Shown here in pieces: positions 1 through 64,000 of a stretch of DNA of 64,000 bases. A program made the translations under genes and the position numbers. Below the pieces are notes generated by a model that searched no databases, was not told the origin of the DNA, and was given only the letters and a program-made list of their open reading frames with translations. The DNA comes from Orbus hercynius. Lineage in GTDB: Bacteria > Pseudomonadota > Gammaproteobacteria > Enterobacterales > Orbaceae. The stretch spans positions 62,001 through 126,000 of the forward strand of contig NZ_RBWY01000004.1 in assembly GCF_003634275.1 (NCBI RefSeq), given 5' to 3'. Within the stretch, counting starts at the first letter, position 1. Each line of letters opens with the position of its first letter.

Positions 1-1859
1 GCTTGTTGCGATTTAACGTCGCGCAGCATTTTAGGGGTTTTACCTAATAACACATCAAGCGGTAACTCAATGGGATTATTGTCAAAGTGAGTGTCATGTA
101 AAACTAACTCTTTTTTCTTGGTTGCCTCACCAATAACCGCGTACGGAGCACGTTCACGTCGGCATAACGCATCAAAAACTGGTAAACTTTCTGGCGCGAC
201 AGCAAGAACATAGCGTTCTTGTGATTCATTGCACCAAATTTCGAGCGGTGACATGCCCGGCTCATCATTTAAGATTTTGCGCAGCTCAAATTGCCCACCA
301 CAGCCGCCATCACTTACCAGTTCAGGCATGGCATTTGATAATCCGCCCGCACCTACATCGTGAATGAATAAAATAGGATTATCATCACCCAGTTGCCAGC
401 AGCGGTCGATCACCTCTTGGCAACGCCTTTCCATTTCAGGGTTATCGCGTTGTACCGATGCAAAGTCTAAATCCGCATCAGATTGACCTGAGGTCATTGA
501 CGAAGCCGCCCCACCACCTAAGCCTATATTCATCGATGGCCCGCCAAGCACAATTAATTTTGAACCGGCAGGAAATTCACCTTTTTTAATATGTTGTCGG
601 TTAATATTTCCAATACCACCGGCCAGCATGATCGGTTTATGATAACCGCGCAACTCTAAACCATTATGGCTATTCACTTGTTCTTCATAGGTACGGAAAT
701 ACCCTAATAGCGCAGGTCGGCCAAATTCATTATTAAAAGCAGCGCCACCGAGTGGACCATCAAGCATAATATCGAGTGCAGACACAATGCGATCGGGTTT
801 ACCAAAATCGTGTTCCCATGGCTGTTCAAAGCCAGGAATGCGTAAATTCGAGACAGAAAACCCGACTAAACCCGCTTTCGGTTTTGCGCCGCGGCCTGTT
901 GCGCCTTCATCACGAATCTCGCCGCCACTCCCGGTTGCAGCGCCTGGCCAAGGTGAAATCGCGGTGGGATGGTTATGTGTTTCGACCTTCATTAAAATAT
1001 CGGCGTACGTTTGATGAAAGCCGTATTGCTTGCCATCATGACTCGGATAAAACCGGCCAACAATTGAACCATCCATGACAGCCGCGTTATCTTTATAAGC
1101 AGAGGAAACATAGTCAGGGGTTGTTGCGAAGGTATTTTTGATCATGTTAAACAGCGATTTAGGCTGTACTTGACCATCAACAATCCAATCTGCATTGAAA
1201 ATTTTGTGCCGGCAATGCTCGGAGTTCGCTTGAGCAAACATGTACAATTCAACATCACTTGGATTACGCTTTAAACGATTAAAATTATCAAGTAAATAAT
1301 CAATCTCATCAGCAGCTAGTGCTAGCCCAAGTTCAATATTAGCTTGCTCTAACGCCGCCCGCCCTTTCACTAAAACATCAATCATCTTTAATGGTTGGGG
1401 GGATTGATGCGTGAAAAGCGCTTGCGCTTGTGTGAAATCATGACAGACACTTTCCATCATTCGATCGTGTATTAAGTCCATAAAGCTATGTTGCTGTGCT
1501 GTGGATAATGCTTGGCAATCAACGTAATACGCAATGCCGCGTTCGATGCGCGAAATCTGCGTTAAGCCACAATTATGAGCAATATCCGTTGCTTTCGATG
1601 ACCAAGGCGAAATTGTGCCCGCTCTGGGAATCACTAAAAATAATTGGCCACATACTTTTTGCTGATCAGCCTTAGGGCCATATTGCAATAGCGAATTCAA
1701 TGTTGAATGTGCCTTGGTAGTAAGCGGGTTAGCTAAATCAACAAAATGAACGTACTCAGAATAAATGGATTTGATAGGAAGGTTTTTTTCATGACAAAGG
1801 GCAAGTAACTTATTAATACGAAATGCAGATAATGCAGGCGACCCACGCAAAATTTCCAT
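1..1859 (-). CDS. purL: Phosphoribosylformylglycinamidine synthase, 5' part (gene runs off the left edge)
   Basis: Catalyses the ATP- and glutamine-dependent fourth step of de novo purine synthesis (FGAR to FGAM). Reading the minus strand from the ATG at 1859 gives [14 protein letters not shown], then [16 protein letters not shown], then [20 protein letters not shown], all colinear with enterobacterial PurL. About 619 codons are present of a protein usually near 1,295 residues, so the N-terminal and linker domains and the first synthetase domain are here and the glutaminase domain is outside. It lies about 130 bp downstream of mutM on the same strand. No frame disruption is seen. Confidence 0.97.
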
Positions 1860-1987
1860 AACAGTTCTCTTTTTAGGCAAGATTAAATTCAGGAACACTA
1901 AAATTAGGCGAATACTATAACATCAATTCACCCAATCTTTTAATCTATCTTGCCTTTCATTTTTTTCGCTTTAATCGATGAAATACG

Positions 1988-2797
1988 CTATTTCTGGCAA
2001 TTCTGGCAATAAAATGTGTTTCGTTGCGCGATTTTTTGTGAGCAGATCGGCGTATGACAAGTGAAACATAAGTGCTGTGCTCGCCCATATACCTGTAATT
2101 GCTGCACAAAATAACCCGGCTTACCATCTGTCTGTAAGAAGTCTTTTAACGTTGTGCCGCCTTGTTTTATCGATTGTTCAAGCACACGTTTAATTGCTGC
2201 AACTAATAATGTTACTTCATCTTGTGTGAGCGTGCTGGCAATGCGCATCGGTAGAATTTTCGCCATAAATAACGATTCACTGGCATAAATATTACCGACA
2301 CCAACGACAATATGGTTATCCATAATCAAGGTTTTTATCGGCACTTTTTTATTGGCTATTTGCTGATGCAAATACTCGGCATTAAACTCGTCTGTAAGCG
2401 GCTCGGGTCCAAGTTTTTTCAGCTGTGGTAACCACTCTAAAAACGGCGTCCATAACCATGCCCCAAAGCGCCGAGGATCGGTATAACGTAATATCACGCC
2501 ATTGTCTAACACCAAATCAACGTGTTCATGCTTCTGTGCTGGCGTATCCTCAAGTAAAATACGTAGACTTCCTGACATACCCAAGTGAATCACAATCCAG
2601 CCGTGTTCCAATTGTAGCAACAAATATTTAGCCCGACGTTTAACATCAATAATACGTTGTCCCTTAGCTAACTCAATATCAGGATCAATCGGCCAACGGA
2701 GTTTTGGCTGGCGAATGACTAAAGCCGCAATAGTTTGATCTTTAAGGTATGGAAGAATACCTAATCGGCTGGTTTCAACCTCTGGAAGTTCTGGCAT
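1988..2797 (-). CDS. mutM: Formamidopyrimidine-DNA glycosylase (Fpg/MutM)
   Basis: Removes 8-oxoguanine and formamidopyrimidines from DNA and cuts the abasic site. At 269 residues it is the usual family length. The N-terminus PELPEVE supplies the catalytic Pro2 and Glu3, Lys57 lies in RRAKYLLL, the helix-two-turn-helix GVGNIYASE is present, and the C-terminus has a zinc finger CFTC...CQNC. It is transcribed away from pheA and points towards purL. With mutY on the other side of pheA, two of the three GO-system genes lie within 3 kb. Confidence 0.97.
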
Positions 2798-2993
2798 AGC
2801 AACAACTCAATTATCAATAATAATGAAGTTATCGTAACATAACTCAATACAGAGCAATAGCGAGAATCGTTGATTTGTTGTGCCATTATGGTGCGCAATA
2901 ATCATGCTGATCACACAATTGAATCGGTAAAAATGGCATCAAATTTTTGATCATGCTGTTTTAGATAAACTTTTATAACGGCTTGTCAATTAT

Positions 2994-3004
2994 TGGTATA
3001 TAAT
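2994..3004 (+). promoter_or_regulatory. Possible pheA promoter -10 region
   Basis: TATAAT at 2999-3004 lies 30 bp before the pheA start codon, within TTGGTATATAATG. No convincing -35 is seen at 16-18 bp; a TTGTCA at 2983-2988 is too close. No PheL-type leader peptide rich in phenylalanine is visible in front of pheA, so attenuation of the enterobacterial kind is not supported. Confidence 0.35.
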
Positions 3005-3034
3005 GCAGCATGATTTTATTTTAGCAAAATTACT

Positions 3035-4177
3035 ATGACAACAAATCCATTACTCCCTTTACGAGATAAAATTACTGCATTAGATAAGCAACTGCTTGAA
3101 TTACTTGTTCAGCGCCGTGAACTCTCCACCGAAGTTGTTAATACTAAAATCAAAGCCAATATTCCTGTTCGCGATCTTGAACGCGAACGCATCTTAATTA
3201 AAACGTTAATTGAGAAAGGTAAAGACTATCATCTTGATGAAATCTTCATTAAGCGTCTGTATCAAATCATTATTGAAGATTCCGTGCGACTACAGCAACG
3301 TATTTTACAAGAAAACCTTAATCACAATACCATCAAGTCAGCTAACATTGCCTTTCTTGGGCCGATTGGTTCATATTCTCACTCAGCAACTCGTCGTTAT
3401 GCTGCGCATCATTTTGATCAGATTATCGAATCAAGCTGCTCAAATTTCAAAGATATCTTTGACCAAGTCGAGAATGGTAGCGTGGATTATGGGGTTTTGC
3501 CAATTGAAAATACCAGTTCGGGTTCAATTAATGAAGTGTATGACTTATTACAAAAAACCAATTTACATATTATTGGTGAATTATCATTACCAATTGATCA
3601 CTGTATTTTAGCTAATGAAGAAGCAACATTAGCAACCATTGATACTGTCTATAGCCATCCACAGCCATTCCAACAATGCACTAACTTTTTAGCCAATTAC
3701 CCAAATTGGAAAATTGTCTACTGCGATAGTACATCTTCAGCGATGGATACCGTTGCAAAGCGCAATCAGCCGAATGTTGCCGCGATTGGTAATAAAGACG
3801 GCGGTGAACTTTATGGCTTACAGGTCTTAGAACATAATTTTGCCAACCAAAAAGAGAACATTACGCGTTTCATTATTTTGGCGCGTAAAGCCGTTGAAGT
3901 ATCTGACCAAATACCAGCAAAAACCACGATTCTAATGAAAACAGGTCAACAAGCCGGTGCCTTAGTCGATGCACTGCTAATTTTACGTAATCATGATATC
4001 GTCATGACTAAGCTTGAGTCGCGGCCGATTCATGGTAATCCTTGGGAAGAAATGTTCTATATCGACATGCAAGGCAACCTTGAGACCGTCAAGATGCAAC
4101 AAGCCTTAAAGGAGCTTTCCTCTATTACGCTATTTTTAAAAGTGCTAGGCTGTTATCCAAGTGATAGTGTCTTTTAA
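3035..4177 (+). CDS. pheA: Bifunctional chorismate mutase / prephenate dehydratase (P-protein)
   Basis: Converts chorismate to prephenate and then to phenylpyruvate, the committed branch to phenylalanine. At 380 residues it matches the enterobacterial P-protein. Domains in order are an AroQ-type helical chorismate mutase (about 1-90), a prephenate dehydratase domain (about 105-285) with the NITRFIIL segment that carries the Thr-Arg-Phe catalytic motif, and a C-terminal ACT domain with the ESRP motif in [16 protein letters not shown], which binds phenylalanine for feedback inhibition. It lies 20 bp before mutY. Feedback control at protein level is therefore likely; transcriptional attenuation is not evident. 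Confidence 0.96.
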
Positions 4178-4197
4178 CGCAATAATTAAGAGCGGCG

Positions 4198-5253
4198 ATG
4201 ACAACTTTTTCTGATCGTGTAATTGCGTGGTATGACCAATTTGGTCGTAAAACACTGCCTTGGCAGCTTGAAAAAACACCTTACCATGTTTGGCTATCTG
4301 AAGTGATGCTTCAGCAAACTCAAGTGGTCACAGTCATACCCTACTTCACGCGCTTTATTGAGCGATTCCCAACCGTCGTTGATTTAGCTAAAGCACCGGT
4401 TGATGATGTATTACATTTGTGGACAGGCCTAGGTTATTATGCCCGAGCGCGTAACTTGCACAAAACCGCGCAAACCGTTGCTGAAAAATTTGCTGGCGTA
4501 TTTCCCACCAAATTCGATGATGTATTAAGTTTACCCGGTATTGGCCGCTCAACCGCTGGAGCGATTTTATCATTATCGCAAAAACAGCATTTTGCCATAC
4601 TCGACGGCAATGTAAAACGCGTACTAACGCGTTATTTTGCTGTTGAAGGTTGGCCGGGCAATAAAACCATTGAAAATCAATTATGGCAACTATCAGAGCA
4701 AGTAACACCGGCAAATGGAGTGGAGAAATTTAATCAAGCCATGATGGATATTGGCGCAACCATCTGCACACGAAGTAAGCCAAAGTGTTCACTCTGTCCA
4801 TTGAAACAAGACTGTATTGCTTATGCAACAGACAGTTGGCAAGCTTACCCAACTAAAAAACCTAAACAGACCATTCCAACCAAGACGGCGTATTTTTTGA
4901 TCTTGGAACAACAACGCAAAATTTGGCTCGAAAAACGCCCACCAGCGGGAATCTGGGGCGGATTATATTGTTTTCCACAGTTTTCGTCTTATGACGATCT
5001 TGAAAAATGGCTAGCAACACACAACATCACCAGTAGCAAGTTGACCCAGCTTATTGCCTTTAAGCATACCTTTAGCCATTTTCATCTCGACATTGTGCCA
5101 ATTTATGCGCAGGTAATAAAAAATAACGCTTGCTTAGATGAATCCGCTGGTTGTTGGTATCACTTAGCCGATCCACCTAAAATAGGGCTGGCAACACCAG
5201 TAAGTAATTTATTACAACAATTAACGCTAGCGCAATCATCGCTTTTGACCTAA
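4198..5253 (+). CDS. mutY: Adenine DNA glycosylase MutY
   Basis: Excises adenine mispaired with 8-oxoguanine. At 351 residues it matches E. coli MutY. The catalytic Glu35 lies in [13 protein letters not shown], the helix-hairpin-helix is [12 protein letters not shown], the active-site Asp lies in [12 protein letters not shown], and a CX6CX2CX5C cluster ([17 protein letters not shown]) binds the [4Fe-4S] centre. The C-terminal NUDIX-like domain has [17 protein letters not shown]. The ATG at 4198 follows GAGCGGCG and lies 20 bp after pheA, so the two are probably co-transcribed. Confidence 0.97.
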
Positions 5254-5300
5254 TTATTTTTACGCTATAATTTTATAAGTTATAGCAAAAGGAAAATCCT

Positions 5301-5570
5301 ATGAGCAGAATAATCTATTGCCATTTTTTAAAGCAAGAAGCACCCGGTCTTGATTTTCAACTTTATCCAGGCGAACTGGGTAAACGTATTTTTACCGAAA
5401 TATCGAAAGAAGCTTGGTCACAATGGATGAAAAAACAGACTATGCTCATTAATGAACATAAACTCAATATGATGAATCCCGAACATCGTAAACAGATTGA
5501 AACAGAAATGGTCAACTTTTTATTTCATGGTCAAGACGTCACGATTGCCGGTTATAAGCCACAAAATTAA
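5301..5570 (+). CDS. yggX: Probable Fe(2+)-trafficking protein YggX
   Basis: Small cytosolic protein of 89 residues tied to iron availability and protection of labile Fe-S clusters. The YggX signature is clear: [19 protein letters not shown], the central [10 protein letters not shown] and [20 protein letters not shown]. The conserved cysteine is at position 7. It directly follows mutY, itself an Fe-S enzyme, as in Enterobacteriaceae (mutY-yggX-mltC). The ribosome site AAGGAAAA precedes the ATG, and a TATAAT-like sequence near 5264 may give it its own promoter. Confidence 0.95.
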
Positions 5571-5594
5571 TTTTATTATTAGGTGTACGATTAC

Positions 5595-6668
5595 ATGAGT
5601 AAAAAGATAACGTGTTGCAAAATATTGTCAGTTATTACGCTAGCCGCTTTACTGAACGCTTGTGGTTCCAAAGACAGTTCGCAAGAAGCACCTATCTATG
5701 TTAAAGATACCAATGCCTTTAATATTCTCATCAGCCAGTACGCAAATAATATTGAACAAATTTGGGGACTTCATGAAGTCTTAATTGCCGGGCCAAAAGA
5801 TTACGTACAATATAGTGATGATTTACAAACGCGTACGCATATTAATTTTGTTTCCGGTAAACTAACTATCGAGACCTTATCATCCGATCCGGCAACCGCA
5901 TTAAAATCAGCGATTGTCACAACATTATTAATGTCCGAACCTGAAGATATCATCAAGCAATCACAATCAAGTATTGATGTCACCAAAGAGCCATTCTTAT
6001 ATAAACAAATTGTCGATGAAACCGGGCAGCCTATTCGTTGGGAATGGCGCGCGGTTCATTACGCTCAGTATCTCATCGATACCCAAGTAAAAGTTCGCAC
6101 ATCAGACAACCAAAAAATTAGTTATATTGTCATTAATTTAGTGCCGAATCATGTAAACGAACGTGCCCATAAATTCATGCCACTCGTACAAGAAGCAGCT
6201 GCGCAATACTATGTAGATGAAAAATTGATTCTCGCCATAATGGAGGTCGAATCAAACTTTAACCCATTTGCCGTCAGCAGCAGTGATGCGCTTGGTTTGA
6301 TGCAAGTACAGCAACATACCGCAGGTCGAGATCTCTATAAGCGCTGGGGCAAAAAAGGAGAACCTACTCGGGCTTATCTATTAGAACCGCGTAATAATAT
6401 ATATATGGGCACCGCTTATTTAGCGTTAATTCGTGATTCGTATCTTGCTGGCATAAAAAACCCAATATCCATGCGTTATGCCATTATCACCTCTTATAAT
6501 GGTGGAGCTGGCAGCGTATTAAGAACATTTTCGAGCGATCGAAATAAAGCGGTGGACGTGATTAACTCGTTATCGCCTGAGCAGGTCTACAATAAGCTAG
6601 TGACTTCACATGTATCACAAGAGTCGCGTAATTATTTAATCAAAGTTAATCGGCTACTAACTAAGTAA
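5595..6668 (+). CDS. mltC: Membrane-bound lytic murein transglycosylase C
   Basis: Outer-membrane lipoprotein that cleaves peptidoglycan with formation of 1,6-anhydromuramic acid. The lipobox LLNAC puts the lipidated cysteine at residue 23 when the ATG at 5595 is used; AGGTG at 5581-5585 sits 9 bp before it, which favours it over an in-frame GTG at 5583. After an N-terminal MltC domain, the SLT domain shows the catalytic glutamate in MEVESNFNPFAVS, then ALGLMQVQ and YNGGAGSVLR. It completes the mutY-yggX-mltC order known from enterobacteria. Confidence 0.95.
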   Translation: MSKKITCCKILSVITLAALLNACGSKDSSQEAPIYVKDTNAFNILISQYANNIEQIWGLHEVLIAGPKDYVQYSDDLQTRTHINFVSGKLTIETLSSDPATALKSAIVTTLLMSEPEDIIKQSQSSIDVTKEPFLYKQIVDETGQPIRWEWRAVHYAQYLIDTQVKVRTSDNQKISYIVINLVPNHVNERAHKFMPLVQEAAAQYYVDEKLILAIMEVESNFNPFAVSSSDALGLMQVQQHTAGRDLYKRWGKKGEPTRAYLLEPRNNIYMGTAYLALIRDSYLAGIKNPISMRYAIITSYNGGAGSVLRTFSSDRNKAVDVINSLSPEQVYNKLVTSHVSQESRNYLIKVNRLLTK

Positions 6669-6752
6669 CTCAGACTTTGGTATCGCATAATTAACCAAGT
6701 AACTGAAACAAACATTATCCGTTTAATGCATAACTAATTGAATAGAAATAAT

Positions 6753-7853
6753 ATGATAACAAAATTACCTGAACATAATTATCAGTTTTTACTGAATCAA
6801 AAAGTTGCGCAGACTCAAGAATTATTTAGCGAGTTTAACTTACCATCACTTGCGGTTTATCCTTCACCAACTCGCCACTATCGCATGCGAGTTGAGTTTC
6901 GTATCTGGCATAATAAAGACGAGTTATATCATATTATGTCAGAACCTAAAACGCATAAACGTATCGAGATAACAACATTTCCTATTGCTTCAAAACGAAT
7001 TAATCAAGCGATGTCAGCTATCGTTCCGCTCTTAAAATGGAATGATATTTTGCGGCATAAACTGTTTCAAATTGACTATCTATCAACATTAAGTGAGCAA
7101 TTAATTATTTCACTGCTTTATCATCGTAAACTTGATGACGAGTGGATAATGCAAGCCAAACAATTAAAATCATCGCTAGCCGAGCAGGGTATACATGCCC
7201 ATATTATTGGCCGAGCCTCAAATCAAAAGATCTGCTTAGACCAAGACTACATTGACGAACAACTTTGCGTGGCGGGTAAGCAATATATTTATCGGCAGGT
7301 TGAAAATAGTTTTACCCAGCCCAATGCTGCGATTAATATCGACATGCTAAACTGGGCAGTCAATGTCACCAAAGGGTTATCCGGCGATTTATTAGAACTT
7401 TATTGCGGCAATGGTAATTTCTCTGTCGCCCTTGCGCAAAACTTTAAACACGTCGTGGCAACAGAAGTAGCTAAAGCATCGGTCAAAGCTGCACAATACA
7501 ATATTATAGCGAATAATATTGATAATTTAAAAATCGCACGCCTCTCCGCAGAAGAGTTCACTCAAGCAATGAATGGTATTAAAGCTTTTAAGCGCTTAGA
7601 GGGAATTAATCTATCAACCTATCAATTTAAGACTATTTTAGTCGATCCACCCCGTAGTGGCCTTGATGAGCAAACACTGATGATGGCTGCAAACTATGAC
7701 ACCGTGATTTATATTTCATGTAATCCACTCACATTAAAAGAAAATTTATCCGTATTGGCTAAAACCCATATTATCAGCCACGTTGCTGTTTTTGACCAAT
7801 TCCCTTATACCAATCATTTGGAAATCGGTATGGTATTATCTAAAAAACATTAA
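6753..7853 (+). CDS. trmA: tRNA (uracil-5-)-methyltransferase TrmA
   Basis: Makes m5U54 (ribothymidine) in the T-loop of tRNAs using S-adenosylmethionine. The sequence aligns along its length with E. coli Trm[13 protein letters not shown] near the start, [15 protein letters not shown], the SAM site [25 protein letters not shown], and the nucleophilic cysteine in ISCNPLTL. The ATG at 6753 is preferred; a TTG at 6738 would add five residues not found in relatives. It stands alone, followed by 300 bp of non-coding DNA. Confidence 0.96.
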
Positions 7854-7917
7854 ACCCAATTCGTACTAAGGCACGATTAAATCGAGACAATTCAACTTAA
7901 ATTCAGATAAAAAAATA

Positions 7918-7935
7918 CCCTAACCTAAGTTAGGG
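7918..7935 (-). terminator. Hairpin with T-rich tail on the minus strand
   Basis: CCCTAAC and GTTAGGG form a 7-bp stem with a 4-base loop. On the minus strand the stem is followed by TATTTTTTT, the shape of an intrinsic terminator; on the plus strand no T-run follows. No minus-strand gene is seen upstream of it, so its role is unclear; it may still act on trmA transcripts as a 3' stem. Confidence 0.4.
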
Positions 7936-8048
7936 CTGCATTAAATTGCAAGGAATGGATGAAAGGAAATAAAACAATGAAACAACTACACTTTAGTTTC
8001 ATTAGTTAACAATTTAACAGCTTGCCTATAACTAAAAGATGACATCCA

Positions 8049-8066
8049 AATGACAAGATTGTCATT
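8049..8066. promoter_or_regulatory. CusR box (palindromic response-regulator site)
   Basis: AATGACAA-GA-TTGTCATT is a perfect inverted repeat with a 2-base spacer. It agrees with the known E. coli CusR box (AAATGACAA, two bases, TTGTCATTT). It lies about 90 bp before the cusR start and upstream of a TATAAT, so autoregulation of the two-component operon is likely. Confidence 0.8.
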
Positions 8067-8075
8067 ATTATTTTA

Positions 8076-8106
8076 TTAACAGTTTTTATTAATTTATTAC
8101 TATAAT
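8076..8106 (+). promoter_or_regulatory. Probable cusRS promoter
   Basis: TATAAT at 8101-8106 is preceded by TTAACA at 8076-8081, a long 19-bp spacing that would need activation. The CusR box lies just upstream of the -35, a usual position for OmpR-family activators. The -10 is 50 bp before the cusR ATG. Confidence 0.55.
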
Positions 8107-8155
8107 AGGTCTAGTTCTTCATTGTTTTATATGAATCGCAAGGAAAGAGTATCAA

Positions 8156-8845
8156 ATGAAATTATTAGTAGTTGAAGATGAACTCAAAACGGGAGAGTAC
8201 CTCCGTCAAGGACTCATTGAGTCTGGTTTCATCGTAGACTTAGCCAATAATGGCTTAGATGGTTATCATCGTGCAATGACTGAAGAATATGATTTAATTA
8301 TTTTAGATGTAATGCTTCCCGATATCAGTGGTTGGAAAATCATTCAATCTTTACGCGATATCGATAAGGAAACGCAAATCATTTTATTAACCGCGATGGG
8401 AAGCGTTGAAGACAAAGTAAAAGGATTTAACCTTGGTGCGGATGATTATTTAGTTAAACCTTTTTCATTTGCAGAATTACTGGCGCGAATTAAATCACTA
8501 TTACGTCGTAATGTTCCGCAAGTCAATCTTAATAAGCTTACTGCCGCCGATCTTGTCATGGATTTACCTAAGCGAACGGTAACAAGAAGCGGCAAACGAA
8601 TCGATTTAACCAACAAAGAGTTTTTATTATTAGAATATTTTTTGCGTTATCAAGGCGAAGTATTACCGCGTTCCCTTATTGCATCGCAAGTTTGGGATAT
8701 GAATTTTGATAGCGATACTAATGTGATTGATGTTGCAGTGCGCCGGTTACGTAATAAGATTGATGCTAATTTTGAACCTAAATTGATTCACACAATCCGT
8801 GGTATGGGCTATAAACTTGATGTTAATATTGAAGAAAAACTCTAA
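8156..8845 (+). CDS. cusR: Copper/silver response regulator CusR
   Basis: OmpR-family regulator of 229 residues. The receiver domain has the acidic pocket EDE at 7-9, phospho-acceptor Asp51 in [10 protein letters not shown], and the switch lysine in DDYLVKPF. The winged-helix domain carries [14 protein letters not shown] and [20 protein letters not shown], nearly identical to E. coli CusR. A perfect CusR box upstream supports the assignment. The cusS frame starts inside its last codons. No cusCFBA efflux genes lie within this window, so the target operon is elsewhere or lost. Confidence 0.93.
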
Positions 8846-10259
8846 TCCTAAAGCTCGCTTTTTCAGCAGCCTTAGGATTCCGCTCATCATATGTCTATTG
8901 GCATGCTCACTGCTTTATACATTAAGTCATCTCATTGAACGCTCTTTTGAACAATATGCAATGTCACAAAATGTCGCAGAATTAAATTCAATTATCGATT
9001 CACTTGAACGAGAATTATCATACTATGATCCTGATAAAGAACGTAATGACCTTATTCAAAATATTTTGTTAATTCTAGCAAGTCACCATCAACTTTTTGT
9101 AAATATTTCAGGTGCGAATAACAAGGTTCTTTATAAAACTCGTGGCCCAAATTTGCGGCAAGCAAATAATAATATTGATATGAACAGTATCATCAAACAT
9201 GGTCAAAATGCACTGTGGAATTATAATAACAATACCTATTTAATTGCAGCATCTCAAGTTATAGCGCCTAATCAAGAACAATTCACCATTATTGTAGCGG
9301 CTAACCAAAATATCCAATTAGATTTTATCGAGCGTTTACATAATGGTTTACTGATATTATTAACATTATCGTGTGTTCTGATTTTAAGTGGTACGGCATT
9401 AACCCTCTATTTAACGCAAAAACCGATCAATAAACTGATCAAAAAAATAGGTCAAGTCGACTCAAAAAGCTTAAATGCTCGCATTCCAAAAGATGCAGTC
9501 CCGGCTAAATATGCCAGTTTGGTTGATGCCTTTAATGAAATGATTTCAAGAATGGATACCGTCTTTCAAAGGCAAAGTAATTTTACAGCTGATATTGCCC
9601 ATGAAATGCGAACACCTATCACCAACCTAACAACCCACACACAAATTGCCTTAAATAATGCCAGAACAGCTGATGAATACAAAGAAGTACTGTATTCAAA
9701 TCTTGAGGAGTTTGAAAAGTTATCTCAAATTATTACTGATATGCTCTTTTTAGCTCAAGCTGATAACAAGCAATTAGTTCCAAAGCTTACTGAAGTTAAT
9801 TTAATCGATATGTTTACTATTATGTTTGACTATTATGAATATCTTAGTGAAGATAAAAATGTGATGTTAAAACTGCAAGGGAGCTGCCCTTCCATTCTTG
9901 GTGATAAATTGATGATCGGCAGAGCCGTCGGTAACTTACTCTCGAATGCGATTCGTTATACCCCAAAGGGCGAAACAATCACTGTCACACTTAGCCAAGC
10001 AAGTAACAAATTGGTTAAAGTTATTGTTGCCAATCCGGGGAAACCGATTGAAGCTAAACATTTACCACTTTTATTTGACCGTTTTTACCGTACTGATGAA
10101 TCTCGTCAACGCAATGGTGAAGGAGCCGGAATTGGACTGGCTATAGTCAAATCCATTGTCGAAACACATCAAGGACATATTTTAGTCGAATCTGATCAAC
10201 AATCCACTCGTTTTATTATGACTTTTCCGATTCCCTCAAAAGGTAAAAAATCGCTCTAA
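8820..10259 (+). CDS. cusS: Copper/silver sensor histidine kinase CusS
   Basis: Inner-membrane sensor with two membrane spans (near residues 19-36 and 180-200) around a periplasmic sensing region, then HAMP, HisKA and HATPase domains. The H-box is [13 protein letters not shown], the N-box [10 protein letters not shown], the G-boxes [13 protein letters not shown]. The C-terminal half is close to E. coli CusS; the sensor loop is shorter and lacks the His/Met-rich stretch of that protein. The start is uncertain: the ATG at 8820 overlaps cusR by 26 bp, and an earlier in-frame ATG exists at 8799. The overlap indicates translational coupling. Confidence 0.9.
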
Positions 10260-10406
10260 ATGGATAAAAATTACGTTATCCAATAGCCATCTTGCTGTAT
10301 AATGTGACGCAATTTATGTTGTAAATTGCCTATGTCACAGGTCTAAAAAGGTTAACAACCCTATTTATTGTGTACTGGCGCTAAACAATTCTATTAGGAA
10401 TACTGT

Positions 10407-13037
10407 GTGAAGTTTTTCAAATTCATTAAATTTTTACTAAAATTTGTTATTGGTTGTGTATTATCTGGTATGGTAATTGCGCTTGTTGGTTATTTCTACT
10501 ACTCCCGTGACCTTCCTGATGTGATGCAATTGAAAGATATCAGATTACAAACGCCAATGCAGGTGTTAAGCAGTGATGGTGAGCTGATCGCGACCTTTGG
10601 TGAACGTCGGCGAATTCCACTAAAATATGACGATATGCCTCCGGTTCTTTTAAACGCAGTTATAGCAACCGAAGACTCGCGTTTTTACGACCATTACGGC
10701 GTTGATCCCATTGGCATTTTACGAGCCGTATATATTGCTTTAAAAAATCATAGCTTCTCTCAAGGTGGGAGTACCATTACTCAGCAAGTTGCAAAAAACT
10801 TCTTTCTTACGCCAGAAAAAAGCTTAGGCCGAAAAATTCGCGAAATGATTTTGGCTATTCGCATGGAAAAAGAGCTGTCTAAACAAGAAATTATCGCGCT
10901 ATATCTGAATATGATTAACTTTGGTTCAAGAGCATACGGCGTTGGCTCAGCAGCTTATACTTTTTTTGGCAAACAAGCCGATGAACTGACATTAAGTGAA
11001 GCTGCACTATTAGCCGGATTACCTAATGCCCCCTCTGCTTATAACCCAATTTCACATCCTGAACGAGCCTTAATCCGTCGTAATTGGGTGTTACATAGAA
11101 TGCTTGATCAAAACTTTATTACTCAAGCAGATTATGACTCAGCGATTGCAGAACCATTAGGCGTTGAATACCATGTGCCAAAAATCGCATTTGCAGCGCC
11201 TTATGTGGCAGAAATGGCAAGGCAGTTTATGTACGACAAATTTGGTGAAAAAGCCTACACTGATGGTTATAAAGTTTATACCACTATTACCAAAGCCGAC
11301 CAAGTGGCAGCAACAAAAGCCATTGAAAACAATGTGACCAATTATGACATTCGCCATGGTTACCGTGGACCAGAAAGAACTTTATGGAAAGCCGATGAAG
11401 CCCCATGGGACAAAGATAAAATTCTATCAATGCTAAACAACTACATGTGCTATAACGGTATTTGTCCTGCTGTCGTCATTAATTCAGATAACAATCAAGC
11501 ACAGGCAATCATGGCGAGTGGGGCAACAATTACTATTAGCTTTGATGGTGTGAAGTGGGCAAGACCTTATATCAATGATAATCAACAAGGCGCTTTACCG
11601 ACATCGGTTGCGGCTGTCATTAAAGAAGGACAGCAAATTTGGGTCAAACAACGCGATGAAACATGGCAACTGACTCAAATTCCAAGTATTAATGCTTCGT
11701 TAGTCTCGATTAATGCCGATAATGGTGAAATCAAAGCGCTAATTGGCGGATTTAATTATAATATCAGTAAGTTTAACCGAGCAACGCAGGCAATTAGGCA
11801 AATTGGTTCGACAATTAAGCCGTTCATTTATACCGCAGCGTTAGATAAAGGGTTAACGATGTCCACCATGTTAAATGATGCCCCGATTTTACGCAGTAAT
11901 GCAGGCAGTGATGCTTGGCGCCCTAAAAACTCACCACCTGTATACCAAGGACCATTACGTTTACGTGTTGGTTTAAGCATGTCAAAAAATGTCATGATGG
12001 TGAGAGCATTACGCGCAATCGGTGTTGAATATGCGGCAGACTATTTAGAGCGCTTTGGCTTTCCACGGGAAAATATCTCACGCCATGAGTCGCTTGCTTT
12101 AGGTTCGGCATCTTTTACCCCATTACAAGTCACTCGTGCGTATGCAACATTAGTCAATGGCGGTTATTTAATTACCCCTTATTTAATCGACCGAATTGAA
12201 TACAGTGAAGGTGGCGTGATCTATCAACATACACCAGAAATAGCGTGTAAAGACTGTTTAACTGAACTCTCTTATGATAAAAAAGATGACAAAAAAGCGG
12301 ATCTTAATAATGTTGAAAACGCCGATCTGTCATCAGGTTCTGATGAACCTGAGCAATCTAAGTTAAAAGCTGAAGACGCAATGTTATTACCGAGTCCAAA
12401 TATTCCGTTTGACCGCCTGATTAATCCTGATGGCACGGTTTCGAATCTAGTTAAAGAAAACGAAAATGTCGGCCCGGTCTATGCACCGCACGTCATTAGT
12501 AGTGAAATCGCCTTCATTATGAAAGATGCTTTAAAATCAACGGTATGGGGTGATCCAAATGGTTTATGGACGGGTACCGCATGGCGTGTAAAAGCCTTAG
12601 GCCGCAAAGATGTTGGTGGTAAAACCGGTACAACTAATGCGTCAAAAGATGTTTGGTTTGCAGGTTTCGGTGCCAATATTGTGACAACGGTTTGGCTTGG
12701 ATTTGATGATCATCGACGAGAATTAGGTAAAGCAAGGCGCGATCCACTCAGTGATAACTCTTATATTGCCGCTGAAGGGGGCGCAGTAACCGCTAACCCA
12801 GTTTGGAATGAGTATATGAAAGTGGCTTTAAACGGTGTACCTGAGCAACAAGATATTAAACCATCATCCGTTATTTCCGTGTTAATTGATAAAAAAACCG
12901 GTTTACTGGCAACGAGCCCTGACAACAATGCTATTATGGAATACTTCATAGAAGGCACTGAGCCAACAAAATATGCCACTCAAGAAGTCGGTACAAAAGT
13001 GATGGATGAGCAAGGTAATACATCAGAGCTATTTTAA
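10407..13037 (+). CDS. mrcA: Penicillin-binding protein 1A
   Basis: Bifunctional class A penicillin-binding protein that polymerises glycan strands and cross-links peptides at the cytoplasmic membrane. One N-terminal membrane span is followed by the GT51 transglycosylase domain (EDSRFYDHYGVD with the catalytic glutamate, then GGSTITQQVAKNFFL), an OB-like insert typical of PBP1A (HGYRGPE, then VKWARPY), and the transpeptidase domain with SxxK in GSTIKPF, SKN and KTGTT. 876 residues against about 850 in E. coli. The start codon is GTG at 10407 after AGGAA. A TATAAT at 10298-10303 may be its -10. rsmD follows 22 bp later. Confidence 0.97.
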   Translation: MKFFKFIKFLLKFVIGCVLSGMVIALVGYFYYSRDLPDVMQLKDIRLQTPMQVLSSDGELIATFGERRRIPLKYDDMPPVLLNAVIATEDSRFYDHYGVDPIGILRAVYIALKNHSFSQGGSTITQQVAKNFFLTPEKSLGRKIREMILAIRMEKELSKQEIIALYLNMINFGSRAYGVGSAAYTFFGKQADELTLSEAALLAGLPNAPSAYNPISHPERALIRRNWVLHRMLDQNFITQADYDSAIAEPLGVEYHVPKIAFAAPYVAEMARQFMYDKFGEKAYTDGYKVYTTITKADQVAATKAIENNVTNYDIRHGYRGPERTLWKADEAPWDKDKILSMLNNYMCYNGICPAVVINSDNNQAQAIMASGATITISFDGVKWARPYINDNQQGALPTSVAAVIKEGQQIWVKQRDETWQLTQIPSINASLVSINADNGEIKALIGGFNYNISKFNRATQAIRQIGSTIKPFIYTAALDKGLTMSTMLNDAPILRSNAGSDAWRPKNSPPVYQGPLRLRVGLSMSKNVMMVRALRAIGVEYAADYLERFGFPRENISRHESLALGSASFTPLQVTRAYATLVNGGYLITPYLIDRIEYSEGGVIYQHTPEIACKDCLTELSYDKKDDKKADLNNVENADLSSGSDEPEQSKLKAEDAMLLPSPNIPFDRLINPDGTVSNLVKENENVGPVYAPHVISSEIAFIMKDALKSTVWGDPNGLWTGTAWRVKALGRKDVGGKTGTTNASKDVWFAGFGANIVTTVWLGFDDHRRELGKARRDPLSDNSYIAAEGGAVTANPVWNEYMKVALNGVPEQQDIKPSSVISVLIDKKTGLLATSPDNNAIMEYFIEGTEPTKYATQEVGTKVMDEQGNTSELF

Positions 13038-13059
13038 GTAACCTAAAGATATTATATTT

Positions 13060-13623
13060 ATGAATGGATTTATCAGAGTTATTGGTGGTAAATGGCGAGG
13101 ACGCAAACTGCCAGTACTAGATAGTGAAGGGCTACGGCCAACCACGGATAGAGTCAAAGAGACGCTATTTAACTGGCTTATGCCAGCAATTCATGACTCA
13201 ACATGTTTAGATTGCTTTGCCGGTAGTGGTTCTCTGGGCTTTGAAGCGCTATCGCGAGGAGCCCAGCACGTCACCATGCTCGAAAAGCAGCGAGCAACTG
13301 CGCTACAACTTGAAAAAAATAAGCATCTGCTACAAAGCACCAATTGCAGCGTCGTTAATACCGACGCGCTAAATTGGTTATCACAATCCGCCAAGCTGCA
13401 ATTTGATATTGTTTTTATTGATCCACCATTTCATCAAATGCTTACAACACAAGCAATAGCGCATCTAGAAAACGGTAACTGGTTAAGTGATAATGCTTAT
13501 ATTTATGTTGAAACCGAAAAAAGTGGTTTGCTTATTCAGCACATTCCATCAAATTGGACATTGCATCGCGAAAAAACCGCCGGACAAGTGCATTCCTATT
13601 TATTTATAAGAGAGAAACGCTAA
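13060..13623 (+). CDS. rsmD: 16S rRNA (guanine966-N2)-methyltransferase RsmD
   Basis: Methylates G966 of 16S rRNA in the assembled 30S subunit. At 187 residues it has the family shape: VIGGKWRGRKLPV and LRPTTDRVKETLFNWL at the N-terminus, the SAM-binding LDCFAGSGSLGFEALSRGA, and the catalytic DPPF. It lies 22 bp after mrcA and its stop overlaps the start of the next gene as TAATG, so translation is coupled. Confidence 0.95.
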   Translation: MNGFIRVIGGKWRGRKLPVLDSEGLRPTTDRVKETLFNWLMPAIHDSTCLDCFAGSGSLGFEALSRGAQHVTMLEKQRATALQLEKNKHLLQSTNCSVVNTDALNWLSQSAKLQFDIVFIDPPFHQMLTTQAIAHLENGNWLSDNAYIYVETEKSGLLIQHIPSNWTLHREKTAGQVHSYLFIREKR

Positions 13624-13889
13624 TGTTTACCTTAATTGGCAAAATCGTTTACCTGATTATTTGGATATTTTTATTATTCAACCTTATTATGCCCTACCCT
13701 AAGCCAGCCAACTTAGTGGCTTATCTCGCCTTAGCCATGTTTGTTATTATCCATGGTTTACAAGCATGGCTACTGAGCTCGACATTAACTCGCCAAGAAA
13801 AGCAGCAAGATCGCTTTAAAATTATGCGTATGTTTATCTTTGGGGTTTTTGAAGTCTTAAGCTGGAAAAAAAATGACTCAAACAAATAA
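13623..13889 (+). CDS. YhhL-like small membrane protein (DUF1145)
   Basis: An 88-residue inner-membrane protein with two hydrophobic segments (about 8-25 and 33-50), MPYP between them, and a basic cytosolic tail ending FGVFEVLSWKK. It resembles E. coli YhhL, which also follows rsmD; the molecular function is unknown. The ATG at 13623 overlaps the rsmD stop by one base and is preferred to upstream in-frame starts that would run inside rsmD. Confidence 0.8.
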   Translation: MFTLIGKIVYLIIWIFLLFNLIMPYPKPANLVAYLALAMFVIIHGLQAWLLSSTLTRQEKQQDRFKIMRMFIFGVFEVLSWKKNDSNK

Positions 13890-13896
13890 AAAACAC

Positions 13897-13924
13897 TTGC
13901 ATAAACAGCCTGTTTTAGTATAAT
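13897..13924 (+). promoter_or_regulatory. tRNA-Gly promoter
   Basis: TTGCAT at 13897-13902, a 16-bp spacer and a consensus TATAAT at 13919-13924 lie 30 bp before the tRNA. No GC-rich discriminator of the strict stringent type is obvious: the bases after the -10 are ACACCTCGC. Confidence 0.75.
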
Positions 13925-13953
13925 ACACCTCGCTTTTTAGCAATCACTTCAAA

Positions 13954-14029
13954 GCGGGAATAGCTCAGTTGGTAGAGCGCAACCTTGCCAAGGTTGAGGT
14001 CGCGAGTTCGAACCTCGTTTCCCGCTCCA
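13954..14029 (+). tRNA. tRNA-Gly (anticodon GCC)
   Basis: A 76-base tRNA with encoded CCA. The acceptor stem pairs GCGGGAA with TTCCCGC, the D-arm is AGCTCAGTTGGTAGAGC, the anticodon loop TTGCCAA gives GCC at 13987-13989, and the T-arm has GTTCGAA. It is close to E. coli tRNA-Gly(GCC). It has its own promoter and no neighbouring tRNA. No mobile element is seen at its 3' end. Confidence 0.98.
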
Positions 14030-14517
14030 ATTATTAATTTCGGTATAAGTTTGTTGTACCTAAAAATCAAATTTACTCAACGCTTCATTATTCATCTTTC
14101 CAAGTAAAGCTTTTAAAACATACATAAAATTTATGTCACATAACTAGACATTTAAATACCTTAATAGCCATTTAACCGTTTATTAGAAGAGTTTTGTTCA
14201 TTCATTTCATTGAGTGATGAGTATTGGTTTGAGTATTTTTACTTGTCCTCACGCCGTGACATGCTATGATTTAATCGAGAGTAAATATAAATATTAATTA
14301 AATAAGAAAGCAAACGGAATAGCGGAACATGCATGTCTATCAGTTACGGTCAGCCAAAGCATGGCAACAGCAAATAGCGGCCTATCAATTAGCCCCGAGA
14401 CCGGTCAGGGATATTTGCCTAAGCCTAAACGCATTAAGCACTTTTATGACACCGGTTATCATGACATTGTTACACAGTTAGTTGCTGAGCATTCTATTTC
14501 CTAATCGAAGTCTGGCT
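14030..14517. other. Intergenic region with a small unassigned open frame
   Basis: Between tRNA-Gly and the autotransporter the first 250 bp are AT-rich and show no gene. From about 14320 to 14504 the composition becomes richer in GC. A frame from ATG 14361 to TAA 14504 would encode 47 residues (MATANSGLSISPETGQGYL, then PKPKRIKHFYDTGYHD), open upstream to 14298. A second frame (14329-14481, 50 residues) overlaps it. No ribosome site is seen before either ATG. I do not recognise them; a remnant of a decayed gene is as likely as a small gene. Confidence 0.3.
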
Positions 14518-17500
14518 TTAAAAATCGTAATTAACTCTCACTCCCACACTGCCTCTTTCACGCTTACCGATATAACCTTGAATATCAGCCTTAACTGATA
14601 GATTAGGCAAGTAAGCAGAGCGCCACATGGTGCCTAACGAGATAATACCCGTGCTTCCCTGCACAGAAGGTGCATCAATATTATAGGTCGAGAGGGCTTG
14701 TGCTTTCGCTTTGCCATCAAATTCATATTCATACCCCACCCCAACGTTGAATTGCAAGTTTTTACTATAAGTACGCTGCAATACCAGATTAAGTCGTAGG
14801 CGATCTGAATCGATACGATCAAAATGGATAGCATCGCCGGCAATAATCGCATTTTTACCCGCTAAACGTGACCAAAGATACTTGGCAGATAGATCTAACT
14901 GATCCATATCATTCACTGGCAGCACATACCCGACACCAACGTGATAACTGAAATAATCACTTTTGAGTACATAGCTGGCCTTTTCCCCTGTCGCTAGGTT
15001 AACAAGATCATTGGTATCAAATCGATTACTGATCCGCCCGATACGGACACTGGCTTCACTATACAGACCACTATCAAATTGATAACGCCCAAGCAACCCA
15101 AAGCCATAATAGTGATTATTACCATTGCCATGCACTGATGCGGCATTATCAAATTGATTATAACTATCGTAAGAACCCCAGCCCTCTTCACTAATCAAAG
15201 CGGCAGCAAGATGATCGGAGCGATAGCTGATACCTGCTGTCAGTAAGTATTCATCAGCAGTAATATGCGAGCCACTGTTATAACGTGAATTACCAGCATA
15301 AACGTCAATAAACGGCGAGAAACCATTTTTCCCATTCTGTGCTTTAATCGTATCAATCAAGCCATAGGCCACTCGATCTGCACCTCTCGTCACCAACATT
15401 GCCGCAGAAAGTCGACCTTCCAATAAGGCTTTAAGCTGAGGGTTAACACGAGCGACAGGCCTTTCCGGACAATCTTCACCAGAATCTTGCTTACAACCAT
15501 TAATCGTCGCGATAACTTGATTATTGCTATAATCAACAGTGGTTGTTACATCATAAAGCAGTGATATACCTTGTTGCAGCTGAGAAACCGCATTATCAAC
15601 CCCACCATTGGCTAATCCGGTCATGCTTTGCTGTGCATTGATGAGCACAAAGCGATCATTCGCCTGTAAAACCTGACCAGAATGAATACCAACCACATCA
15701 ATCGTTGATCCAATAGGATTGTTGACGTCATTGGTACTTAAATTTTGCTCATTACTACCAAAAGTGACATTTTGCGCATCAATCAAAGCAACGCCAGTAT
15801 TGACTAAGTCAGGCGATAAGCTGAAGTGATAATGTTCGATGTTACCTAGGTTATTAATTTTCATTGACTTAGAGGCATTCACATTAAGCGTATTGCCCGT
15901 AAATACATCGAACGTCTCTGGCATATTAACGCCATCATAAACCAGATAACCACCATAAATATCACCGCCATGAGCAATACTTGCATTGTCAGCCAACGTG
16001 ATCGTATTGCCCGTTGCGGTAGCTGATGTGGCAGTTCCGCTAATATTTATCGTTCCCTGGCTATTATCACCATTTAAAACCGAGCCAGGCTTAACCGTAA
16101 ACTCAGTGTACCCACCGTAAATCGAGCCCCCTTGCGCTAATGCGCCATTTAGCATGACTTGATTATCATTCGCTTGCACCGTGGTATTCGCGTAATTAAG
16201 CGATAACTGGCCGTTGCCATAAACGGTATCCCCATTAATCGTTGCGATACCGCCTTGAATATTGCCTGTTTCAACTAAAAATGAGGCAGATCCGCCGTAA
16301 ATATTTTGCGCCGAACCGTTTACTGCAACAATATTGTGATTCGATGTTACAGTACTTGATCCCGCATCCAGAGAAACATCGCTATCAACGGGTCCGGCAA
16401 ATAGGGCTCCAGGATTAGTCACCGTGAGGGTTGCGCCTTGTACCTCTCCCGTTTGAGATAAAGAGTAAGCGGCTTTCCCACCATAGATATCTTTGACTGA
16501 ACCGTTGATCAATACCTGATTAAAACTCGCATCGATTGAATTTCCCCCAGCAGAAACCATCAAACGAGTCCATGTAAAAGTGTCAATATCTGTCGCCACA
16601 TTTTCAGCTATCGTCACCCCGCTTTTTATATCACCAAATTGAGTGGAAAATAATGCAAAGCCACCGTACACATTATCGGCAGTACTGCTATTTAGTGTGA
16701 CGCGATTATCATTTGACTCAATGGTATTGAGAGGGACATAAAGCTCCAGTCCTACCTCGCTTCTTGCAAAAAAATCGCTATAAGTTGCAGTACCACCTTG
16801 AATATTGCCACCATTAATGAGGATAGTAGCCGATCCACCATAAACATCTTGCACCGTGCTATTATTTACGCTGACGTCATTCGAATTTGCCGTAGCTTGA
16901 TGAGACATCGTCTGAACACCACCTGACGCAGCACTTCCCCCCCATACCACACTGTTAGCTGATTGACCGCCAGACCAATCACCCCACTTAACAAAAACAT
17001 CAGCGCTTCCACCATAAATATTACTTGCATTTCCTGCTATAGTGACATTATTTGAACTGGCATCGACGTGAGAACTCTGATAAAAAATAAAACCGCTGGC
17101 GCCTGCATCACCACCGTATGCAGTCCCAGCTTTAGAATCACCGACTTGCAAAGAGCTCAGCGCAGCGCCGCCATAAATATCAGCCGCTGCACCGGTGATG
17201 CTCACGTTATTGGCATTCGCGGTTGCATTTTGAGCTTGCATATCGATAAAAACAAGAGCGGTTGCCGTTGAATATGGATTATTCTCACCCGTTGCTGTCG
17301 TTATTCCAGCTTGTTGATGACCTATTTTCGTATCAATGGCAGCGAAACCACCATAAACATTGCCACTGTGACTTTGATTACCTGAGACTGTATTTGAATT
17401 AGCGATGGCATTAGCGCCAAAGACAGAAGCCTGCATACTTGAATTAGACGTACCCACCCCAACCGCCGATGAGTCACCCGCTTCTAAATTGCCGATTTGG

Positions 17501-18336
17501 GTGGACATTAACGCATAACCGCCATAAATATCGTGTACCTGACCACTCACCGTCACACTGTTTTCACTCGCCTCAATCTGATTAAATTCAGTCCAATTGA
17601 TGCCCCCACTAACAGAAGAATCAGCAGTTATTTTGCTGTTTGATGACGCACTACTGCCGCCTTTTAAATCATCAACGCGAGCAGCAAGGCTTGCCTGAGC
17701 GCCATAAACATTCCCCGTGACCTGCACATTATCGCCAACAACCACACTGTTACCACTAACCGATATCGTTGCCGGAGAATCATTTTTTTGGTCAAAACCA
17801 CCATGCACGCTATTGTTTTCACTGATCGCATTTGACGATAAATCAACACTCGGCCGCCATTGTGAAATATGCGACAATCCCCCCCAAACCGAGCCAGCTA
17901 TCTGACCTTGTTCAAGGCTAACTTGATTACCCACACCGGTACCTGAAGCACGAATACCTGACCACGGGTCTGTTACGCTCCCCGTCCCAACCGCCTCTCC
18001 GGTACAACTATAGCCACCAATCACAAATTGTGGCGCAGTGCCCGTCAAATAATTGATAGTGACATCAGCCCCATCAACAACAGTCGCACCACCATTGGTA
18101 TAGATATAACCTTTGTTATCATCTTGCACGAGCCCAGTTGGAAAATTGAAACGACTATCGGTTGATGAAACCAGATCATCGCGATTCCCCGTATAGCTTC
18201 GGGTATTAGCAAAAGCTGACTGGCCGAATAAACCAAGTATAATAGCCACGGTAATAACATTTGGCCGTCTAGCAGCCAATAGCTTAAGCACACCAACTTG
18301 GGGTGCCGTTTTGATTGTATTCATAAGAGGTATCAT
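14518..18336 (-). CDS. Autotransporter (type Va) with repetitive beta-helix passenger
   Basis: A 1,272-residue surface or secreted protein. An extended signal peptide (about residues 1-43, cleavage after QSAFA) leads to a glycine-, asparagine- and serine-rich passenger, and residues from about 1,000 form the outer-membrane barrel, ending in the aromatic VNYDF. About ten copies of an [IV]YGG motif recur every 50-80 residues, each followed by GD/GN-x-x-GG, alternating with NxVxV rungs typical of a right-handed beta-helix. A single disulfide-like pair (CKQDSGEDC) sits before the barrel. The function of the passenger (adhesin or other) cannot be read from sequence. It is a lone gene. Confidence 0.88.
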   Translation of the reverse strand: MIPLMNTIKTAPQVGVLKLLAARRPNVITVAIILGLFGQSAFANTRSYTGNRDDLVSSTDSRFNFPTGLVQDDNKGYIYTNGGATVVDGADVTINYLTGTAPQFVIGGYSCTGEAVGTGSVTDPWSGIRASGTGVGNQVSLEQGQIAGSVWGGLSHISQWRPSVDLSSNAISENNSVHGGFDQKNDSPATISVSGNSVVVGDNVQVTGNVYGAQASLAARVDDLKGGSSASSNSKITADSSVSGGINWTEFNQIEASENSVTVSGQVHDIYGGYALMSTQIGNLEAGDSSAVGVGTSNSSMQASVFGANAIANSNTVSGNQSHSGNVYGGFAAIDTKIGHQQAGITTATGENNPYSTATALVFIDMQAQNATANANNVSITGAAADIYGGAALSSLQVGDSKAGTAYGGDAGASGFIFYQSSHVDASSNNVTIAGNASNIYGGSADVFVKWGDWSGGQSANSVVWGGSAASGGVQTMSHQATANSNDVSVNNSTVQDVYGGSATILINGGNIQGGTATYSDFFARSEVGLELYVPLNTIESNDNRVTLNSSTADNVYGGFALFSTQFGDIKSGVTIAENVATDIDTFTWTRLMVSAGGNSIDASFNQVLINGSVKDIYGGKAAYSLSQTGEVQGATLTVTNPGALFAGPVDSDVSLDAGSSTVTSNHNIVAVNGSAQNIYGGSASFLVETGNIQGGIATINGDTVYGNGQLSLNYANTTVQANDNQVMLNGALAQGGSIYGGYTEFTVKPGSVLNGDNSQGTINISGTATSATATGNTITLADNASIAHGGDIYGGYLVYDGVNMPETFDVFTGNTLNVNASKSMKINNLGNIEHYHFSLSPDLVNTGVALIDAQNVTFGSNEQNLSTNDVNNPIGSTIDVVGIHSGQVLQANDRFVLINAQQSMTGLANGGVDNAVSQLQQGISLLYDVTTTVDYSNNQVIATINGCKQDSGEDCPERPVARVNPQLKALLEGRLSAAMLVTRGADRVAYGLIDTIKAQNGKNGFSPFIDVYAGNSRYNSGSHITADEYLLTAGISYRSDHLAAALISEEGWGSYDSYNQFDNAASVHGNGNNHYYGFGLLGRYQFDSGLYSEASVRIGRISNRFDTNDLVNLATGEKASYVLKSDYFSYHVGVGYVLPVNDMDQLDLSAKYLWSRLAGKNAIIAGDAIHFDRIDSDRLRLNLVLQRTYSKNLQFNVGVGYEYEFDGKAKAQALSTYNIDAPSVQGSTGIISLGTMWRSAYLPNLSVKADIQGYIGKRERGSVGVRVNYDF

Positions 18337-18830
18337 CTATTCCAGTTTTAAGGCGTAATAACCACAATCATTCGCCTTAATATTATTGTTATTTTTAAGT
18401 TTTATTAAAACATCGCATATTACAAACACAACTAAAAATATATCACTCGGTTGTGCTTTAATAGCTACTTTTTTGCAATACACCATGTGTAATGGCAGCA
18501 TTCTGTTCTAATTTTATTTAAAAAATATCCCAAATAATGCCTTATATCAATAACAATATGCCTTAATATTCAACGTAAGCGCAGTAAATAATCTAAGTAG
18601 CCAAAATATTAATTTACTCCAAAGCACAATGCCTCAAATTTTATACCTACGCCGATAATTTTCGCTGTTAATAATATCGCCTTTTGGGTATCAACACTCA
18701 CCATCAACTTTATCAATGCGCCATCACACACCTTGTAAAATCAAGACATTAACTAGACAAATTCCGCTTAACTTTCTATACTGTGCCACTTTTTCAGTCG
18801 CAAGTATACTCACCAAACGGATCAAACATC
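18337..18830. other. Divergent intergenic region
   Basis: About 490 bp between the autotransporter start and the MHS transporter start, very AT-rich. It must hold both promoters, but no clear -35/-10 pair, operator palindrome or RNA structure stands out. Confidence 0.5.
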
Positions 18831-20135
18831 ATGTCACAACGCTTTTTTCTGACTAAAAAAGACTATCAAACCTTAATGTTAGCCAGTCTTGGGGCAATGC
18901 TAGATATTTATGATTTCGTTATATTTATCTTTCTATTAAATGAACTCAGCCAACTGTTTTTTCCGACCGACTTACCAAATTGGCTTGTCCAGTTACAAAG
19001 CATTGGTATTTTTGCTGCTGGCTTTTTAGTCCGACCGATTAGTGGCATTATTATTGGTCATTTTAGTGACCGATTAGGCCGTAAAAAAATGTTTATGTTC
19101 ACCATTTTCGTGATGGCGCTTCCCACCTTATGTATTGGACTACTTCCCACTTATCAAATGATTGGCATTGCCGCACCGCTGTTATTACTGACCATGCGCA
19201 TCTTACAAGGTATTGCAATTGGCGGGGAAATACCAAGTGGCTGGGTCTTTGTTGCCGAACATACACCAAGGCAGCACAGAGGTTTAGCACTAGGCATATT
19301 AACCTGCGGGATCTCGGGGGGATCGCTATTAGGCGCACTCACATTACTGTATTTAAAATCCACATTAGATGAACAACAGATGCAAGATTTTGGTTGGCGT
19401 ATTCCGTTTATTATTGGGGGAATATTTGGTTTAATCACGGTTTATCTGCGCCGTTACCTTGCCGAAACACCGGTATTTCAACAAATGGTTACAAAGCGTG
19501 AACTAAAAGATGAGTGGCCAATCAAAACCGTAATCAGGTACTACTGGCCCGCAAGTATCGCTTGTGCTATTATGACCTGGAGCACAGCCTCAGTCGTTAT
19601 AGCCATTATTCTATTACTGCCAATGCAGCTCAATGTCTATATGGGTTTACCTGGCACTTTAATTTTTCAAGCCAATGCTTTAGCAACCGCCATGATGGTG
19701 CTTGGTAATGTGTCTTTCGGTTATTTAAATGATCGGTTTGGTTTGATGAGGACCTATCTGTTTAGTTGGCTTGGTATCATTATTACAAGTTATTATTTTT
19801 TTAGTGAACTCAATCCCAATATTAGCCATCAGCAATTAATCCTAAGCTATATGGTGATTGGCTATTTCGCTGGCGTCACCGTAACAATGCCAATTTTAGG
19901 TATTGCACTATTTCCCTCATCAATTCGAGTCAGCGGTATTTCGTTAGCTTACAATCTTAGTTTTGCCTTAACAAGCTTAATCACGCCAATGATTATCACT
20001 ATCTGGAGTCGCTACAATATAATGGCTCCAGCCTATTATCTCATCATAGCCGCTATCGTATCGATCCTAACCGGCATCACTAGCAGAAAAATCAATCCAC
20101 GAAAACCGCACAATATATATAACACACATATTTGA
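18831..20135 (+). CDS. MFS transporter, metabolite:H+ symporter (MHS) family
   Basis: An inner-membrane transporter of 434 residues with about 12 hydrophobic spans. LDIYDFVIFIFLL in the first span, RPISGIIIGHF-SDRLGRKKMF (the MFS motif A with the MHS extension) and GGEIPSGWVFVAEH are typical of the MHS group that includes ProP, ShiA and citrate/ketoglutarate carriers. The substrate cannot be named. The ATG at 18831 fits the family N-terminus better than the GTG at 18783. It converges on yhbP with only 8 bp between stops. Confidence 0.85.
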   Translation: MSQRFFLTKKDYQTLMLASLGAMLDIYDFVIFIFLLNELSQLFFPTDLPNWLVQLQSIGIFAAGFLVRPISGIIIGHFSDRLGRKKMFMFTIFVMALPTLCIGLLPTYQMIGIAAPLLLLTMRILQGIAIGGEIPSGWVFVAEHTPRQHRGLALGILTCGISGGSLLGALTLLYLKSTLDEQQMQDFGWRIPFIIGGIFGLITVYLRRYLAETPVFQQMVTKRELKDEWPIKTVIRYYWPASIACAIMTWSTASVVIAIILLLPMQLNVYMGLPGTLIFQANALATAMMVLGNVSFGYLNDRFGLMRTYLFSWLGIIITSYYFFSELNPNISHQQLILSYMVIGYFAGVTVTMPILGIALFPSSIRVSGISLAYNLSFALTSLITPMIITIWSRYNIMAPAYYLIIAAIVSILTGITSRKINPRKPHNIYNTHI

Positions 20136-20143
20136 CTAAGCGG

Positions 20144-20593
20144 CTACGTTTCACAATCCGCTCTATGCCATAAAAACTTCTTCCCAAATCCTAGTTTATT
20201 GTCAGTCATTTTGAGCATCGAAAGTGTGATTGCCCACATCGGGGCTTCTTTCAATTTTGCAATTGGATAAGCCTGGCAAAATAAGTTTCTTGCCTGTTGC
20301 TCATCCTCATTATTTAATAACGTAATTTGACCGGTATATTGCACACCTTGTATATATGCAACTGAACGAGCTTGATCATTAATCGTACCGGCAACTTGTT
20401 GGCTCTTTAACATGATATTGGCATGATGAGTATTAAATGATGAAGTGATATATAACATCATTTTCGCTTTATTGAGCACATAAAAACAGTTACAACAATA
20501 TGGTACTTCTTTATCAACACAGCACAGCGTTAAAGTTGTTTTTTTTGTTAAATAAGTGATAATTTTATTCAAATCATCATGATCCTTACCCAT
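20144..20593 (-). CDS. yhbP: UPF0306 protein, YhbP-like (FMN-binding split-barrel fold)
   Basis: A 149-residue cytosolic protein matching E. coli YhbP in CNCFYVLNKAKMMLYI, VAGTINDQARSVAYIQGVQ and KMTDNKLGFGKKFLWHR. The fold is that of pyridoxamine-phosphate-oxidase-like split barrels; the reaction is unknown. A GAGG lies 6 bp before the ATG. It converges with the transporter gene, so the two probably share a termination zone. Confidence 0.85.
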   Translation of the reverse strand: MGKDHDDLNKIITYLTKKTTLTLCCVDKEVPYCCNCFYVLNKAKMMLYITSSFNTHHANIMLKSQQVAGTINDQARSVAYIQGVQYTGQITLLNNEDEQQARNLFCQAYPIAKLKEAPMWAITLSMLKMTDNKLGFGKKFLWHRADCET

Positions 20594-20827
20594 TCATTAC
20601 CTCAATCTAATTTAGTCATGTAAATAGACTTTAAAAACGTCTACGCTTACTATTTAATTAATATACCATCTCAGATAAAAAAGCGTCATGTAAGGTAGAA
20701 AATTCAGGTTACTTATCTAAAATTTATTTTGCCAATCCACTATTCTTCTATATTATTTTATATACCTTGTTAGCTCAAATATCGACCATTATATTTCGAG
20801 GAGCCGATGCGATAACGCTAAAAAAAT

Positions 20828-21232
20828 CTGTTGACTTTATTAATCACCATGTTTACTTTTGCCGACCTGCGCTTGCTAATGAGAGTGAAAAACAGATTCA
20901 AGGGATTTGGCAGCTATCCTCTTATGTTATAGAAGTCAAAGACAGGGAAAAAAATCCTACCGATGGGTAATCACCCAACTAGATATACCATTTTCGCGGC
21001 TGAAGGACAAACGTGGTTTATGTTAACTGGCGCTTATCGCATTGAAGGCGATACATGGATTAGGTCAGTTGACGTTGCTTGGAATCCTGCTTGGATAGGC
21101 ACTGAACAAACACGTCAATTCAAAATTAATGATGATACGTTACAAATATTAACACCTTGGCGAATTATGCCAAACTGGATAGATAAAGGGGAAACGCGTA
21201 GCATTATTACTTTTGTTCGTTTTACAAAGTGA
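20828..21232 (+). pseudogene. Lipocalin-like domain protein, frameshifted
   Basis: Two adjacent frames together give one lipocalin-like protein. One frame reads IQGIWQLSSYVIEVKDRE up to a run of seven A at 20948-20954 and soon stops (20968). The next frame, read with one A fewer, continues KILPMGNHPTRYTIFAAEG to FVRFTK at 21229. A hydrophobic, signal-peptide-like stretch (LLTLLITMFTFA) lies at 20828-20865 in the same frame as the C-terminal part, not the middle part, so a second shift near 20866-20872 is likely. No in-frame ATG remains for the signal. I read it as a decaying gene; slippage on A7 could restore only one of the two breaks. Confidence 0.55.
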
Positions 21233-21430
21233 TTGCGCAAATCCATTAGAAGATTAAATAGACAATGCTATCACTTTAATCGTCTCAGTAATTCGCAAAT
21301 TGCCTTAGAATTATTGAGATTAACGATCAATGTCAATTAATTGATCTATTTAAACGATTATCAAAAAGATCATTAATTTGATATAAATAATAACCCATTA
21401 TAATAATAAAATAGATCCATAAAACACTCA

Positions 21431-21450
21431 GCCCATTTATGGGCTTTTTT
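21431..21450 (+). terminator. Intrinsic terminator
   Basis: GCCCA-TTTA-TGGGC is followed directly by six T. It ends plus-strand transcripts about 200 bp after the lipocalin-like pseudogene, with no other plus-strand gene between. Confidence 0.75.
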
Positions 21451-21566
21451 ATTGCCTAACCTGTTTATCGAACAAAATTATTTTAAGTCGTTTATCTCTG
21501 AAAGTTTTATTAATAACTACCGATAACCATTTTACCAGAGCAAAATAGCTAAATGGCTGCCAAGCT

Positions 21567-21609
21567 GCTTATTGGTGATAACTAAAGATATTCGTTATCG
21601 CCAATAAGC
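21567..21609. repeat. Long stem-loop downstream of gltS
   Basis: GCTTATTGGTGATAAC and GTTATCGCCAATAAGC pair over 16 positions (one G-T) around an 11-base loop. It lies 24 bp beyond the gltS stop on the transcribed side. There is no T-run on the minus strand, so it is a transcript-end stabiliser or an unusual terminator rather than a standard one. Confidence 0.6.
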
Positions 21610-21632
21610 ATACATGTGACACTACAATGCGA

Positions 21633-22850
21633 TTAAGCAAAGAAAGGAAGTAATAGAAATAATTTAATGACAAATGAATTAACTAAATCAACAAAGAATG
21701 CCCCAACCATTGGTACAACAATAAAAGCAATATGAGATGGACCAAAACGCTCAGTGACAATTTGCATATTAACAATAGCGGTTGGTGTTGCACCTAGACC
21801 AAAACCACAATGACCCGCAGCTAAAACAGCCGCATCATAATTTTTCCCCATAATTCTAAATGTCACATTAATAGCATATAACGCCATCACAATAGTTTGC
21901 ACCAGTAAAATAATGACCATTGGGATGGCCAAAGAAACTAACTCCCATAACTGTAAACTCATTAATGCCATAGCAAGAAATAAGGAAAGACTGACATTAC
22001 CACAAATAGAGACTGATCGTTCTACAATTTGGTAATTACTCACCCGCGGCACAATATTACTAATAATCACACCAACAAATAACACACATACAAAACTGGG
22101 TAACGCAAAAATAGAGCCTTGCAGTGCCTGCTCAATATAACGACCGACAGTTAAACAGACCGCTAACATGGCGATCGTTTCGATCATTGCAGAGGAATTG
22201 ATTGAACGTTTTACTTGCGGTTTTTCAAAGGCAGTTGCATCAATCGGATTATCATTTTCTAGTTCATTATCGATACCCTGCTCAAGTTTATGCTTTTTAA
22301 TCAGATAACCCGCAACAGGCCCACCGATTATTCCGCCAAAAACCAAACCAAAAGTAGCACAAGCCATTGCAGCTTCAACCGCGCCAGTAAAACCGTATTG
22401 ATTAGTAAAAATCTCCCCCCAAGCAGCGCCAGTACCATGTCCGCCGGAAAGCGTGATAGAGCCAGCAATTAATCCCATCAAAGGATCTAATCCCAACATA
22501 CTAGAGAGCGCAATCCCAATAATATTTTGAATAAATAGTAAACCGACAACCGCTAACAAAAAGACAACAATCATTTTGCCACCCAATTTTAGCTGATTAA
22601 TATTAGCATTTAAGCCAATACTGGCAAAAAACATTAACATTAATGGCTCTCGTAATGACATATCAAAGCTGACTTGCCAATTAAAGATGATTTTTACAAG
22701 CAGTAAAATAATTGCAGCAAATAGCCCTCCCGCTACCGGGCTTGGTATTGTATAACGATTTAAAAAACCAATTTTAGTGACTAAAAGTCGGCCAATGAGT
22801 AACACAAGACTAGCAATAACTAATGTGTTGTAAATATCGAGTTTTAACAT
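21633..22850 (-). CDS. gltS: Sodium/glutamate symporter GltS
   Basis: An inner-membrane Na+-coupled L-glutamate importer of 405 residues with two inverted halves. Family stretches are plain: RYTIPSPVAGGLF, GSITLSGGHGTGAAWGE (re-entrant loop), ATFGLVFGGIIGGPVA and GHCGFGLGATPTAIVNMQ. The ATG at 22850 is chosen because ACGGAG lies 9 bp upstream and the product then starts MLKLDIYNTLVIAS like relatives; an upstream in-frame start at 22895 lacks support. It is a single gene with a strong 3' hairpin. Confidence 0.95.
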   Translation of the reverse strand: MLKLDIYNTLVIASLVLLIGRLLVTKIGFLNRYTIPSPVAGGLFAAIILLLVKIIFNWQVSFDMSLREPLMLMFFASIGLNANINQLKLGGKMIVVFLLAVVGLLFIQNIIGIALSSMLGLDPLMGLIAGSITLSGGHGTGAAWGEIFTNQYGFTGAVEAAMACATFGLVFGGIIGGPVAGYLIKKHKLEQGIDNELENDNPIDATAFEKPQVKRSINSSAMIETIAMLAVCLTVGRYIEQALQGSIFALPSFVCVLFVGVIISNIVPRVSNYQIVERSVSICGNVSLSLFLAMALMSLQLWELVSLAIPMVIILLVQTIVMALYAINVTFRIMGKNYDAAVLAAGHCGFGLGATPTAIVNMQIVTERFGPSHIAFIVVPMVGAFFVDLVNSFVIKLFLLLPFFA

Positions 22851-23290
22851 TTGGTTGAACTCCGTAAAAAAGATTGAGTAAGATTGAAAAACCACAATGA
22901 AAATACGCGTTGAATTTAACTATAATTGATTATTAAATAATAATTTTCATAAATATACATTAATGATGACATCTAAAAGAAGCCAATCGCGGTGATTTTA
23001 CCCAACAAGAATCATAAATAGTGCGCCATAATAGCATAAAATGATGGTATATGTGGCATTAATGCTAATAACCTAGTCTATTTTCGGCAAAAATCGGTAA
23101 ATGCTTTAGTATAAAAATAGAATTTATATCGTTGATATTCAATCAATAATTATTAAGTGTCTTGGGATTTAAGCATTAATTTTCAGGCTAATAACGCATT
23201 ATTAATAATACTAACAGCGACTAAAAGGTTACTCTATTTCAATTATAATATCATCGAGAAGGAATCAAATCCTTCACGAATAATAATTGA
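22851..23290. other. Intergenic region between ansB and gltS
   Basis: About 440 bp, AT-rich. It holds the gltS promoter region and the 3' end of the ansB transcript. GAAGGA and TCCTTC (23258-23275) form a small hairpin near the ansB stop but without a following T-run on the minus strand. No gene is seen. Confidence 0.4.
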
Positions 23291-24334
23291 TTAATAAGTA
23301 TGGAAATATTGCTGAAGCAATGCCGGATCACGCGTCTGAATTAAAGCCGTCATGAGTAAAATTCTTGCTTTGACAGGATTAAGGGAATCAGATGCAATAC
23401 CGGGATCAATTAAGCTATCAGAAACGATGCCATTACCTGTTCGTGAGGACCGTACAACAACAATCCCTGCATCAATGGCTTGATTAATTCCATATAAACT
23501 TCTATCAGATACCGAGCCATCACCGCTACCAGCGTAAACAATTCCATCTGCTTTATTGGCTATAACCGCTTGGTACAAATACACGGGATCATCTTGGTAT
23601 CCATAAAGTATCACCACCTCTGGTAATCGGGTGATATCACGCACATCAAAAATTGCGTTCTTGGTATGGATTTTATCTATTTTGCTTGCAAATTTTGGGG
23701 TTCCCCCCACCACTACACCTAAATATCCTTGTTCTGTTGCTCTAAAAGCATCTAATGTGGTTGTATTCGTTTTACTAATAAAACGAGCAGACGCAATGCG
23801 ATCATTGATGACAACCATGACACCGCGACCTTGAGACTGCGGATCCGCAGCAACCGTCACCGCCTCAAGCAAGTTCATTGGTCCATCGGCACTAATGGCA
23901 GTCGCTGGGCGCATAGCTGCTGTAAAAACAACCGGTTTATCACTTTTCACTGTTAAATTTAGGAAATAGGCCGTTTCCTCAAGTGTGTCAGTACCATGCG
24001 TAATCACCACACCATCAATATCATCTTGCGCAAGTAATTGATTCACTCGCTGTGATAACGCCAAAATAATATCGCTTGTCATATTTTTACTATCAATATT
24101 GGCAATTTGTTCCCCTTCTATTTGAGCAATAGAATTAAGTTCAGGAACAGCATTAATAAGTGCTTGTACGCTCAGTTCACCAGCTTTATAGTCTGTCGTT
24201 TGTGTATTGCTCGGCGCGGCTCCTGCAATAGTTCCCCCTGTTGCTAGAATAACAATATGAGGTAGCTTCGTTTCGCCAAAACATACCGTACTGACGATAA
24301 ATAAAGTCGCCATGAATATTACTTTATATTTCAT
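23291..24334 (-). CDS. ansB: Periplasmic L-asparaginase (type II)
   Basis: Hydrolyses L-asparagine to aspartate and ammonia in the periplasm. At 347 residues, with a signal peptide ([20 protein letters not shown]), it carries both family signatures: LATGGTIAG with the nucleophilic threonine and [18 protein letters not shown] with the second catalytic threonine, aspartate and the site lysine further on. The strong site GGAG-AT-AGGGA precedes the ATG. It forms a logical neighbour to GltS in amino-acid scavenging, though each has its own transcript. Confidence 0.94.
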
Positions 24335-24415
24335 TCCCTATCTCCACTATTCAGCCAAAAATGGCACTGTTTCAGATATCTTATAGTGATATTAATATAA
24401 TGCCTATATTCTGGA

Positions 24416-24431
24416 AATGAAAAAAATCACA
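24416..24431 (-). promoter_or_regulatory. Possible CRP-like site upstream of ansB
   Basis: On the minus strand TGTGA-N6-TCATT, one full half-site and a 3-of-5 second half. It lies about 80 bp before the ansB start. In enterobacteria ansB is controlled by CRP and FNR, which is the reason for noting it; the match is partial. Confidence 0.3.
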
Positions 24432-24536
24432 AATATGATTAAATGATCGTCATCCTATTAAGTGTAGCGGCTTATAACACGTCTTGTTTCAAATATTTTA
24501 AAAAATGCAGCAACCGTGAAAGCGATATGTATAAGA

Positions 24537-25016
24537 TTATTTATCTCTTAAGCACCTTTGCTTATATTTATAACCAAATGAAAGAGGTGTTAACTTTTTA
24601 TTAGAATCATAACGACGCTCTTCATAATTATCCGTCGTTACCATTTCATCATGATTAATATATTCATACTGACTTAATGAGTGAATTTCGCCATCATCGA
24701 TGACTTTATTCCAGACTAATTTTTGCTTAAACAATAACGGTATATCGCCAGAGTCGTAATCATCATCATTTTGTATTCTAATGTGAGTCTCATCTATTTT
24801 AGAATACATCATATGATTCTCACCAATTGAGTCAGCGCTATCAACATCAGCATAGATTAAAGCGGACTTATCATGATTAATTTCACCAAATTGCTCAACA
24901 AATGGTTCACAACGCCACGTTCCAACTAACATATCGATAGTCACCTCAGTTGCATTGCCATTAAACCCAATAAGCGTGGTGCCAAGCAGTAAACTGGATA
25001 ATACTTTTATAATCAT
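24537..25016 (-). CDS. Small secreted protein of unknown function
   Basis: A 159-residue protein with a clear signal peptide (MIIKVLSSLLLGTTLIGFNGNA) and an acidic, aspartate-rich mature part containing LVGTWRCEPF near its start and a single further cysteine (QRCLRDK) at the end, suggesting one disulfide. The LVGTW start resembles small lipocalin-like exported proteins, without enough else to assign it. The ATG at 25016 has AGGTGA 5 bp upstream. It is the last host gene before the mobile element. Confidence 0.6.
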   Translation of the reverse strand: MIIKVLSSLLLGTTLIGFNGNATEVTIDMLVGTWRCEPFVEQFGEINHDKSALIYADVDSADSIGENHMMYSKIDETHIRIQNDDDYDSGDIPLLFKQKLVWNKVIDDGEIHSLSQYEYINHDEMVTTDNYEERRYDSNKKLTPLSFGYKYKQRCLRDK

Positions 25017-25220
25017 TATGATCACCTATTTAATGTCAGGTTCGGTTATTGTATCTCAAATATTAAAGTATATACCGATAACACTCAATAGTACGCTGTT
25101 GGATGGAGTTTCAAAGAAAAGATAATAATTTTATTCAAGTGGCTTATGGATAAATAAGAATGATACGTTCAATAATTGCTAAAAAGTTGGAATAATCATC
25201 AAGACAAAGAAAAGTCAATT

Positions 25221-25251
25221 AATATTCAATTGGTGCGTGGGCGGGATCTGA
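25221..25251 (-). repeat. Left attachment site (degenerate copy of the tRNA-Leu 3' end)
   Basis: Over 25221-25246 it matches 40260-40286 except one C/G change and one missing C within the acceptor-stem part (GGTGC-GTGGGCGGGA against GGTGCCGTGGGCGGGA). The match fades after that (ATCTGA against ACTTGA). Confidence 0.75.
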
Positions 25252-25307
25252 TTTATATAACAAAAAGCATTGAAAAATATAAATCCATATTTTTATATTT
25301 ATAAATT

Positions 25308-25328
25308 GTATAACTAAACGTATAACTA
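25308..25328 (+). promoter_or_regulatory. Integrase arm-type repeats, left
   Basis: Two direct copies of GTATAACTA at 25308-25316 and 25320-25328, a 12-bp period, about 60-80 bp inside the left att site. The same pair with the same 12-bp period occurs beside the right att site. This is the arrangement expected for arm-type sites of a tyrosine integrase. Confidence 0.6.
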
Positions 25329-25574
25329 TAGCAAAAAGTGACTCCTTTAATTGTTCATAATTTATACTGTTCTAATTTTCACTGTTTAGTGGTATTTAAT
25401 AATCGACGATTGCCTAAAATTTTACTTAACGCGAAATTGGAAATTATTATCACCTCACCAAAGAGGAATTATTTTATTTTGGTAAGCAGTAATTATTTTT
25501 ACTGATCATTAAAAATTGGTATGAATCTTGCTTGGGAGAATTTTTTATACCCCCCCTAAAAAGTTTTTGAAAAA

Positions 25575-25689
25575 GTATCCCCTTACTCCCCTTAATTTGC
25601 GCAACACTTTTATTATCAACACATACGAGAGTTTTAAGTGTCCCCTTGTGTCCCCCTTGTATCCCCTTAATTTCTGAAAGTATCCCCTT
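25575..25689 (-). repeat. Left iteron cluster (candidate origin half)
   Basis: Copies of GTATCCCCTT (minus-strand AAGGGGATAC), all in one orientation: 25575-25584, 25585-25593 (degenerate), 25638-25647 (GTG variant), 25648-25658 (one extra C), 25659-25668 and 25680-25689. They stand out as C-runs in very AT-rich non-coding DNA (25252-25690), which contains nothing else I can name. The unit is the same as in the right cluster. Confidence 0.7.
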
Positions 25690-25699
25690 GATTTGATTA

Positions 25700-25900
25700 T
25701 TAATTAAACAATTTAATGATTTTAGCTAGTGATTGATTATCTTGATGATGCGCTTTATCGGTTTTACCGTTGCCAAACCCTGATGCTTTGGCGGCGATAT
25801 CACGCGTATTACCTTTAACCTCTGGAAAATTTTCCACAATTGAATCCGTTTTAAATGTATTGATTGCTGATTTTAGGTTTATTGATGACCTTAAAGATAA
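25700..25900 (-). pseudogene. Possible remnant of a phage replication/partition-type HTH protein
   Basis: The minus strand encodes VKGNTRDIAAKASGFGNGKT, which resembles the DNA-binding segment of phage and plasmid ParB-like or replication regulators (pattern TRD-x-A-x-x-x-G-x-G-x-x-T). The frame loses the expected continuation soon after and has no start or ribosome site of its own. The tail-operon terminator lies upstream of it. Called a remnant on a weak motif match. Confidence 0.25.
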
Positions 25901-25901
25901 T

Positions 25902-25925
25902 AAAAAAGCCCCGTTAAGGGCTTTT
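25902..25925 (-). terminator. Intrinsic terminator of the tail operon
   Basis: On the minus strand AAAAGCCC-TTAACG-GGGCTTTT continues into a T-run. It overlaps the stop codon of the hub-protein gene, so the minus-strand operon that starts upstream of the primase can end here. Confidence 0.8.
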
Positions 25926-26768
25926 GTTAAATACTTTATACAGGAGTAAATTACTTTCATATAACCCACCGATTAGATTACATGATAAATTATGCTCAAT
26001 ACCTCCTATTATATAATCACCGGTTGCTAGTGGTAAATCAGTAATTAATTTTACAGGCTTACCGACTTTATAAGACGAGTTAAAGTAAGTCTTAGCCGTT
26101 AAATGGGTGCGTAAATACATAGGATAACCAATTAACCCCGTTTCTGGTGCGATCGTTATCACTGGCTCACTGGGAATATAATCGCTACTGTGTAGGGTTA
26201 TCGTGTCATAGTCAAAAATAACAAGACAACCTACATTATTAACAATTTCCATTATTTGATTGTATGGGCTACCAACTATATAAGGGTTACTTAATGAGGA
26301 TGTCACGCCATTATTGACGAGTGTCATACCAAAGGGCTTTATAATAGCCTCTATTGCTTCACTTGCTTTTACCTCGCCATTGAATGAAAAGGGCTTAGCG
26401 ACCTCTATCATTAAAAACGCACTAGCATAGCAATCAATACTTACAGATATATCGGGGGCTTGGTTGAAGTCTGCCACGCAATTAGCAATAACGCCCTGAT
26501 AAACTGTTATGCCGTTAGCTTTAACCTCTAATAAGTTTAACTTGTCACCAGTTCGCCATATCCCCATATTAGTTATTATTGCGATTGTATCGCGACTTAG
26601 CCCCCATATTCTAAATGACCCTTTACCGCTATTCGTGCCATTGACAGAGGTTATTTGTGCGGTACTTCTAGGTGATAAATAGGTCACTTTTCTGCTGCCG
26701 TCACTAAATGATTGGCTATCATTCGCTAAGGTGATCGTAAAGTCTAATTGTTGGTTCTGATAATCCAT
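25914..26768 (-). CDS. Phage baseplate hub-like protein
   Basis: A 284-residue protein with no signal or membrane span, rich in beta-strand pattern. NGTNSGKGSFRIWGLSRDTI and the middle part KPFGMTLVNNG resemble hub proteins of contractile-tailed phages (gpD/XkdQ-like), which sit at the end of the tail tube. The gene position directly after the tape measure supports this. The length is near that of the shorter members of that group. The last codon overlaps a strong terminator. The assignment is by pattern and gene order, not by a decisive motif. Confidence 0.6.
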   Translation of the reverse strand: MDYQNQQLDFTITLANDSQSFSDGSRKVTYLSPRSTAQITSVNGTNSGKGSFRIWGLSRDTIAIITNMGIWRTGDKLNLLEVKANGITVYQGVIANCVADFNQAPDISVSIDCYASAFLMIEVAKPFSFNGEVKASEAIEAIIKPFGMTLVNNGVTSSLSNPYIVGSPYNQIMEIVNNVGCLVIFDYDTITLHSSDYIPSEPVITIAPETGLIGYPMYLRTHLTAKTYFNSSYKVGKPVKLITDLPLATGDYIIGGIEHNLSCNLIGGLYESNLLLYKVFNKSP

Positions 26769-26779
26769 TATTAATACCT

Positions 26780-28345
26780 CTATGAAATATTGCTAAGGTG
26801 AGGAAATACGCCCGATGCGTTTATTTTGTTAAATGATGATCTTTGCATATCGACGCTTGATTTTAAGCTCTCAATATCAGCCATTAACGCGCTAAAGGTT
26901 GATGCGTCACTATTGACTACAATCTCGTAATTATTTACTACCGCATTACTATTATTGGCCACGCTATTGATCGAACTCTGTAAAGGGTTAGGCGCTGATA
27001 ATTCGTTATAATTTGAAAATTTATTGTTATCTACGCCTATCAATCCACTTGTTTTATTCTTTAATCCTGTATCGCTATCAGTTTTTAATAGTGAATTTAG
27101 ATGATCAAAGATGTAAGGGGAATATTTTAACCAATCAATAATCCCACCATTAAAACTACCCTCATTATTTTTGAACTTGATAACGCCGTTTTCTCGGTCG
27201 ATAGATTCGATATTATCGTCTAGTCGTTTTAATATTTCGCCTTTCTGTCCCTCCGCTTTGCCTTGTTTTTTCTCTATATTATTTAAATACTCTAACGCCT
27301 CTTTCTTTTGGGTAGTATAAAGCCCATCCTTACCAAAGAGAGTATCAACGCCTTTACTAACACCCGTCACTAATACGTTAACGAGGTCTAACGCATCTTC
27401 AACCATCGGGGCAAGGGTTGCGCTATTGGTTGCCAAATTAGTATAGATTTTATTAAGTTTAACGCTGGCGCCTGTCCATTTCTCCCCTACGATATTGATT
27501 GCGTTATCTAACTCCTTTTCGCTCTTTTCAAGTTCAACCTTACTTTTTCGGCTACGCTCGACTTGCGCCAGTGTGCTAATAGCCTGTTTTTCGCCTGTGT
27601 TTAAATTAGAATTAAAGTTTTTATCTGATAGGGCGGAGTATTGAGCACCATCTAACCCCATTCTATCAGCGACCTGTAACCGTCTATTATCATCTTTAAT
27701 ACTAGTTAAAACCGCTGATATCTCCCTAAGCGTTTTTATTGGGCTTGTATCTAAATAATCGACTTGTTTATTACTGCCTGAAAAAGCATTTAGATTGGTG
27801 ATCATGCTTAAAATATCGGGGTCAATGTTGCCGTTAGCTTTATAGCCTGATTGATTAAGGCTTAATTTATTGATTAATCCGTCAAGTGTTCCCGCGTTTT
27901 GGTTGCCTAATTTCAACGCTTGATGAACTGCTTCGATATCTTTCGCGCTTGCCGTGCCAGTTCTCGCCTGGTTAGCCAGTGATGTAATATCATTAGCTGA
28001 TTTGTTGGCGCCATCTTTAATCCCCTTCATGCCAAAGGATAAGCCACTAATTGCCCCCATGATTTTAAATATCTTAGTGAGTTCATTAAAATTAGCTTTA
28101 TTTTCCTTTAATGCGTCTTTTTTTTGCTTAATATCTTTGTCGTTTATCTTCTTGGTTTTATCGGCGCGTATCTTTTCCGTTTTACCTATTTTTTTATCTA
28201 ATACACCAGCGTCTTTTAATACTTTGTTAATATTTTCAGATACGCCTTTTAATGCTAATTGCGATTCCTCAAGCGACTGTATAAACTTGTCCACTCCCTG
28301 CGCTTTTAGCTCTAGCTTCATTTCTTCGATTGTTCCACTGCTCAT
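26780..28345 (-). CDS. Phage tail tape measure-like protein (short)
   Basis: A 521-residue, largely helical and lysine-rich protein: a coiled-coil N-terminal part (about 30-80), a small glycine-rich hydrophobic patch (IFKIMGAISGLSFGMKGIKD, about 92-111), alpha-helical segments and a C-terminal asparagine-rich stretch. This shape and the position right after the chaperone pair fit a tape measure, which sets tail length. By the usual 0.15 nm per residue it would give a tail near 80 nm, short for a myovirus. The ATG has AAGGA 6 bp upstream. 11 bp separate it from the hub gene. Confidence 0.65.
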   Translation of the reverse strand: MSSGTIEEMKLELKAQGVDKFIQSLEESQLALKGVSENINKVLKDAGVLDKKIGKTEKIRADKTKKINDKDIKQKKDALKENKANFNELTKIFKIMGAISGLSFGMKGIKDGANKSANDITSLANQARTGTASAKDIEAVHQALKLGNQNAGTLDGLINKLSLNQSGYKANGNIDPDILSMITNLNAFSGSNKQVDYLDTSPIKTLREISAVLTSIKDDNRRLQVADRMGLDGAQYSALSDKNFNSNLNTGEKQAISTLAQVERSRKSKVELEKSEKELDNAINIVGEKWTGASVKLNKIYTNLATNSATLAPMVEDALDLVNVLVTGVSKGVDTLFGKDGLYTTQKKEALEYLNNIEKKQGKAEGQKGEILKRLDDNIESIDRENGVIKFKNNEGSFNGGIIDWLKYSPYIFDHLNSLLKTDSDTGLKNKTSGLIGVDNNKFSNYNELSAPNPLQSSINSVANNSNAVVNNYEIVVNSDASTFSALMADIESLKSSVDMQRSSFNKINASGVFPHLSNIS

Positions 28346-28370
28346 ACTTTATCCTTGTAAAAAGAGACGA

Positions 28371-28622
28371 TTAAATCGTCCCTATGTTTATCGAGTGTTT
28401 ACCGTCTTTTTTTCTGTTAATAACGCCTTGATTGTAGTTATCAACTTGTAACACTTCCGCCATAATGAATAAATCCGTTAATGAGTAATACTCTTGTAAC
28501 TCTTTTAATGTTGCCTTACCTGTTGAGATTAGCGCGCCACAGTATGCGCCAATATTCACATATCCCTTTAGCCTGTACTCGCTAGGGCGATAAGGCAAGT
28601 TTAACGGCTTTATTCTTCGGTA
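28371..28622 (-). CDS. Tail assembly chaperone, frameshift extension (gpGT-like part)
   Basis: The -1 frame after the slippery site at 28622-28628. Read through, the upstream protein ends ...MIVNF and continues YRRIKPLNLPYRPSEYRLKG to EYYSLTDLFIMAEVLQVDNYN. The YYSLTDLF...DNYN part looks like the T-domain of phage tail chaperones. This frame is open back past the end of the upstream gene, and its only independent start is a TTG at 28598 without a ribosome site, so I read it as made by frameshifting. The fused product would be about 197 residues. Confidence 0.65.
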   Translation of the reverse strand, partial: YRRIKPLNLPYRPSEYRLKGYVNIGAYCGALISTGKATLKELQEYYSLTDLFIMAEVLQVDNYNQGVINRKKDGKHSINIGTI

Positions 28623-28963
28623 AAATTTACTATCATGCTTAACGCCTCGCCACGTAAACGGATGACGGTACTAATATCCTCTATATCATCGCCCCTCTGG
28701 TCTATTTCTCTAGCGGTGCTTATGTCGTTAGGGTTTGGCACGTATTTAACTAAGTATAATAATGATTCCCATAGTTCGCGCCCCTCTGCGGTTGCCGTTT
28801 TCATCATTAATGATTGCGGTGTTACGTCCTCGCCACAAAGTGAAAATGCTTGATTAAACATTCTTTCACCAATAAACGCGTTTGGCTCTGTAACCAAAAA
28901 CACCTTACCTTTATCGCGTCCTGTTTCTGTATTAATTGTAATTAGCTTTGTTGCTCTGGCCAT
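28610..28963 (-). CDS. Tail assembly chaperone (gpG-like)
   Basis: A 117-residue protein starting MARATKLITINTETGRDKGK, with acidic helical C-terminal part. Its place between the primase and the tape measure, and the -1 slippery heptamer just before its stop, mark it as the short form of a lambda G/GT-type chaperone pair that coats the tape measure during tail assembly. The ribosome site AAAGGAGTT lies 5 bp before the ATG and is among the best in the element; the primase ends 20 bp upstream. Confidence 0.65.
   Translation of the reverse strand: MARATKLITINTETGRDKGKVFLVTEPNAFIGERMFNQAFSLCGEDVTPQSLMMKTATAEGRELWESLLYLVKYVPNPNDISTAREIDQRGDDIEDISTVIRLRGEALSMIVNFTEE
28622..28628 (-). promoter_or_regulatory. 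Programmed -1 ribosomal frameshift site (A AAT TTT)
   Basis: In the frame of the chaperone gene the bases are GTA AAT TTT ACC, giving the heptamer A-AAT-TTT, which fits X-XXY-YYZ. It lies three codons before the zero-frame stop, and the -1 frame is open on both sides of it. Confidence 0.65.
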
Positions 28964-28983
28964 TTTATAACTCCTTTGTTTTG

Positions 28984-31446
28984 TTAGTGGTTTTGCTTGC
29001 TGATCTCTACGTTAACGCGGTATAGCTCTTTTTCGTTTAGCCATTCCGTCGTCTCTGCCTCGCTGCTGTAGATAATATTCGTTTTTGCCGATCCGTTTAG
29101 CGTTCTTTCGCTGTACTCTTGACCCATTGATTTAATTATCTCTTTGAGTTGGTTTTTAAAATTAGGCACACTAATACGAGGCTGTCCCCCTATCATGGCG
29201 CGATAATAAGCATCATAGCCATGAAATAAAAACTTTTTAGGATCAAAGCGCATTATGTTATCGGTCTTTTGCCCTATCCCTAAACCGTCGGGCGTGTCTA
29301 TAATCTCAAGGTAACAATAAAAGTCATAAATAGGGCTATTACTTCGCTTGATTCCCTCTGCCTCGTCTGATTTTTTTAATAACTCTAATTGCTTGACGGT
29401 CTCCTCGTCATCGCTGAATGTTTCAAGGAGATAGTTAATAATAAAAGGCAGTTCTTTTTTTATCTTATCGAGTAGATGAGGATCGCGCTCACTTGCCGGT
29501 ATAACAGTATCAAAGACTAACCGAATATGTCGCCTATCTATTCCGCTATCGCTACCCCTGAAAATCATCGGGGAATTATTAACGGCTAATATAACCGCCA
29601 TCGGTTTAAATGAATGAGCTTGCTTATATTTCGGGTCAACGTCTATTTTGTCGCCTGATGATAGCTTTTTGAGTAAATCACCTTCGCCCTGATATTGGGA
29701 TTGATCGGATAAGATTAATAACGTCTTATCAATTAACGCGGTTCTTGTTGATGCTTTTCGCTCCAGTTCTTTAATATCGCAATCAGCCGTATTGACCTCA
29801 CCAACAAGCAATCGCGCGATTTCTGAAAACGTACTTTTCCCTGTTCCCCCTGCGCCTGTCACCTCAATAAAATAATGCCATTCATGCCGATTAGCTAAAA
29901 TAATATAGAGTATTGCCAGTGCGCCCATTAATTTATTGTTATCTTGGTTAGTCGCTTTTGATAGATAGTTATAAAATAGGGGCGCGCCACTTACTAAATT
30001 TTTAGTAACCGCACTTTTATGATAAGTAATGCCGTTGGTACTGGTGTTATAGTTTGCCTTACTGTGAGGCGTGAACGTCATATCATTAACGCAGTACGCG
30101 CCATTATCAAAGTAGATATAGCCCTGTTTCTGCTCTTTGATTAAGGGCGATTTTAATAATGCTAACCGCGTTACGCGTTCGACGTTATCAATACTATAAT
30201 CAATGTTGTTATCTTCATAGATTGATATTAGTTTATCGAGTAATTCAAATTCGGCTAAACGTCGCCAATACTTGCCCGTAAGATAATAGGCTTCTTTAAT
30301 ACTACGATTATAGGCAAGGTTCCCATTATATGAGCTGACCAGGATATCAGCGCGCTTATTTGCAGGAGTATTACTTTGTAATCGCTCATTACCTTTATTT
30401 ACCCTTTTATTGCTCTCTGGCTCTGATTTTAAGCCGATTTCTCGCATAGCTTGAGTAAATGCCTTGCTAGTTTCATCAATGCCATATTTAGCGCTATAGT
30501 CGTTCCAATCGCAATTATAGTGAGTATCGGGAATGGCTAAGTAACCGCCCACACATTCAAGGGCTTCAATGGCTTTATTTAACCCCGTGTTTACGTTGTT
30601 ACCCGCGTCGTTATCCGCGCCTATGACGATTTTAACGGTTGAGTTAGTCTCGCGTATAGCCTTAGCTACATGAATAAGATTGCCAGCATCTAACGCGATA
30701 ATAATCAATTTATCTTGGTTAAATTCTCGCAAGGTTAAACCTGTCGCCAATCCCTCGCAAATAATTACCTCTCTTGCGCTTTTCAGTTGTAAACCTATGT
30801 CCTCACGCGCGCGCGTTGTGATAGTAGAAAAATCTTCGTTAATGGGTTGGCCAAGCTTTGGACGGACCCCGTTAAGTGTGAGCAATTTTCCACACACCGC
30901 AATAAATGAGCCTTTTTTATTGGTACCTTTCATTAATTGCTTATTACCGTTAGGCTCGATGAACTGCGCGCCTGTGTATTCATTATGAATATTCAGAAGC
31001 GGGGCGATAATTTTCCCACCGTCTAGCAAGGGTAAGTTAAAAGTAATTCCTTTTCTGGTTAGGTATTCTGATTGCCCCATAACCGCTATTGATAGCAAAT
31101 ACTCAACCTTTTTACATACGGGATTATCTTGTATGTTATTAACTGCCGTCTTCTCGGTAGTTTTATTGTGATTTGAGCTCACATTTAAACACTCAGCGAC
31201 CTTATTAATAGCCTCTTTAGCGTTACAGTGATAAATGCGTTCAATGAGGTTAATACCGTCACCGCTTCCGCATTGATTGCAAATAAAATCACCTTTGCTA
31301 TTTCGGTCGTCATATCTGAAACGGTCGCGCCCACCACAAACAGGGCAAGGCTTATGCTTATTTTTGGGGAATACGTCAATATTCAGCGATTGATAAATAC
31401 TATCCCATTTACCTACCGCCTGATTAATTACGCTATCAATAATCAT
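28984..31446 (-). CDS. P4 alpha-like primase-helicase
   Basis: An 820-residue replication protein with three parts: an N-terminal zinc-binding primase domain (CPVCGG...CNQCGSGDG, about 33-65), a TOPRIM domain (VIICEGLATGLTLREF and VIGADNDAG, about 225-285) and a C-terminal SF3/D5-type helicase with Walker A GAGGTGKSTF (about 525) and LILSDQSQYQGEGDL. This is the layout of phage P4 alpha protein, which also binds origin iterons. The ATG at 31446 has GAGGG 8 bp upstream and overlaps the previous gene by 11 bp. A GTG at 31461 is the alternative. Confidence 0.92.
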   Translation of the reverse strand: MIIDSVINQAVGKWDSIYQSLNIDVFPKNKHKPCPVCGGRDRFRYDDRNSKGDFICNQCGSGDGINLIERIYHCNAKEAINKVAECLNVSSNHNKTTEKTAVNNIQDNPVCKKVEYLLSIAVMGQSEYLTRKGITFNLPLLDGGKIIAPLLNIHNEYTGAQFIEPNGNKQLMKGTNKKGSFIAVCGKLLTLNGVRPKLGQPINEDFSTITTRAREDIGLQLKSAREVIICEGLATGLTLREFNQDKLIIIALDAGNLIHVAKAIRETNSTVKIVIGADNDAGNNVNTGLNKAIEALECVGGYLAIPDTHYNCDWNDYSAKYGIDETSKAFTQAMREIGLKSEPESNKRVNKGNERLQSNTPANKRADILVSSYNGNLAYNRSIKEAYYLTGKYWRRLAEFELLDKLISIYEDNNIDYSIDNVERVTRLALLKSPLIKEQKQGYIYFDNGAYCVNDMTFTPHSKANYNTSTNGITYHKSAVTKNLVSGAPLFYNYLSKATNQDNNKLMGALAILYIILANRHEWHYFIEVTGAGGTGKSTFSEIARLLVGEVNTADCDIKELERKASTRTALIDKTLLILSDQSQYQGEGDLLKKLSSGDKIDVDPKYKQAHSFKPMAVILAVNNSPMIFRGSDSGIDRRHIRLVFDTVIPASERDPHLLDKIKKELPFIINYLLETFSDDEETVKQLELLKKSDEAEGIKRSNSPIYDFYCYLEIIDTPDGLGIGQKTDNIMRFDPKKFLFHGYDAYYRAMIGGQPRISVPNFKNQLKEIIKSMGQEYSERTLNGSAKTNIIYSSEAETTEWLNEKELYRVNVEISKQNH

Positions 31447-31804
31447 ACGGAACGCCCTCACTAATTAAATTATCAATAACCTTATTGAAATACTCCTCAA
31501 TATATTTAATACCTAATTCTGATAAAGTTACCGCGTAAAGATTAACGTTCTCGCCCGTGAAGTTGTCGCCTAGCAAAGCGCAATAGCAATCAATAATTAA
31601 TATCTCGGCTTGTTCTGGTTCTTCGTTGCTTCTTGCTTCTGGTTCTAGTTCATTAATTAAAAAACTGTATAATTCGGCATAGTTTAAAAATAATGATTTG
31701 TCTTTATTAATATAGGCTGTTGAGCCGTTTTTATGCACACAATAATTTAATATCGCGCGTGCGGTTCTTTCTCGTAATATTTCAATAATTTCTTGCTTAG
31801 TCAT
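31436..31804 (-). CDS. Hypothetical phage-type protein
   Basis: A 122-residue acidic cytosolic protein (MTKQEIIEILRERTARAIL...). No motif is recognised. It is tied into the replication operon: its start overlaps the previous stop by one base and its end overlaps the primase start. A role in replication control is possible from position only. Confidence 0.65.
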   Translation of the reverse strand: MTKQEIIEILRERTARAILNYCVHKNGSTAYINKDKSLFLNYAELYSFLINELEPEARSNEEPEQAEILIIDCYCALLGDNFTGENVNLYAVTLSELGIKYIEEYFNKVIDNLISEGVPYDY

Positions 31805-32010
31805 TAGTTCCCTCCTGTCTTATTTATCGCTATCTGATTCGCGCCATGTATAAGGTCGTCTAATTCCCAAACAATATTCTGTACTGTTTTATCGGTAATT
31901 TTGACAATGGCGCTAGGGTCTAAGGCAATAGATAGACATTCTAAAATTGCTTCCGCTTTTGATAGCTTTTCTATAATTTCGTCTTGTTGCTCTATAGTTA
32001 TTCTGGACAT
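31804..32010 (-). CDS. Small hypothetical protein, helical
   Basis: A 68-residue acidic, helical protein (MSRITIEQQDEIIEKLSKAE). Its pattern (KLSKAEAILECL..., then WELDDLIHGA) resembles that of the protein encoded just upstream (EARLMQAQSMIEVAL..., then WASSDLISLAL), suggesting they belong to one family of small phage proteins. Start and stop overlap both neighbours by one base. Confidence 0.6.
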   Translation of the reverse strand: MSRITIEQQDEIIEKLSKAEAILECLSIALDPSAIVKITDKTVQNIVWELDDLIHGANQIAINKTGGN

Positions 32011-32237
32011 TATTTTTTACCCCCACCCAAATCCATATTTCCTAATTCATCCAACGCTAGACTGATTAAATCAGATGACGCCCATAACAAATTTCCAGCT
32101 TGGTGGTGCTCGATAAAAGGTTCATCATAACCGGCGCATTTATAATTATGATTATTAAGAGCCACTTCTATCATAGATTGCGCTTGCATAAGTCTTGCTT
32201 CAATTTGATTTAGCAATTCATTGTTTTTACTACGCAT
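32010..32237 (-). CDS. Small hypothetical protein, helical
   Basis: A 75-residue protein (MRSKNNELLNQIEARLMQAQ), ending in GNMDLGGGKK. The ATG at 32237 is chosen because GGAGGG lies 9 bp upstream; an earlier in-frame start at 32270 would put the ribosome site inside the gene. It overlaps the end of the Icd-like gene by 8 bp. Function unknown. Confidence 0.6.
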   Translation of the reverse strand: MRSKNNELLNQIEARLMQAQSMIEVALNNHNYKCAGYDEPFIEHHQAGNLLWASSDLISLALDELGNMDLGGGKK

Positions 32238-32448
32238 GATGATACCCTCCCCAGTTGATAGAGTGCTCAAAGGTTGGAGTAAGTGGCTTTCTGGCGATAA
32301 ATATCAGTGATTGCTTGCCTAGATTCTGTCTGGCTTGTCGTTCTGTCGTCGCGATAGTTTGGACTACTTGGGCGGTTAAAGAGTTGTAGAATTTGTATAG
32401 TTTAGATTGTCTAGCGCGTAGGTGTGCGCTATCATAGCGATTAGCCAT
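32230..32448 (-). CDS. Icd/Ash-like small phage protein
   Basis: A 72-residue basic protein from ATG 32448, which has AGAGG 8 bp upstream. The C-terminal part VVQTIATTERQARQNLGKQS followed by LIFIARKPL matches the pattern of the Icd-like/Ash proteins of P4 and relatives (an alternating strand, then A-T-E-R-Q-A-R, then IFIAR). Some of these inhibit host cell division; others have no known role. It continues the same frame as a longer upstream open frame, from which it may be made as a shorter product. Confidence 0.55.
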   Translation of the reverse strand: MANRYDSAHLRARQSKLYKFYNSLTAQVVQTIATTERQARQNLGKQSLIFIARKPLTPTFEHSINWGGYHHA

Positions 32449-33330
32449 AATCATTACCTCTATTAATGGTTGGGTTAGATAGCCCCTTGTATGCCAGTAC
32501 ATAGGGTTATCGTTTAAATAAGGCTTTTTAATTAACCTGTCCGCACAATATATAATATAACGTCCGCACAAGTCAACGCTTTTTTTATTCTCTCTTATCG
32601 TGTACACTGTCCGCACTATTAACGGTAATGAGAATAATATAAAAATGGCTAACGAAACGAAAACAACAAGACGTAAAGATATACGCTTCCCCCATGAACT
32701 CATTGAACAAATAGACGAACAAGCAAAGAAAGAAAATACTAATTTCTCAGCTTGGGTTATTGCTACCTGTCGCGAAAAACTGAACAAACCACTTAAATAA
32801 TTCGCCTTTTCTAACGTGTCGGAAAATTCATCCCTAACGTGTCGAAAAATTAAATTGGTTCGCATTAAAAAGTTAATTTTAGGTGCGTACTTACTGCGTA
32901 CTTCACGATTAAGCATTAATAATCTATTAATAGGTTTCCATTTATAAAGTGCTTTTTCGGTGGATACCTGATTGGATACCAACAATAAAAAACTCTTTTT
33001 TATGGACGTGCAAAACCCAATATTAGACTTTACTACTTTGGTAAATGCTTTACTAATTTGGTAAAGGTTAAAGGCATCTTCATTATGAATACGGCTTAAA
33101 AGGCCTATTGCTTGCCAAAGATAAGATTTTCCTTTCTGGTAATCGTGGGTTACTTGTTCCCTGTCCCTAATCTTACCGTTATTAAGTGCGGTAACTGGTG
33201 CGGAGATAGCCAATGATAATACATTGGCGTTATTGGTCATCACTACGGTAAACAGTGTGGTAGCAGTATCATTACAAAAAGCGATCCTCATATTTGAGGA
33301 GCAGCACAACGAACTATTATCAATCATCAT
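32230..33330 (-). CDS. Long open frame coupled to the antirepressor gene, uncertain
   Basis: A 366-codon minus-strand frame whose ATG overlaps the antirepressor stop as TAATG. The first about 110 residues (NMRIAFCNDTATTLFTVVMT, then SYLWQAIGLLSRIHNEDAFN) look protein-like. The middle part, opposite the plus-strand ribbon-helix-helix gene at 32645-32800, reads like an antisense shadow (FFACSSICSMSSWGK). The last 72 residues are the Icd-like protein, which has its own ribosome site. It may be a real long gene of the Ash type, or a short coupled gene that has lost its stop. Confidence 0.35.
   Translation of the reverse strand: MMIDNSSLCCSSNMRIAFCNDTATTLFTVVMTNNANVLSLAISAPVTALNNGKIRDREQVTHDYQKGKSYLWQAIGLLSRIHNEDAFNLYQISKAFTKVVKSNIGFCTSIKKSFLLLVSNQVSTEKALYKWKPINRLLMLNREVRSKYAPKINFLMRTNLIFRHVRDEFSDTLEKANYLSGLFSFSRQVAITQAEKLVFSFFACSSICSMSSWGKRISLRLVVFVSLAIFILFSLPLIVRTVYTIRENKKSVDLCGRYIIYCADRLIKKPYLNDNPMYWHTRGYLTQPLIEVMIMANRYDSAHLRARQSKLYKFYNSLTAQVVQTIATTERQARQNLGKQSLIFIARKPLTPTFEHSINWGGYHHA
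32539..32616. promoter_or_regulatory. Operator region with three direct repeats
   Basis: GTCCGCAC occurs at 32539-32546, 32562-32569 and 32609-32616, spaced 23 and 47 bp, that is about one and two units of the same period. A TATAAT at 32551-32556 lies between the first two, and a palindrome GTGTACAC at 32600-32607 just before the third. It lies directly before the ribbon-helix-helix gene, so it may be that protein's own operator. Confidence 0.5.
32645..32800 (+). CDS. Ribbon-helix-helix protein, YlcI/YnfO-like (DUF3950)
   Basis: A 51-residue basic protein, MANETKTTRRKDIRFPHELI then NFSAWVIATCREKL. The RKDIRFP strand followed by two helices is the Arc/MetJ-like DNA-binding fold as found in small prophage YlcI/YnfO proteins. 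It is the only clear plus-strand gene in the element, opposed to the long minus-strand frame. The ATG at 32645 starts the conserved part; upstream in-frame codons give no homologous sequence. Repeats in front of it may be its binding sites. Confidence 0.75.
   Translation: MANETKTTRRKDIRFPHELIEQIDEQAKKENTNFSAWVIATCREKLNKPLK
32809..32849. repeat. CTAACGTGTC repeats (two of three copies)
   Basis: CTAACGTGTCGGAAAATT at 32811-32828 and CTAACGTGTCGAAAAATT at 32832-32849. The first copy extends to a 20-of-21 match with 37742-37762 inside the terminase-small pseudogene. They follow directly after the ribbon-helix-helix gene. Confidence 0.5.
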
Positions 33331-34082
33331 TACGCCGCCTGTGCCAGTTGTTGGGTCAAGTAACGATTTGATAACTCAATTAACTTAGCCTTTCTCTGCT
33401 CATAATTAAAACCAATCTCAATTAATGTAATATTGGTTTTTTCTAAGTAGGCAAGATGATTTAATGTTGCTTCGTTGAACTGATCGCGAATATTACCGCT
33501 TATGTTATTGGCTTTCTTGTAGTTACCTGATGACACACCCAATACAATACCGTTGATCATGTTAAACTCATTAGTATAGTGGTGTGGCTTGGTTTCTTTG
33601 CCTTGTGATAAGCGTTGTAATGTCAGTGCGTCACACATAGGACGACTATAATTAGCAACTTCAATACGAGCTTTTAATCGTTTAAGTTCTTTCTTCTGGA
33701 TAGATGGAGCAATTTGTTTTAACTGTGCCTCACATCTAATAAAGTATTTTCTTATAGCTCTTCCTTGTTCGTTATTCTCAATCATAGCTAATTCTTTAGC
33801 TGTGTTAATTGTGAGCACGTAATCAATACTCCTACGATCACCTCCTCGCTTAGTTTTACATTGTTCAATATTTGTACTTTGATTCACCAAAACGGGGGAA
33901 TCAAAAATTAAGTAATCTTCATTCTGATTCAAGGCGTATTCATCAATACGAGATTTAATCCATGTGGAAAAATCGCGTCCTACACTTAAAAATGAGTGTA
34001 ATTGTTTCGCGCTAACTGTTTGTTGTAACTTGCCGTTAATTGCTGTCTCTGTCACTGGTACTACATTATTAAAATTGTTCAT
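33330..34082 (-). CDS. AntA/AntB-family phage antirepressor
   Basis: A 250-residue protein. The N-terminal AntA/AntB domain is seen in VSAKQLHSFLSVGRDFSTWI and NEDYLIF...YVLTINTAKELAMIENN, followed by a region with KARIEVANYSRP and a C-terminal part on its own. Such proteins bind and neutralise phage repressors and help induction. The ribosome site AGGTGA lies 5 bp before the ATG. It probably responds to a helper or host cue, since no CI-like repressor is found in the element. Confidence 0.85.
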   Translation of the reverse strand: MNNFNNVVPVTETAINGKLQQTVSAKQLHSFLSVGRDFSTWIKSRIDEYALNQNEDYLIFDSPVLVNQSTNIEQCKTKRGGDRRSIDYVLTINTAKELAMIENNEQGRAIRKYFIRCEAQLKQIAPSIQKKELKRLKARIEVANYSRPMCDALTLQRLSQGKETKPHHYTNEFNMINGIVLGVSSGNYKKANNISGNIRDQFNEATLNHLAYLEKTNITLIEIGFNYEQRKAKLIELSNRYLTQQLAQAA

Positions 34083-34131
34083 ATTTCACCTATAATCTGT
34101 ATGTTTTCCCCTCATTTTATTAAATTTAGGC

Positions 34132-34141
34132 AAGGGGATAC
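34132..34141 (+). repeat. Single origin-type iteron in the antirepressor leader
   Basis: AAGGGGATAC, identical to the end clusters, about 50 bp upstream of the antirepressor ATG and followed by GTGAGCGCAATTTTGCAC. A related pairing of an iteron-like sequence with GAGCGCAAAATTGCGC is found at 38706-38750. Confidence 0.5.
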
Positions 34142-34180
34142 TGTGAGCGCAATTTTGCACTTTGCTTTTAAATCAATGAA

Positions 34181-34588
34181 TTAAGCTGCCTTTTTGGGGT
34201 AAAGCTCTAAGATATTGGCGATCTGATAATCTAGTAATAGCTTAGGATTATTTTTATTAATGAGATTTAATACCTTTTCGGCATCTTCTTTACTGGTAAG
34301 TGCGTATCTAAAATGCGCTCCTATGCCATCACAGTTACTGTCCTTGTACCTGTGAAGTGTGATTTTTAGCTCGCGCTCTAATTGACTTGCGTAATTTCTC
34401 CCACTGGAAAGGGAGCAGTTAAATAGGACATGATTTTCAGTTGTACCATAAGCGCCGCTACACGCAATTAATAAATAAGCGCGGTACTTTTTCGCTACAC
34501 TTTTTTGAGGGATTGGGCTATCATATGAAACGTAGTTATTCCAGTTATAGCCCTCGACTATTTGGCGATATAGAGGGTTGCTTTTCAT
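34181..34588 (-). CDS. Hypothetical protein
   Basis: A 135-residue basic protein (MKSNPLYRQIVEGYNWNNYV) with RAYLLIACSGAYGTTENHVL and a helical C-terminus; no signal peptide. It starts 2 bp after the alpA stop with GGGGG as a ribosome site, so it is translated with alpA. I do not recognise the family. Confidence 0.6.
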   Translation of the reverse strand: MKSNPLYRQIVEGYNWNNYVSYDSPIPQKSVAKKYRAYLLIACSGAYGTTENHVLFNCSLSSGRNYASQLERELKITLHRYKDSNCDGIGAHFRYALTSKEDAEKVLNLINKNNPKLLLDYQIANILELYPKKAA

Positions 34589-34590
34589 GC

Positions 34591-34800
34591 TTACCCCCTT
34601 GACGCTTTTTTTGATTCTAACCAGCTTTCAACTTCCGATCGGATAAAAAACACTTTACGGCCTGACGGTTTAAAGGGTCTAGGTGCTGTTTCGTCGCGCT
34701 TTAATAGGGTTCTTAATGATTCGGGGCTTTTATAGCCTAGTAAGTCTAATAGTTCTTTTTGTGGGATAATATCTAAATTTGAGTTCATTCCTGTATTCAT
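34591..34800 (-). CDS. AlpA-like helix-turn-helix regulator
   Basis: A 69-residue DNA-binding protein, IIPQKELLDLLGYKSPESLR then RPFKPSGRKVFFIRSEVESW. This is the MerR/excisionase-like winged helix of AlpA/Cox regulators, which in P4 and PICI elements control excision and early operons. The ATG at 34800 has AAAGGA 9 bp upstream. The 800 bp in front are non-coding and carry several promoter, operator and hairpin structures. Confidence 0.8.
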   Translation of the reverse strand: MNTGMNSNLDIIPQKELLDLLGYKSPESLRTLLKRDETAPRPFKPSGRKVFFIRSEVESWLESKKASRG

Positions 34801-34906
34801 TAATTTAAGTCCTTTAAAATTAAATAATTAAAGAAATTAAATAACAATGATAAAAACAGCAATGGTTAAAAATTAAGCTAATAAAAATTAATTTGTATAG
34901 TAATTC

Positions 34907-34935
34907 TTGACTTAATACATTACAGACCGTAATAA
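34907..34935 (+). promoter_or_regulatory. Plus-strand promoter with internal operator
   Basis: TTGACT (34907-34912), a 17-bp spacer and TAATAA (34930-34935). A perfect inverted repeat ATTAC-AGACC-GTAAT (34919-34933) occupies the spacer and part of the -10, the usual place for a repressor site. Confidence 0.6.
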
Positions 34936-34941
34936 TATAAC

Positions 34942-34982
34942 CAAAGTTATTATTTATCTCTTAAAGCCGAACGGCTTTTTTT
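34942..34982 (+). ncRNA. Candidate short RNA (about 40 bases)
   Basis: Defined only by the promoter at 34907-34935 and the terminator at 34963-34982; the transcript would be about 40 bases with no coding capacity. It is divergent from alpA. P4 also uses a short RNA for immunity, but no pairing partner has been identified here. Confidence 0.35.
34963..34982 (+). terminator. Intrinsic terminator
   Basis: AAAGCCG-AA-CGGCTTT followed by more T (seven T in all). It is oriented for the plus strand and lies about 28 bp after the promoter -10. Confidence 0.75.
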
Positions 34983-35004
34983 GCTATCTAATATCTTTTG
35001 CCTA

Positions 35005-35049
35005 GGTGGTTGATTTTCTTTCGTTGGGGAACGTACGAAATCAACCGCC
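35005..35049. repeat. Long hairpin in the alpA control region
   Basis: GGTGGTTGATTT and AAATCAACCGCC form a 12-position stem (one G-T or mismatch) around a 21-base interior. No T-run follows on either strand. It may be an RNA structure or a protein site. Confidence 0.55.
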
Positions 35050-35619
35050 ATAACCTACCAATTAAAAACCTCATTGATAGTAATCACCCTACCTGTGTAA
35101 ATAGACATTGCTGTATAAAAACACTGTATAAGCAAGGTAATAAGCATTCTATCAAATTATTATATGAAGATACAATACGAAATAATCACTATTTATCAAA
35201 TTTAAGGCGTAAAACAAGCGATTTAAGCCATTTTGTATTATTCCTGTATACCAAAGGGTAAGCACGAGGTTTAAATTGATTCTCGCGCTTCGGATCGATA
35301 ATTTAAAAAGTTAAATTTTATCTTATTGATTATTAATATTTTATTTTTAAGATTTTTGAATTTATGATCGGTTTATCGTGGATGCGGTAAAAATTTGCTG
35401 TTTTTAGGAATGTAAAAATTAAAAATCAAGAATTAAAAATTATTTTTACTTAAATAATCCGATTGCTTATTTTTTAGACTGTTTAGGTTTTAGTTACTAC
35501 TGTATGTAGTATTAATATGAGTAAAATCAAACAACATGTTGTATTGTTTATCTTAATTTAGGCATAAAAAAGCCACATAGTGGCGATTAATATTTTTAAT
35601 AACTCTATATAGCTAAAAT

Positions 35620-36189
35620 TTAATTATCACAATCTTTCATTAATTTATAACCCTCTTTGAAGCCGTCAAAATTAAAGGTTATCTTTTTATTCTTAACCGT
35701 CATTGATACATTGCCACCGTTAGCAATTAATTTTCTTATTTTATCTGTGTCTTTAAAGCTAAACCCTAGATTTTTATTACCCTCTAGGTATGTGCCAATA
35801 AAAGATGCTTTATTAATATTATTATCAATAGTAACGCTATATTGCTCGCCTGATATTAGTTTCAACTCTTTATTATTGATAATTTTTAATGATATGTTAC
35901 GCCTATTTAAATCTTGCTTACCGTTTGTAGTTTTAACGTCTATACACATATATGTAAATTGATAACTATTATCATCAGTATATGGTGATTCTAGATTAGT
36001 ATTAATTACACGAGAATAAACATCATTCCCCGATATATCAGATAGTACAATATTTTTATTAACTTCCGCTGTCCAGTTAGTTGTGCTATTTATCGTATAA
36101 AAAAGCTCTGTCTTTTCCATGTTTTTTACAATGGAAGAATAAGCACCACATGACCATAATATGGTTAATATTAATAATAGTTTTTTCAT
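35620..36189 (-). CDS. Secreted protein of unknown function (accessory cassette)
   Basis: A 189-residue protein with a signal peptide (MKKLLLILTILWSCGAYS, cleavage probably after residue 18). The mature part is rich in Asn, Lys and Thr with alternating strand pattern, and has two cysteines (YMCIDVK and the last KDCDN), suggesting a disulfide. No motif is recognised. Base composition is even more AT-rich than the element average. First of three unrecognised genes between the integrase and the alpA region. Confidence 0.6.
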   Translation of the reverse strand: MKKLLLILTILWSCGAYSSIVKNMEKTELFYTINSTTNWTAEVNKNIVLSDISGNDVYSRVINTNLESPYTDDNSYQFTYMCIDVKTTNGKQDLNRRNISLKIINNKELKLISGEQYSVTIDNNINKASFIGTYLEGNKNLGFSFKDTDKIRKLIANGGNVSMTVKNKKITFNFDGFKEGYKLMKDCDN

Positions 36190-36349
36190 AACGCACCCGT
36201 TTAATTTATTTGTGTTTGTCTAGTATTATAATAGAAATAAATAATAATAATTAAAAGGATAAATTCAGTTGTGGTCATATCACCACGACTGCCAACAATA
36301 AGAGGACTTTTTGATAAATTTATTAAAAACCCTCTAATGAGCATCATAA

Positions 36350-36913
36350 TCACCGTTCTACCTTACCGCATATTTTATCAACATAAACGCGCGCATGATC
36401 CCAGTATATACTTTCCATATTAATGAGCTTATTTTGCTCCATAGCAAAGCGCTTACGGCTCATCCCTTTAGGTTTAGGGAAATAGTAGGCATGATTAAAA
36501 AGGTTGTGATATTCCCTGTTTTTGCCTTTAAACAATGTATATCTTGCTTTAACTATTTTACGCCTTAGCCTATCAAGTTGATTTTCACTTTGGCTAGCAT
36601 AATGTAGATTGAAACAATCACGGCAAGCAATATTCTTATTAGTGAAAAATAGGGTTGAACGTCTACTATGACAATGAGGGCATATAAACCAGTATCGCCA
36701 CCCATAAGATAAGGCTGTTTTATCTATGCGTCCTATTACTATTTTATCATTAGGTAGTTGATACGCGATATTGTCGCCTTTAACACCTACGGTTATCTTT
36801 TTGTTACCACTTGTAATATCATATTGTACATGGTTGATAATCAGTGTTTTAAGCTGTTTTACATTGATCCTAGGTAATTCACTCGTATAGTTTCGCGTGT
36901 TGGCTCTAACCAT
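36350..36913 (-). CDS. Zinc-ribbon protein of unknown function (accessory cassette)
   Basis: A 187-residue basic protein. The centre carries a zinc ribbon, WFICPHCHSRRSTLFF then NIACRDCFNLHYASQSENQL, with CX2C pairs 20 residues apart, followed by a strongly basic helix DRLRRKIVKARYTLFKGKNR. Similar uncharacterised proteins occur in phages and plasmids. Nucleic-acid binding is likely. The ATG at 36913 is preferred; an in-frame TTG at 36928 is the alternative. It is flanked by the secreted and the membrane protein genes. Confidence 0.6.
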   Translation of the reverse strand: MVRANTRNYTSELPRINVKQLKTLIINHVQYDITSGNKKITVGVKGDNIAYQLPNDKIVIGRIDKTALSYGWRYWFICPHCHSRRSTLFFTNKNIACRDCFNLHYASQSENQLDRLRRKIVKARYTLFKGKNREYHNLFNHAYYFPKPKGMSRKRFAMEQNKLINMESIYWDHARVYVDKICGKVER

Positions 36914-36959
36914 AATTATTTTTTCCAATACGAAATCATTTGATTATTTAATAAAGTAA

Positions 36960-37418
36960 TTATTTATTATTTAAACATTCTGTTGGATATCTATCACAAA
37001 AAAGTTTATTAAGTTTATATTCTTGTTTTTTAACTTGATTATAATCATCTATTGTTACTTTAGTAATGGGATTTATTGATACAGTAATAATAGTGCTCAT
37101 CAAAATAATAGAGCTAAAACTTAATAATTTATTTTTAACGTCCACCATATCGACTATTTTAATAAAAATACGCATACCACTACCAATAATAAAAACGTAA
37201 ATAATAAAATTAAAAACAAAACCTTCAGCATCCTGACCATAAAATAAAAATATTTTTATTAGATAAGGAACTATGACAGTTGAGGCACCAAAAACTAAAA
37301 TCCAATATAAGAAAAAATGAGCAACCAAAATCACCCAATTTTGATATTTTTTGTCCTTTTTTAATGCTCTCTTTTTTATTCTTAGTCTTAGGCTTTTTTT
37401 ATCCATTATTATTACCAT
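36960..37418 (-). CDS. Small membrane protein (accessory cassette)
   Basis: A 152-residue inner-membrane protein. A basic N-terminus (SLRLRIKKRALKKDKK) leads to about four hydrophobic spans (near 25-50, 60-85, 95-110, 115-130) and a C-terminal extracytoplasmic or cytosolic tail with CDRYPTEC, a cysteine pair. Family unknown. Two ATGs, 37418 and 37406, are possible and neither has a clear ribosome site. 46 bp separate it from the zinc-ribbon gene, so they may be one transcript. Confidence 0.55.
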   Translation of the reverse strand: MVIIMDKKSLRLRIKKRALKKDKKYQNWVILVAHFFLYWILVFGASTVIVPYLIKIFLFYGQDAEGFVFNFIIYVFIIGSGMRIFIKIVDMVDVKNKLLSFSSIILMSTIITVSINPITKVTIDDYNQVKKQEYKLNKLFCDRYPTECLNNK

Positions 37419-37540
37419 TTAATAATTTTATTATTTAACTATTTATAACCAGGATAATATCCTTTATGGTTTCCGTTCGTCAACGGTGACAGGGGGGTAA
37501 ATATCCCAACGTAAAATAACCATTATTTTTTTGTATGCGT

Positions 37541-37927
37541 CTATTGCTTGCTCAGCTGTGATGTCTCTTCAAATAGCGCGGATAGAGGTTTATTAAAATC
37601 TAACTTGACATTATTAGTCTGCTCTACTTGCTGTTTATCACTATAACAGTGATTAGATAACATCAATTTAGCTATGGTTGAGTTAAATTCACCTGTTAAG
37701 CCTTTATTTAGTAGCTCATTTTCTTGGATAGTTTTAATCGCTTCTAACGTGTCCGAAAATTCTACGGATTCATCAGCGTATTTATACAAAGTAGATCGTG
37801 CGCATTCAACATATAGGGATAATCAGCTAATCGAGGGTATTACTCCACCGTCATTTTTATAACCGCCTTTAAAGTATTCCTGCGCCTTTTTAAGTGTAGT
37901 ACCTAACTTACTTTTACGTCCTTTCAT
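37541..37927 (-). pseudogene. Terminase small subunit-like (TerS), one in-frame nonsense codon
   Basis: From ATG 37927 the minus strand reads MKGRKSKLGTTLKKAQEYFK, then GGVIPSIS, a TGA stop (37823-37825), then LSLYVECARSTLYKYADES and onward to EFNSTIAKLMLSNHCYSDKQ. The whole 129-codon frame fits a phage terminase small subunit with a helix-turn-helix broken by a single stop. Relatives have Gly at the stop position, and GGA to TGA is one base change. A fragment restarting at 37789 would lack the DNA-binding part. In PICI elements TerS redirects packaging of the helper. Confidence 0.6.
37742..37762. repeat. CTAACGTGTC repeat (third copy)
   Basis: TTCTAACGTGTCCGAAAATTC, 20 of 21 identical to 32809-32829. 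Here it lies inside the terminase-small frame (coding EFSDTLEA). Confidence 0.5.
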
Positions 37928-38024
37928 AGCTCTAGCTCTTTATTATCAACCGATGCACGTTTTAGTGCTTCGCTTATATTTTGTTCAATTATAATTTATG
38001 CTATCAATTTACCTCGTTCATTTT

Positions 38025-38043
38025 ACTACAATACTTTTGTAGT
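38025..38043. promoter_or_regulatory. Operator-like inverted repeat
   Basis: ACTACAA-TACTT-TTGTAGT, perfect 7-bp arms. A shorter relative, ACTAC-TGTAT-GTAGT, lies at 35496-35510; the pair may bind one regulator of the element. Confidence 0.45.
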
Positions 38044-38506
38044 ATAAATATTAAGCGTTGGCGGTTTTCCGCCTTCGGTGTAATAGTTTTCAACTGTGCT
38101 TATTTGCATAGTTTGGATATCAAGCTCATATTTAACTATAGTCGAACAGGCTTAAAAATAGATTATTAATTTTGACGGTGTGAAAATTGGGTTAGGCGAA
38201 CGGTGTCCAAGTGATTTAATCTAGACTTTTAACCCCCCCCTCTATAGCTAAAACAACATATTTGTGGTTATAGGGCCGGATTTGAAATCCGCACCTTTGA
38301 TTTTATTTAATTGCGACTGATAGTCGTGTTTAGTTAAACGCTGGATAAATATTTAACCGGTCTATTTTAATATTAACCATATGATTTTATTTAAATCTGT
38401 TACCAAACAAGGATTGATTTCAACCCTGTTAATTTAGGCTTACCAGTGAAAAGGTATTCATCTAATAAAACTTTACTGATTAATTATTTCTTAGCTAATA
38501 TCAATT

Positions 38507-38612
38507 AAGTGGGTACAAGTGGATACAAGGGGATAGTAATTATAAGTATCCCCTTAGGTCTAATCCTTATATATCAATACTTTTAAAGATTTAAGGGGAT
38601 ACAAGGGGATAC
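38507..38612 (+). repeat. Right iteron cluster (candidate origin half)
   Basis: AAGTGGGTAC, AAGTGGATAC and AAGGGGATAG in tandem (38507-38536), one inverted copy GTATCCCCTT (38546-38555), then two perfect AAGGGGATAC in tandem (38593-38612). The following CTTTTATAAAACTTTTAGGGGGTA mirrors the sequence before the left cluster, so the element ends carry a roughly 45-bp imperfect inverted repeat. Confidence 0.7.
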
Positions 38613-38829
38613 TTTTATAAAACTTTTAGGGGGTAGGCATAATACTAGCGTCCTCATTATTGAGTTGGCAAATAGATGCTTTCTTACTGGTAAGCCTGTT
38701 TGAGTTGAGGGGATATGTCCGCGACTGATATAACGAGCGCAAAATTGCGCCCATTGAGTTTATTGACTTGGTTAACCGTATGGCTATCAATATAGTTGGT
38801 ATGGTGATATGTTTACACCATTGTTTTAA

Positions 38830-40095
38830 TTAGCTATTAACCACCTTGAATGATTTATTGCCCGATATTGATACATTGCCGTTACCTGCTTGTTCTACAA
38901 AGTCACCCCACCAATCTAGCATGATTCTTTTTTGTTGTTCGTACTCTGCGCGGTTGTAGGCTCGCCTTACTGCGTTCTTATCAACATGTGATAATGCGCT
39001 CTCTATTACGTCATAATTAAAGCCCTGTTCATTTAAAGCGGTGCTTGCTAACGATCTCAATCCATGTGCAACTAATTTATCTTTGTAGCCCATTCGTTTT
39101 ATTGCCATATTAGCGGTTTGACTGCTCATCGATTTGTTATATGGAGGTCTAGCTGTAGGAAAAATAAAACCGCTTTTATCTTTCGTAAAGCTCATTATTG
39201 ATAATATGTTCATTGCTTGAGGTGATAACGGTATATTGTGAGGTCTATCCATTTTCATACGTTCGGCTGGTATCGTCCAAAGTTTATTATTAAGGTCTAT
39301 TTCTTCCCATTTCGCGACTGCTGCTTCATTGGGTCGGGTTAATGTTAATAATTGCCACTCTATAACGCATCTTGTTTGTAGTTCTATTCTTGCCAATGAT
39401 AAGGCTTTCATGAATTCGGGAAGCTCATTAGGTGAGATTGTAGGCTGATTCTTAACTTTAGGACTATTAAAAGCATCTGCGATCTTAGCTAATGGATTAT
39501 TATCAATGATGCCAAGATTAATAGCATAAAACATAATTTCATTTACTCGCCTACATACTCGCTTTACTGTCTCATGATTATTATTATCAGCTAACGGCTG
39601 TAATGCTTTTATTGCTTTGACTGCGGTAACTTCGGTTATAGGAATATCTTTTATATATGGGAAAAAATGATTTTCTAATGATCTCCATGCCTTTTTTAAT
39701 GTAATAGGCTCCAGCCCTTTATTTGTTTTGAAAACATGCCACTGCTCGGCGATAGCATAGAAAGAGTTATTTAGCTCAATTTGCTTTTTGATTTCTTGCT
39801 CTGCTTTGTATTCTTGGGGATCTATACCTTGCTTTATTAATTCCCTTGCTTCATCTCGCAATTTTCGCGCTTGCTGTAATGTTATTTCGGGATAACTTCC
39901 AAAACTAATTAATGATCGTACCTTAGTTACTGGACGATAATAATTAAACCGCCATATCTTCGAGCCGTTAGCCTTAACTAATAAATAAAGCCCGTTACCG
40001 TCGGACAGGGTAGCATCTATCGGCTTTCCGTCTTTAGTGCTTGGCTTTGCCGTTTTGATTTGGGTATCAGTTAAAGGGGTGGTTATACGCGCCAT
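38830..40095 (-). CDS. P4-type tyrosine integrase
   Basis: A 421-residue recombinase. The N-terminal DUF4102 arm-binding domain (DATLSDGNGLYLLVKANGSK and IWRFNYYRP, ISFGSYPEITL) is followed by a core-binding helical domain (about 100-200) and the catalytic domain with Arg in TLTRPNEAA, His-x-x-Arg in HGLRS, His in LSHVDKNAV and the nucleophilic Tyr in RRAYNRAEY. It lies with its start towards the tRNA-Leu, which is its target. The start codon overlaps one of the arm-type repeats, so integrase binding may repress its own gene. Confidence 0.95.
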   Translation of the reverse strand: MARITTPLTDTQIKTAKPSTKDGKPIDATLSDGNGLYLLVKANGSKIWRFNYYRPVTKVRSLISFGSYPEITLQQARKLRDEARELIKQGIDPQEYKAEQEIKKQIELNNSFYAIAEQWHVFKTNKGLEPITLKKAWRSLENHFFPYIKDIPITEVTAVKAIKALQPLADNNNHETVKRVCRRVNEIMFYAINLGIIDNNPLAKIADAFNSPKVKNQPTISPNELPEFMKALSLARIELQTRCVIEWQLLTLTRPNEAAVAKWEEIDLNNKLWTIPAERMKMDRPHNIPLSPQAMNILSIMSFTKDKSGFIFPTARPPYNKSMSSQTANMAIKRMGYKDKLVAHGLRSLASTALNEQGFNYDVIESALSHVDKNAVRRAYNRAEYEQQKRIMLDWWGDFVEQAGNGNVSISGNKSFKVVNS

Positions 40096-40146
40096 AGTTA
40101 TACGACTCTTAGTTATATGGTAAATGTATAACTAAATATATAACTA
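40095..40146. promoter_or_regulatory. Integrase arm-type repeats, right
   Basis: GTATAACTA at 40126-40134 and ATATAACTA at 40138-40146 (12-bp period, as on the left), plus inverted TAGTTATAC at 40095-40103 and TAGTTATAT at 40110-40118. The rest up to the tRNA (40147-40259) has short TTAATG repeats such as TTAATGGGTGTTAAT. Confidence 0.6.
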
Positions 40147-40259
40147 AAAATATTGGCTGTAAATGGGCATTAATGTAACTTAATGGGTGTTAATTGATTA
40201 ACAAAGCGCTGTAGTTACTGGGTTTTATGGGTATAAATGGGGGTTAATGAGTGTTAATA

Positions 40260-40291
40260 AATATTGAATTGGTGCCGTGGGCGGGACTTGA
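40260..40291 (-). repeat. Right attachment site within the tRNA-Leu 3' end
   Basis: AATATTGAATTGGTGCC, then GTGGGCGGGACTTGA. It covers the CCA end, the acceptor stem and part of the T-arm, so the element restores the functional tRNA on this side. Confidence 0.8.
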
Positions 40292-40354
40292 ACCCGCATG
40301 CCCTAGAGCACTACCCCCTCAAGATAGCGTGTCTACCAATTTCACCACCACGGC
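40270..40354 (-). tRNA. leuU: tRNA-Leu (anticodon GAG)
   Basis: 85 bases with encoded CCA. Acceptor stem GCCGTGG/CCACGGC, D-loop TTGGTAGACAC, anticodon loop TTGAGGG (GAG, at 40318-40320), long variable arm typical of tRNA-Leu, T-arm CGGGTTCAAGTCCCG. It lies 10 bp after secG on the same strand, as leuU does in E. coli. It is the integration site of the mobile element. Confidence 0.96.
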
Positions 40355-40364
40355 AAAAACTATA

Positions 40365-40733
40365 TTATTCAGGTATATCCGATGTCGGACTTACAGGACT
40401 TGAATCGATTGTATTAGTTTGGTTGTTATGCTGATCAGCACCAGACTCAACTGAAGTTACCGGAGCATCTTCTTCTAAATTCCAAAAACCAGTATCAACC
40501 GTTTTTTTACTACCAATATTTGCCAGTACAATACTAATAACAAAAAAGAGAATACCTAGAATTGTTGTTGCTCGAGTTAAAAAATTGCCGGTTCCAGCAG
40601 AACCAAATAACGTTGCCGATGCACCAGCACCAAACGAAGCACCCATATCCGCACCTTTGCCTTTTTGGATCAAAACTAGACCAATAATAGCAATCGCGAC
40701 AATTAAAAAAACAATAATTAGGATCTCGTACAT
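40365..40733 (-). CDS. secG: Protein translocase subunit SecG
   Basis: Small subunit of the SecYEG channel. 122 residues with two membrane spans (about 2-22 and 55-73). The connecting loop GKGADMGASFGAGASATLFG is the family signature. The C-terminal tail is acidic and Ser/Thr-rich. Co-transcribed with tRNA-Leu. Confidence 0.95.
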   Translation of the reverse strand: MYEILIIVFLIVAIAIIGLVLIQKGKGADMGASFGAGASATLFGSAGTGNFLTRATTILGILFFVISIVLANIGSKKTVDTGFWNLEEDAPVTSVESGADQHNNQTNTIDSSPVSPTSDIPE

Positions 40734-40945
40734 TTCAACCTGCAGTTAATTTGATTGTTCTTTCACTTTTTCAACATATTCTTGTTATGAAAGAAAAATA
40801 AAAATATTGATGGCGAATATTATCGAAACCTGAGCAAACAAGCAAGTAGATTTTTGTTTTTTTATTGATATTAGAGAAAACAATAGTACGCATTAATATC
40901 ATAAATCAGTATAATAGCCCATTTTTGTTAAGTGATAGCCATGTT

Positions 40946-42397
40946 ATGAAATTTATTATTAAGTTATTTCCTGAAATTACCATCAAAAGCGAGTCTGTCC
41001 GTTTACGTTTTATTAAGATTCTTGCTAGCAATATCCGCAATATTTTAACTCATCATACAAATGTAGCCGTTATACGCCACTGGGACTTTATCGAGGTCAG
41101 GCCTAAAATCGCCAATACTGAAACACAAATTCTTGAGCTGCTAACACGTATTCCCGGTATTCACCATGTTCTAACGGTAGATGAATTACCTTTTGTCGAT
41201 ATACATGATGTCTACGAAAAATCTCGCGAATACTTTGCGCCTCTGATTGAAAATAAAACCTTTTGTGTGCGAGTCAAACGACGGGGAACGCACCATTTTA
41301 CATCGATTGAAATTGAACGATACGTTGGAGGCGGATTAAATCAGTATGTTGAAAGTGCTAAAGTAAAACTAACTAAGCCTGATATCACCGTTCATTTAGA
41401 AATAGATCAAGACAAACTCTTACTAATTAAAGGCCGCCATGAGGGCATCGGGGGCTTTCCATTAGGCACTCAAGAAGAAGTATTATCACTTATTTCAGGT
41501 GGATTTGATTCAGGTGTTTCAAGCTATATGCTAATGCGCCGCGGTTCACGAGTACATTATTGTTTCTTTAACTTAGGTGGTGCTGCCCACGAAATTGGCG
41601 TTAAACAAATGGCCCATTATTTATGGAACCGTTTTGGTAGTTCCCATAAAGTTCGATTTATCGCTATCGACTTTGCTAACGTGGTTGGCGAAATCCTTGA
41701 TAAAGTGGATAATGGTCAAATGGGCGTAATTTTGAAAAGAATGATGGTGCGTGCAGCCTCACAAATTGCAGAAAAATATGGCGTACAAGCGCTGGTAACC
41801 GGTGAGGCATTAGGGCAAGTTTCTAGCCAAACATTAACCAATTTACGTCTAATTGATAATGCCAGTGACACATTAATTTTACGACCTTTAATTACGCATG
41901 ATAAAGAGCAGATTATTAAGCTCGCTAGAGAGATTGGCACCGAAGATATTGCTAAAACCATGCCTGAATTTTGTGGGGTTATATCCAAAAATCCAACAGT
42001 AAAAGCAATCAAAGAAAAAATTCTTGAAGAAGAAAGCCATTTTGATTTCACTATCCTTGATCAAGCAATTCGTGAAGCACAAAATATTGATATTCGAGAA
42101 ATTGCTAAACAAACGGATAACAAGATTCATGAAGTACAAACCGTATCAACATTTACAAGCAATGATATTATCATTGATATTCGTTCGACCGACGAGCAAG
42201 AAGAAGCACCACTAAAACTTCATGATGTCACAATAAAACATATTCCATTTTACAAACTTGCAACTCAATTTGGCGATTTGGAGCCAAATAAACAGTATAT
42301 ACTTTATTGTGAACGGGGCGTAATGAGTAAACTACAAGCGCTCTATTTAATTGAGCAAGGTTTTCATAATGTCAGTGTTTTTACCACGGTAAAATAG
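40946..42397 (+). CDS. thiI: tRNA uracil 4-sulfurtransferase ThiI
   Basis: Makes 4-thiouridine at position 8 of tRNAs and supplies sulfur for the thiazole of thiamine. 483 residues. The N-terminal ferredoxin-like and THUMP domains ([20 protein letters not shown]) are followed by a PP-loop ATPase ([15 protein letters not shown]) and a C-terminal rhodanese domain with the persulfide cysteine in [15 protein letters not shown]. The long enterobacterial form is therefore complete. The ATG at 40946 gives [16 protein letters not shown] as in relatives; an upstream start at 40865 would add 27 unrelated residues. TATAAT at 40910-40915 is the probable -10. Confidence 0.96.
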
Positions 42398-42413
42398 TGC
42401 GGTTCACCATGAC

Positions 42414-42442
42414 ATTTAAGGCCGCGATAGGCGGCCTTAAAT
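42414..42442. terminator. Bidirectional terminator between thiI and yajL
   Basis: ATTTAAGGCCGC-GATAG-GCGGCCTTAAAT, a perfect 12-bp stem with 5-base loop between two convergent genes. T-rich flanks are present in both directions, though short. Confidence 0.75.
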
Positions 42443-42452
42443 TATCACTTTT

Positions 42453-43028
42453 TTAATCGGTATAATTCAAAATACCATTTGGTAACACTAAACCACTTGC
42501 AACCTCTGCCGCTGTTGATTTACCAAGCAATACTTCAATAATTTTTAATGCAAAATCAATCGATGTTGCAGGCCCTTGACTGGTAATAATCTGATTGGGT
42601 TTATCATAATACACGCGCTCATCTCGCCACAATCTAAAAGCCGATTTTGTAGTAGGATAACCAGTCATATAAGCATCTGGGAATAAATTATGATGCTGTA
42701 AAACCATCGCAGGGGTTGCACAAATCGCCGCAACAAGCTTATTTGCCTGCTGAGTCTGTTTTAATTTTTCAATCACTGACGGTGAATCACGAAAGTTTTC
42801 AGCCCCCTTCACACCGCCTGGTAAAATAACCACATCAAATAGCTGCTCCTTCACTTGCGACATCGTTTTTTGTGCTAGAATCACAACGCCTCGAGAACAA
42901 AGTACGGCAGGATTCTCAGTAATACTGGCATAAGTTACTGCAATTCCAGCACGAGTAAGCAAATCAATTGTGGTAACCGCTTCGGTCTCTTCACATCCTT
43001 CAGATAAAAAAATTAATGCTGTAGACAT
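42453..43028 (-). CDS. yajL: DJ-1/PfpI-family protein deglycase YajL
   Basis: 191 residues of the DJ-1 superfamily. The nucleophile elbow AAICATPAMVLQHH has the oxidation-sensitive cysteine; EGCEETEA near the start holds the partner glutamate. Members protect against carbonyl and oxidative damage; the reaction is debated. AGAGG lies 5 bp before the ATG at 43028; an in-frame start at 43040 is not needed. The thiI-yajL neighbourhood is shared with E. coli, here as convergent genes. Confidence 0.92.
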   Translation of the reverse strand: MSTALIFLSEGCEETEAVTTIDLLTRAGIAVTYASITENPAVLCSRGVVILAQKTMSQVKEQLFDVVILPGGVKGAENFRDSPSVIEKLKQTQQANKLVAAICATPAMVLQHHNLFPDAYMTGYPTTKSAFRLWRDERVYYDKPNQIITSQGPATSIDFALKIIEVLLGKSTAAEVASGLVLPNGILNYTD

Positions 43029-43060
43029 AATACCTCTCAAATAAACTTGTCAATGATATA

Positions 43061-44440
43061 TTAATAAGCCGTCTTACTGATAAAACCTTTTAAAATCGTT
43101 AGGAAAATAATTCGGATATCAAAAGAGACGCTCCAATTACGAATATACTCGAGATCATATTCGACGCGTTTCTCCATTTTATCTAGAGTATCCGTTTCGC
43201 CTCGATAACCATTAATCTGAGCCCATCCCGTTATGCCTGGTTTCACTTTATGCCTTAGCATATAGCCTAATATAATCGCGCGATATTGCTCATTATGTAC
43301 AATTGCATGTGGTCTTGGTCCAACAATCGACATATCGCCAAGGAGCACATTAAAAAATTGAGGCAATTCATCTAGTGATGTACGACGTAAAAATTTACCA
43401 ATCGGTGTAAAACGTGGATCATTTTTAGTTGCTTGCTGCACTTGAGCATCATTCTCCATCACTTTCATCGAACGAAATTTCCATATTTTGATGATTTTGC
43501 CATGAATACCATATCGATCTTGTTTAAAAATAATCGGCCCTTTAGACGTCAATTTAATGGCAAGTGCAATACCTAACAACACCGGCGAAATCAAAATAAG
43601 GATAATGGATGCAACAACAATATCTTCTAAGCGCTTTACTAAAGCATTTATCCCCTTAAAAGGCGTATCGTAAATCGATACAACCGGTAAGTTATTAATT
43701 GTGTAAATCCGAGAACGAAGTAAATTAAACGTGAATATATCAGGCAATAACATCACTGAACATGTAGTGTCAGCAAGATCTTTCACCAAAGACACAATAT
43801 CGTGATGCCGCTCAGCGGAGTCGGCGATATAAATTTGATCCAATAGCCCTGCTTTAGCATCTTTAATGAGCTGCTGAAAATCACCTTTTAACTCAATACC
43901 ACTATTTGATTGATAATTTTCATCATAAAATCCGACAATATTATACTTTATCCACGGCATTTTTTTTAAATTTCGTGCCAATAACCGCCCTTCAGACTGA
44001 CGAGCAATAAAAGCTACATTGAGTACATTTTTATGAAAAAAACGTTTACCTAAATATTGGAAACACTGTAAGTATAGATAAAAAACAGCACAGACACTGA
44101 TAAACCAATAGCATAAAAATAATAATGGCTCAGAAAATAGTGAAATAATTTCATACAATACAACCGCACTCCAAAACCCAAGACACCAGACTTTTAATAA
44201 CGATATGAATTGCTTATTTGCATTAGTCGGAAACTGAGAATAATAAAAATTCCGAATAATTGCAGATAATAAAAAACAGATAATAACAAAGAACGTGATT
44301 GGTGAATATAACATCAATTCGCCATCATTCAATACATAATGGATAATATACGATGAGGTAAAAATAATTACCAAATCGAATATCATTTGAAATAGTGCAC
44401 TTGAGGGCATTGAAGCCCGCGAAACGCTGTTTCTAATCAT
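43061..44440 (-). CDS. wcaJ: Undecaprenyl-phosphate glucose phosphotransferase, WcaJ-like
   Basis: Starts exopolysaccharide repeat units by moving a sugar-1-phosphate (usually glucose) onto undecaprenyl phosphate. 459 residues. Four hydrophobic spans (about 15-120), a CoA-binding-3-like cytosolic domain (NVLNVAFIARQSEGRLLA, VGFYDE), another hydrophobic helix (about 275-300) and the catalytic sugar-transferase domain (KFRSMKVMENDAQVQQ, RRTSLDELPQFFNVL, MSIVGPRP, GITGWAQINGYRGET). It is the last gene of the minus-strand locus. The donor sugar is inferred from family only. Confidence 0.88.
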   Translation of the reverse strand: MIRNSVSRASMPSSALFQMIFDLVIIFTSSYIIHYVLNDGELMLYSPITFFVIICFLLSAIIRNFYYSQFPTNANKQFISLLKVWCLGFWSAVVLYEIISLFSEPLLFLCYWFISVCAVFYLYLQCFQYLGKRFFHKNVLNVAFIARQSEGRLLARNLKKMPWIKYNIVGFYDENYQSNSGIELKGDFQQLIKDAKAGLLDQIYIADSAERHHDIVSLVKDLADTTCSVMLLPDIFTFNLLRSRIYTINNLPVVSIYDTPFKGINALVKRLEDIVVASIILILISPVLLGIALAIKLTSKGPIIFKQDRYGIHGKIIKIWKFRSMKVMENDAQVQQATKNDPRFTPIGKFLRRTSLDELPQFFNVLLGDMSIVGPRPHAIVHNEQYRAIILGYMLRHKVKPGITGWAQINGYRGETDTLDKMEKRVEYDLEYIRNWSVSFDIRIIFLTILKGFISKTAY

Positions 44441-44539
44441 ATAGAGTATTCTCCAATATAACGTGACTTAATTAACAAACTCTATAATTTATATATTTTC
44501 AAAACAAATTAATGAACATAATGCGATTAACTGTAAAAT

Positions 44540-45922
44540 TTACTGATTATTGAGTAATAAATCCAATATTAGATGAGTCTTCTCTTCCATCAATTGATTA
44601 TCACCTTTGCTTTCAACATTTAAACGAACAACCGGTTCGGTATTCGATGTTCTTAAATTAAAACGCCAATTATTGAAATTCATTCCTAGCCCATCGGTTA
44701 AATCAATATCTTGCATATGGGGCATAAAATACTGATGAATCTTTTCTATCGCAGCTTGTGGATCTTCAAGCACTCGATTAATCTCACCAGAAACAGGAAA
44801 AGCCTTAATACGCTCCTTGACCAACTGGCTTAATAACTGGTTTTTAACACTGAGTAACTCAGTCACTAATAGCCATGGAATCATGCCACTATCACAATAA
44901 GCAAAATCGCGGAAATAGTGATGAGCACTCATTTCACCCCCATAAATAGCATCTTCAAAACGCATTCTTTCTTTAATAAATGCATGCCCAGTCTTAGATT
45001 GGATAGGAATTCCGCCATTTTTTTTGACAATCTCTATTGTATTCCAGGTTAAACGCGGATCATGGATAATTTTAGCACCTGGCTCTTTTAATAAAAAACA
45101 TTCTGCTAACAGACCAACAATATAATAACCTTCAATAAAGCGGCCTTGTTCATCAAATAAAAAACAGCGGTCAAAGTCACCATCGAACGCAATACCCATA
45201 TCAGCTTGATGCTTAATCACAGCATCAACGGTGTCTTGCCGAGATTCGGGCAGTAGCGGATTAGGAATACCATTAGGAAAAAGACCATTAGGCTGATTAT
45301 GTATTTTGATGATAGAAATTGGAATATTTTCGGCTTTCAGTCGAGACTCAATTTCATCAATAACATGACCTGCAGCACCATTACCTGAATTTATCACCAA
45401 TTTCAGCGGACGAGTTAAATTAGCTAAATTAATGTAACTAAGCACATGGCTAACATAGGGCTCAATAATATTTCGTGATTGGTAACTCCCTTTGACTGCC
45501 ACATCTTTAAACTGCTGGTGTTCAGCCATAGCTTGAATATCAGCAAGCCCTGTATCCCCACTGATCGGTTTAGAGCCTTCACGTACCAATTTCATCCCAT
45601 TATAATCAATAGGATTATGGCTCGCCGTAACTTCTATACCACCATCAACATCAAGATAAAATGTTGCAAAATAAACTTCTTCGGTTCCAGCAAGTCCAAT
45701 ATCAATAACATCTACACCGGCATCTTGTAATCCCTGGGCTAAAGCAAGTTTAAGTGACTCGCTACTTAACCGAACATCGCAACCAACAATAACGGTTTTA
45801 GCTTGTAAATATTCACCGTAAGCTCTGCCAATTCGATAAGCAATGTTTTCATTTAATTCGGTACCTAACTTGCCTCGGACATCATAGGCTTTAAAGCAGG
45901 TAAGTTTATTAACTATCTGCAT
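44540..45922 (-). CDS. cpsG: Phosphomannomutase (ManB/CpsG)
   Basis: Converts mannose-6-phosphate to mannose-1-phosphate. 460 residues. The phosphoserine is Ser101 in [13 protein letters not shown], the metal loop is [11 protein letters not shown], the sugar-binding loop [19 protein letters not shown] and the phosphate-binding loop [14 protein letters not shown]. Starts 3 bp after manC, so the two act in one unit towards GDP-mannose. Confidence 0.95.
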
Positions 45923-45925
45923 TTT

Positions 45926-47350
45926 CTATCCTTTTATTCCTTGAGTATAATAGTCTTCTATACGAATAATATCATCCTCTTCTAAATAACTACCGGATTG
46001 AATTTCGATTAATTCCAATTCGATCTTACCGCTATTTTCAATTGAATGAGGTTCACCTAATGGGACATAAACTGATTGATTTTCTGTTAACAACTGTATC
46101 TTATCGCCAATAATCACTTTTGCGGTTCCCGATACAATCACCCAGTGCTCAGAACGATGATGATGCATCTGTAAAGCAATTTTTCCGCCAGGTTTGATTC
46201 TGGTACTTTTGACTTTATAACGACTTCCATCATCAATTAAATCACTACTGCCCCATGGCCTAAATAACTCTCGATGATCTTTAGATTCACGTCGGTCGGA
46301 TTGTTTTAATTGCTCAATGATTTTTTTTACATGTTGACAATCATTCTTATTCATTACCAATACAGCATCTTTAGTCTCAATAATCACTAAATCAGATACA
46401 CCAACGGTGGCCACCAATTTATGCTCAGCACGTATATAGCTATTATGTGTATCAGTAGTTAGCACATCCCCGTAAAGTACATTATTATCTTGGTTCTTAG
46501 TACTGATATCCCATAATGATGACCAACTGCCAACATCGCTCCATTGTGCATCCATAGGAACAACCACCGCATCTTGAGTACGTTCCATTACCGCATAATC
46601 AATAGAATCTGATGGACACTGACTAAACGCCATTTTATCTAAACGAATAAAATCAAGATCAGTTGTTGTCTGGCTTAAAGCCGATTGGCAACATGCCAAA
46701 ATTCTAGGGCTATATTTATGTAATTCATTAAGATAGCATTTTGCCTTAAACATAAATAAGCCACTATTCCATAAAAACTCACCCGATGAGACATAGCGTG
46801 TCGCTGTTTCAAGATTTGGTTTTTCAACAAACTTTTCGACTAAAAAAGCGTCATTACCTTGAGGCTTACCTTTTTGAATATAACCGTATCCCGTTTCAGC
46901 ATATGACGGCACAATGCCAAAAGTGACTAATTTATCAGAATTTGTGTGTACAATTGCGCGATTAATCGCTGTGTAAAATGCATATTCATCATTAATAACA
47001 TGATCAGCAGCTAGGACTAACAAAATACCATCAGGATCTTTTTTAGCAACTTCAATCGCCGCCAATGCTACAGCTGGGGCTGTATTACGTCCAAAAGGTT
47101 CTAAAATAATATTGTGAGCTAACTGATCAATCTCTCGTAATTGCTCTGCCGCAATAAATCGATGCTCTTCATTACAAATTATTAATGGATCAATAATATT
47201 ATCAAGGCCATTTAATCGTTTGATAGTTGCTTGTAACATGGAATCTTCGCCATACAAGCGGATAAATTGTTTTGGAAAGGCTTCTCGTGATAGTGGCCAC
47301 AAACGACTGCCTGTGCCACCAGCCATAATGATTGGGTAGATTTTATTCAT
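45926..47350 (-). CDS. manC: Mannose-1-phosphate guanylyltransferase / mannose-6-phosphate isomerase
   Basis: Bifunctional type II enzyme of 474 residues. The N-terminal nucleotidyltransferase part has PIIMAGGTGSRLWPLSRE and FVEKPNLETA; the C-terminal cupin part has FRPWGSSDLIDDGSRYKVK then MHHHRSEHWVIVSGTAKV, which binds zinc for the isomerase. It makes GDP-mannose with CpsG. Its start overlaps the stop of the upstream glycosyltransferase by 4 bp (ATGA). Confidence 0.95.
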   Translation of the reverse strand: MNKIYPIIMAGGTGSRLWPLSREAFPKQFIRLYGEDSMLQATIKRLNGLDNIIDPLIICNEEHRFIAAEQLREIDQLAHNIILEPFGRNTAPAVALAAIEVAKKDPDGILLVLAADHVINDEYAFYTAINRAIVHTNSDKLVTFGIVPSYAETGYGYIQKGKPQGNDAFLVEKFVEKPNLETATRYVSSGEFLWNSGLFMFKAKCYLNELHKYSPRILACCQSALSQTTTDLDFIRLDKMAFSQCPSDSIDYAVMERTQDAVVVPMDAQWSDVGSWSSLWDISTKNQDNNVLYGDVLTTDTHNSYIRAEHKLVATVGVSDLVIIETKDAVLVMNKNDCQHVKKIIEQLKQSDRRESKDHRELFRPWGSSDLIDDGSRYKVKSTRIKPGGKIALQMHHHRSEHWVIVSGTAKVIIGDKIQLLTENQSVYVPLGEPHSIENSGKIELELIEIQSGSYLEEDDIIRIEDYYTQGIKG

Positions 47351-48438
47351 GATTTCATTTTTTTATATAGCAGTTCTACATTATTTAGCATGTTAGCATC
47401 TGTAAAGTTTTTTTTATATTTATAAAAACCATTTTCTCCAAGCGCTTTTAAATTCTCCTTGTCTAGCTGCAACAATAATTTCACTAAACTATCACGTTGA
47501 TTTATTGAAAATAAATAACCCGTTATGCCATTTTCCACCACTTCAGGTAACGATGTAGTATTTGCCGCAATGATAGCTTTAGAATAACTCATCGCTTCTA
47601 AAGGTACAATTGCAAAACCTTCCCAACGACTAGGAACGATTACCGCATCGCAATAAAATAAATACGGAATAATTTGTTGATGAGTCATCCATCCTTTAAA
47701 ACTGATGTTATCGTATTTATGCATATTAGTATCGTTAATGATAGCTTCATCATTTACAAAGTCACCTATTGCAGTTAAATGGCAATTAGCAAGGTTGGGC
47801 ATTGAATCTAATAAAATATCAAAGCCTTTTTGATAATCAAATCTACCAATAAATAATAGATTTATCTTAGAATTAATTGGATAAGGATTTTTAACAGTGT
47901 CAAGGTCTTTATTCCACTGAGGTACGCCATTATATATCATGACTAATTTATTTTTAGATAACCCATAATTAACGGATTGATCATACTCATATTGACTGAC
48001 GCAAATTATTTTGTTTGTTACAATTTGCATTAAACGTTCGATAAAAACATATAATCTTCGCTTATTTATCGAAGTTGTCATTAAAAATGAAAAAGCATGC
48101 GGACAATACACAACTTTTGTGCGCTGAAATGGATATAAAAAAATTAACATAATTCGACAGATAACACCTGCAAAGCTACTATGAAGATGAACGATATCTG
48201 GTTTTTCTTTACAGAAAACTCGAATAAAGCTAACAAGAAGCGAAAAAAAAGAAGCAATATTTCTACCAGTCCGTTTAAACAAAAAACAGTCATATTTATC
48301 AATATTTTTGATATGCTCACACTGACTATCTGGAATCAATAAAACGACAGTATCTTGTTTAGTTTGATATGCAATTAGTTGATTTAAAACTGTTGCGATA
48401 CCACCTTTAATCGTTTCAGCTACATGAAGGATTTTCAT
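47347..48438 (-). CDS. GT4-family glycosyltransferase
   Basis: 363 residues with the GT-B fold. N-terminal MKILHVAETIKGGIATVLNQ (glycine loop), LLFIGRFDYQKGFDILLDS in the donor domain and the E-x7-E motif in EGFAIVPLEAMSYSKAI. Cytosolic or membrane-associated through the basic/hydrophobic FLYPFQRTK region. The acceptor and donor are unknown; GDP-mannose is supplied by the neighbouring genes, so mannosyl transfer is reasonable for at least one transferase of the locus. Overlaps manC by 4 bp. Confidence 0.85.
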   Translation of the reverse strand: MKILHVAETIKGGIATVLNQLIAYQTKQDTVVLLIPDSQCEHIKNIDKYDCFLFKRTGRNIASFFSLLVSFIRVFCKEKPDIVHLHSSFAGVICRIMLIFLYPFQRTKVVYCPHAFSFLMTTSINKRRLYVFIERLMQIVTNKIICVSQYEYDQSVNYGLSKNKLVMIYNGVPQWNKDLDTVKNPYPINSKINLLFIGRFDYQKGFDILLDSMPNLANCHLTAIGDFVNDEAIINDTNMHKYDNISFKGWMTHQQIIPYLFYCDAVIVPSRWEGFAIVPLEAMSYSKAIIAANTTSLPEVVENGITGYLFSINQRDSLVKLLLQLDKENLKALGENGFYKYKKNFTDANMLNNVELLYKKMKS

Positions 48439-48446
48439 TTATGTAC

Positions 48447-49484
48447 CTATCTTATTGAATTATAAATATCAACTAATTTTTTAGCAGATGAGTTCCAAGA
48501 AAACCGTTTCACATTATTAAATCCTTTTTGAATTAATTCGTTACGCAATTGATCATTTGTCTCGATATGCGCTATTTTTTGAGTAATATCATTAATATCT
48601 AACGGATTGAAATAATAAACAGATTCAGCTAGAACCTCTGGCATTGCCGTCACATCAGAAGATAATACTGGACATCCACACGCTTGAGCTTCCAGAGGGG
48701 GAATCCCAAATCCCTCATAAATAGATGGAAATATGAATGCAATCGCATTTTGATACAGTTTAATTAATTCATCATCACAGACGCGCCCTACAAACTCAAT
48801 ATTAGCATTGTTACTATACTTATTCGTCATAACACCAGCACGACCAACGACTTTAAGTTTTACACGAGACGAGTTAGTCAATTGATTAAAAGCTAATATT
48901 AACCTTTCAAAATTTTTATTATAAACATCGGATGATACTGCCAAAAAATACCCTCCGTGCTCTTTATTCGCGGGGAAAAACTGATCTGATACCGCATTAT
49001 AGATAATGTCGATATTTTCATAATTAACTTTATAGTAATCAGCAATTTCACGTCTAGAGAAGTCACTAACAGTAAGCACTTTTTTAGCTTTCTTGATTAA
49101 TTTTGGCACCAAAAATTTATATAAAACTAAAAATGCTCGAGAAAAACTTTCAGGATAACGAATAAAGGTAATATCGTGCAGTACTAATATATTGTTTTGA
49201 TAAAATAATGGCGCTCTATTACATAAACTGATTAATAATGGTGCCCCATGCTTATTTAAAAAACGAGGTAACTCAACTTGTTCCCAGTATAATCCATCTT
49301 TTTTACCAACTATTTCTATATTAAAGCCTTGAGGGGCAAAACGCTCATTAAATGATGATGGAACAAGAAAAACAACATCATCTCGCAATTTAATAAGTTC
49401 TTTACAAATTTCCAATGCAAAACGTTGGACACCTGTAATATTTTGCGTTAAAAAACGACCATTAATATAGACTTTTGAATTCAT
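48447..49484 (-). CDS. GT4-family glycosyltransferase, mannosyltransferase-like
   Basis: 345 residues. NGRFLTQNITGVQRFALEI near the start, VLHDITFIRYPESFS, the donor-domain FLAVSSDVYNKNFERLI and EGFGIPPLEAQACGCPV with the E-x7-E motif. This pattern (NITGVQRF, HDI, GFGIPPLEA) is common in O-antigen mannosyltransferases such as the WbpY/WbdB type, which fits the GDP-mannose genes of the locus. Follows the polymerase gene by 9 bp. Confidence 0.85.
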   Translation of the reverse strand: MNSKVYINGRFLTQNITGVQRFALEICKELIKLRDDVVFLVPSSFNERFAPQGFNIEIVGKKDGLYWEQVELPRFLNKHGAPLLISLCNRAPLFYQNNILVLHDITFIRYPESFSRAFLVLYKFLVPKLIKKAKKVLTVSDFSRREIADYYKVNYENIDIIYNAVSDQFFPANKEHGGYFLAVSSDVYNKNFERLILAFNQLTNSSRVKLKVVGRAGVMTNKYSNNANIEFVGRVCDDELIKLYQNAIAFIFPSIYEGFGIPPLEAQACGCPVLSSDVTAMPEVLAESVYYFNPLDINDITQKIAHIETNDQLRNELIQKGFNNVKRFSWNSSAKKLVDIYNSIR

Positions 49485-49493
49485 CTTAATTCC

Positions 49494-50672
49494 TTATTTT
49501 ATTTGTCTTAAGTCTGAACTGATTAAATAGTAATATAGTAATATAGTAAAATTATCCATTGTCAAAATATAGACAGTAGATGTGAATAACACCAAAAGCA
49601 ATAGTTTAAAACTATCGAATTTAAGTATTATCATAGATGATAATATCAAAACAATACCCAAAATACCAAATTCAATTATTAATCCAGGCAGACCAATTGA
49701 CGGGAGGAGATGCCGTCCATTAACTAAATAATCGACTAAAGCCATCCCATCAGATGTAAAACATTGATAATCAGAAGGACATCCAGTCAAAATATAGTTA
49801 TCTCTCATATTAAAAATTAAGTATGCAGAAGATAAACGATGTGCAATAGATTCATTATCATAGAAAAAACTTGTCGAACCAATATTTAAATAAATAGCCA
49901 CAACACAATAAACTGAAAATACGATTAATAACGTTAATAAAGTTGGTATTTTTTTTATGAGCGACCTAAATAAAAATAAAATTGGTAAAATAACGCCTAA
50001 AATAGATACTTTGGATAAACTGAACAAAAAACCTAATAAAAAAATAACTTTCTCTATAAATGTTAATTTTCCATATCTGATTCTGATAAGAAATACGATG
50101 CATAATAGTGAAACAAAAAACCCTGCCTCTCGGGATAAACCAGACATCCTCGGAAACAAAAAAACTACATATTGGTTAGTATAAGTCAACGTTGCAAACT
50201 TACCCCACAATAATACAGCAATATTTCCAGGGCCTAGTTGATAGGCTAATTCTGGAGAATAAAGAAAAGAGAAAAATTGAATAATGCAAAAAATGGCGGA
50301 AAATAAAAAGCAGACATATATTTTTTTTATAATAAAATTATTTAAGAAAAAAAGATATGTAACCCCAATAAAAATTGCGATGAATTTAATCGCTAAGCCT
50401 ATTTTTAACGAAAATAAACAGTACCCTATCCATAAAATAAACAGTATTAAGTAATTTAAATTGATTCTTTTAATCAACTGTCCGATAAAATATCGGTCAC
50501 AAAACATTAAAGGAAACCAAATATACAATGTCAAATCATTAATTGATGGATTAAATGGTGATGCAATAAAGAAAAACGCTATACACCATCTTAGGCATGA
50601 TAGTGCTAAATTCTCTTTATTACACTCATTATCAATAAGGTCACTACTATATTTGAAAACTTTATCTTTCAT
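49494..50672 (-). CDS. Polysaccharide polymerase, Wzy-like
   Basis: 392 residues, about ten hydrophobic spans, with a periplasmic loop between spans near residues 270-320 (NIGSTSFFYDNESIAHRLSS). The FPRMSGLSREAGFFVSLLC segment resembles the R-x-SG-x-x-REPG region of Wzy and O-antigen ligase-like proteins. Joins repeat units on the periplasmic side. AGGA lies 6 bp before the ATG at 50672, the chosen start; upstream in-frame starts to 50705 are possible. Strongly AT-rich, as is usual for wzy genes. Confidence 0.75.
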   Translation of the reverse strand: MKDKVFKYSSDLIDNECNKENLALSCLRWCIAFFFIASPFNPSINDLTLYIWFPLMFCDRYFIGQLIKRINLNYLILFILWIGYCLFSLKIGLAIKFIAIFIGVTYLFFLNNFIIKKIYVCFLFSAIFCIIQFFSFLYSPELAYQLGPGNIAVLLWGKFATLTYTNQYVVFLFPRMSGLSREAGFFVSLLCIVFLIRIRYGKLTFIEKVIFLLGFLFSLSKVSILGVILPILFLFRSLIKKIPTLLTLLIVFSVYCVVAIYLNIGSTSFFYDNESIAHRLSSAYLIFNMRDNYILTGCPSDYQCFTSDGMALVDYLVNGRHLLPSIGLPGLIIEFGILGIVLILSSMIILKFDSFKLLLLVLFTSTVYILTMDNFTILLYYYLISSDLRQIK

Positions 50673-50753
50673 CTTCATTCCTGTTATTTTTAAATAACAT
50701 GCCAAATAAACTATTTAAGAAATAAATATATACGATACAAAAAAAGAAGATAA

Positions 50754-51941
50754 TCAAAGTTTTTCAACGATATCTGAATACGCCTGAATCATCACATTTT
50801 GATCGAGAAAATTAAGAACAGATTCCCGACTTTTTTTCTTTTGAAGATTTAATTTATCATCATTATTGGCATAAAATGATATAGCTGAAAGCAAACTATT
50901 TTCAGAAATATCAATGATTGTACCATTTACATTGTTTCTGATTATCTCGGTTAATCCACCACAATTTGAGGCAATAACAGGAATGCCATGAGCGCAGCTT
51001 TCTACCGCCACCAGACCAAACGGTTCTTGCCATAGAGAAGGAACAATAAGCAGATCAATATCAGAATAAAACGCTCTCGATTCAACATAACCCAAAAAAT
51101 AAATGCGGCTATCATCTTTCGCTATTTTTTTCAGGTAAGATTCATAATGTGATGAACCTTTTCCTGCAATTAGCAATCTCGCATTAATAGGTAATTTTTT
51201 AAAAGTTTGAATGAGTAATTCAACGCCTTTAATTTCACTTAATGTACCGATAAAACCGATGGTTAATCGAACATTACCTTTTTTACGACATTCAATATTT
51301 TCATCGGCACAAATATTTAAACAGTTGTAAACAACACTATTTGGTACATCTTTAAAATATCCATGGTTAGTGAACGTATCGAGTATAAATTGACTAACTC
51401 CGATCACATAATCAATCTGAGTTGATTTTTTACTAAAACCATATCTGAATATTTTTTCGCTCAATTTACGACTATCTTTTGACTTGTTGCTATTATACAT
51501 GACCACAGTCGGCGTTAATAAATAATAATCATGTAATACTTGTACTATTGGTATATTAAATTTTTTGATCGCTTTCCAAGCTGATATCGACCACCCGGAT
51601 AAATTATGGACCATCACCACATCAGGTTTTTCTTTAACTATGACGTGCGCTATAAACTTTGCCATACTTTTATTATGACGATCTTTTAAATGCCAAAGCA
51701 TTTTCTTTAAAATACTTGCTGAATTTCGACGATAGGGCCAAAATAAATTTCTTAATCTTGCCCGATATACTTTAATCCCATTAACATAATCCAACGAGAG
51801 CTCGCCATGTTCGGTAGATGCCAATACCACAACGTCATGCCCGAGTCTATGTAAGCCTTCAACTTGCTTTTGTAAAATGATTTCAGCACCACCTGCGATA
51901 TCAGGTGTATATAATGAATTAACAAATAATATTTTTTTCAT
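50754..51941 (-). CDS. GT4-family glycosyltransferase
   Basis: 395 residues. MKKILFVNSLYTPDIAGGAE at the start, VVMVHNLSGWSISAW, IGFIGTLSEIKGVELLIQTF and the E-x7-E motif in EPFGLVAVESCAHGIPVIAS. A typical retaining GT-B enzyme of exopolysaccharide loci. Substrate unknown. 81 bp of AT-rich DNA separate it from the polymerase gene, without a clear promoter or terminator. Confidence 0.85.
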   Translation of the reverse strand: MKKILFVNSLYTPDIAGGAEIILQKQVEGLHRLGHDVVVLASTEHGELSLDYVNGIKVYRARLRNLFWPYRRNSASILKKMLWHLKDRHNKSMAKFIAHVIVKEKPDVVMVHNLSGWSISAWKAIKKFNIPIVQVLHDYYLLTPTVVMYNSNKSKDSRKLSEKIFRYGFSKKSTQIDYVIGVSQFILDTFTNHGYFKDVPNSVVYNCLNICADENIECRKKGNVRLTIGFIGTLSEIKGVELLIQTFKKLPINARLLIAGKGSSHYESYLKKIAKDDSRIYFLGYVESRAFYSDIDLLIVPSLWQEPFGLVAVESCAHGIPVIASNCGGLTEIIRNNVNGTIIDISENSLLSAISFYANNDDKLNLQKKKSRESVLNFLDQNVMIQAYSDIVEKL

Positions 51942-51950
51942 AACCGCAGT

Positions 51951-53021
51951 CTAGTTTGTATTAGATAATAAATATTTTCGTGAATGCTCCTTTAAAGTTT
52001 GTAGCTTTTCATTAGGTAAAACATAATCAATATCATCAATAAGAATCTGCTCTGTTTTCATAACAGCTCTATTTTCTAACCCTAGGGATGCCAATAAATT
52101 CATTGAACGACTATCTACTGAGTTACCTAATTTTATTGTATAAAAATTTTTCTGATTAATAATAGCAAAAGCGGTTCCATGAAAGGACGTGGTCACAATA
52201 TATTGTGCATTTTTAAATAAAGAGATAAATTCATTTATTCCAGCTGTATCAAACAAATTAATATTTCGAGAAAGTAAGACTCTTGATGTTAATTGGATAA
52301 TTCTACAATTTTTTTCTTCAGCTATTTTGCTAGCAACATGGAGAACCTTTTGATCAAAATGAACTTGATAAACTAAGACATACTTATCATCTATTGGCTT
52401 TGATAATATATCCCAATCTTGTTGATCAAGCAAAAAAACGGGATCAATGACATGAGTTATCGATTTATTAAAATTAGCAATAAAGAGTTCAACGGACTCT
52501 TTTTCTCTCATTGATACCTCATCAAATGATGATAAATATAGCTGCCAATTACTGATATTAGTTTTTGATATTTCTGCATTACCAAGACTTGCTGCATAAC
52601 TTATTTTACGTTTTGCTATAATTTTATCAGTCAGTAAACCATAAAATTCATCTGGTCCATGAGTTAAATTTAGATTCCATACTTGATCGCTACCTACAAT
52701 ACATAAATCTAATTGACCTAAATCCTCTATAGAAGACAAATTCAATTCATGTTGAATAAAAGATTCAAACGCATTATATCGACTACGTTTTTTTCTATAA
52801 ATAAATGGCGAACCAATAATATGTTTAATTTTCCCCATTAATGTACGCGATGAAAAATTTCTAAAATCATATAAGGTATTAGTACCTAATAAGAATTCTG
52901 GTCGATAGTTTATAATCTTGACATCCAAACCTTGCTTCAGTAGATAAGTTTGTAGAGCATAAGCCTGCAATACCGCGCCATAATTATGAGCGCAATGGAA
53001 TGTTAAAATACCTATTTTCAT
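51951..53021 (-). CDS. Polysaccharide pyruvyl transferase family protein
   Basis: 356 residues. MKIGILTFHCAHNYGAVLQAY at the start (glycine-rich PS_pyruv_trans signature), GSDQVWNLNLTHGPDEFYG, ISYAASLGN, and the late TTSFHGTAFAIINQKNFYTI. Members put ketal pyruvate on sugars of exopolysaccharides using phosphoenolpyruvate (CsaB/WcaK type), which makes the polymer more acidic. Which sugar is changed is unknown. Stops 9 bp before the glycosyltransferase start. Confidence 0.85.
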   Translation of the reverse strand: MKIGILTFHCAHNYGAVLQAYALQTYLLKQGLDVKIINYRPEFLLGTNTLYDFRNFSSRTLMGKIKHIIGSPFIYRKKRSRYNAFESFIQHELNLSSIEDLGQLDLCIVGSDQVWNLNLTHGPDEFYGLLTDKIIAKRKISYAASLGNAEISKTNISNWQLYLSSFDEVSMREKESVELFIANFNKSITHVIDPVFLLDQQDWDILSKPIDDKYVLVYQVHFDQKVLHVASKIAEEKNCRIIQLTSRVLLSRNINLFDTAGINEFISLFKNAQYIVTTSFHGTAFAIINQKNFYTIKLGNSVDSRSMNLLASLGLENRAVMKTEQILIDDIDYVLPNEKLQTLKEHSRKYLLSNTN

Positions 53022-53058
53022 CTAACCCTCAAATTTAAAACTTATCATTAATAAACAA

Positions 53059-54069
53059 TTACTTAAAAGTAACAATATCTTCTAATCGGTATCTTTTAGA
53101 GATGGCAATAGCAAACACTTCGGGAGGAATACCGCATGAAATCATAGCAATAAAGTTTTCAGAATCTTTAATTTTACACAAATCTCTGAGAATCAAGTCT
53201 TTACCGGGAGTATGGCTACAATTTAATATGCAGCCAGCTATTTTCAAACTATGCAGAGCATACAATAGATTCATCGCGTAGATTCCGCCATCAATATACG
53301 CCTGGTATCGCTCTTGAGCTTCACTAAAAACACCTAATTCAGCAGTAATAACAATCAACTTATTTGATAAATAACCAAAACCTCCCGCTCCCATTTGAGC
53401 ATCAAGTATTTTTTTGATTGTTGATTTATCAGAGTAAACATACGTTCTTACTGTTTGACGATTACAAGCGGAGGGAGTATTAAGTGCGATTGAAAATGCA
53501 TCTTGTAATCGCTCTAATGGAATTTCCTCACTAGAATAGTTTCGAATACTTTTTCTTGAGCTTGAAAAAGTGGCAAACGGAGAATCTACATGGGTAAAAT
53601 AGGCTTCTTTTGTTATTTTTTCCTGTTGAGAGGCTTCAATATTTGAAACAACTCTCGAAGATAATAGTGAGCTAATCCGTGTATTTAGCTCAGCACATAA
53701 TTCGAAATTATTTTTTGATTGGAATATTTGATACTCTTTAATCACTGAAATTGCATGTGCTACTTGAGGGGTAACTGGAGTATATTTAGTAATATAATCA
53801 TAACAATTATTGCATAACGATAACATTTTTTGTTCGCCAAAACCAATTCTAATCTCTGGCATAGTTAATCCCTTTTCTATAATATGGGATTCTCTTATTA
53901 TCATCGCTTCCAATTTTAGCTGACTATTTAAATCGGTTGTTGATGAATATTCACAATAACGTTTGTAATCATAATAATATGCTTTTCTTATTTTATATTT
54001 ATTATAATTAACACGAAGAAAATCAAATACAATTTTGGGTAATATTTTTTTTATAATTTGCTTATTCAT
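53059..54069 (-). CDS. Nitroreductase-fold protein in the polysaccharide locus
   Basis: 336 residues. The N-terminal about 140 residues are helical and unlike known domains (RESHIIEKGLTMPEIRIGFG). The rest is a nitroreductase FMN fold: SSRKSIRNYSSEEIPLERLQ, LNTPSACNRQTVRTYV, GAGGFGYLSNKLIVITAEL, GGIYAMNLLYALHSLKIAG. The FMN-binding serines and arginines are kept. Such genes are known next to pyruvyl transferases in some polysaccharide clusters, without a set role; redox modification of a sugar or of the pyruvyl group is conjecture. ATGA overlap with wzx. Confidence 0.75.
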   Translation of the reverse strand: MNKQIIKKILPKIVFDFLRVNYNKYKIRKAYYYDYKRYCEYSSTTDLNSQLKLEAMIIRESHIIEKGLTMPEIRIGFGEQKMLSLCNNCYDYITKYTPVTPQVAHAISVIKEYQIFQSKNNFELCAELNTRISSLLSSRVVSNIEASQQEKITKEAYFTHVDSPFATFSSSRKSIRNYSSEEIPLERLQDAFSIALNTPSACNRQTVRTYVYSDKSTIKKILDAQMGAGGFGYLSNKLIVITAELGVFSEAQERYQAYIDGGIYAMNLLYALHSLKIAGCILNCSHTPGKDLILRDLCKIKDSENFIAMISCGIPPEVFAIAISKRYRLEDIVTFK

Positions 54070-55586
54070 TTATTCATCACTCTTTTAAATTTTCTTTTTA
54101 TAAATAACTGTTCGTTTTGATCTAAACCATATAGGTATGAAGTCAATGCAAAAAAAGACATTGATATTAAAATAGTAAAAATAAAACGATATGAAAAATC
54201 CAAGAAAGATACACTGATATAACAAACTATAATTGAAAATAATATAGGCATTGTACATCTAAACAAAACATCATTTAAATATCTCAACATAGATAATTTA
54301 GCAATATTCTTCAAAAAAGTAAGCCTAAATATTAATGCAATAATTTCCATAATAATCATTGAAGCAAAAATATAATAGATGGGTAAATCAAAATATAATA
54401 TACATACTGATATTGGAATATTTAATAATAAAATACCACCAACAATAGATTGATATAATTTTATTTTGCCAATTGCTTGGATAGCTGATTGTAATCCAAT
54501 ACTAACCTGACTAATCATAATGGTAATAACCAGTAAAGATGAAAACATTACTGTATTTTTAGGTATACTTCCTAACCAAAAGAGCAATAATGCTTTCATT
54601 TCAAATAAACATGGAATTGATAATGATGAAAACAACAAAAAACCAAATTTACAAGCAGAAAGAGAAAGCTTTAACATTTGCTCTCGATTTCCTGCACCCT
54701 CATGTTTCATTATTTGTGGATTAATTGCTCTTAACATTGATAGCGATAAAAATGTCATTTGTGATGAAATTTGATTAGCTATACCGTATGCCGCATTTAT
54801 AACTGTACCGTAAAAGATATTTAATATTACAGCGATACCTTGAACCTTAGCAACACCACAAAGAGCACCAACTAGATTCCATCCAGCAAAAGAGGCTAAA
54901 TTATGAAACATTTTTTTATCAAAATATTTTAAAACTAACAAATTACACTCAGAGTATTTTTCTAAACAATACGCAACATATAATAATAAACTCGCAAAAC
55001 TAATAGAAGCCATTGCCAAGCCATACAGAATTAACCTATCACTCGAAATGAATAATAATAATATCGCAATAATTAACTTCAATAAAACTTCTAATAAATA
55101 AATAATAGAGATAGATAACATATTCTCTCTAGCATTTAATACAGCGATAAAGGGGACTGAAAGCACAGAAAAAAATACAGATACAGACATAAATAAGTAG
55201 ATGTACTTCGCAGCGTTTATTCTAGATGTTGGTATATTAAGAACCTCATCAAAAAGAAATAAGCCCACAATATTTAAGCCAATAATAAAAAATACAGCTA
55301 TTAATAAATGTAAAATTAAACTATTACCAAATACTTGTTTTTGTGCTTTTTCATTATCTTTACCTAAATGATAAGATAAATAGCGTTGCGTCGAAACAGT
55401 CATAGCGGTATTGAGGAAGGATAGCATCGTAATCAACCCTGCAATCAACTCAAAAATACCATAATCAGTAGCACCTAATGCATTAAGAACAATTCTTGTT
55501 GTATATAATATTATACCAACGGAGCAAACCATTCGCCCATATAAAATGAAAGTATTATTAACAATACGTGAACTATCAATACTCAT
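54066..55586 (-). CDS. Polysaccharide flippase, Wzx/MATE-like
   Basis: 506 residues with about 12-14 hydrophobic spans. Flips lipid-linked repeat units across the inner membrane. The N-terminus LYTTRIVLNALGATDYGIFE and TVSTQRYLSYHLGK are the signature of the polysaccharide-biosynthesis (PST/MOP) exporters; NAAYGIANQISSQM follows in the second half. First gene of the locus, 42 bp after murA on the same strand. ATG at 55586 chosen; TTG at 55592 is the alternative. The gene is very AT-rich. Confidence 0.85.
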   Translation of the reverse strand: MSIDSSRIVNNTFILYGRMVCSVGIILYTTRIVLNALGATDYGIFELIAGLITMLSFLNTAMTVSTQRYLSYHLGKDNEKAQKQVFGNSLILHLLIAVFFIIGLNIVGLFLFDEVLNIPTSRINAAKYIYLFMSVSVFFSVLSVPFIAVLNARENMLSISIIYLLEVLLKLIIAILLLFISSDRLILYGLAMASISFASLLLYVAYCLEKYSECNLLVLKYFDKKMFHNLASFAGWNLVGALCGVAKVQGIAVILNIFYGTVINAAYGIANQISSQMTFLSLSMLRAINPQIMKHEGAGNREQMLKLSLSACKFGFLLFSSLSIPCLFEMKALLLFWLGSIPKNTVMFSSLLVITIMISQVSIGLQSAIQAIGKIKLYQSIVGGILLLNIPISVCILYFDLPIYYIFASMIIMEIIALIFRLTFLKNIAKLSMLRYLNDVLFRCTMPILFSIIVCYISVSFLDFSYRFIFTILISMSFFALTSYLYGLDQNEQLFIKRKFKRVMNK

Positions 55587-55628
55587 TACCAATAGTCTCT
55601 TATTCTTAGAAATTAAAATATTTTTCTA

Positions 55629-56951
<1,323 letters not shown>

Positions 56952-56971
56952 TCATTAAAAGTTGTTAATTA

Positions 56972-56999
56972 TTGCACTCATAGCTAATCACGCTATCAT
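56972..56999 (+). promoter_or_regulatory. Probable yjiX-yjiA promoter
   Basis: TTGCAC (56972-56977), a 16-bp spacer and TATCAT (56994-56999), 80 bp before yjiX. No Zur- or Fur-like palindrome is seen beside it. Confidence 0.45.
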
Positions 57000-57078
57000 T
57001 AATGACGACAAGAGATACCGTGATTATTATTCAAAATAATGATACGATAAGAGGAATTTAATTCACCAAGGATATGTA

Positions 57079-57276
57079 ATGTTCGATAATTTGGCCAAAG
57101 CAGGAAAATATCTTGGGCAGGCTGCTAAATTAATGATTGGTATTCCCGATTATGATACTTATGTACAACATATGAAGCTAACTCATCCAGAGCAGGCTCC
57201 AATGACGTATGAGGAATTTTTTAAAGAACGTCAGGAAGCCAAATATGGTGGTAAAGGCGGCTTTAAGTGCTGTTAG
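57079..57276 (+). CDS. yjiX: YbdD/YjiX family small protein (DUF466)
   Basis: 65 residues: [20 protein letters not shown], then [34 protein letters not shown] and a final KCC. This is the YbdD/YjiX family, usually next to pyruvate or peptide transporters of the CstA/BtsT group and linked to their activity. No such transporter is adjacent here. It precedes yjiA by 26 bp as in E. coli. The terminal CysCys pair is kept. Confidence 0.88.
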
Positions 57277-57302
57277 TAAAAATAATTCAGTAAGGGCTCA
57301 CG

Positions 57303-58334
57303 ATGACATCCCTCTCTCTTTTACCCGTAACAATCTTGACTGGTTTTTTAGGATCAGGCAAAACCACGCTAATTAACTATTTACTCAATCATAATCAAAA
57401 TGAAAAAATTTTAATTATTGAAAATGAGTTTGGGGCGGTTAATCTCGATAGTGGTTTATTAAAAAAAGATGCCAATATTGAAATTGTTGAAATGACCAAT
57501 GGCTGCATCTGCTGTAGCGTGCAGGGCGAACTCGCCGAAGCATTGTATCAATTACATCAAAAACGCTTAGATGGCTTAGTCCAATTCGATCGGTTGATTA
57601 TTGAAACGACTGGCCTTGCCGATCCCGCGCCAATTTTGCAGACTTTTTTTATTGATGAGCTAATTAGAGCAACCATTCAACTTGATGCCGTCATCACCCT
57701 GGTTGATAGTGAACATATTTTACAGCAGCTTGATGAACACCGCGTAGCCTCTTCACAAATTGGCTTTGCCGATCGAATTATTCTGACCAAAACTGATCGT
57801 ATCACTGCCGAGCAAAAACCAGATATTTTGGCTAGAATTAATCAAATTAACAATAAAGCGCTCATTTTTGAAGCGTTCAATGGTCAAATACCTAAAGCAG
57901 AATGGCTTGATATTCATGCCTTTGATTTAAATGATGAACTTGAGCTAAACAAGGGCTTTTTTGTGATTGATACCTCTAAGCAGCTTAAAGCTGATTTTAA
58001 ACCATTTAGTACAGCAATCATCAAGCAGTCTTGGAATGATGATATCTGCTCATATGTGTTTGAAGCCGGAGAGTTAGATTTGAAGAAAATCGGTACTTTT
58101 ACCGAACAGCTGATTGAACAACACGGTAACGATATGCTGCGTTATAAAGGAGTCCTGGCGATCAAAGATCAACCACAACGGCTGATTGTGCAAGGTGTGC
58201 ATAAAGTTGTTGGGTTTGATTACGGTGCCCCATGGGAAAATCCTAACGAACGCATCTCAAGGTTCGTCATTATTAGTCGAAAATTACCATTTGATGAATT
58301 AAAGCAAGCATTTATGCAAACAGTGTCAACTTAG
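57303..58334 (+). CDS. yjiA: G3E-family metal-chaperone GTPase YjiA
   Basis: 343 residues of the COG0523/CobW group. The P-loop is TGFLGSGKTTLINYLL, the metal-binding CxCC lies in GCICCSVQGELAEAL, ETTGLADPAPI is the switch region, and the guanine specificity motif is TKTD. The C-terminal CobW_C domain follows (RYKGVLAIKDQPQRLIVQGV). In E. coli YjiA binds zinc or cobalt and hydrolyses GTP. Ends before a hairpin that also terminates the mla operon. Confidence 0.93.
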   Translation: MTSLSLLPVTILTGFLGSGKTTLINYLLNHNQNEKILIIENEFGAVNLDSGLLKKDANIEIVEMTNGCICCSVQGELAEALYQLHQKRLDGLVQFDRLIIETTGLADPAPILQTFFIDELIRATIQLDAVITLVDSEHILQQLDEHRVASSQIGFADRIILTKTDRITAEQKPDILARINQINNKALIFEAFNGQIPKAEWLDIHAFDLNDELELNKGFFVIDTSKQLKADFKPFSTAIIKQSWNDDICSYVFEAGELDLKKIGTFTEQLIEQHGNDMLRYKGVLAIKDQPQRLIVQGVHKVVGFDYGAPWENPNERISRFVIISRKLPFDELKQAFMQTVST

Positions 58335-58352
58335 TCGCCAATTGAGTCAACA

Positions 58353-58380
58353 TAAAAAAGGATGCGTAATAACGCATCCT
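58353..58380 (-). terminator. Terminator of the mla operon
   Basis: On the minus strand AGGATGCG-TTATTA-CGCATCCT followed by six T (58354-58359). 25 bp after the ibaG stop. The perfect 8-bp stem can also slow plus-strand transcripts from yjiA. Confidence 0.85.
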
Positions 58381-58404
58381 CATCTATCGAAGCCGCAGAT
58401 GTCA

Positions 58405-58677
58405 TTATAAACCAAGTAGTTTTCTCTCACGCTGCCACTCTGTCGGTGTATAGGTCTTAATTGATAAAGCATGTATACTATTGTCAGCAATAAATTGCGC
58501 TAACGGTGCATACACCGCTTGTTGTTTTTTGACGCGGCTTAAATCCGCAAAAATATCACCAACGGCAATCACTTGAAAGTGGCTGTTATCTTCGGTCATA
58601 ACATGGACTTCATGTAATGACAATGCTGCGTTTAACGTTTGCTCAATAACTTTTTTATCCATAGTATTACTCATATT
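58405..58677 (-). CDS. ibaG: BolA-family protein IbaG
   Basis: 90 residues, BolA fold: [20 protein letters not shown] with the conserved histidine, [12 protein letters not shown] and [18 protein letters not shown]. Partners monothiol glutaredoxins in Fe-S transfer. The ATG at 58677 has AGGA just upstream; a longer frame to 58707 would overlap mlaB. It closes the mla operon, as in E. coli. Confidence 0.92.
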
Positions 58678-58681
58678 CCTA

Positions 58682-58960
58682 TTAATTAGATAGTACAACC
58701 GGCTCAAGATCGTACAATTCAGTCAGAGTCTTAAGTTGTAGCGTGACATCAACCAATGTCGCTTGATAGCCAATACACAAATACGTTAATAATGCTAAAC
58801 CAGCAGAGTCAACGCGAGTCAGCTTGGCAACATTAATACTATCAATATTGGCAAACTGAGCGTATCGCGACCAAACAGAACCAAGGCTATGACAATCGAG
58901 TATCCCGGCAAAATGCAAGGTGCTACCTTGTTTTTCGATAGTAATCATAGTTGACATCAT
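58682..58960 (-). CDS. mlaB: Phospholipid-trafficking STAS protein MlaB
   Basis: 92 residues, one STAS domain. The signature [16 protein letters not shown] has the serine at the place of the regulatory Ser/Thr. Binds MlaF in the cytosol and is needed for activity of the MlaFEDB transporter. Three ATGs are close together at the start (58960, 58957, 58948); AAGGAAG favours the first two. Confidence 0.88.
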
Positions 58961-58988
58961 TCTTCCTTATATGAAGAGTTTTAACACA

Positions 58989-59648
58989 TTATTTTGCTGG
59001 TGTTGATTGTGGTATATCGGCATCGAGATCAATTTTTTGCTTAGCTAAAGAATTTAGCTGTTTTGTTAGAGCATCAATACCATCTGTGCGTAGAATTGTC
59101 GCCCATTCGGTCTGCTTAGTCGTAATCATACTGACGCCTTCTGCAATAAGATCATACGCTTTCCACTCGCCTGATACGGTGTTTTTACGCCATTGGAAAT
59201 CAAGACGAATAGGCGCTTGGTTCGCATCAGCATTAATTAATAATACACGAATTGAAACCATATTTTTACCCGTTAAGTCTTTTGCTTGTTCAATCTGATA
59301 CTGTTGTCCTTTATACATTGATAAGGCTTGTGAGAAAGCTTGGATTAAATAATTTTCAAAAGCTGCAAAATAAGCATCGCGTTGCGCTGGCGTTGCTGAT
59401 TTATAATAACTACCTAGCACAAGCGCACCCGCATATTTAGTTTGAATATGCGGTAATAAATCCTGTTTAACAATCTCTCTTAAAATTTCAGGATTACGCT
59501 TGATTTTTTCAGCCTGATTATTGATTGAGCTAAAAATTTGATCTGCCGCAACTTCCATCTGCTTATAAGGATTTTCATTATTATTTGGCGCAGCTATTAC
59601 AACTGGAACAAAAAATAACAAAGTAACCATCATGATTTTCTTTAACAT
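58989..59648 (-). CDS. mlaC: Periplasmic phospholipid-binding protein MlaC
   Basis: 219 residues with a signal peptide (MLKKIMMVTLLFFVPVVIAA). Carries phospholipids between MlaA at the outer membrane and MlaD. The Ttg2D/MlaC family is seen in NPYKQMEVAADQIFSSI, GALVLGSYYKSATPAQRDAY and WKAYDLIAEGVSMITTKQTE. Confidence 0.94.
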   Translation of the reverse strand: MLKKIMMVTLLFFVPVVIAAPNNNENPYKQMEVAADQIFSSINNQAEKIKRNPEILREIVKQDLLPHIQTKYAGALVLGSYYKSATPAQRDAYFAAFENYLIQAFSQALSMYKGQQYQIEQAKDLTGKNMVSIRVLLINADANQAPIRLDFQWRKNTVSGEWKAYDLIAEGVSMITTKQTEWATILRTDGIDALTKQLNSLAKQKIDLDADIPQSTPAK

Positions 59649-59667
59649 TATTAAACTCCTTTATTTT

Positions 59668-60231
59668 TTAATCTTTCGTATGATTAGCTTGATCTTTATT
59701 ACTACTGCTGTAGAGGAACTGTCCAATTAAATCTTCAATCACAAGCGCTGGCTTAGTATTATGAATCACTAGCCCATCTTGGAAATAAAGCGGCGCTTGC
59801 TTAGCACTATCTTTAGCCGTTAAACCACTCTCTAAAGCATCAAGTTCATCTATTTCACTTATTGTACCATTATCAATCCCTAACCCGACATCGACAAACT
59901 GCTCACCGAGTAAGCCAGAGGTTTTAATCGATAATGCGCTACTACTTGGAATTGTATTATACTTTGCATCAATATCGATTGTCACATAAGGCTTATAGCT
60001 ATGGTCTGAGGAATCTAATGAAATATTTGTAACTCGACCAATTACAACACCGCCAATTTTAACTGGCGAACGTGTTTTTAATCCACCAATATTATCAAAA
60101 ACTGCATAAATTCGATATGTGGAATTATTGCTAAAAGTGCTTGCATCTGTCACTCTAAAACATAAAAAGAGTACCGAACAGATAACAATGACCATAAATA
60201 ATCCGACCGTGATTTCAACTTTACGATTCAT
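59668..60231 (-). CDS. mlaD: MCE-domain protein MlaD
   Basis: 187 residues. One N-terminal membrane span (about 7-25), then the MCE domain (YRIYAVFDNIGGLKTRSPVK, IGGVVIGRVTNISL, LSIKTSGLLGEQFVDV). Hexamer in the periplasm that forms the lipid channel on MlaE. An extended C-terminal tail with IEDLIGQFLYSS matches enterobacterial MlaD. Confidence 0.95.
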   Translation of the reverse strand: MNRKVEITVGLFMVIVICSVLFLCFRVTDASTFSNNSTYRIYAVFDNIGGLKTRSPVKIGGVVIGRVTNISLDSSDHSYKPYVTIDIDAKYNTIPSSSALSIKTSGLLGEQFVDVGLGIDNGTISEIDELDALESGLTAKDSAKQAPLYFQDGLVIHNTKPALVIEDLIGQFLYSSSNKDQANHTKD

Positions 60232-60243
60232 CTCTACATGACC

Positions 60244-61023
60244 TCAATTACTAAACATTAATGCAGTTAGAATAAAATCTAACGCTAAAATAGATAATGA
60301 TGAATAAACTACTGTGCTAGTAGTTGCTTTACTGATACCTTCCGATGTGGGAATGCAATCATAGCCATTAAACAACGCGATCCAACTTGCCGCAATAGCA
60401 AAAATAAAGCTTTTAATAAAACAATTCATAATATCATGCCAAAAATCAACATTACTTTGAATAGAAGACCAAAAAAATCCAGAATCGATCCCTTTCCATT
60501 CAACGCCAACTAACGCACCGCCTAAAATACCAACTGCAACAAATATCGCAGCTAAAAATGGCATACAAAAAAATCCTGCCCAAAAACGAGGCGCAATAAT
60601 ACGTCTTAACGGATCAATCGCCATCATTTCCATGCTAGATAATTGCTCTGTTGCTTTCATCAAACCAATTTCAGCGGTTAAAGCAGAGCCTGCTCTACCT
60701 GCAAATAATAGCCCGGCAACGACGGGGCCAAGTTCACGAAGGAGTGCCAACGCAACAAGCATACCAAGGCTAGACTCAGCACCAAAAGTAGTCAGGATAA
60801 AATAACCTTGCAAGCCCAACACCATTCCAATAAATAAACCTGATACGATGATAATCGTCAGTGACTGTACACCGATAAAATAAAACTGTTTAACTAAAAG
60901 TGGAAACTGCTTTTTAAACTCCGGCCTACCAATTAATGCACCAAACAACATCATACCTGCTCGACCAAACATTGCGATAAAATGAATACCTAACTGCCCA
61001 ATTTTGGCAAATAAAGTCAACAT
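60244..61023 (-). CDS. mlaE: Phospholipid ABC transporter permease MlaE
   Basis: 259 residues with about five spans. The MlaE family is clear in [60 protein letters not shown] and [19 protein letters not shown]. Its ATG overlaps the mlaF stop (TAATG). Confidence 0.95.
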
Positions 61024-61835
61024 TAACGGCTACCTCCGATCAGATCTGCTTTATAGTCATTAGCTGGATAATGAAACGGTACAGGTCCATCGGCCAGTCC
61101 ATCTAAAAACTGTTTAACGCGCGGGTCGGTATTTTGACGAAGTTCTTGCGATGTCCCGCCTGCGATAATATGTTGTTCAGCCACAATATAAGCATAATCA
61201 GCAATACTGAGCACCTCATCAACATCATGTGTAACAACAATGCATGTCAATCCTAATGATTGATTTATCTCAGAAATAAGTTTAACAATCACGCCCATTG
61301 AGATAGGATCTTGCCCGGCAAACGGCTCATCAAACATAATTAATTCTGGATCAAGCGCAATCGCTCTGGCAAGAGCTGCACGCCTTGCCATACCGCCTGA
61401 AAGCTCCGAAGGCATCATATTTGCAGCACCACGCAATCCAACCGATTGCAGCTTCATTAATACCAGATTATGCAAAATAGGCTCAGGCAAATTAAGGTGC
61501 TCTCGTAATGGGTAAGCGACATTATCAAATACCGATAAATCAGTGAAAAGCGCACCAGATTGGAATAACATACTCATTCTTTTGCGTACTTGATATAAAC
61601 GCGAACGCGATAAGGTTGGAATATTCTCATTATCAAATAAGATCGTACCTGATTGAGGTTTGAGTTGACCACCAATTAATCTTAACAATGTGGTCTTTCC
61701 TATACCAGATGGCCCCATGATGGCCGTCACTTTACCTTTAGGTACAGACAAATTCATATTTTTATAAATTGGTCTTGCTCCTCGATAAAACGACATGTCG
61801 CGAATTTCAACTAAATTTGTTGTTGAGATTGTCAT
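61023..61835 (-). CDS. mlaF: Phospholipid ABC transporter ATPase MlaF
   Basis: 270 residues. Walker [10 protein letters not shown], signature [16 protein letters not shown], Walker [15 protein letters not shown]-loop VVTHDVDE. Powers retrograde phospholipid movement that keeps the outer leaflet asymmetric. First gene of mlaFEDCB-ibaG. ATG at 61835 chosen over an in-frame TTG at 61838. Confidence 0.96.
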
Positions 61836-61945
61836 CAATTTTACTCAGTGATAAATCAGTTATGAATTAATTAAAGCCATATTTTACCTGATCTTTACTA
61901 TTTAAGAAAACCAGAATTGGCTTTAAATATTTTAATCGTGCGTAA

Positions 61946-62287
61946 TTAATATCGATTCATCGATTTGTCTATCGATAAGGCCCAATCATCAATACCGCCT
62001 TTTAAGCTATAAATATGGTCAGATTCAAAGCCATTATGGACTAAATAATGTGCAACATTTAAACTACGAACGCCATGATGACAATAAATAACAATTGATT
62101 TATCATCAGGAATGCGATCTAAATAAATTGGTATAAGATTCATCGGTATATGAACAGAACCAGCCAATTGACAGATCTCAACTTCGTGTTGTTCACGCAC
62201 ATCGAGTAAAAAAACATCCTTAGAGCGCATGTTCAACATCTCAAGCAATTGCTGACTTGTTATTTCATCTATCGTTATGTTTGTCAT
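61946..62287 (-). CDS. Single-domain rhodanese-like protein
   Basis: 113 residues, cytosolic, with the active cysteine in VIYCHHGVRSLNVAHYL and the entry DVREQHEVEICQLAGSVHIP. Sulfur transfer is likely; it is not close enough to GlpE or PspE to give a symbol, and the loop CHHGVRS is of the type found in rhodaneses fused to MoeB/ThiF-like proteins. It lies between mlaF and pepN on the same strand, with no clear operon. Confidence 0.85.
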   Translation of the reverse strand: MTNITIDEITSQQLLEMLNMRSKDVFLLDVREQHEVEICQLAGSVHIPMNLIPIYLDRIPDDKSIVIYCHHGVRSLNVAHYLVHNGFESDHIYSLKGGIDDWALSIDKSMNRY

Positions 62288-62472
62288 TTACGTTTATCTC
62301 ATTAAATAATATTTCGCGTTGATATGCTAATAACGCTTTAAGCTGCCTAACATAACGTAACTCAATGCCCCTGTAAAACAATTTTATCAAAAGAAACAAT
62401 TTCACAAGAGCATACTTTATTTCATCACCATCATGACATGATGATATTCGAAAGTAAGGCATCACTTTCATA

Positions 62473-64000
62473 TTATGCATTTAATGCTTTAGTAATTTTC
62501 TCAAACAGATCACGAGATAAGTTATCCAATTTTAATAATTTTTCCAAAGCTTGATGCATTAAGTTTGCCCGCTTTTCATCATAACGTTGTAAGCGAATCA
62601 AGGGATCAATCAGCCGAGATGCAACTTGTGGATTCTTGTGGTTCAGCTCAGTGAGCACCTCAACAAGAAAATCATAACCACTGCCATCTAGTGCATGGAA
62701 AGCAACCGGGTTGTTGTTCACAAATGCCCCAATGAGTGAACGAATACGATTAGGGTTGTTAAGCGTAAATGAGCGATGATTGAGTAATGTTCTGACATTA
62801 GATAGTGCATCATGCTGTGGGCTAGTTGCCTGTAACATAAACCATTTATCCATGACTAAACCATCTTGATGCCAGCGCTGGTCAAAATCACTGAGTAGTT
62901 CATCTTTACAAACTAAGAGTGCTTTAACCGCGGCATTTAACGCCGCTAAGCTATCGGTCATATTATTTGCTTGTTGATATTGCTGTTTGACCAAAGCACT
63001 GACTGTAGTTTTATCATCAGCAAAGGCGAGCAAATATAAGCAACTATTTTTCAATGCACGCTTGGCCATATCGCCATACTCAACACGATAATCTGCGGTT
63101 TTATTGTTCATATACACCGCATATAATTCATCAAACATTTCATTGGCAAAAGTAGTCAGTAAGAACTGACGTATCGCATGGATAGCATCTGGATTAACGA
63201 CTTTAAACTGATTGGCGATTTCGTTTTCAGAAGGTAATGTCAAGATTTGCGCAATCAAGGCTGCATCCAAAGAACTGGATAATAGTACTGCTCTAAAGGC
63301 ATCAATAACTGACTCAGGTAAACTCAAGGTGATTTTGTGCTGGTAATTGCTAACATTTTTAACAATGTATTTTGTTAACAGCATCTGCGCAGCGTCATAG
63401 CGGTTAAACGCATTGGTGGCATGCTGCATCAAGAAAATAAGTTCACTATCTTGATAATCATAATGCAACTTAACTGGCGCCGAAAAATCACGTAGTAATG
63501 CAATCACGGGTTTTTCACTGACACAATCAAAAACAAACATCTCTTGTGCTTGATGTAGATTCAGTACATTATCAATCTTATGACCATTATATTGTAATGG
63601 GATGATTTGACCATTGGCGGCATAAAGTTCAATATCAAGTGGAATATGTAATGGTTTTTTCTCTTGCTGATCCGTTGTCGCTGACGTTTGTTGCTTAACG
63701 GTTAACGTATATTGTTGACGATTAGCGTCATACTGATCAGTAATGGTCAATTCTGGCGTACCAGATTGGCTATACCATAATTTAAAATGGGTTAAGTCAA
63801 TTGCCGATGCATCTTGCATCGCTTGTACAAAATCATCACATGTTGCCGCACTGCCATCATGACGCTCAAAATAGAGCCTCATACCTGCCTGAAACTTATC
63901 TTCACCTAATAATGTGTGCATCATGCGAATGACTTCCGCACCTTTTTCATAAACGGTGACAGTATAGAAATTATTCATCTCGATAACTTGTTCTGGGCGG
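62473..64000 (-). CDS. pepN: Aminopeptidase N, C-terminal part (gene runs off the right edge)
   Basis: M1-family zinc aminopeptidase. The visible 508 residues begin RPEQVIEMNNFYTVTVYEKG, which contains the catalytic tyrosine (E. coli Tyr381) in VYEKGAEV; the HEXXH zinc motif lies outside. The beta-sandwich and the helical C-terminal domain follow (WYSQSGTPELTITD, HRSFTLNNPNRIRSLIGAFV, NPQVASRLIDPLIRLQRYDE) and end DLFEKITKALNA, colinear with E. coli PepN. No disruption is seen. Confidence 0.97.
   Translation of the reverse strand, partial: RPEQVIEMNNFYTVTVYEKGAEVIRMMHTLLGEDKFQAGMRLYFERHDGSAATCDDFVQAMQDASAIDLTHFKLWYSQSGTPELTITDQYDANRQQYTLTVKQQTSATTDQQEKKPLHIPLDIELYAANGQIIPLQYNGHKIDNVLNLHQAQEMFVFDCVSEKPVIALLRDFSAPVKLHYDYQDSELIFLMQHATNAFNRYDAAQMLLTKYIVKNVSNYQHKITLSLPESVIDAFRAVLLSSSLDAALIAQILTLPSENEIANQFKVVNPDAIHAIRQFLLTTFANEMFDELYAVYMNNKTADYRVEYGDMAKRALKNSCLYLLAFADDKTTVSALVKQQYQQANNMTDSLAALNAAVKALLVCKDELLSDFDQRWHQDGLVMDKWFMLQATSPQHDALSNVRTLLNHRSFTLNNPNRIRSLIGAFVNNNPVAFHALDGSGYDFLVEVLTELNHKNPQVASRLIDPLIRLQRYDEKRANLMHQALEKLLKLDNLSRDLFEKITKALNA

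What the first reader, a model, noticed from the sequence alone, without database searches (positions are those of the whole stretch)
25221..40291. Satellite-like element with a P4-type replicon and tail genes but no head genes
Seen: integrase at a tRNA end, AlpA-like regulator, antirepressor, P4 alpha-like primase, TerS pseudogene, then tail chaperone with frameshift, tape measure and hub protein, closed by a terminator; no capsid, portal, large terminase or lysis gene in 15 kb. Known: P4 and classic PICIs use helper virions, and capsid-forming PICIs carry head genes but take tails from the helper. The reverse, a satellite bringing its own tail initiator parts, would be unusual and could impose a tail length or hub on helper particles. 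The simpler alternative is a trimmed prophage.
Basis: partly seen in the sequence, partly recalled or inferred. Interest (0 to 1): 0.8.

Follow-up and report, generated by a model that had tools for sequence, protein, structure and literature searches.

The report
Phage satellite carrying tail-starter genes
A 15-kb virus parasite in an insect-gut-type bacterium carries its own copies of just the proteins that start a phage tail, probably so that particles built from a helper phage get the parasite's tail core; this trick was shown experimentally only in 2026, in an unrelated cholera-bacterium satellite.

Summary
Window 25221-40291 is an integrated element between a tRNA-Leu(GAG) end and an imperfect att copy. 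It has integrase, AlpA-like and Ant regulators, a P4-alpha-type primase, then TAC, a -1 frameshift TAC extension, TMP, baseplate hub and a terminator. No head or lysis gene was found. The TerS has one in-frame stop.

It is not a trimmed prophage. A second species (G001) carries the same element and gene order in a different tRNA gene. The tail genes are among its most constrained (dN/dS 0.03-0.09). Related satellites in the family share the chassis but carry, after the primase, either no morphogenesis genes (six) or a head/terminase module (four, cf-PICI type). A complete contractile-tailed prophage in the same genome carries the closest homologues found (hub 53%, TAC 46-50%, TMP ~30%) and is the candidate helper.

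Best explanation: a P4/PICI-type satellite that swaps its own TAC-TMP-hub into helper tails. Chimeric tails of this kind were demonstrated in March 2026 for V. cholerae PLEs (PMC12987554). The hub here belongs to a different family from the PLE one, so this looks like an independent case. Function is inferred, and this copy may be defective.

The parts
25221..25251 (.). attR-like imperfect copy of the tRNA-Leu 3' end
   Evidence: AATATTcAATTGGTG-CGTGGGCGGGAtcTGA against the tRNA end; score 23, next best in the element 12; the same one-base gap is in the G003 att copy
25904..25925 (-). intrinsic terminator closing the tail module
   Evidence: 9-pair stem followed by a T-rich tail
25914..26768 (-). 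baseplate hub (284 aa)
   Evidence: phrog_196 2e-38, PF22759 2.5e-10; 53% to the resident prophage hub
26780..28345 (-). tape measure protein (521 aa)
   Evidence: 28-32% full-length to the prophage TMP, same position and same PHLSN C-terminal motif; 88% in G001
28371..28598 (-). TAC extension, second frame of the tail assembly chaperone
   Evidence: phrog_3976 1e-12; frame open back to the slippery site
28622..28628 (-). -1 slippery heptamer A AAT TTT
   Evidence: read in the zero frame; identical in G001
28610..28963 (-). tail assembly chaperone, first frame (117 aa)
   Evidence: phrog_1932 6e-13; 46-50% to the prophage TAC
28984..31461 (-). P4-alpha-type primase-helicase (825 aa)
   Evidence: phrog_2249 6e-80; P4 alpha 31% over 98% of the length
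31436..31804 (-). ORF122, conserved satellite chassis gene of unknown function
   Evidence: homologues upstream of the primase in G001 and G003
31804..32270 (-). ORF68 and ORF86, small conserved chassis genes
   Evidence: homologues in related satellites
32230..33330 (-). ORF366, variable chassis gene
   Evidence: homologous stretches at this position in most related satellites; no family hit
33330..34082 (-). AntA-type antirepressor
   Evidence: PF08346 1.7e-23; C-terminal part 37% to an antirepressor of the resident prophage
34181..34588 (-). ORF135, conserved chassis gene beside alpA
   Evidence: 56-84% in related satellites
34591..34800 (-). AlpA/excisionase-like regulator
   Evidence: HTH_17 3e-4, phrog_66 2e-5
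34943..35065 (+). 123-bp element shared with the resident prophage; hairpin-forming, role unknown
   Evidence: 97.6% to G000:C1:550369-550490; also in satellites G003 and, diverged, G001; a promoter-like sequence lies just upstream
36350..36928 (-). zinc-ribbon protein, accessory region
   Evidence: weak IS1595-type zinc ribbon match; 65-67% in G001 and G003
37541..37927 (-). TerS (P22 gp3 type) with one in-frame stop at 37823-37825
   Evidence: intact in G001 and G003; PF16677 5e-25 in G003
38830..40095 (-). tyrosine integrase
   Evidence: PF00589 2.6e-27
40270..40354 (-). tRNA-Leu(GAG), attachment gene
   Evidence: ARAGORN and Rfam; the same site is occupied in G003 and vacant in G002

Best explanation
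This is a phage satellite of the P4/PICI type that carries a tail-initiation module. Shown: an integrated, mobile-type element with its own integrase and P4-alpha-type replicon, no head genes, and a selected TAC-TMP-hub operon directly behind the primase; a second, independently placed copy of the whole arrangement in another species. Inferred: when a contractile-tailed helper such as the resident prophage is active, the satellite replicates by its own primase and makes its tail genes in the same transcript. Its TAC loads its TMP, its hub joins the helper's baseplate, and helper tube, sheath and baseplate wedges polymerise around them. The result is chimeric tails that carry the satellite, with little change in length. 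The TMP difference of 21 aa predicts about 3 nm or less, less than one tube ring, using the ~0.15 nm per residue rule from general knowledge. Packaging is probably steered by the satellite TerS in intact relatives; in this copy that gene is interrupted.
For: Same element, same order, no head genes in G001 in tRNA-Ala(GGC). dN/dS between the two: TAC 0.03, TMP 0.07, hub 0.09, against primase 0.12, integrase 0.15, Ant 0.17. Frameshift site conserved. Related satellites with the same chassis carry, after the primase, nothing structural or a head module. The resident prophage is complete and has the same module: hub 53%, TAC 46-50%, TMP 28-32%. It also shares a 123-bp, 97.6% identical stretch with the satellite. 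The functional precedent is direct: PLE11 virions contain satellite TMP and BhuB instead of those of phage ICP1, and tmp deletion cuts transduction by about 99.9% (PMC12987554). The identity pattern to the helper is similar there (TMP 20%, TAC 20%, BhuB 41%).
Against: No particle, excision or expression data. This copy has a TerS stop codon and an imperfect att copy, so it may no longer move. Only two tail-bearing copies are known. G001 has no close prophage with this hub, and its own helper is unknown. The satellite TerS (P22 gp3 type) is not of the same family as the prophage TerS, so the packaging partner may be another phage. dS is near saturation (about 0.9-1.2 for TAC, TMP and hub), so dN/dS values are approximate.
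Confidence: 0.66

Rival explanations
1. Tail interference: the satellite's TAC, TMP and hub act as decoys that poison the tail assembly of infecting or helper phages, and so serve defence rather than satellite particles.
For: The slot behind pri is where PICIs carry accessory immune genes, including Tai tail-assembly inhibitors (PMC11364771). TMP is strongly diverged from the helper while hub and TAC are closer, as a dominant-negative part might be.
Against: All parts are full-length, including the frameshift product, with dN/dS under 0.1; a poison would need only one part. Known tail-blocking systems (Tai, Tab, Rta) are dedicated proteins, not complete initiator sets. In PLEs the same kind of set works for the satellite's own particles.
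Confidence: 0.15
2. Trimmed prophage: the remnant of a full phage that lost its head genes by deletion.
For: The TerS is interrupted and the att copy is imperfect. The tail genes come from a phage lineage.
Against: The same arrangement is conserved in another species at another tRNA gene, with purifying selection strongest on the tail genes. The chassis is a widespread satellite type in the family. Tail genes follow the primase by 20 bp with no relic of other late genes.
Confidence: 0.04
3. Selected for helper choice rather than assembly: the module lets the satellite use several contractile-tailed helpers by bringing an adaptor set, or escapes a TMP-targeting defence such as Rta, with the chimeric tail as the means and helper range as the benefit.
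For: TMP is the least conserved part against the resident prophage (about 30%), and Rta-type systems target TMP (PMC12987554). G001 carries the module without a resident prophage of this tail type.
Against: No defence gene of that kind was looked for in helper hosts. This differs from the best explanation in benefit, not in mechanism.
Confidence: 0.12

Closest known systems
PLE satellites of Vibrio cholerae (PLE1, PLE4, PLE11; PMC12987554, Nature 2026)
   Same: A satellite encoding TAC, TMP and a hub protein but relying on helper tube, sheath and baseplate; contractile tail; the TMP is divergent from the helper's.
   Different: Different host and chassis: here an integrase-AlpA-P4-alpha chassis. 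The hub here is phrog_196, like ICP1 ORF76. PLE BhuB corresponds to ICP1 gp78, whose record ORF78 falls in phrog_1517/817. The candidate helper here is a resident prophage, not a lytic phage. The PLE function is demonstrated; here it is inferred.
[quoted passage not shown]
   Same: Same chassis as four cf-PICI-like elements in related genomes: integrase, regulators, P4-type primase, then a morphogenesis module in the slot behind the primase.
   Different: Head, portal and terminase genes there; tail initiator genes here. Some cf-PICIs carry a TMP besides head genes (PMC12987554 Ext. Data Fig. 10). Prophage vB_KppS-Ant, which looks like one, does so (TMP phrog_2854, 2e-176).
Phage P4
   Same: Alpha-type primase-helicase along its full length (31%), integrase at a tRNA end.
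   Different: None of the scanned ORFs matched known P4 capsid-size or late-control families; it carries tail genes, which P4 lacks (general knowledge).
Resident E217/GF-2-like contractile-tailed prophage (G000:C1, about 534-580 kb)
   Same: The closest homologues found of the TAC, TMP and hub set; shares the 123-bp element.
   Different: A complete phage with head, terminase, sheath, tube, wedges and lysis genes.

Membership tests
Phage satellite (general) | Integrase plus own replication and regulation genes, no complete virion gene set | tested here: met
Phage satellite (general) | Conserved as a unit between genomes at different sites | tested here: met
   G001 at tRNA-Ala, 70-84% identity in blocks over the element
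Phage satellite (general) | Mobilised in helper-derived particles | not testable with these tools
   Needs induction and transfer assays
PICI / cf-PICI chassis | int, AlpA-like regulator, P4/pri-type primase, TerS or packaging gene | tested here: met
   TerS interrupted in this copy, intact in G001 and G003
cf-PICI | Own capsid, portal, protease, adaptor and terminase genes | tested here: not met
   None found in the window element or in G001; present in L051, L056, L058, L060
P4-like satellite | P4 alpha-type primase-helicase | tested here: met
   31% over 98% of P4 alpha
P4-like satellite | sid, psu and delta genes and a P2-type helper | tested here: inconclusive
   No family hit for these among the ORFs scanned, but not every small ORF was scanned and no P4 protein other than alpha was compared directly; the candidate helper is not P2-type by its terminase and hub families
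PLE-type tail-module satellite | TAC, TMP and hub gene set without tube, sheath or head genes | tested here: met
PLE-type tail-module satellite | Same hub protein family as PLE BhuB (ICP1 gp78) | tested here: not met
   Satellite hub phrog_196; ICP1 ORF78 phrog_1517/817; ICP1 ORF76 phrog_196. Rests on the paper's gp numbers equalling the record's ORF numbers, which TMP (79, 81) and TAC (82) support
PLE-type tail-module satellite | Chimeric tails in satellite virions | not testable with these tools
   Needs purified particles

The most novel reading that the evidence does not exclude
One satellite chassis in this bacterial family has a plug-in slot behind the primase that can hold nothing structural, a head-and-packaging module, or a tail-initiation module. 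The tail-bearing form is a new class of satellite ('tail-forming' P4/PICI) that arose independently of the V. cholerae PLEs, replaces a different hub protein, and is matched to a temperate helper living in the same chromosome.
Probability: 0.55. Interest if true: 0.78.

Novelty: new variant of a known kind. Interest (0 to 1): 0.66.

Why it matters
The 2026 PLE paper called PLEs the first satellites known to build chimeric tails and could only suggest that the trick is wider, from tmp genes in other satellites. This is a clean second case. It has a full TAC-TMP-hub set without head genes, two species, clear purifying selection, a different chassis and hub family, and a candidate helper prophage in the same genome. 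That makes it testable with a temperate helper: which tail parts must match, why satellites replace the tail core, and how one chassis exchanges head and tail modules.

Tried and rejected
Trimmed prophage: rejected because of G001 and the selection test. Wider spread of the TMP: no hit in INPHARED phages, IMG/VR or GTDB genome contigs, and in 394 genomes of the order only the window genome matched (G001 was not in that sample). Hub search in GTDB contigs found nothing; in IMG/VR it found only the resident prophage itself, 100% identical. The 123-bp shared element as a known RNA: no Rfam family near threshold, no phage match. Consensus folding of four copies gave weak covariation (covariation term +0.81, several broken pairs in G001), so a conserved RNA structure is not shown. 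The 123-bp element as a packaging site: considered because of its near identity with the prophage, not supported because it lies 4 kb from the prophage terS, between a putative regulator and the lysis genes. Altered tail length: not expected from 521 against 500 aa. Solved-structure search gave one distant hub match (Phi92 gp137, 5e-6) and nothing useful for TAC.

Full report
What is there. The window is G000:C4:62001-126000 of a 2.36-Mb genome in 13 contigs. The element runs from an att copy near 25221 to the tRNA-Leu(GAG) gene at 40270-40354. All main genes are on the minus strand in the order integrase, TerS, zinc-ribbon protein, AlpA-like regulator, ORF135, AntA antirepressor, ORF366, small ORFs, P4-alpha-type primase, TAC, TAC extension, TMP, hub, terminator. 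The tail genes begin 20 bp behind the primase, and the scan shows no minus-strand terminator before the one after the hub, so they are probably co-transcribed with the primase (inference). No head or lysis gene was found among the ORFs scanned.

The tail module is real and intact. TAC matches phrog_1932 (6e-13), its second frame phrog_3976 (1e-12), and the hub phrog_196 (2e-38) and PF22759 (2.5e-10). A canonical -1 slippery heptamer, A AAT TTT, joins the two TAC frames and is identical in G001. The TMP has no family hit by itself. It aligns over its whole length with the TMP of the resident prophage, down to a shared C-terminal PHLSN, and that TMP hits tail families.

It is an element, not a remnant. 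A genome of the same genus, G001, carries the same element at C1 about 2092.6-2109.5 kb in tRNA-Ala(GGC), beside secF and secD, with the same order and no head genes; its own att copy shares the GAATTGGTG core. Accessory genes differ, as expected for a mobile element. Between the two copies dN/dS is 0.03 for TAC, 0.07 for TMP and 0.09 for hub, against 0.12 for primase, 0.15 for integrase, 0.17 for Ant and 0.45 for ORF366. ORF135 is also low at 0.07. dS is around 0.9-1.2 for TAC, TMP and hub, so the ratios are approximate, but their order is clear. A deletion product would not show this.

The chassis is shared by other satellites. Primases of this type occur in 19 of 45 near genomes tested. In the neighbourhoods fetched, six elements with an intact primase have no structural gene behind it (G003, G016, G019, G021, G022, G023), and four carry capsid, protease, portal, adaptors, HNH, TerS and TerL (G006, G007, G010, G026; families checked for G006). 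G011 and G020 have broken primases and no structural genes; G009 has a partial chassis; G015 and G024 end at a contig edge. Only the window genome and G001 have the tail set. G003 is informative: its tail-less satellite sits in the same tRNA-Leu beside secG, with an att copy that carries the same one-base gap as in the window. The site is vacant in G002, where tRNA-Leu is followed by rimP-nusA-infB. So the slot behind the primase takes different modules.

A candidate helper is resident. At G000:C1 about 534-580 kb lies a complete prophage: integrase, excisionase-like gene, repressor, replication genes, lysis genes, TerS, TerL, portal, major head protein, sheath, tube, TAC, TMP, hub, baseplate wedges and tail fibre. 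Its hub is 53%, TAC 46-50% and TMP 28-32% identical to the satellite's. These are the closest homologues found: the best phage database hub is 32%, and the TMP has none. IMG/VR holds this same prophage. The prophage and satellite also share a 123-bp stretch at 97.6%, upstream of alpA in the satellite and between a putative regulator and the lysis genes in the prophage. It recurs at the same place in the G003 satellite (85%) and, diverged, in G001. Its role is unknown; covariation support for an RNA structure is weak.

How it most likely works. PLE satellites of V. cholerae encode TAC, TMP and BhuB. Their virions contain these in place of those of phage ICP1, and deleting tmp cuts transduction strongly (PMC12987554). 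The set here is the same in kind. The likely mechanism is therefore chimeric tail assembly: satellite TAC, TMP and hub with helper tube, sheath and wedges. With TMPs of 521 and 500 aa, little change in length is expected. What the satellite gains is open: preference for its own particles, escape from a TMP-directed defence, or helper range.

Independence from PLEs. The paper's BhuB is ICP1 gp78. In the ICP1 record, ORF78 belongs to phrog_1517/817 while ORF76 is phrog_196, the family of the hub here. So the two kinds of satellite replace different hub-region proteins. This rests on the paper's gp numbers equalling the ORF numbers in the record, which the TMP and TAC numbers support. PLE proteins themselves were not compared.

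Cautions. TerS has one in-frame stop in this copy, while intact homologues exist in relatives; the att copy is imperfect. This copy may be immobile even if the family is not. The satellite TerS and the prophage TerS belong to different families, so which phage packages it is open. Two tail-bearing copies is a small sample.

Verdict. The kind of thing became known in March 2026; this is a new and apparently independent variant of it.

Noticed in passing
window 34943-35065 and G000:C1:550369-550490 (L015), L050 near 7528-7700: A 123-bp element, 97.6% identical between satellite and resident prophage, present upstream of alpA in three satellites of the genus, with a long hairpin and a promoter-like sequence just upstream. 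Could be a small RNA or a helper-responsive control site.
   Followed up: partly
L072 (G000:C1:104001-124000), about 625-14759: A repressor, endolysin, spanin-like gene, sheath, tube, TAC, TMP, hub, wedges and fibre without head genes: looks like an R-type tailocin or headless tail cluster. Weak hub matches in other genomes of the family may be relatives of it.
   Followed up: partly
L051, L056, L058, L060: Four cf-PICI-like satellites (head, portal, protease, TerS, TerL) on the same chassis in related genomes.
   Followed up: partly
L004 (LR881103, vB_KppS-Ant) 2036-4333: A 16.5-kb induced element with head, portal and terminase genes and a full-length TMP (phrog_2854, 2e-176) next to TerL, but no other tail genes annotated.
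   Followed up: partly
L008 8295-9215 and L009 562-1353 (G001 element): Metabolic-looking cargo (DapA-like and PhzF-like proteins, by eye) inside the G001 satellite.
   Followed up: no
L050 4880-6967 (G003 satellite): A large protein with a DNA/RNA non-specific endonuclease domain followed by a small gene: looks like a toxin-immunity pair carried in the satellite's accessory region.
   Followed up: no
L002 and L003 (Pasteurella phages Pmp7, Pmp8): Short deposited 'phage genomes' of 10.7 and 15.3 kb with integrase, P4-type primase and terminase; Pmp8 adds a head module. They look like cf-PICI-type satellites rather than phages.
   Followed up: no
L090 2449-3063 (ICP1 ORF78): The ICP1 protein that the 2026 paper calls a hub (BhuB, gp78) is annotated as an endolysin in the record and shares phrog_817 with a 213-aa protein next to the hub gene in the resident prophage.
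   Followed up: partly
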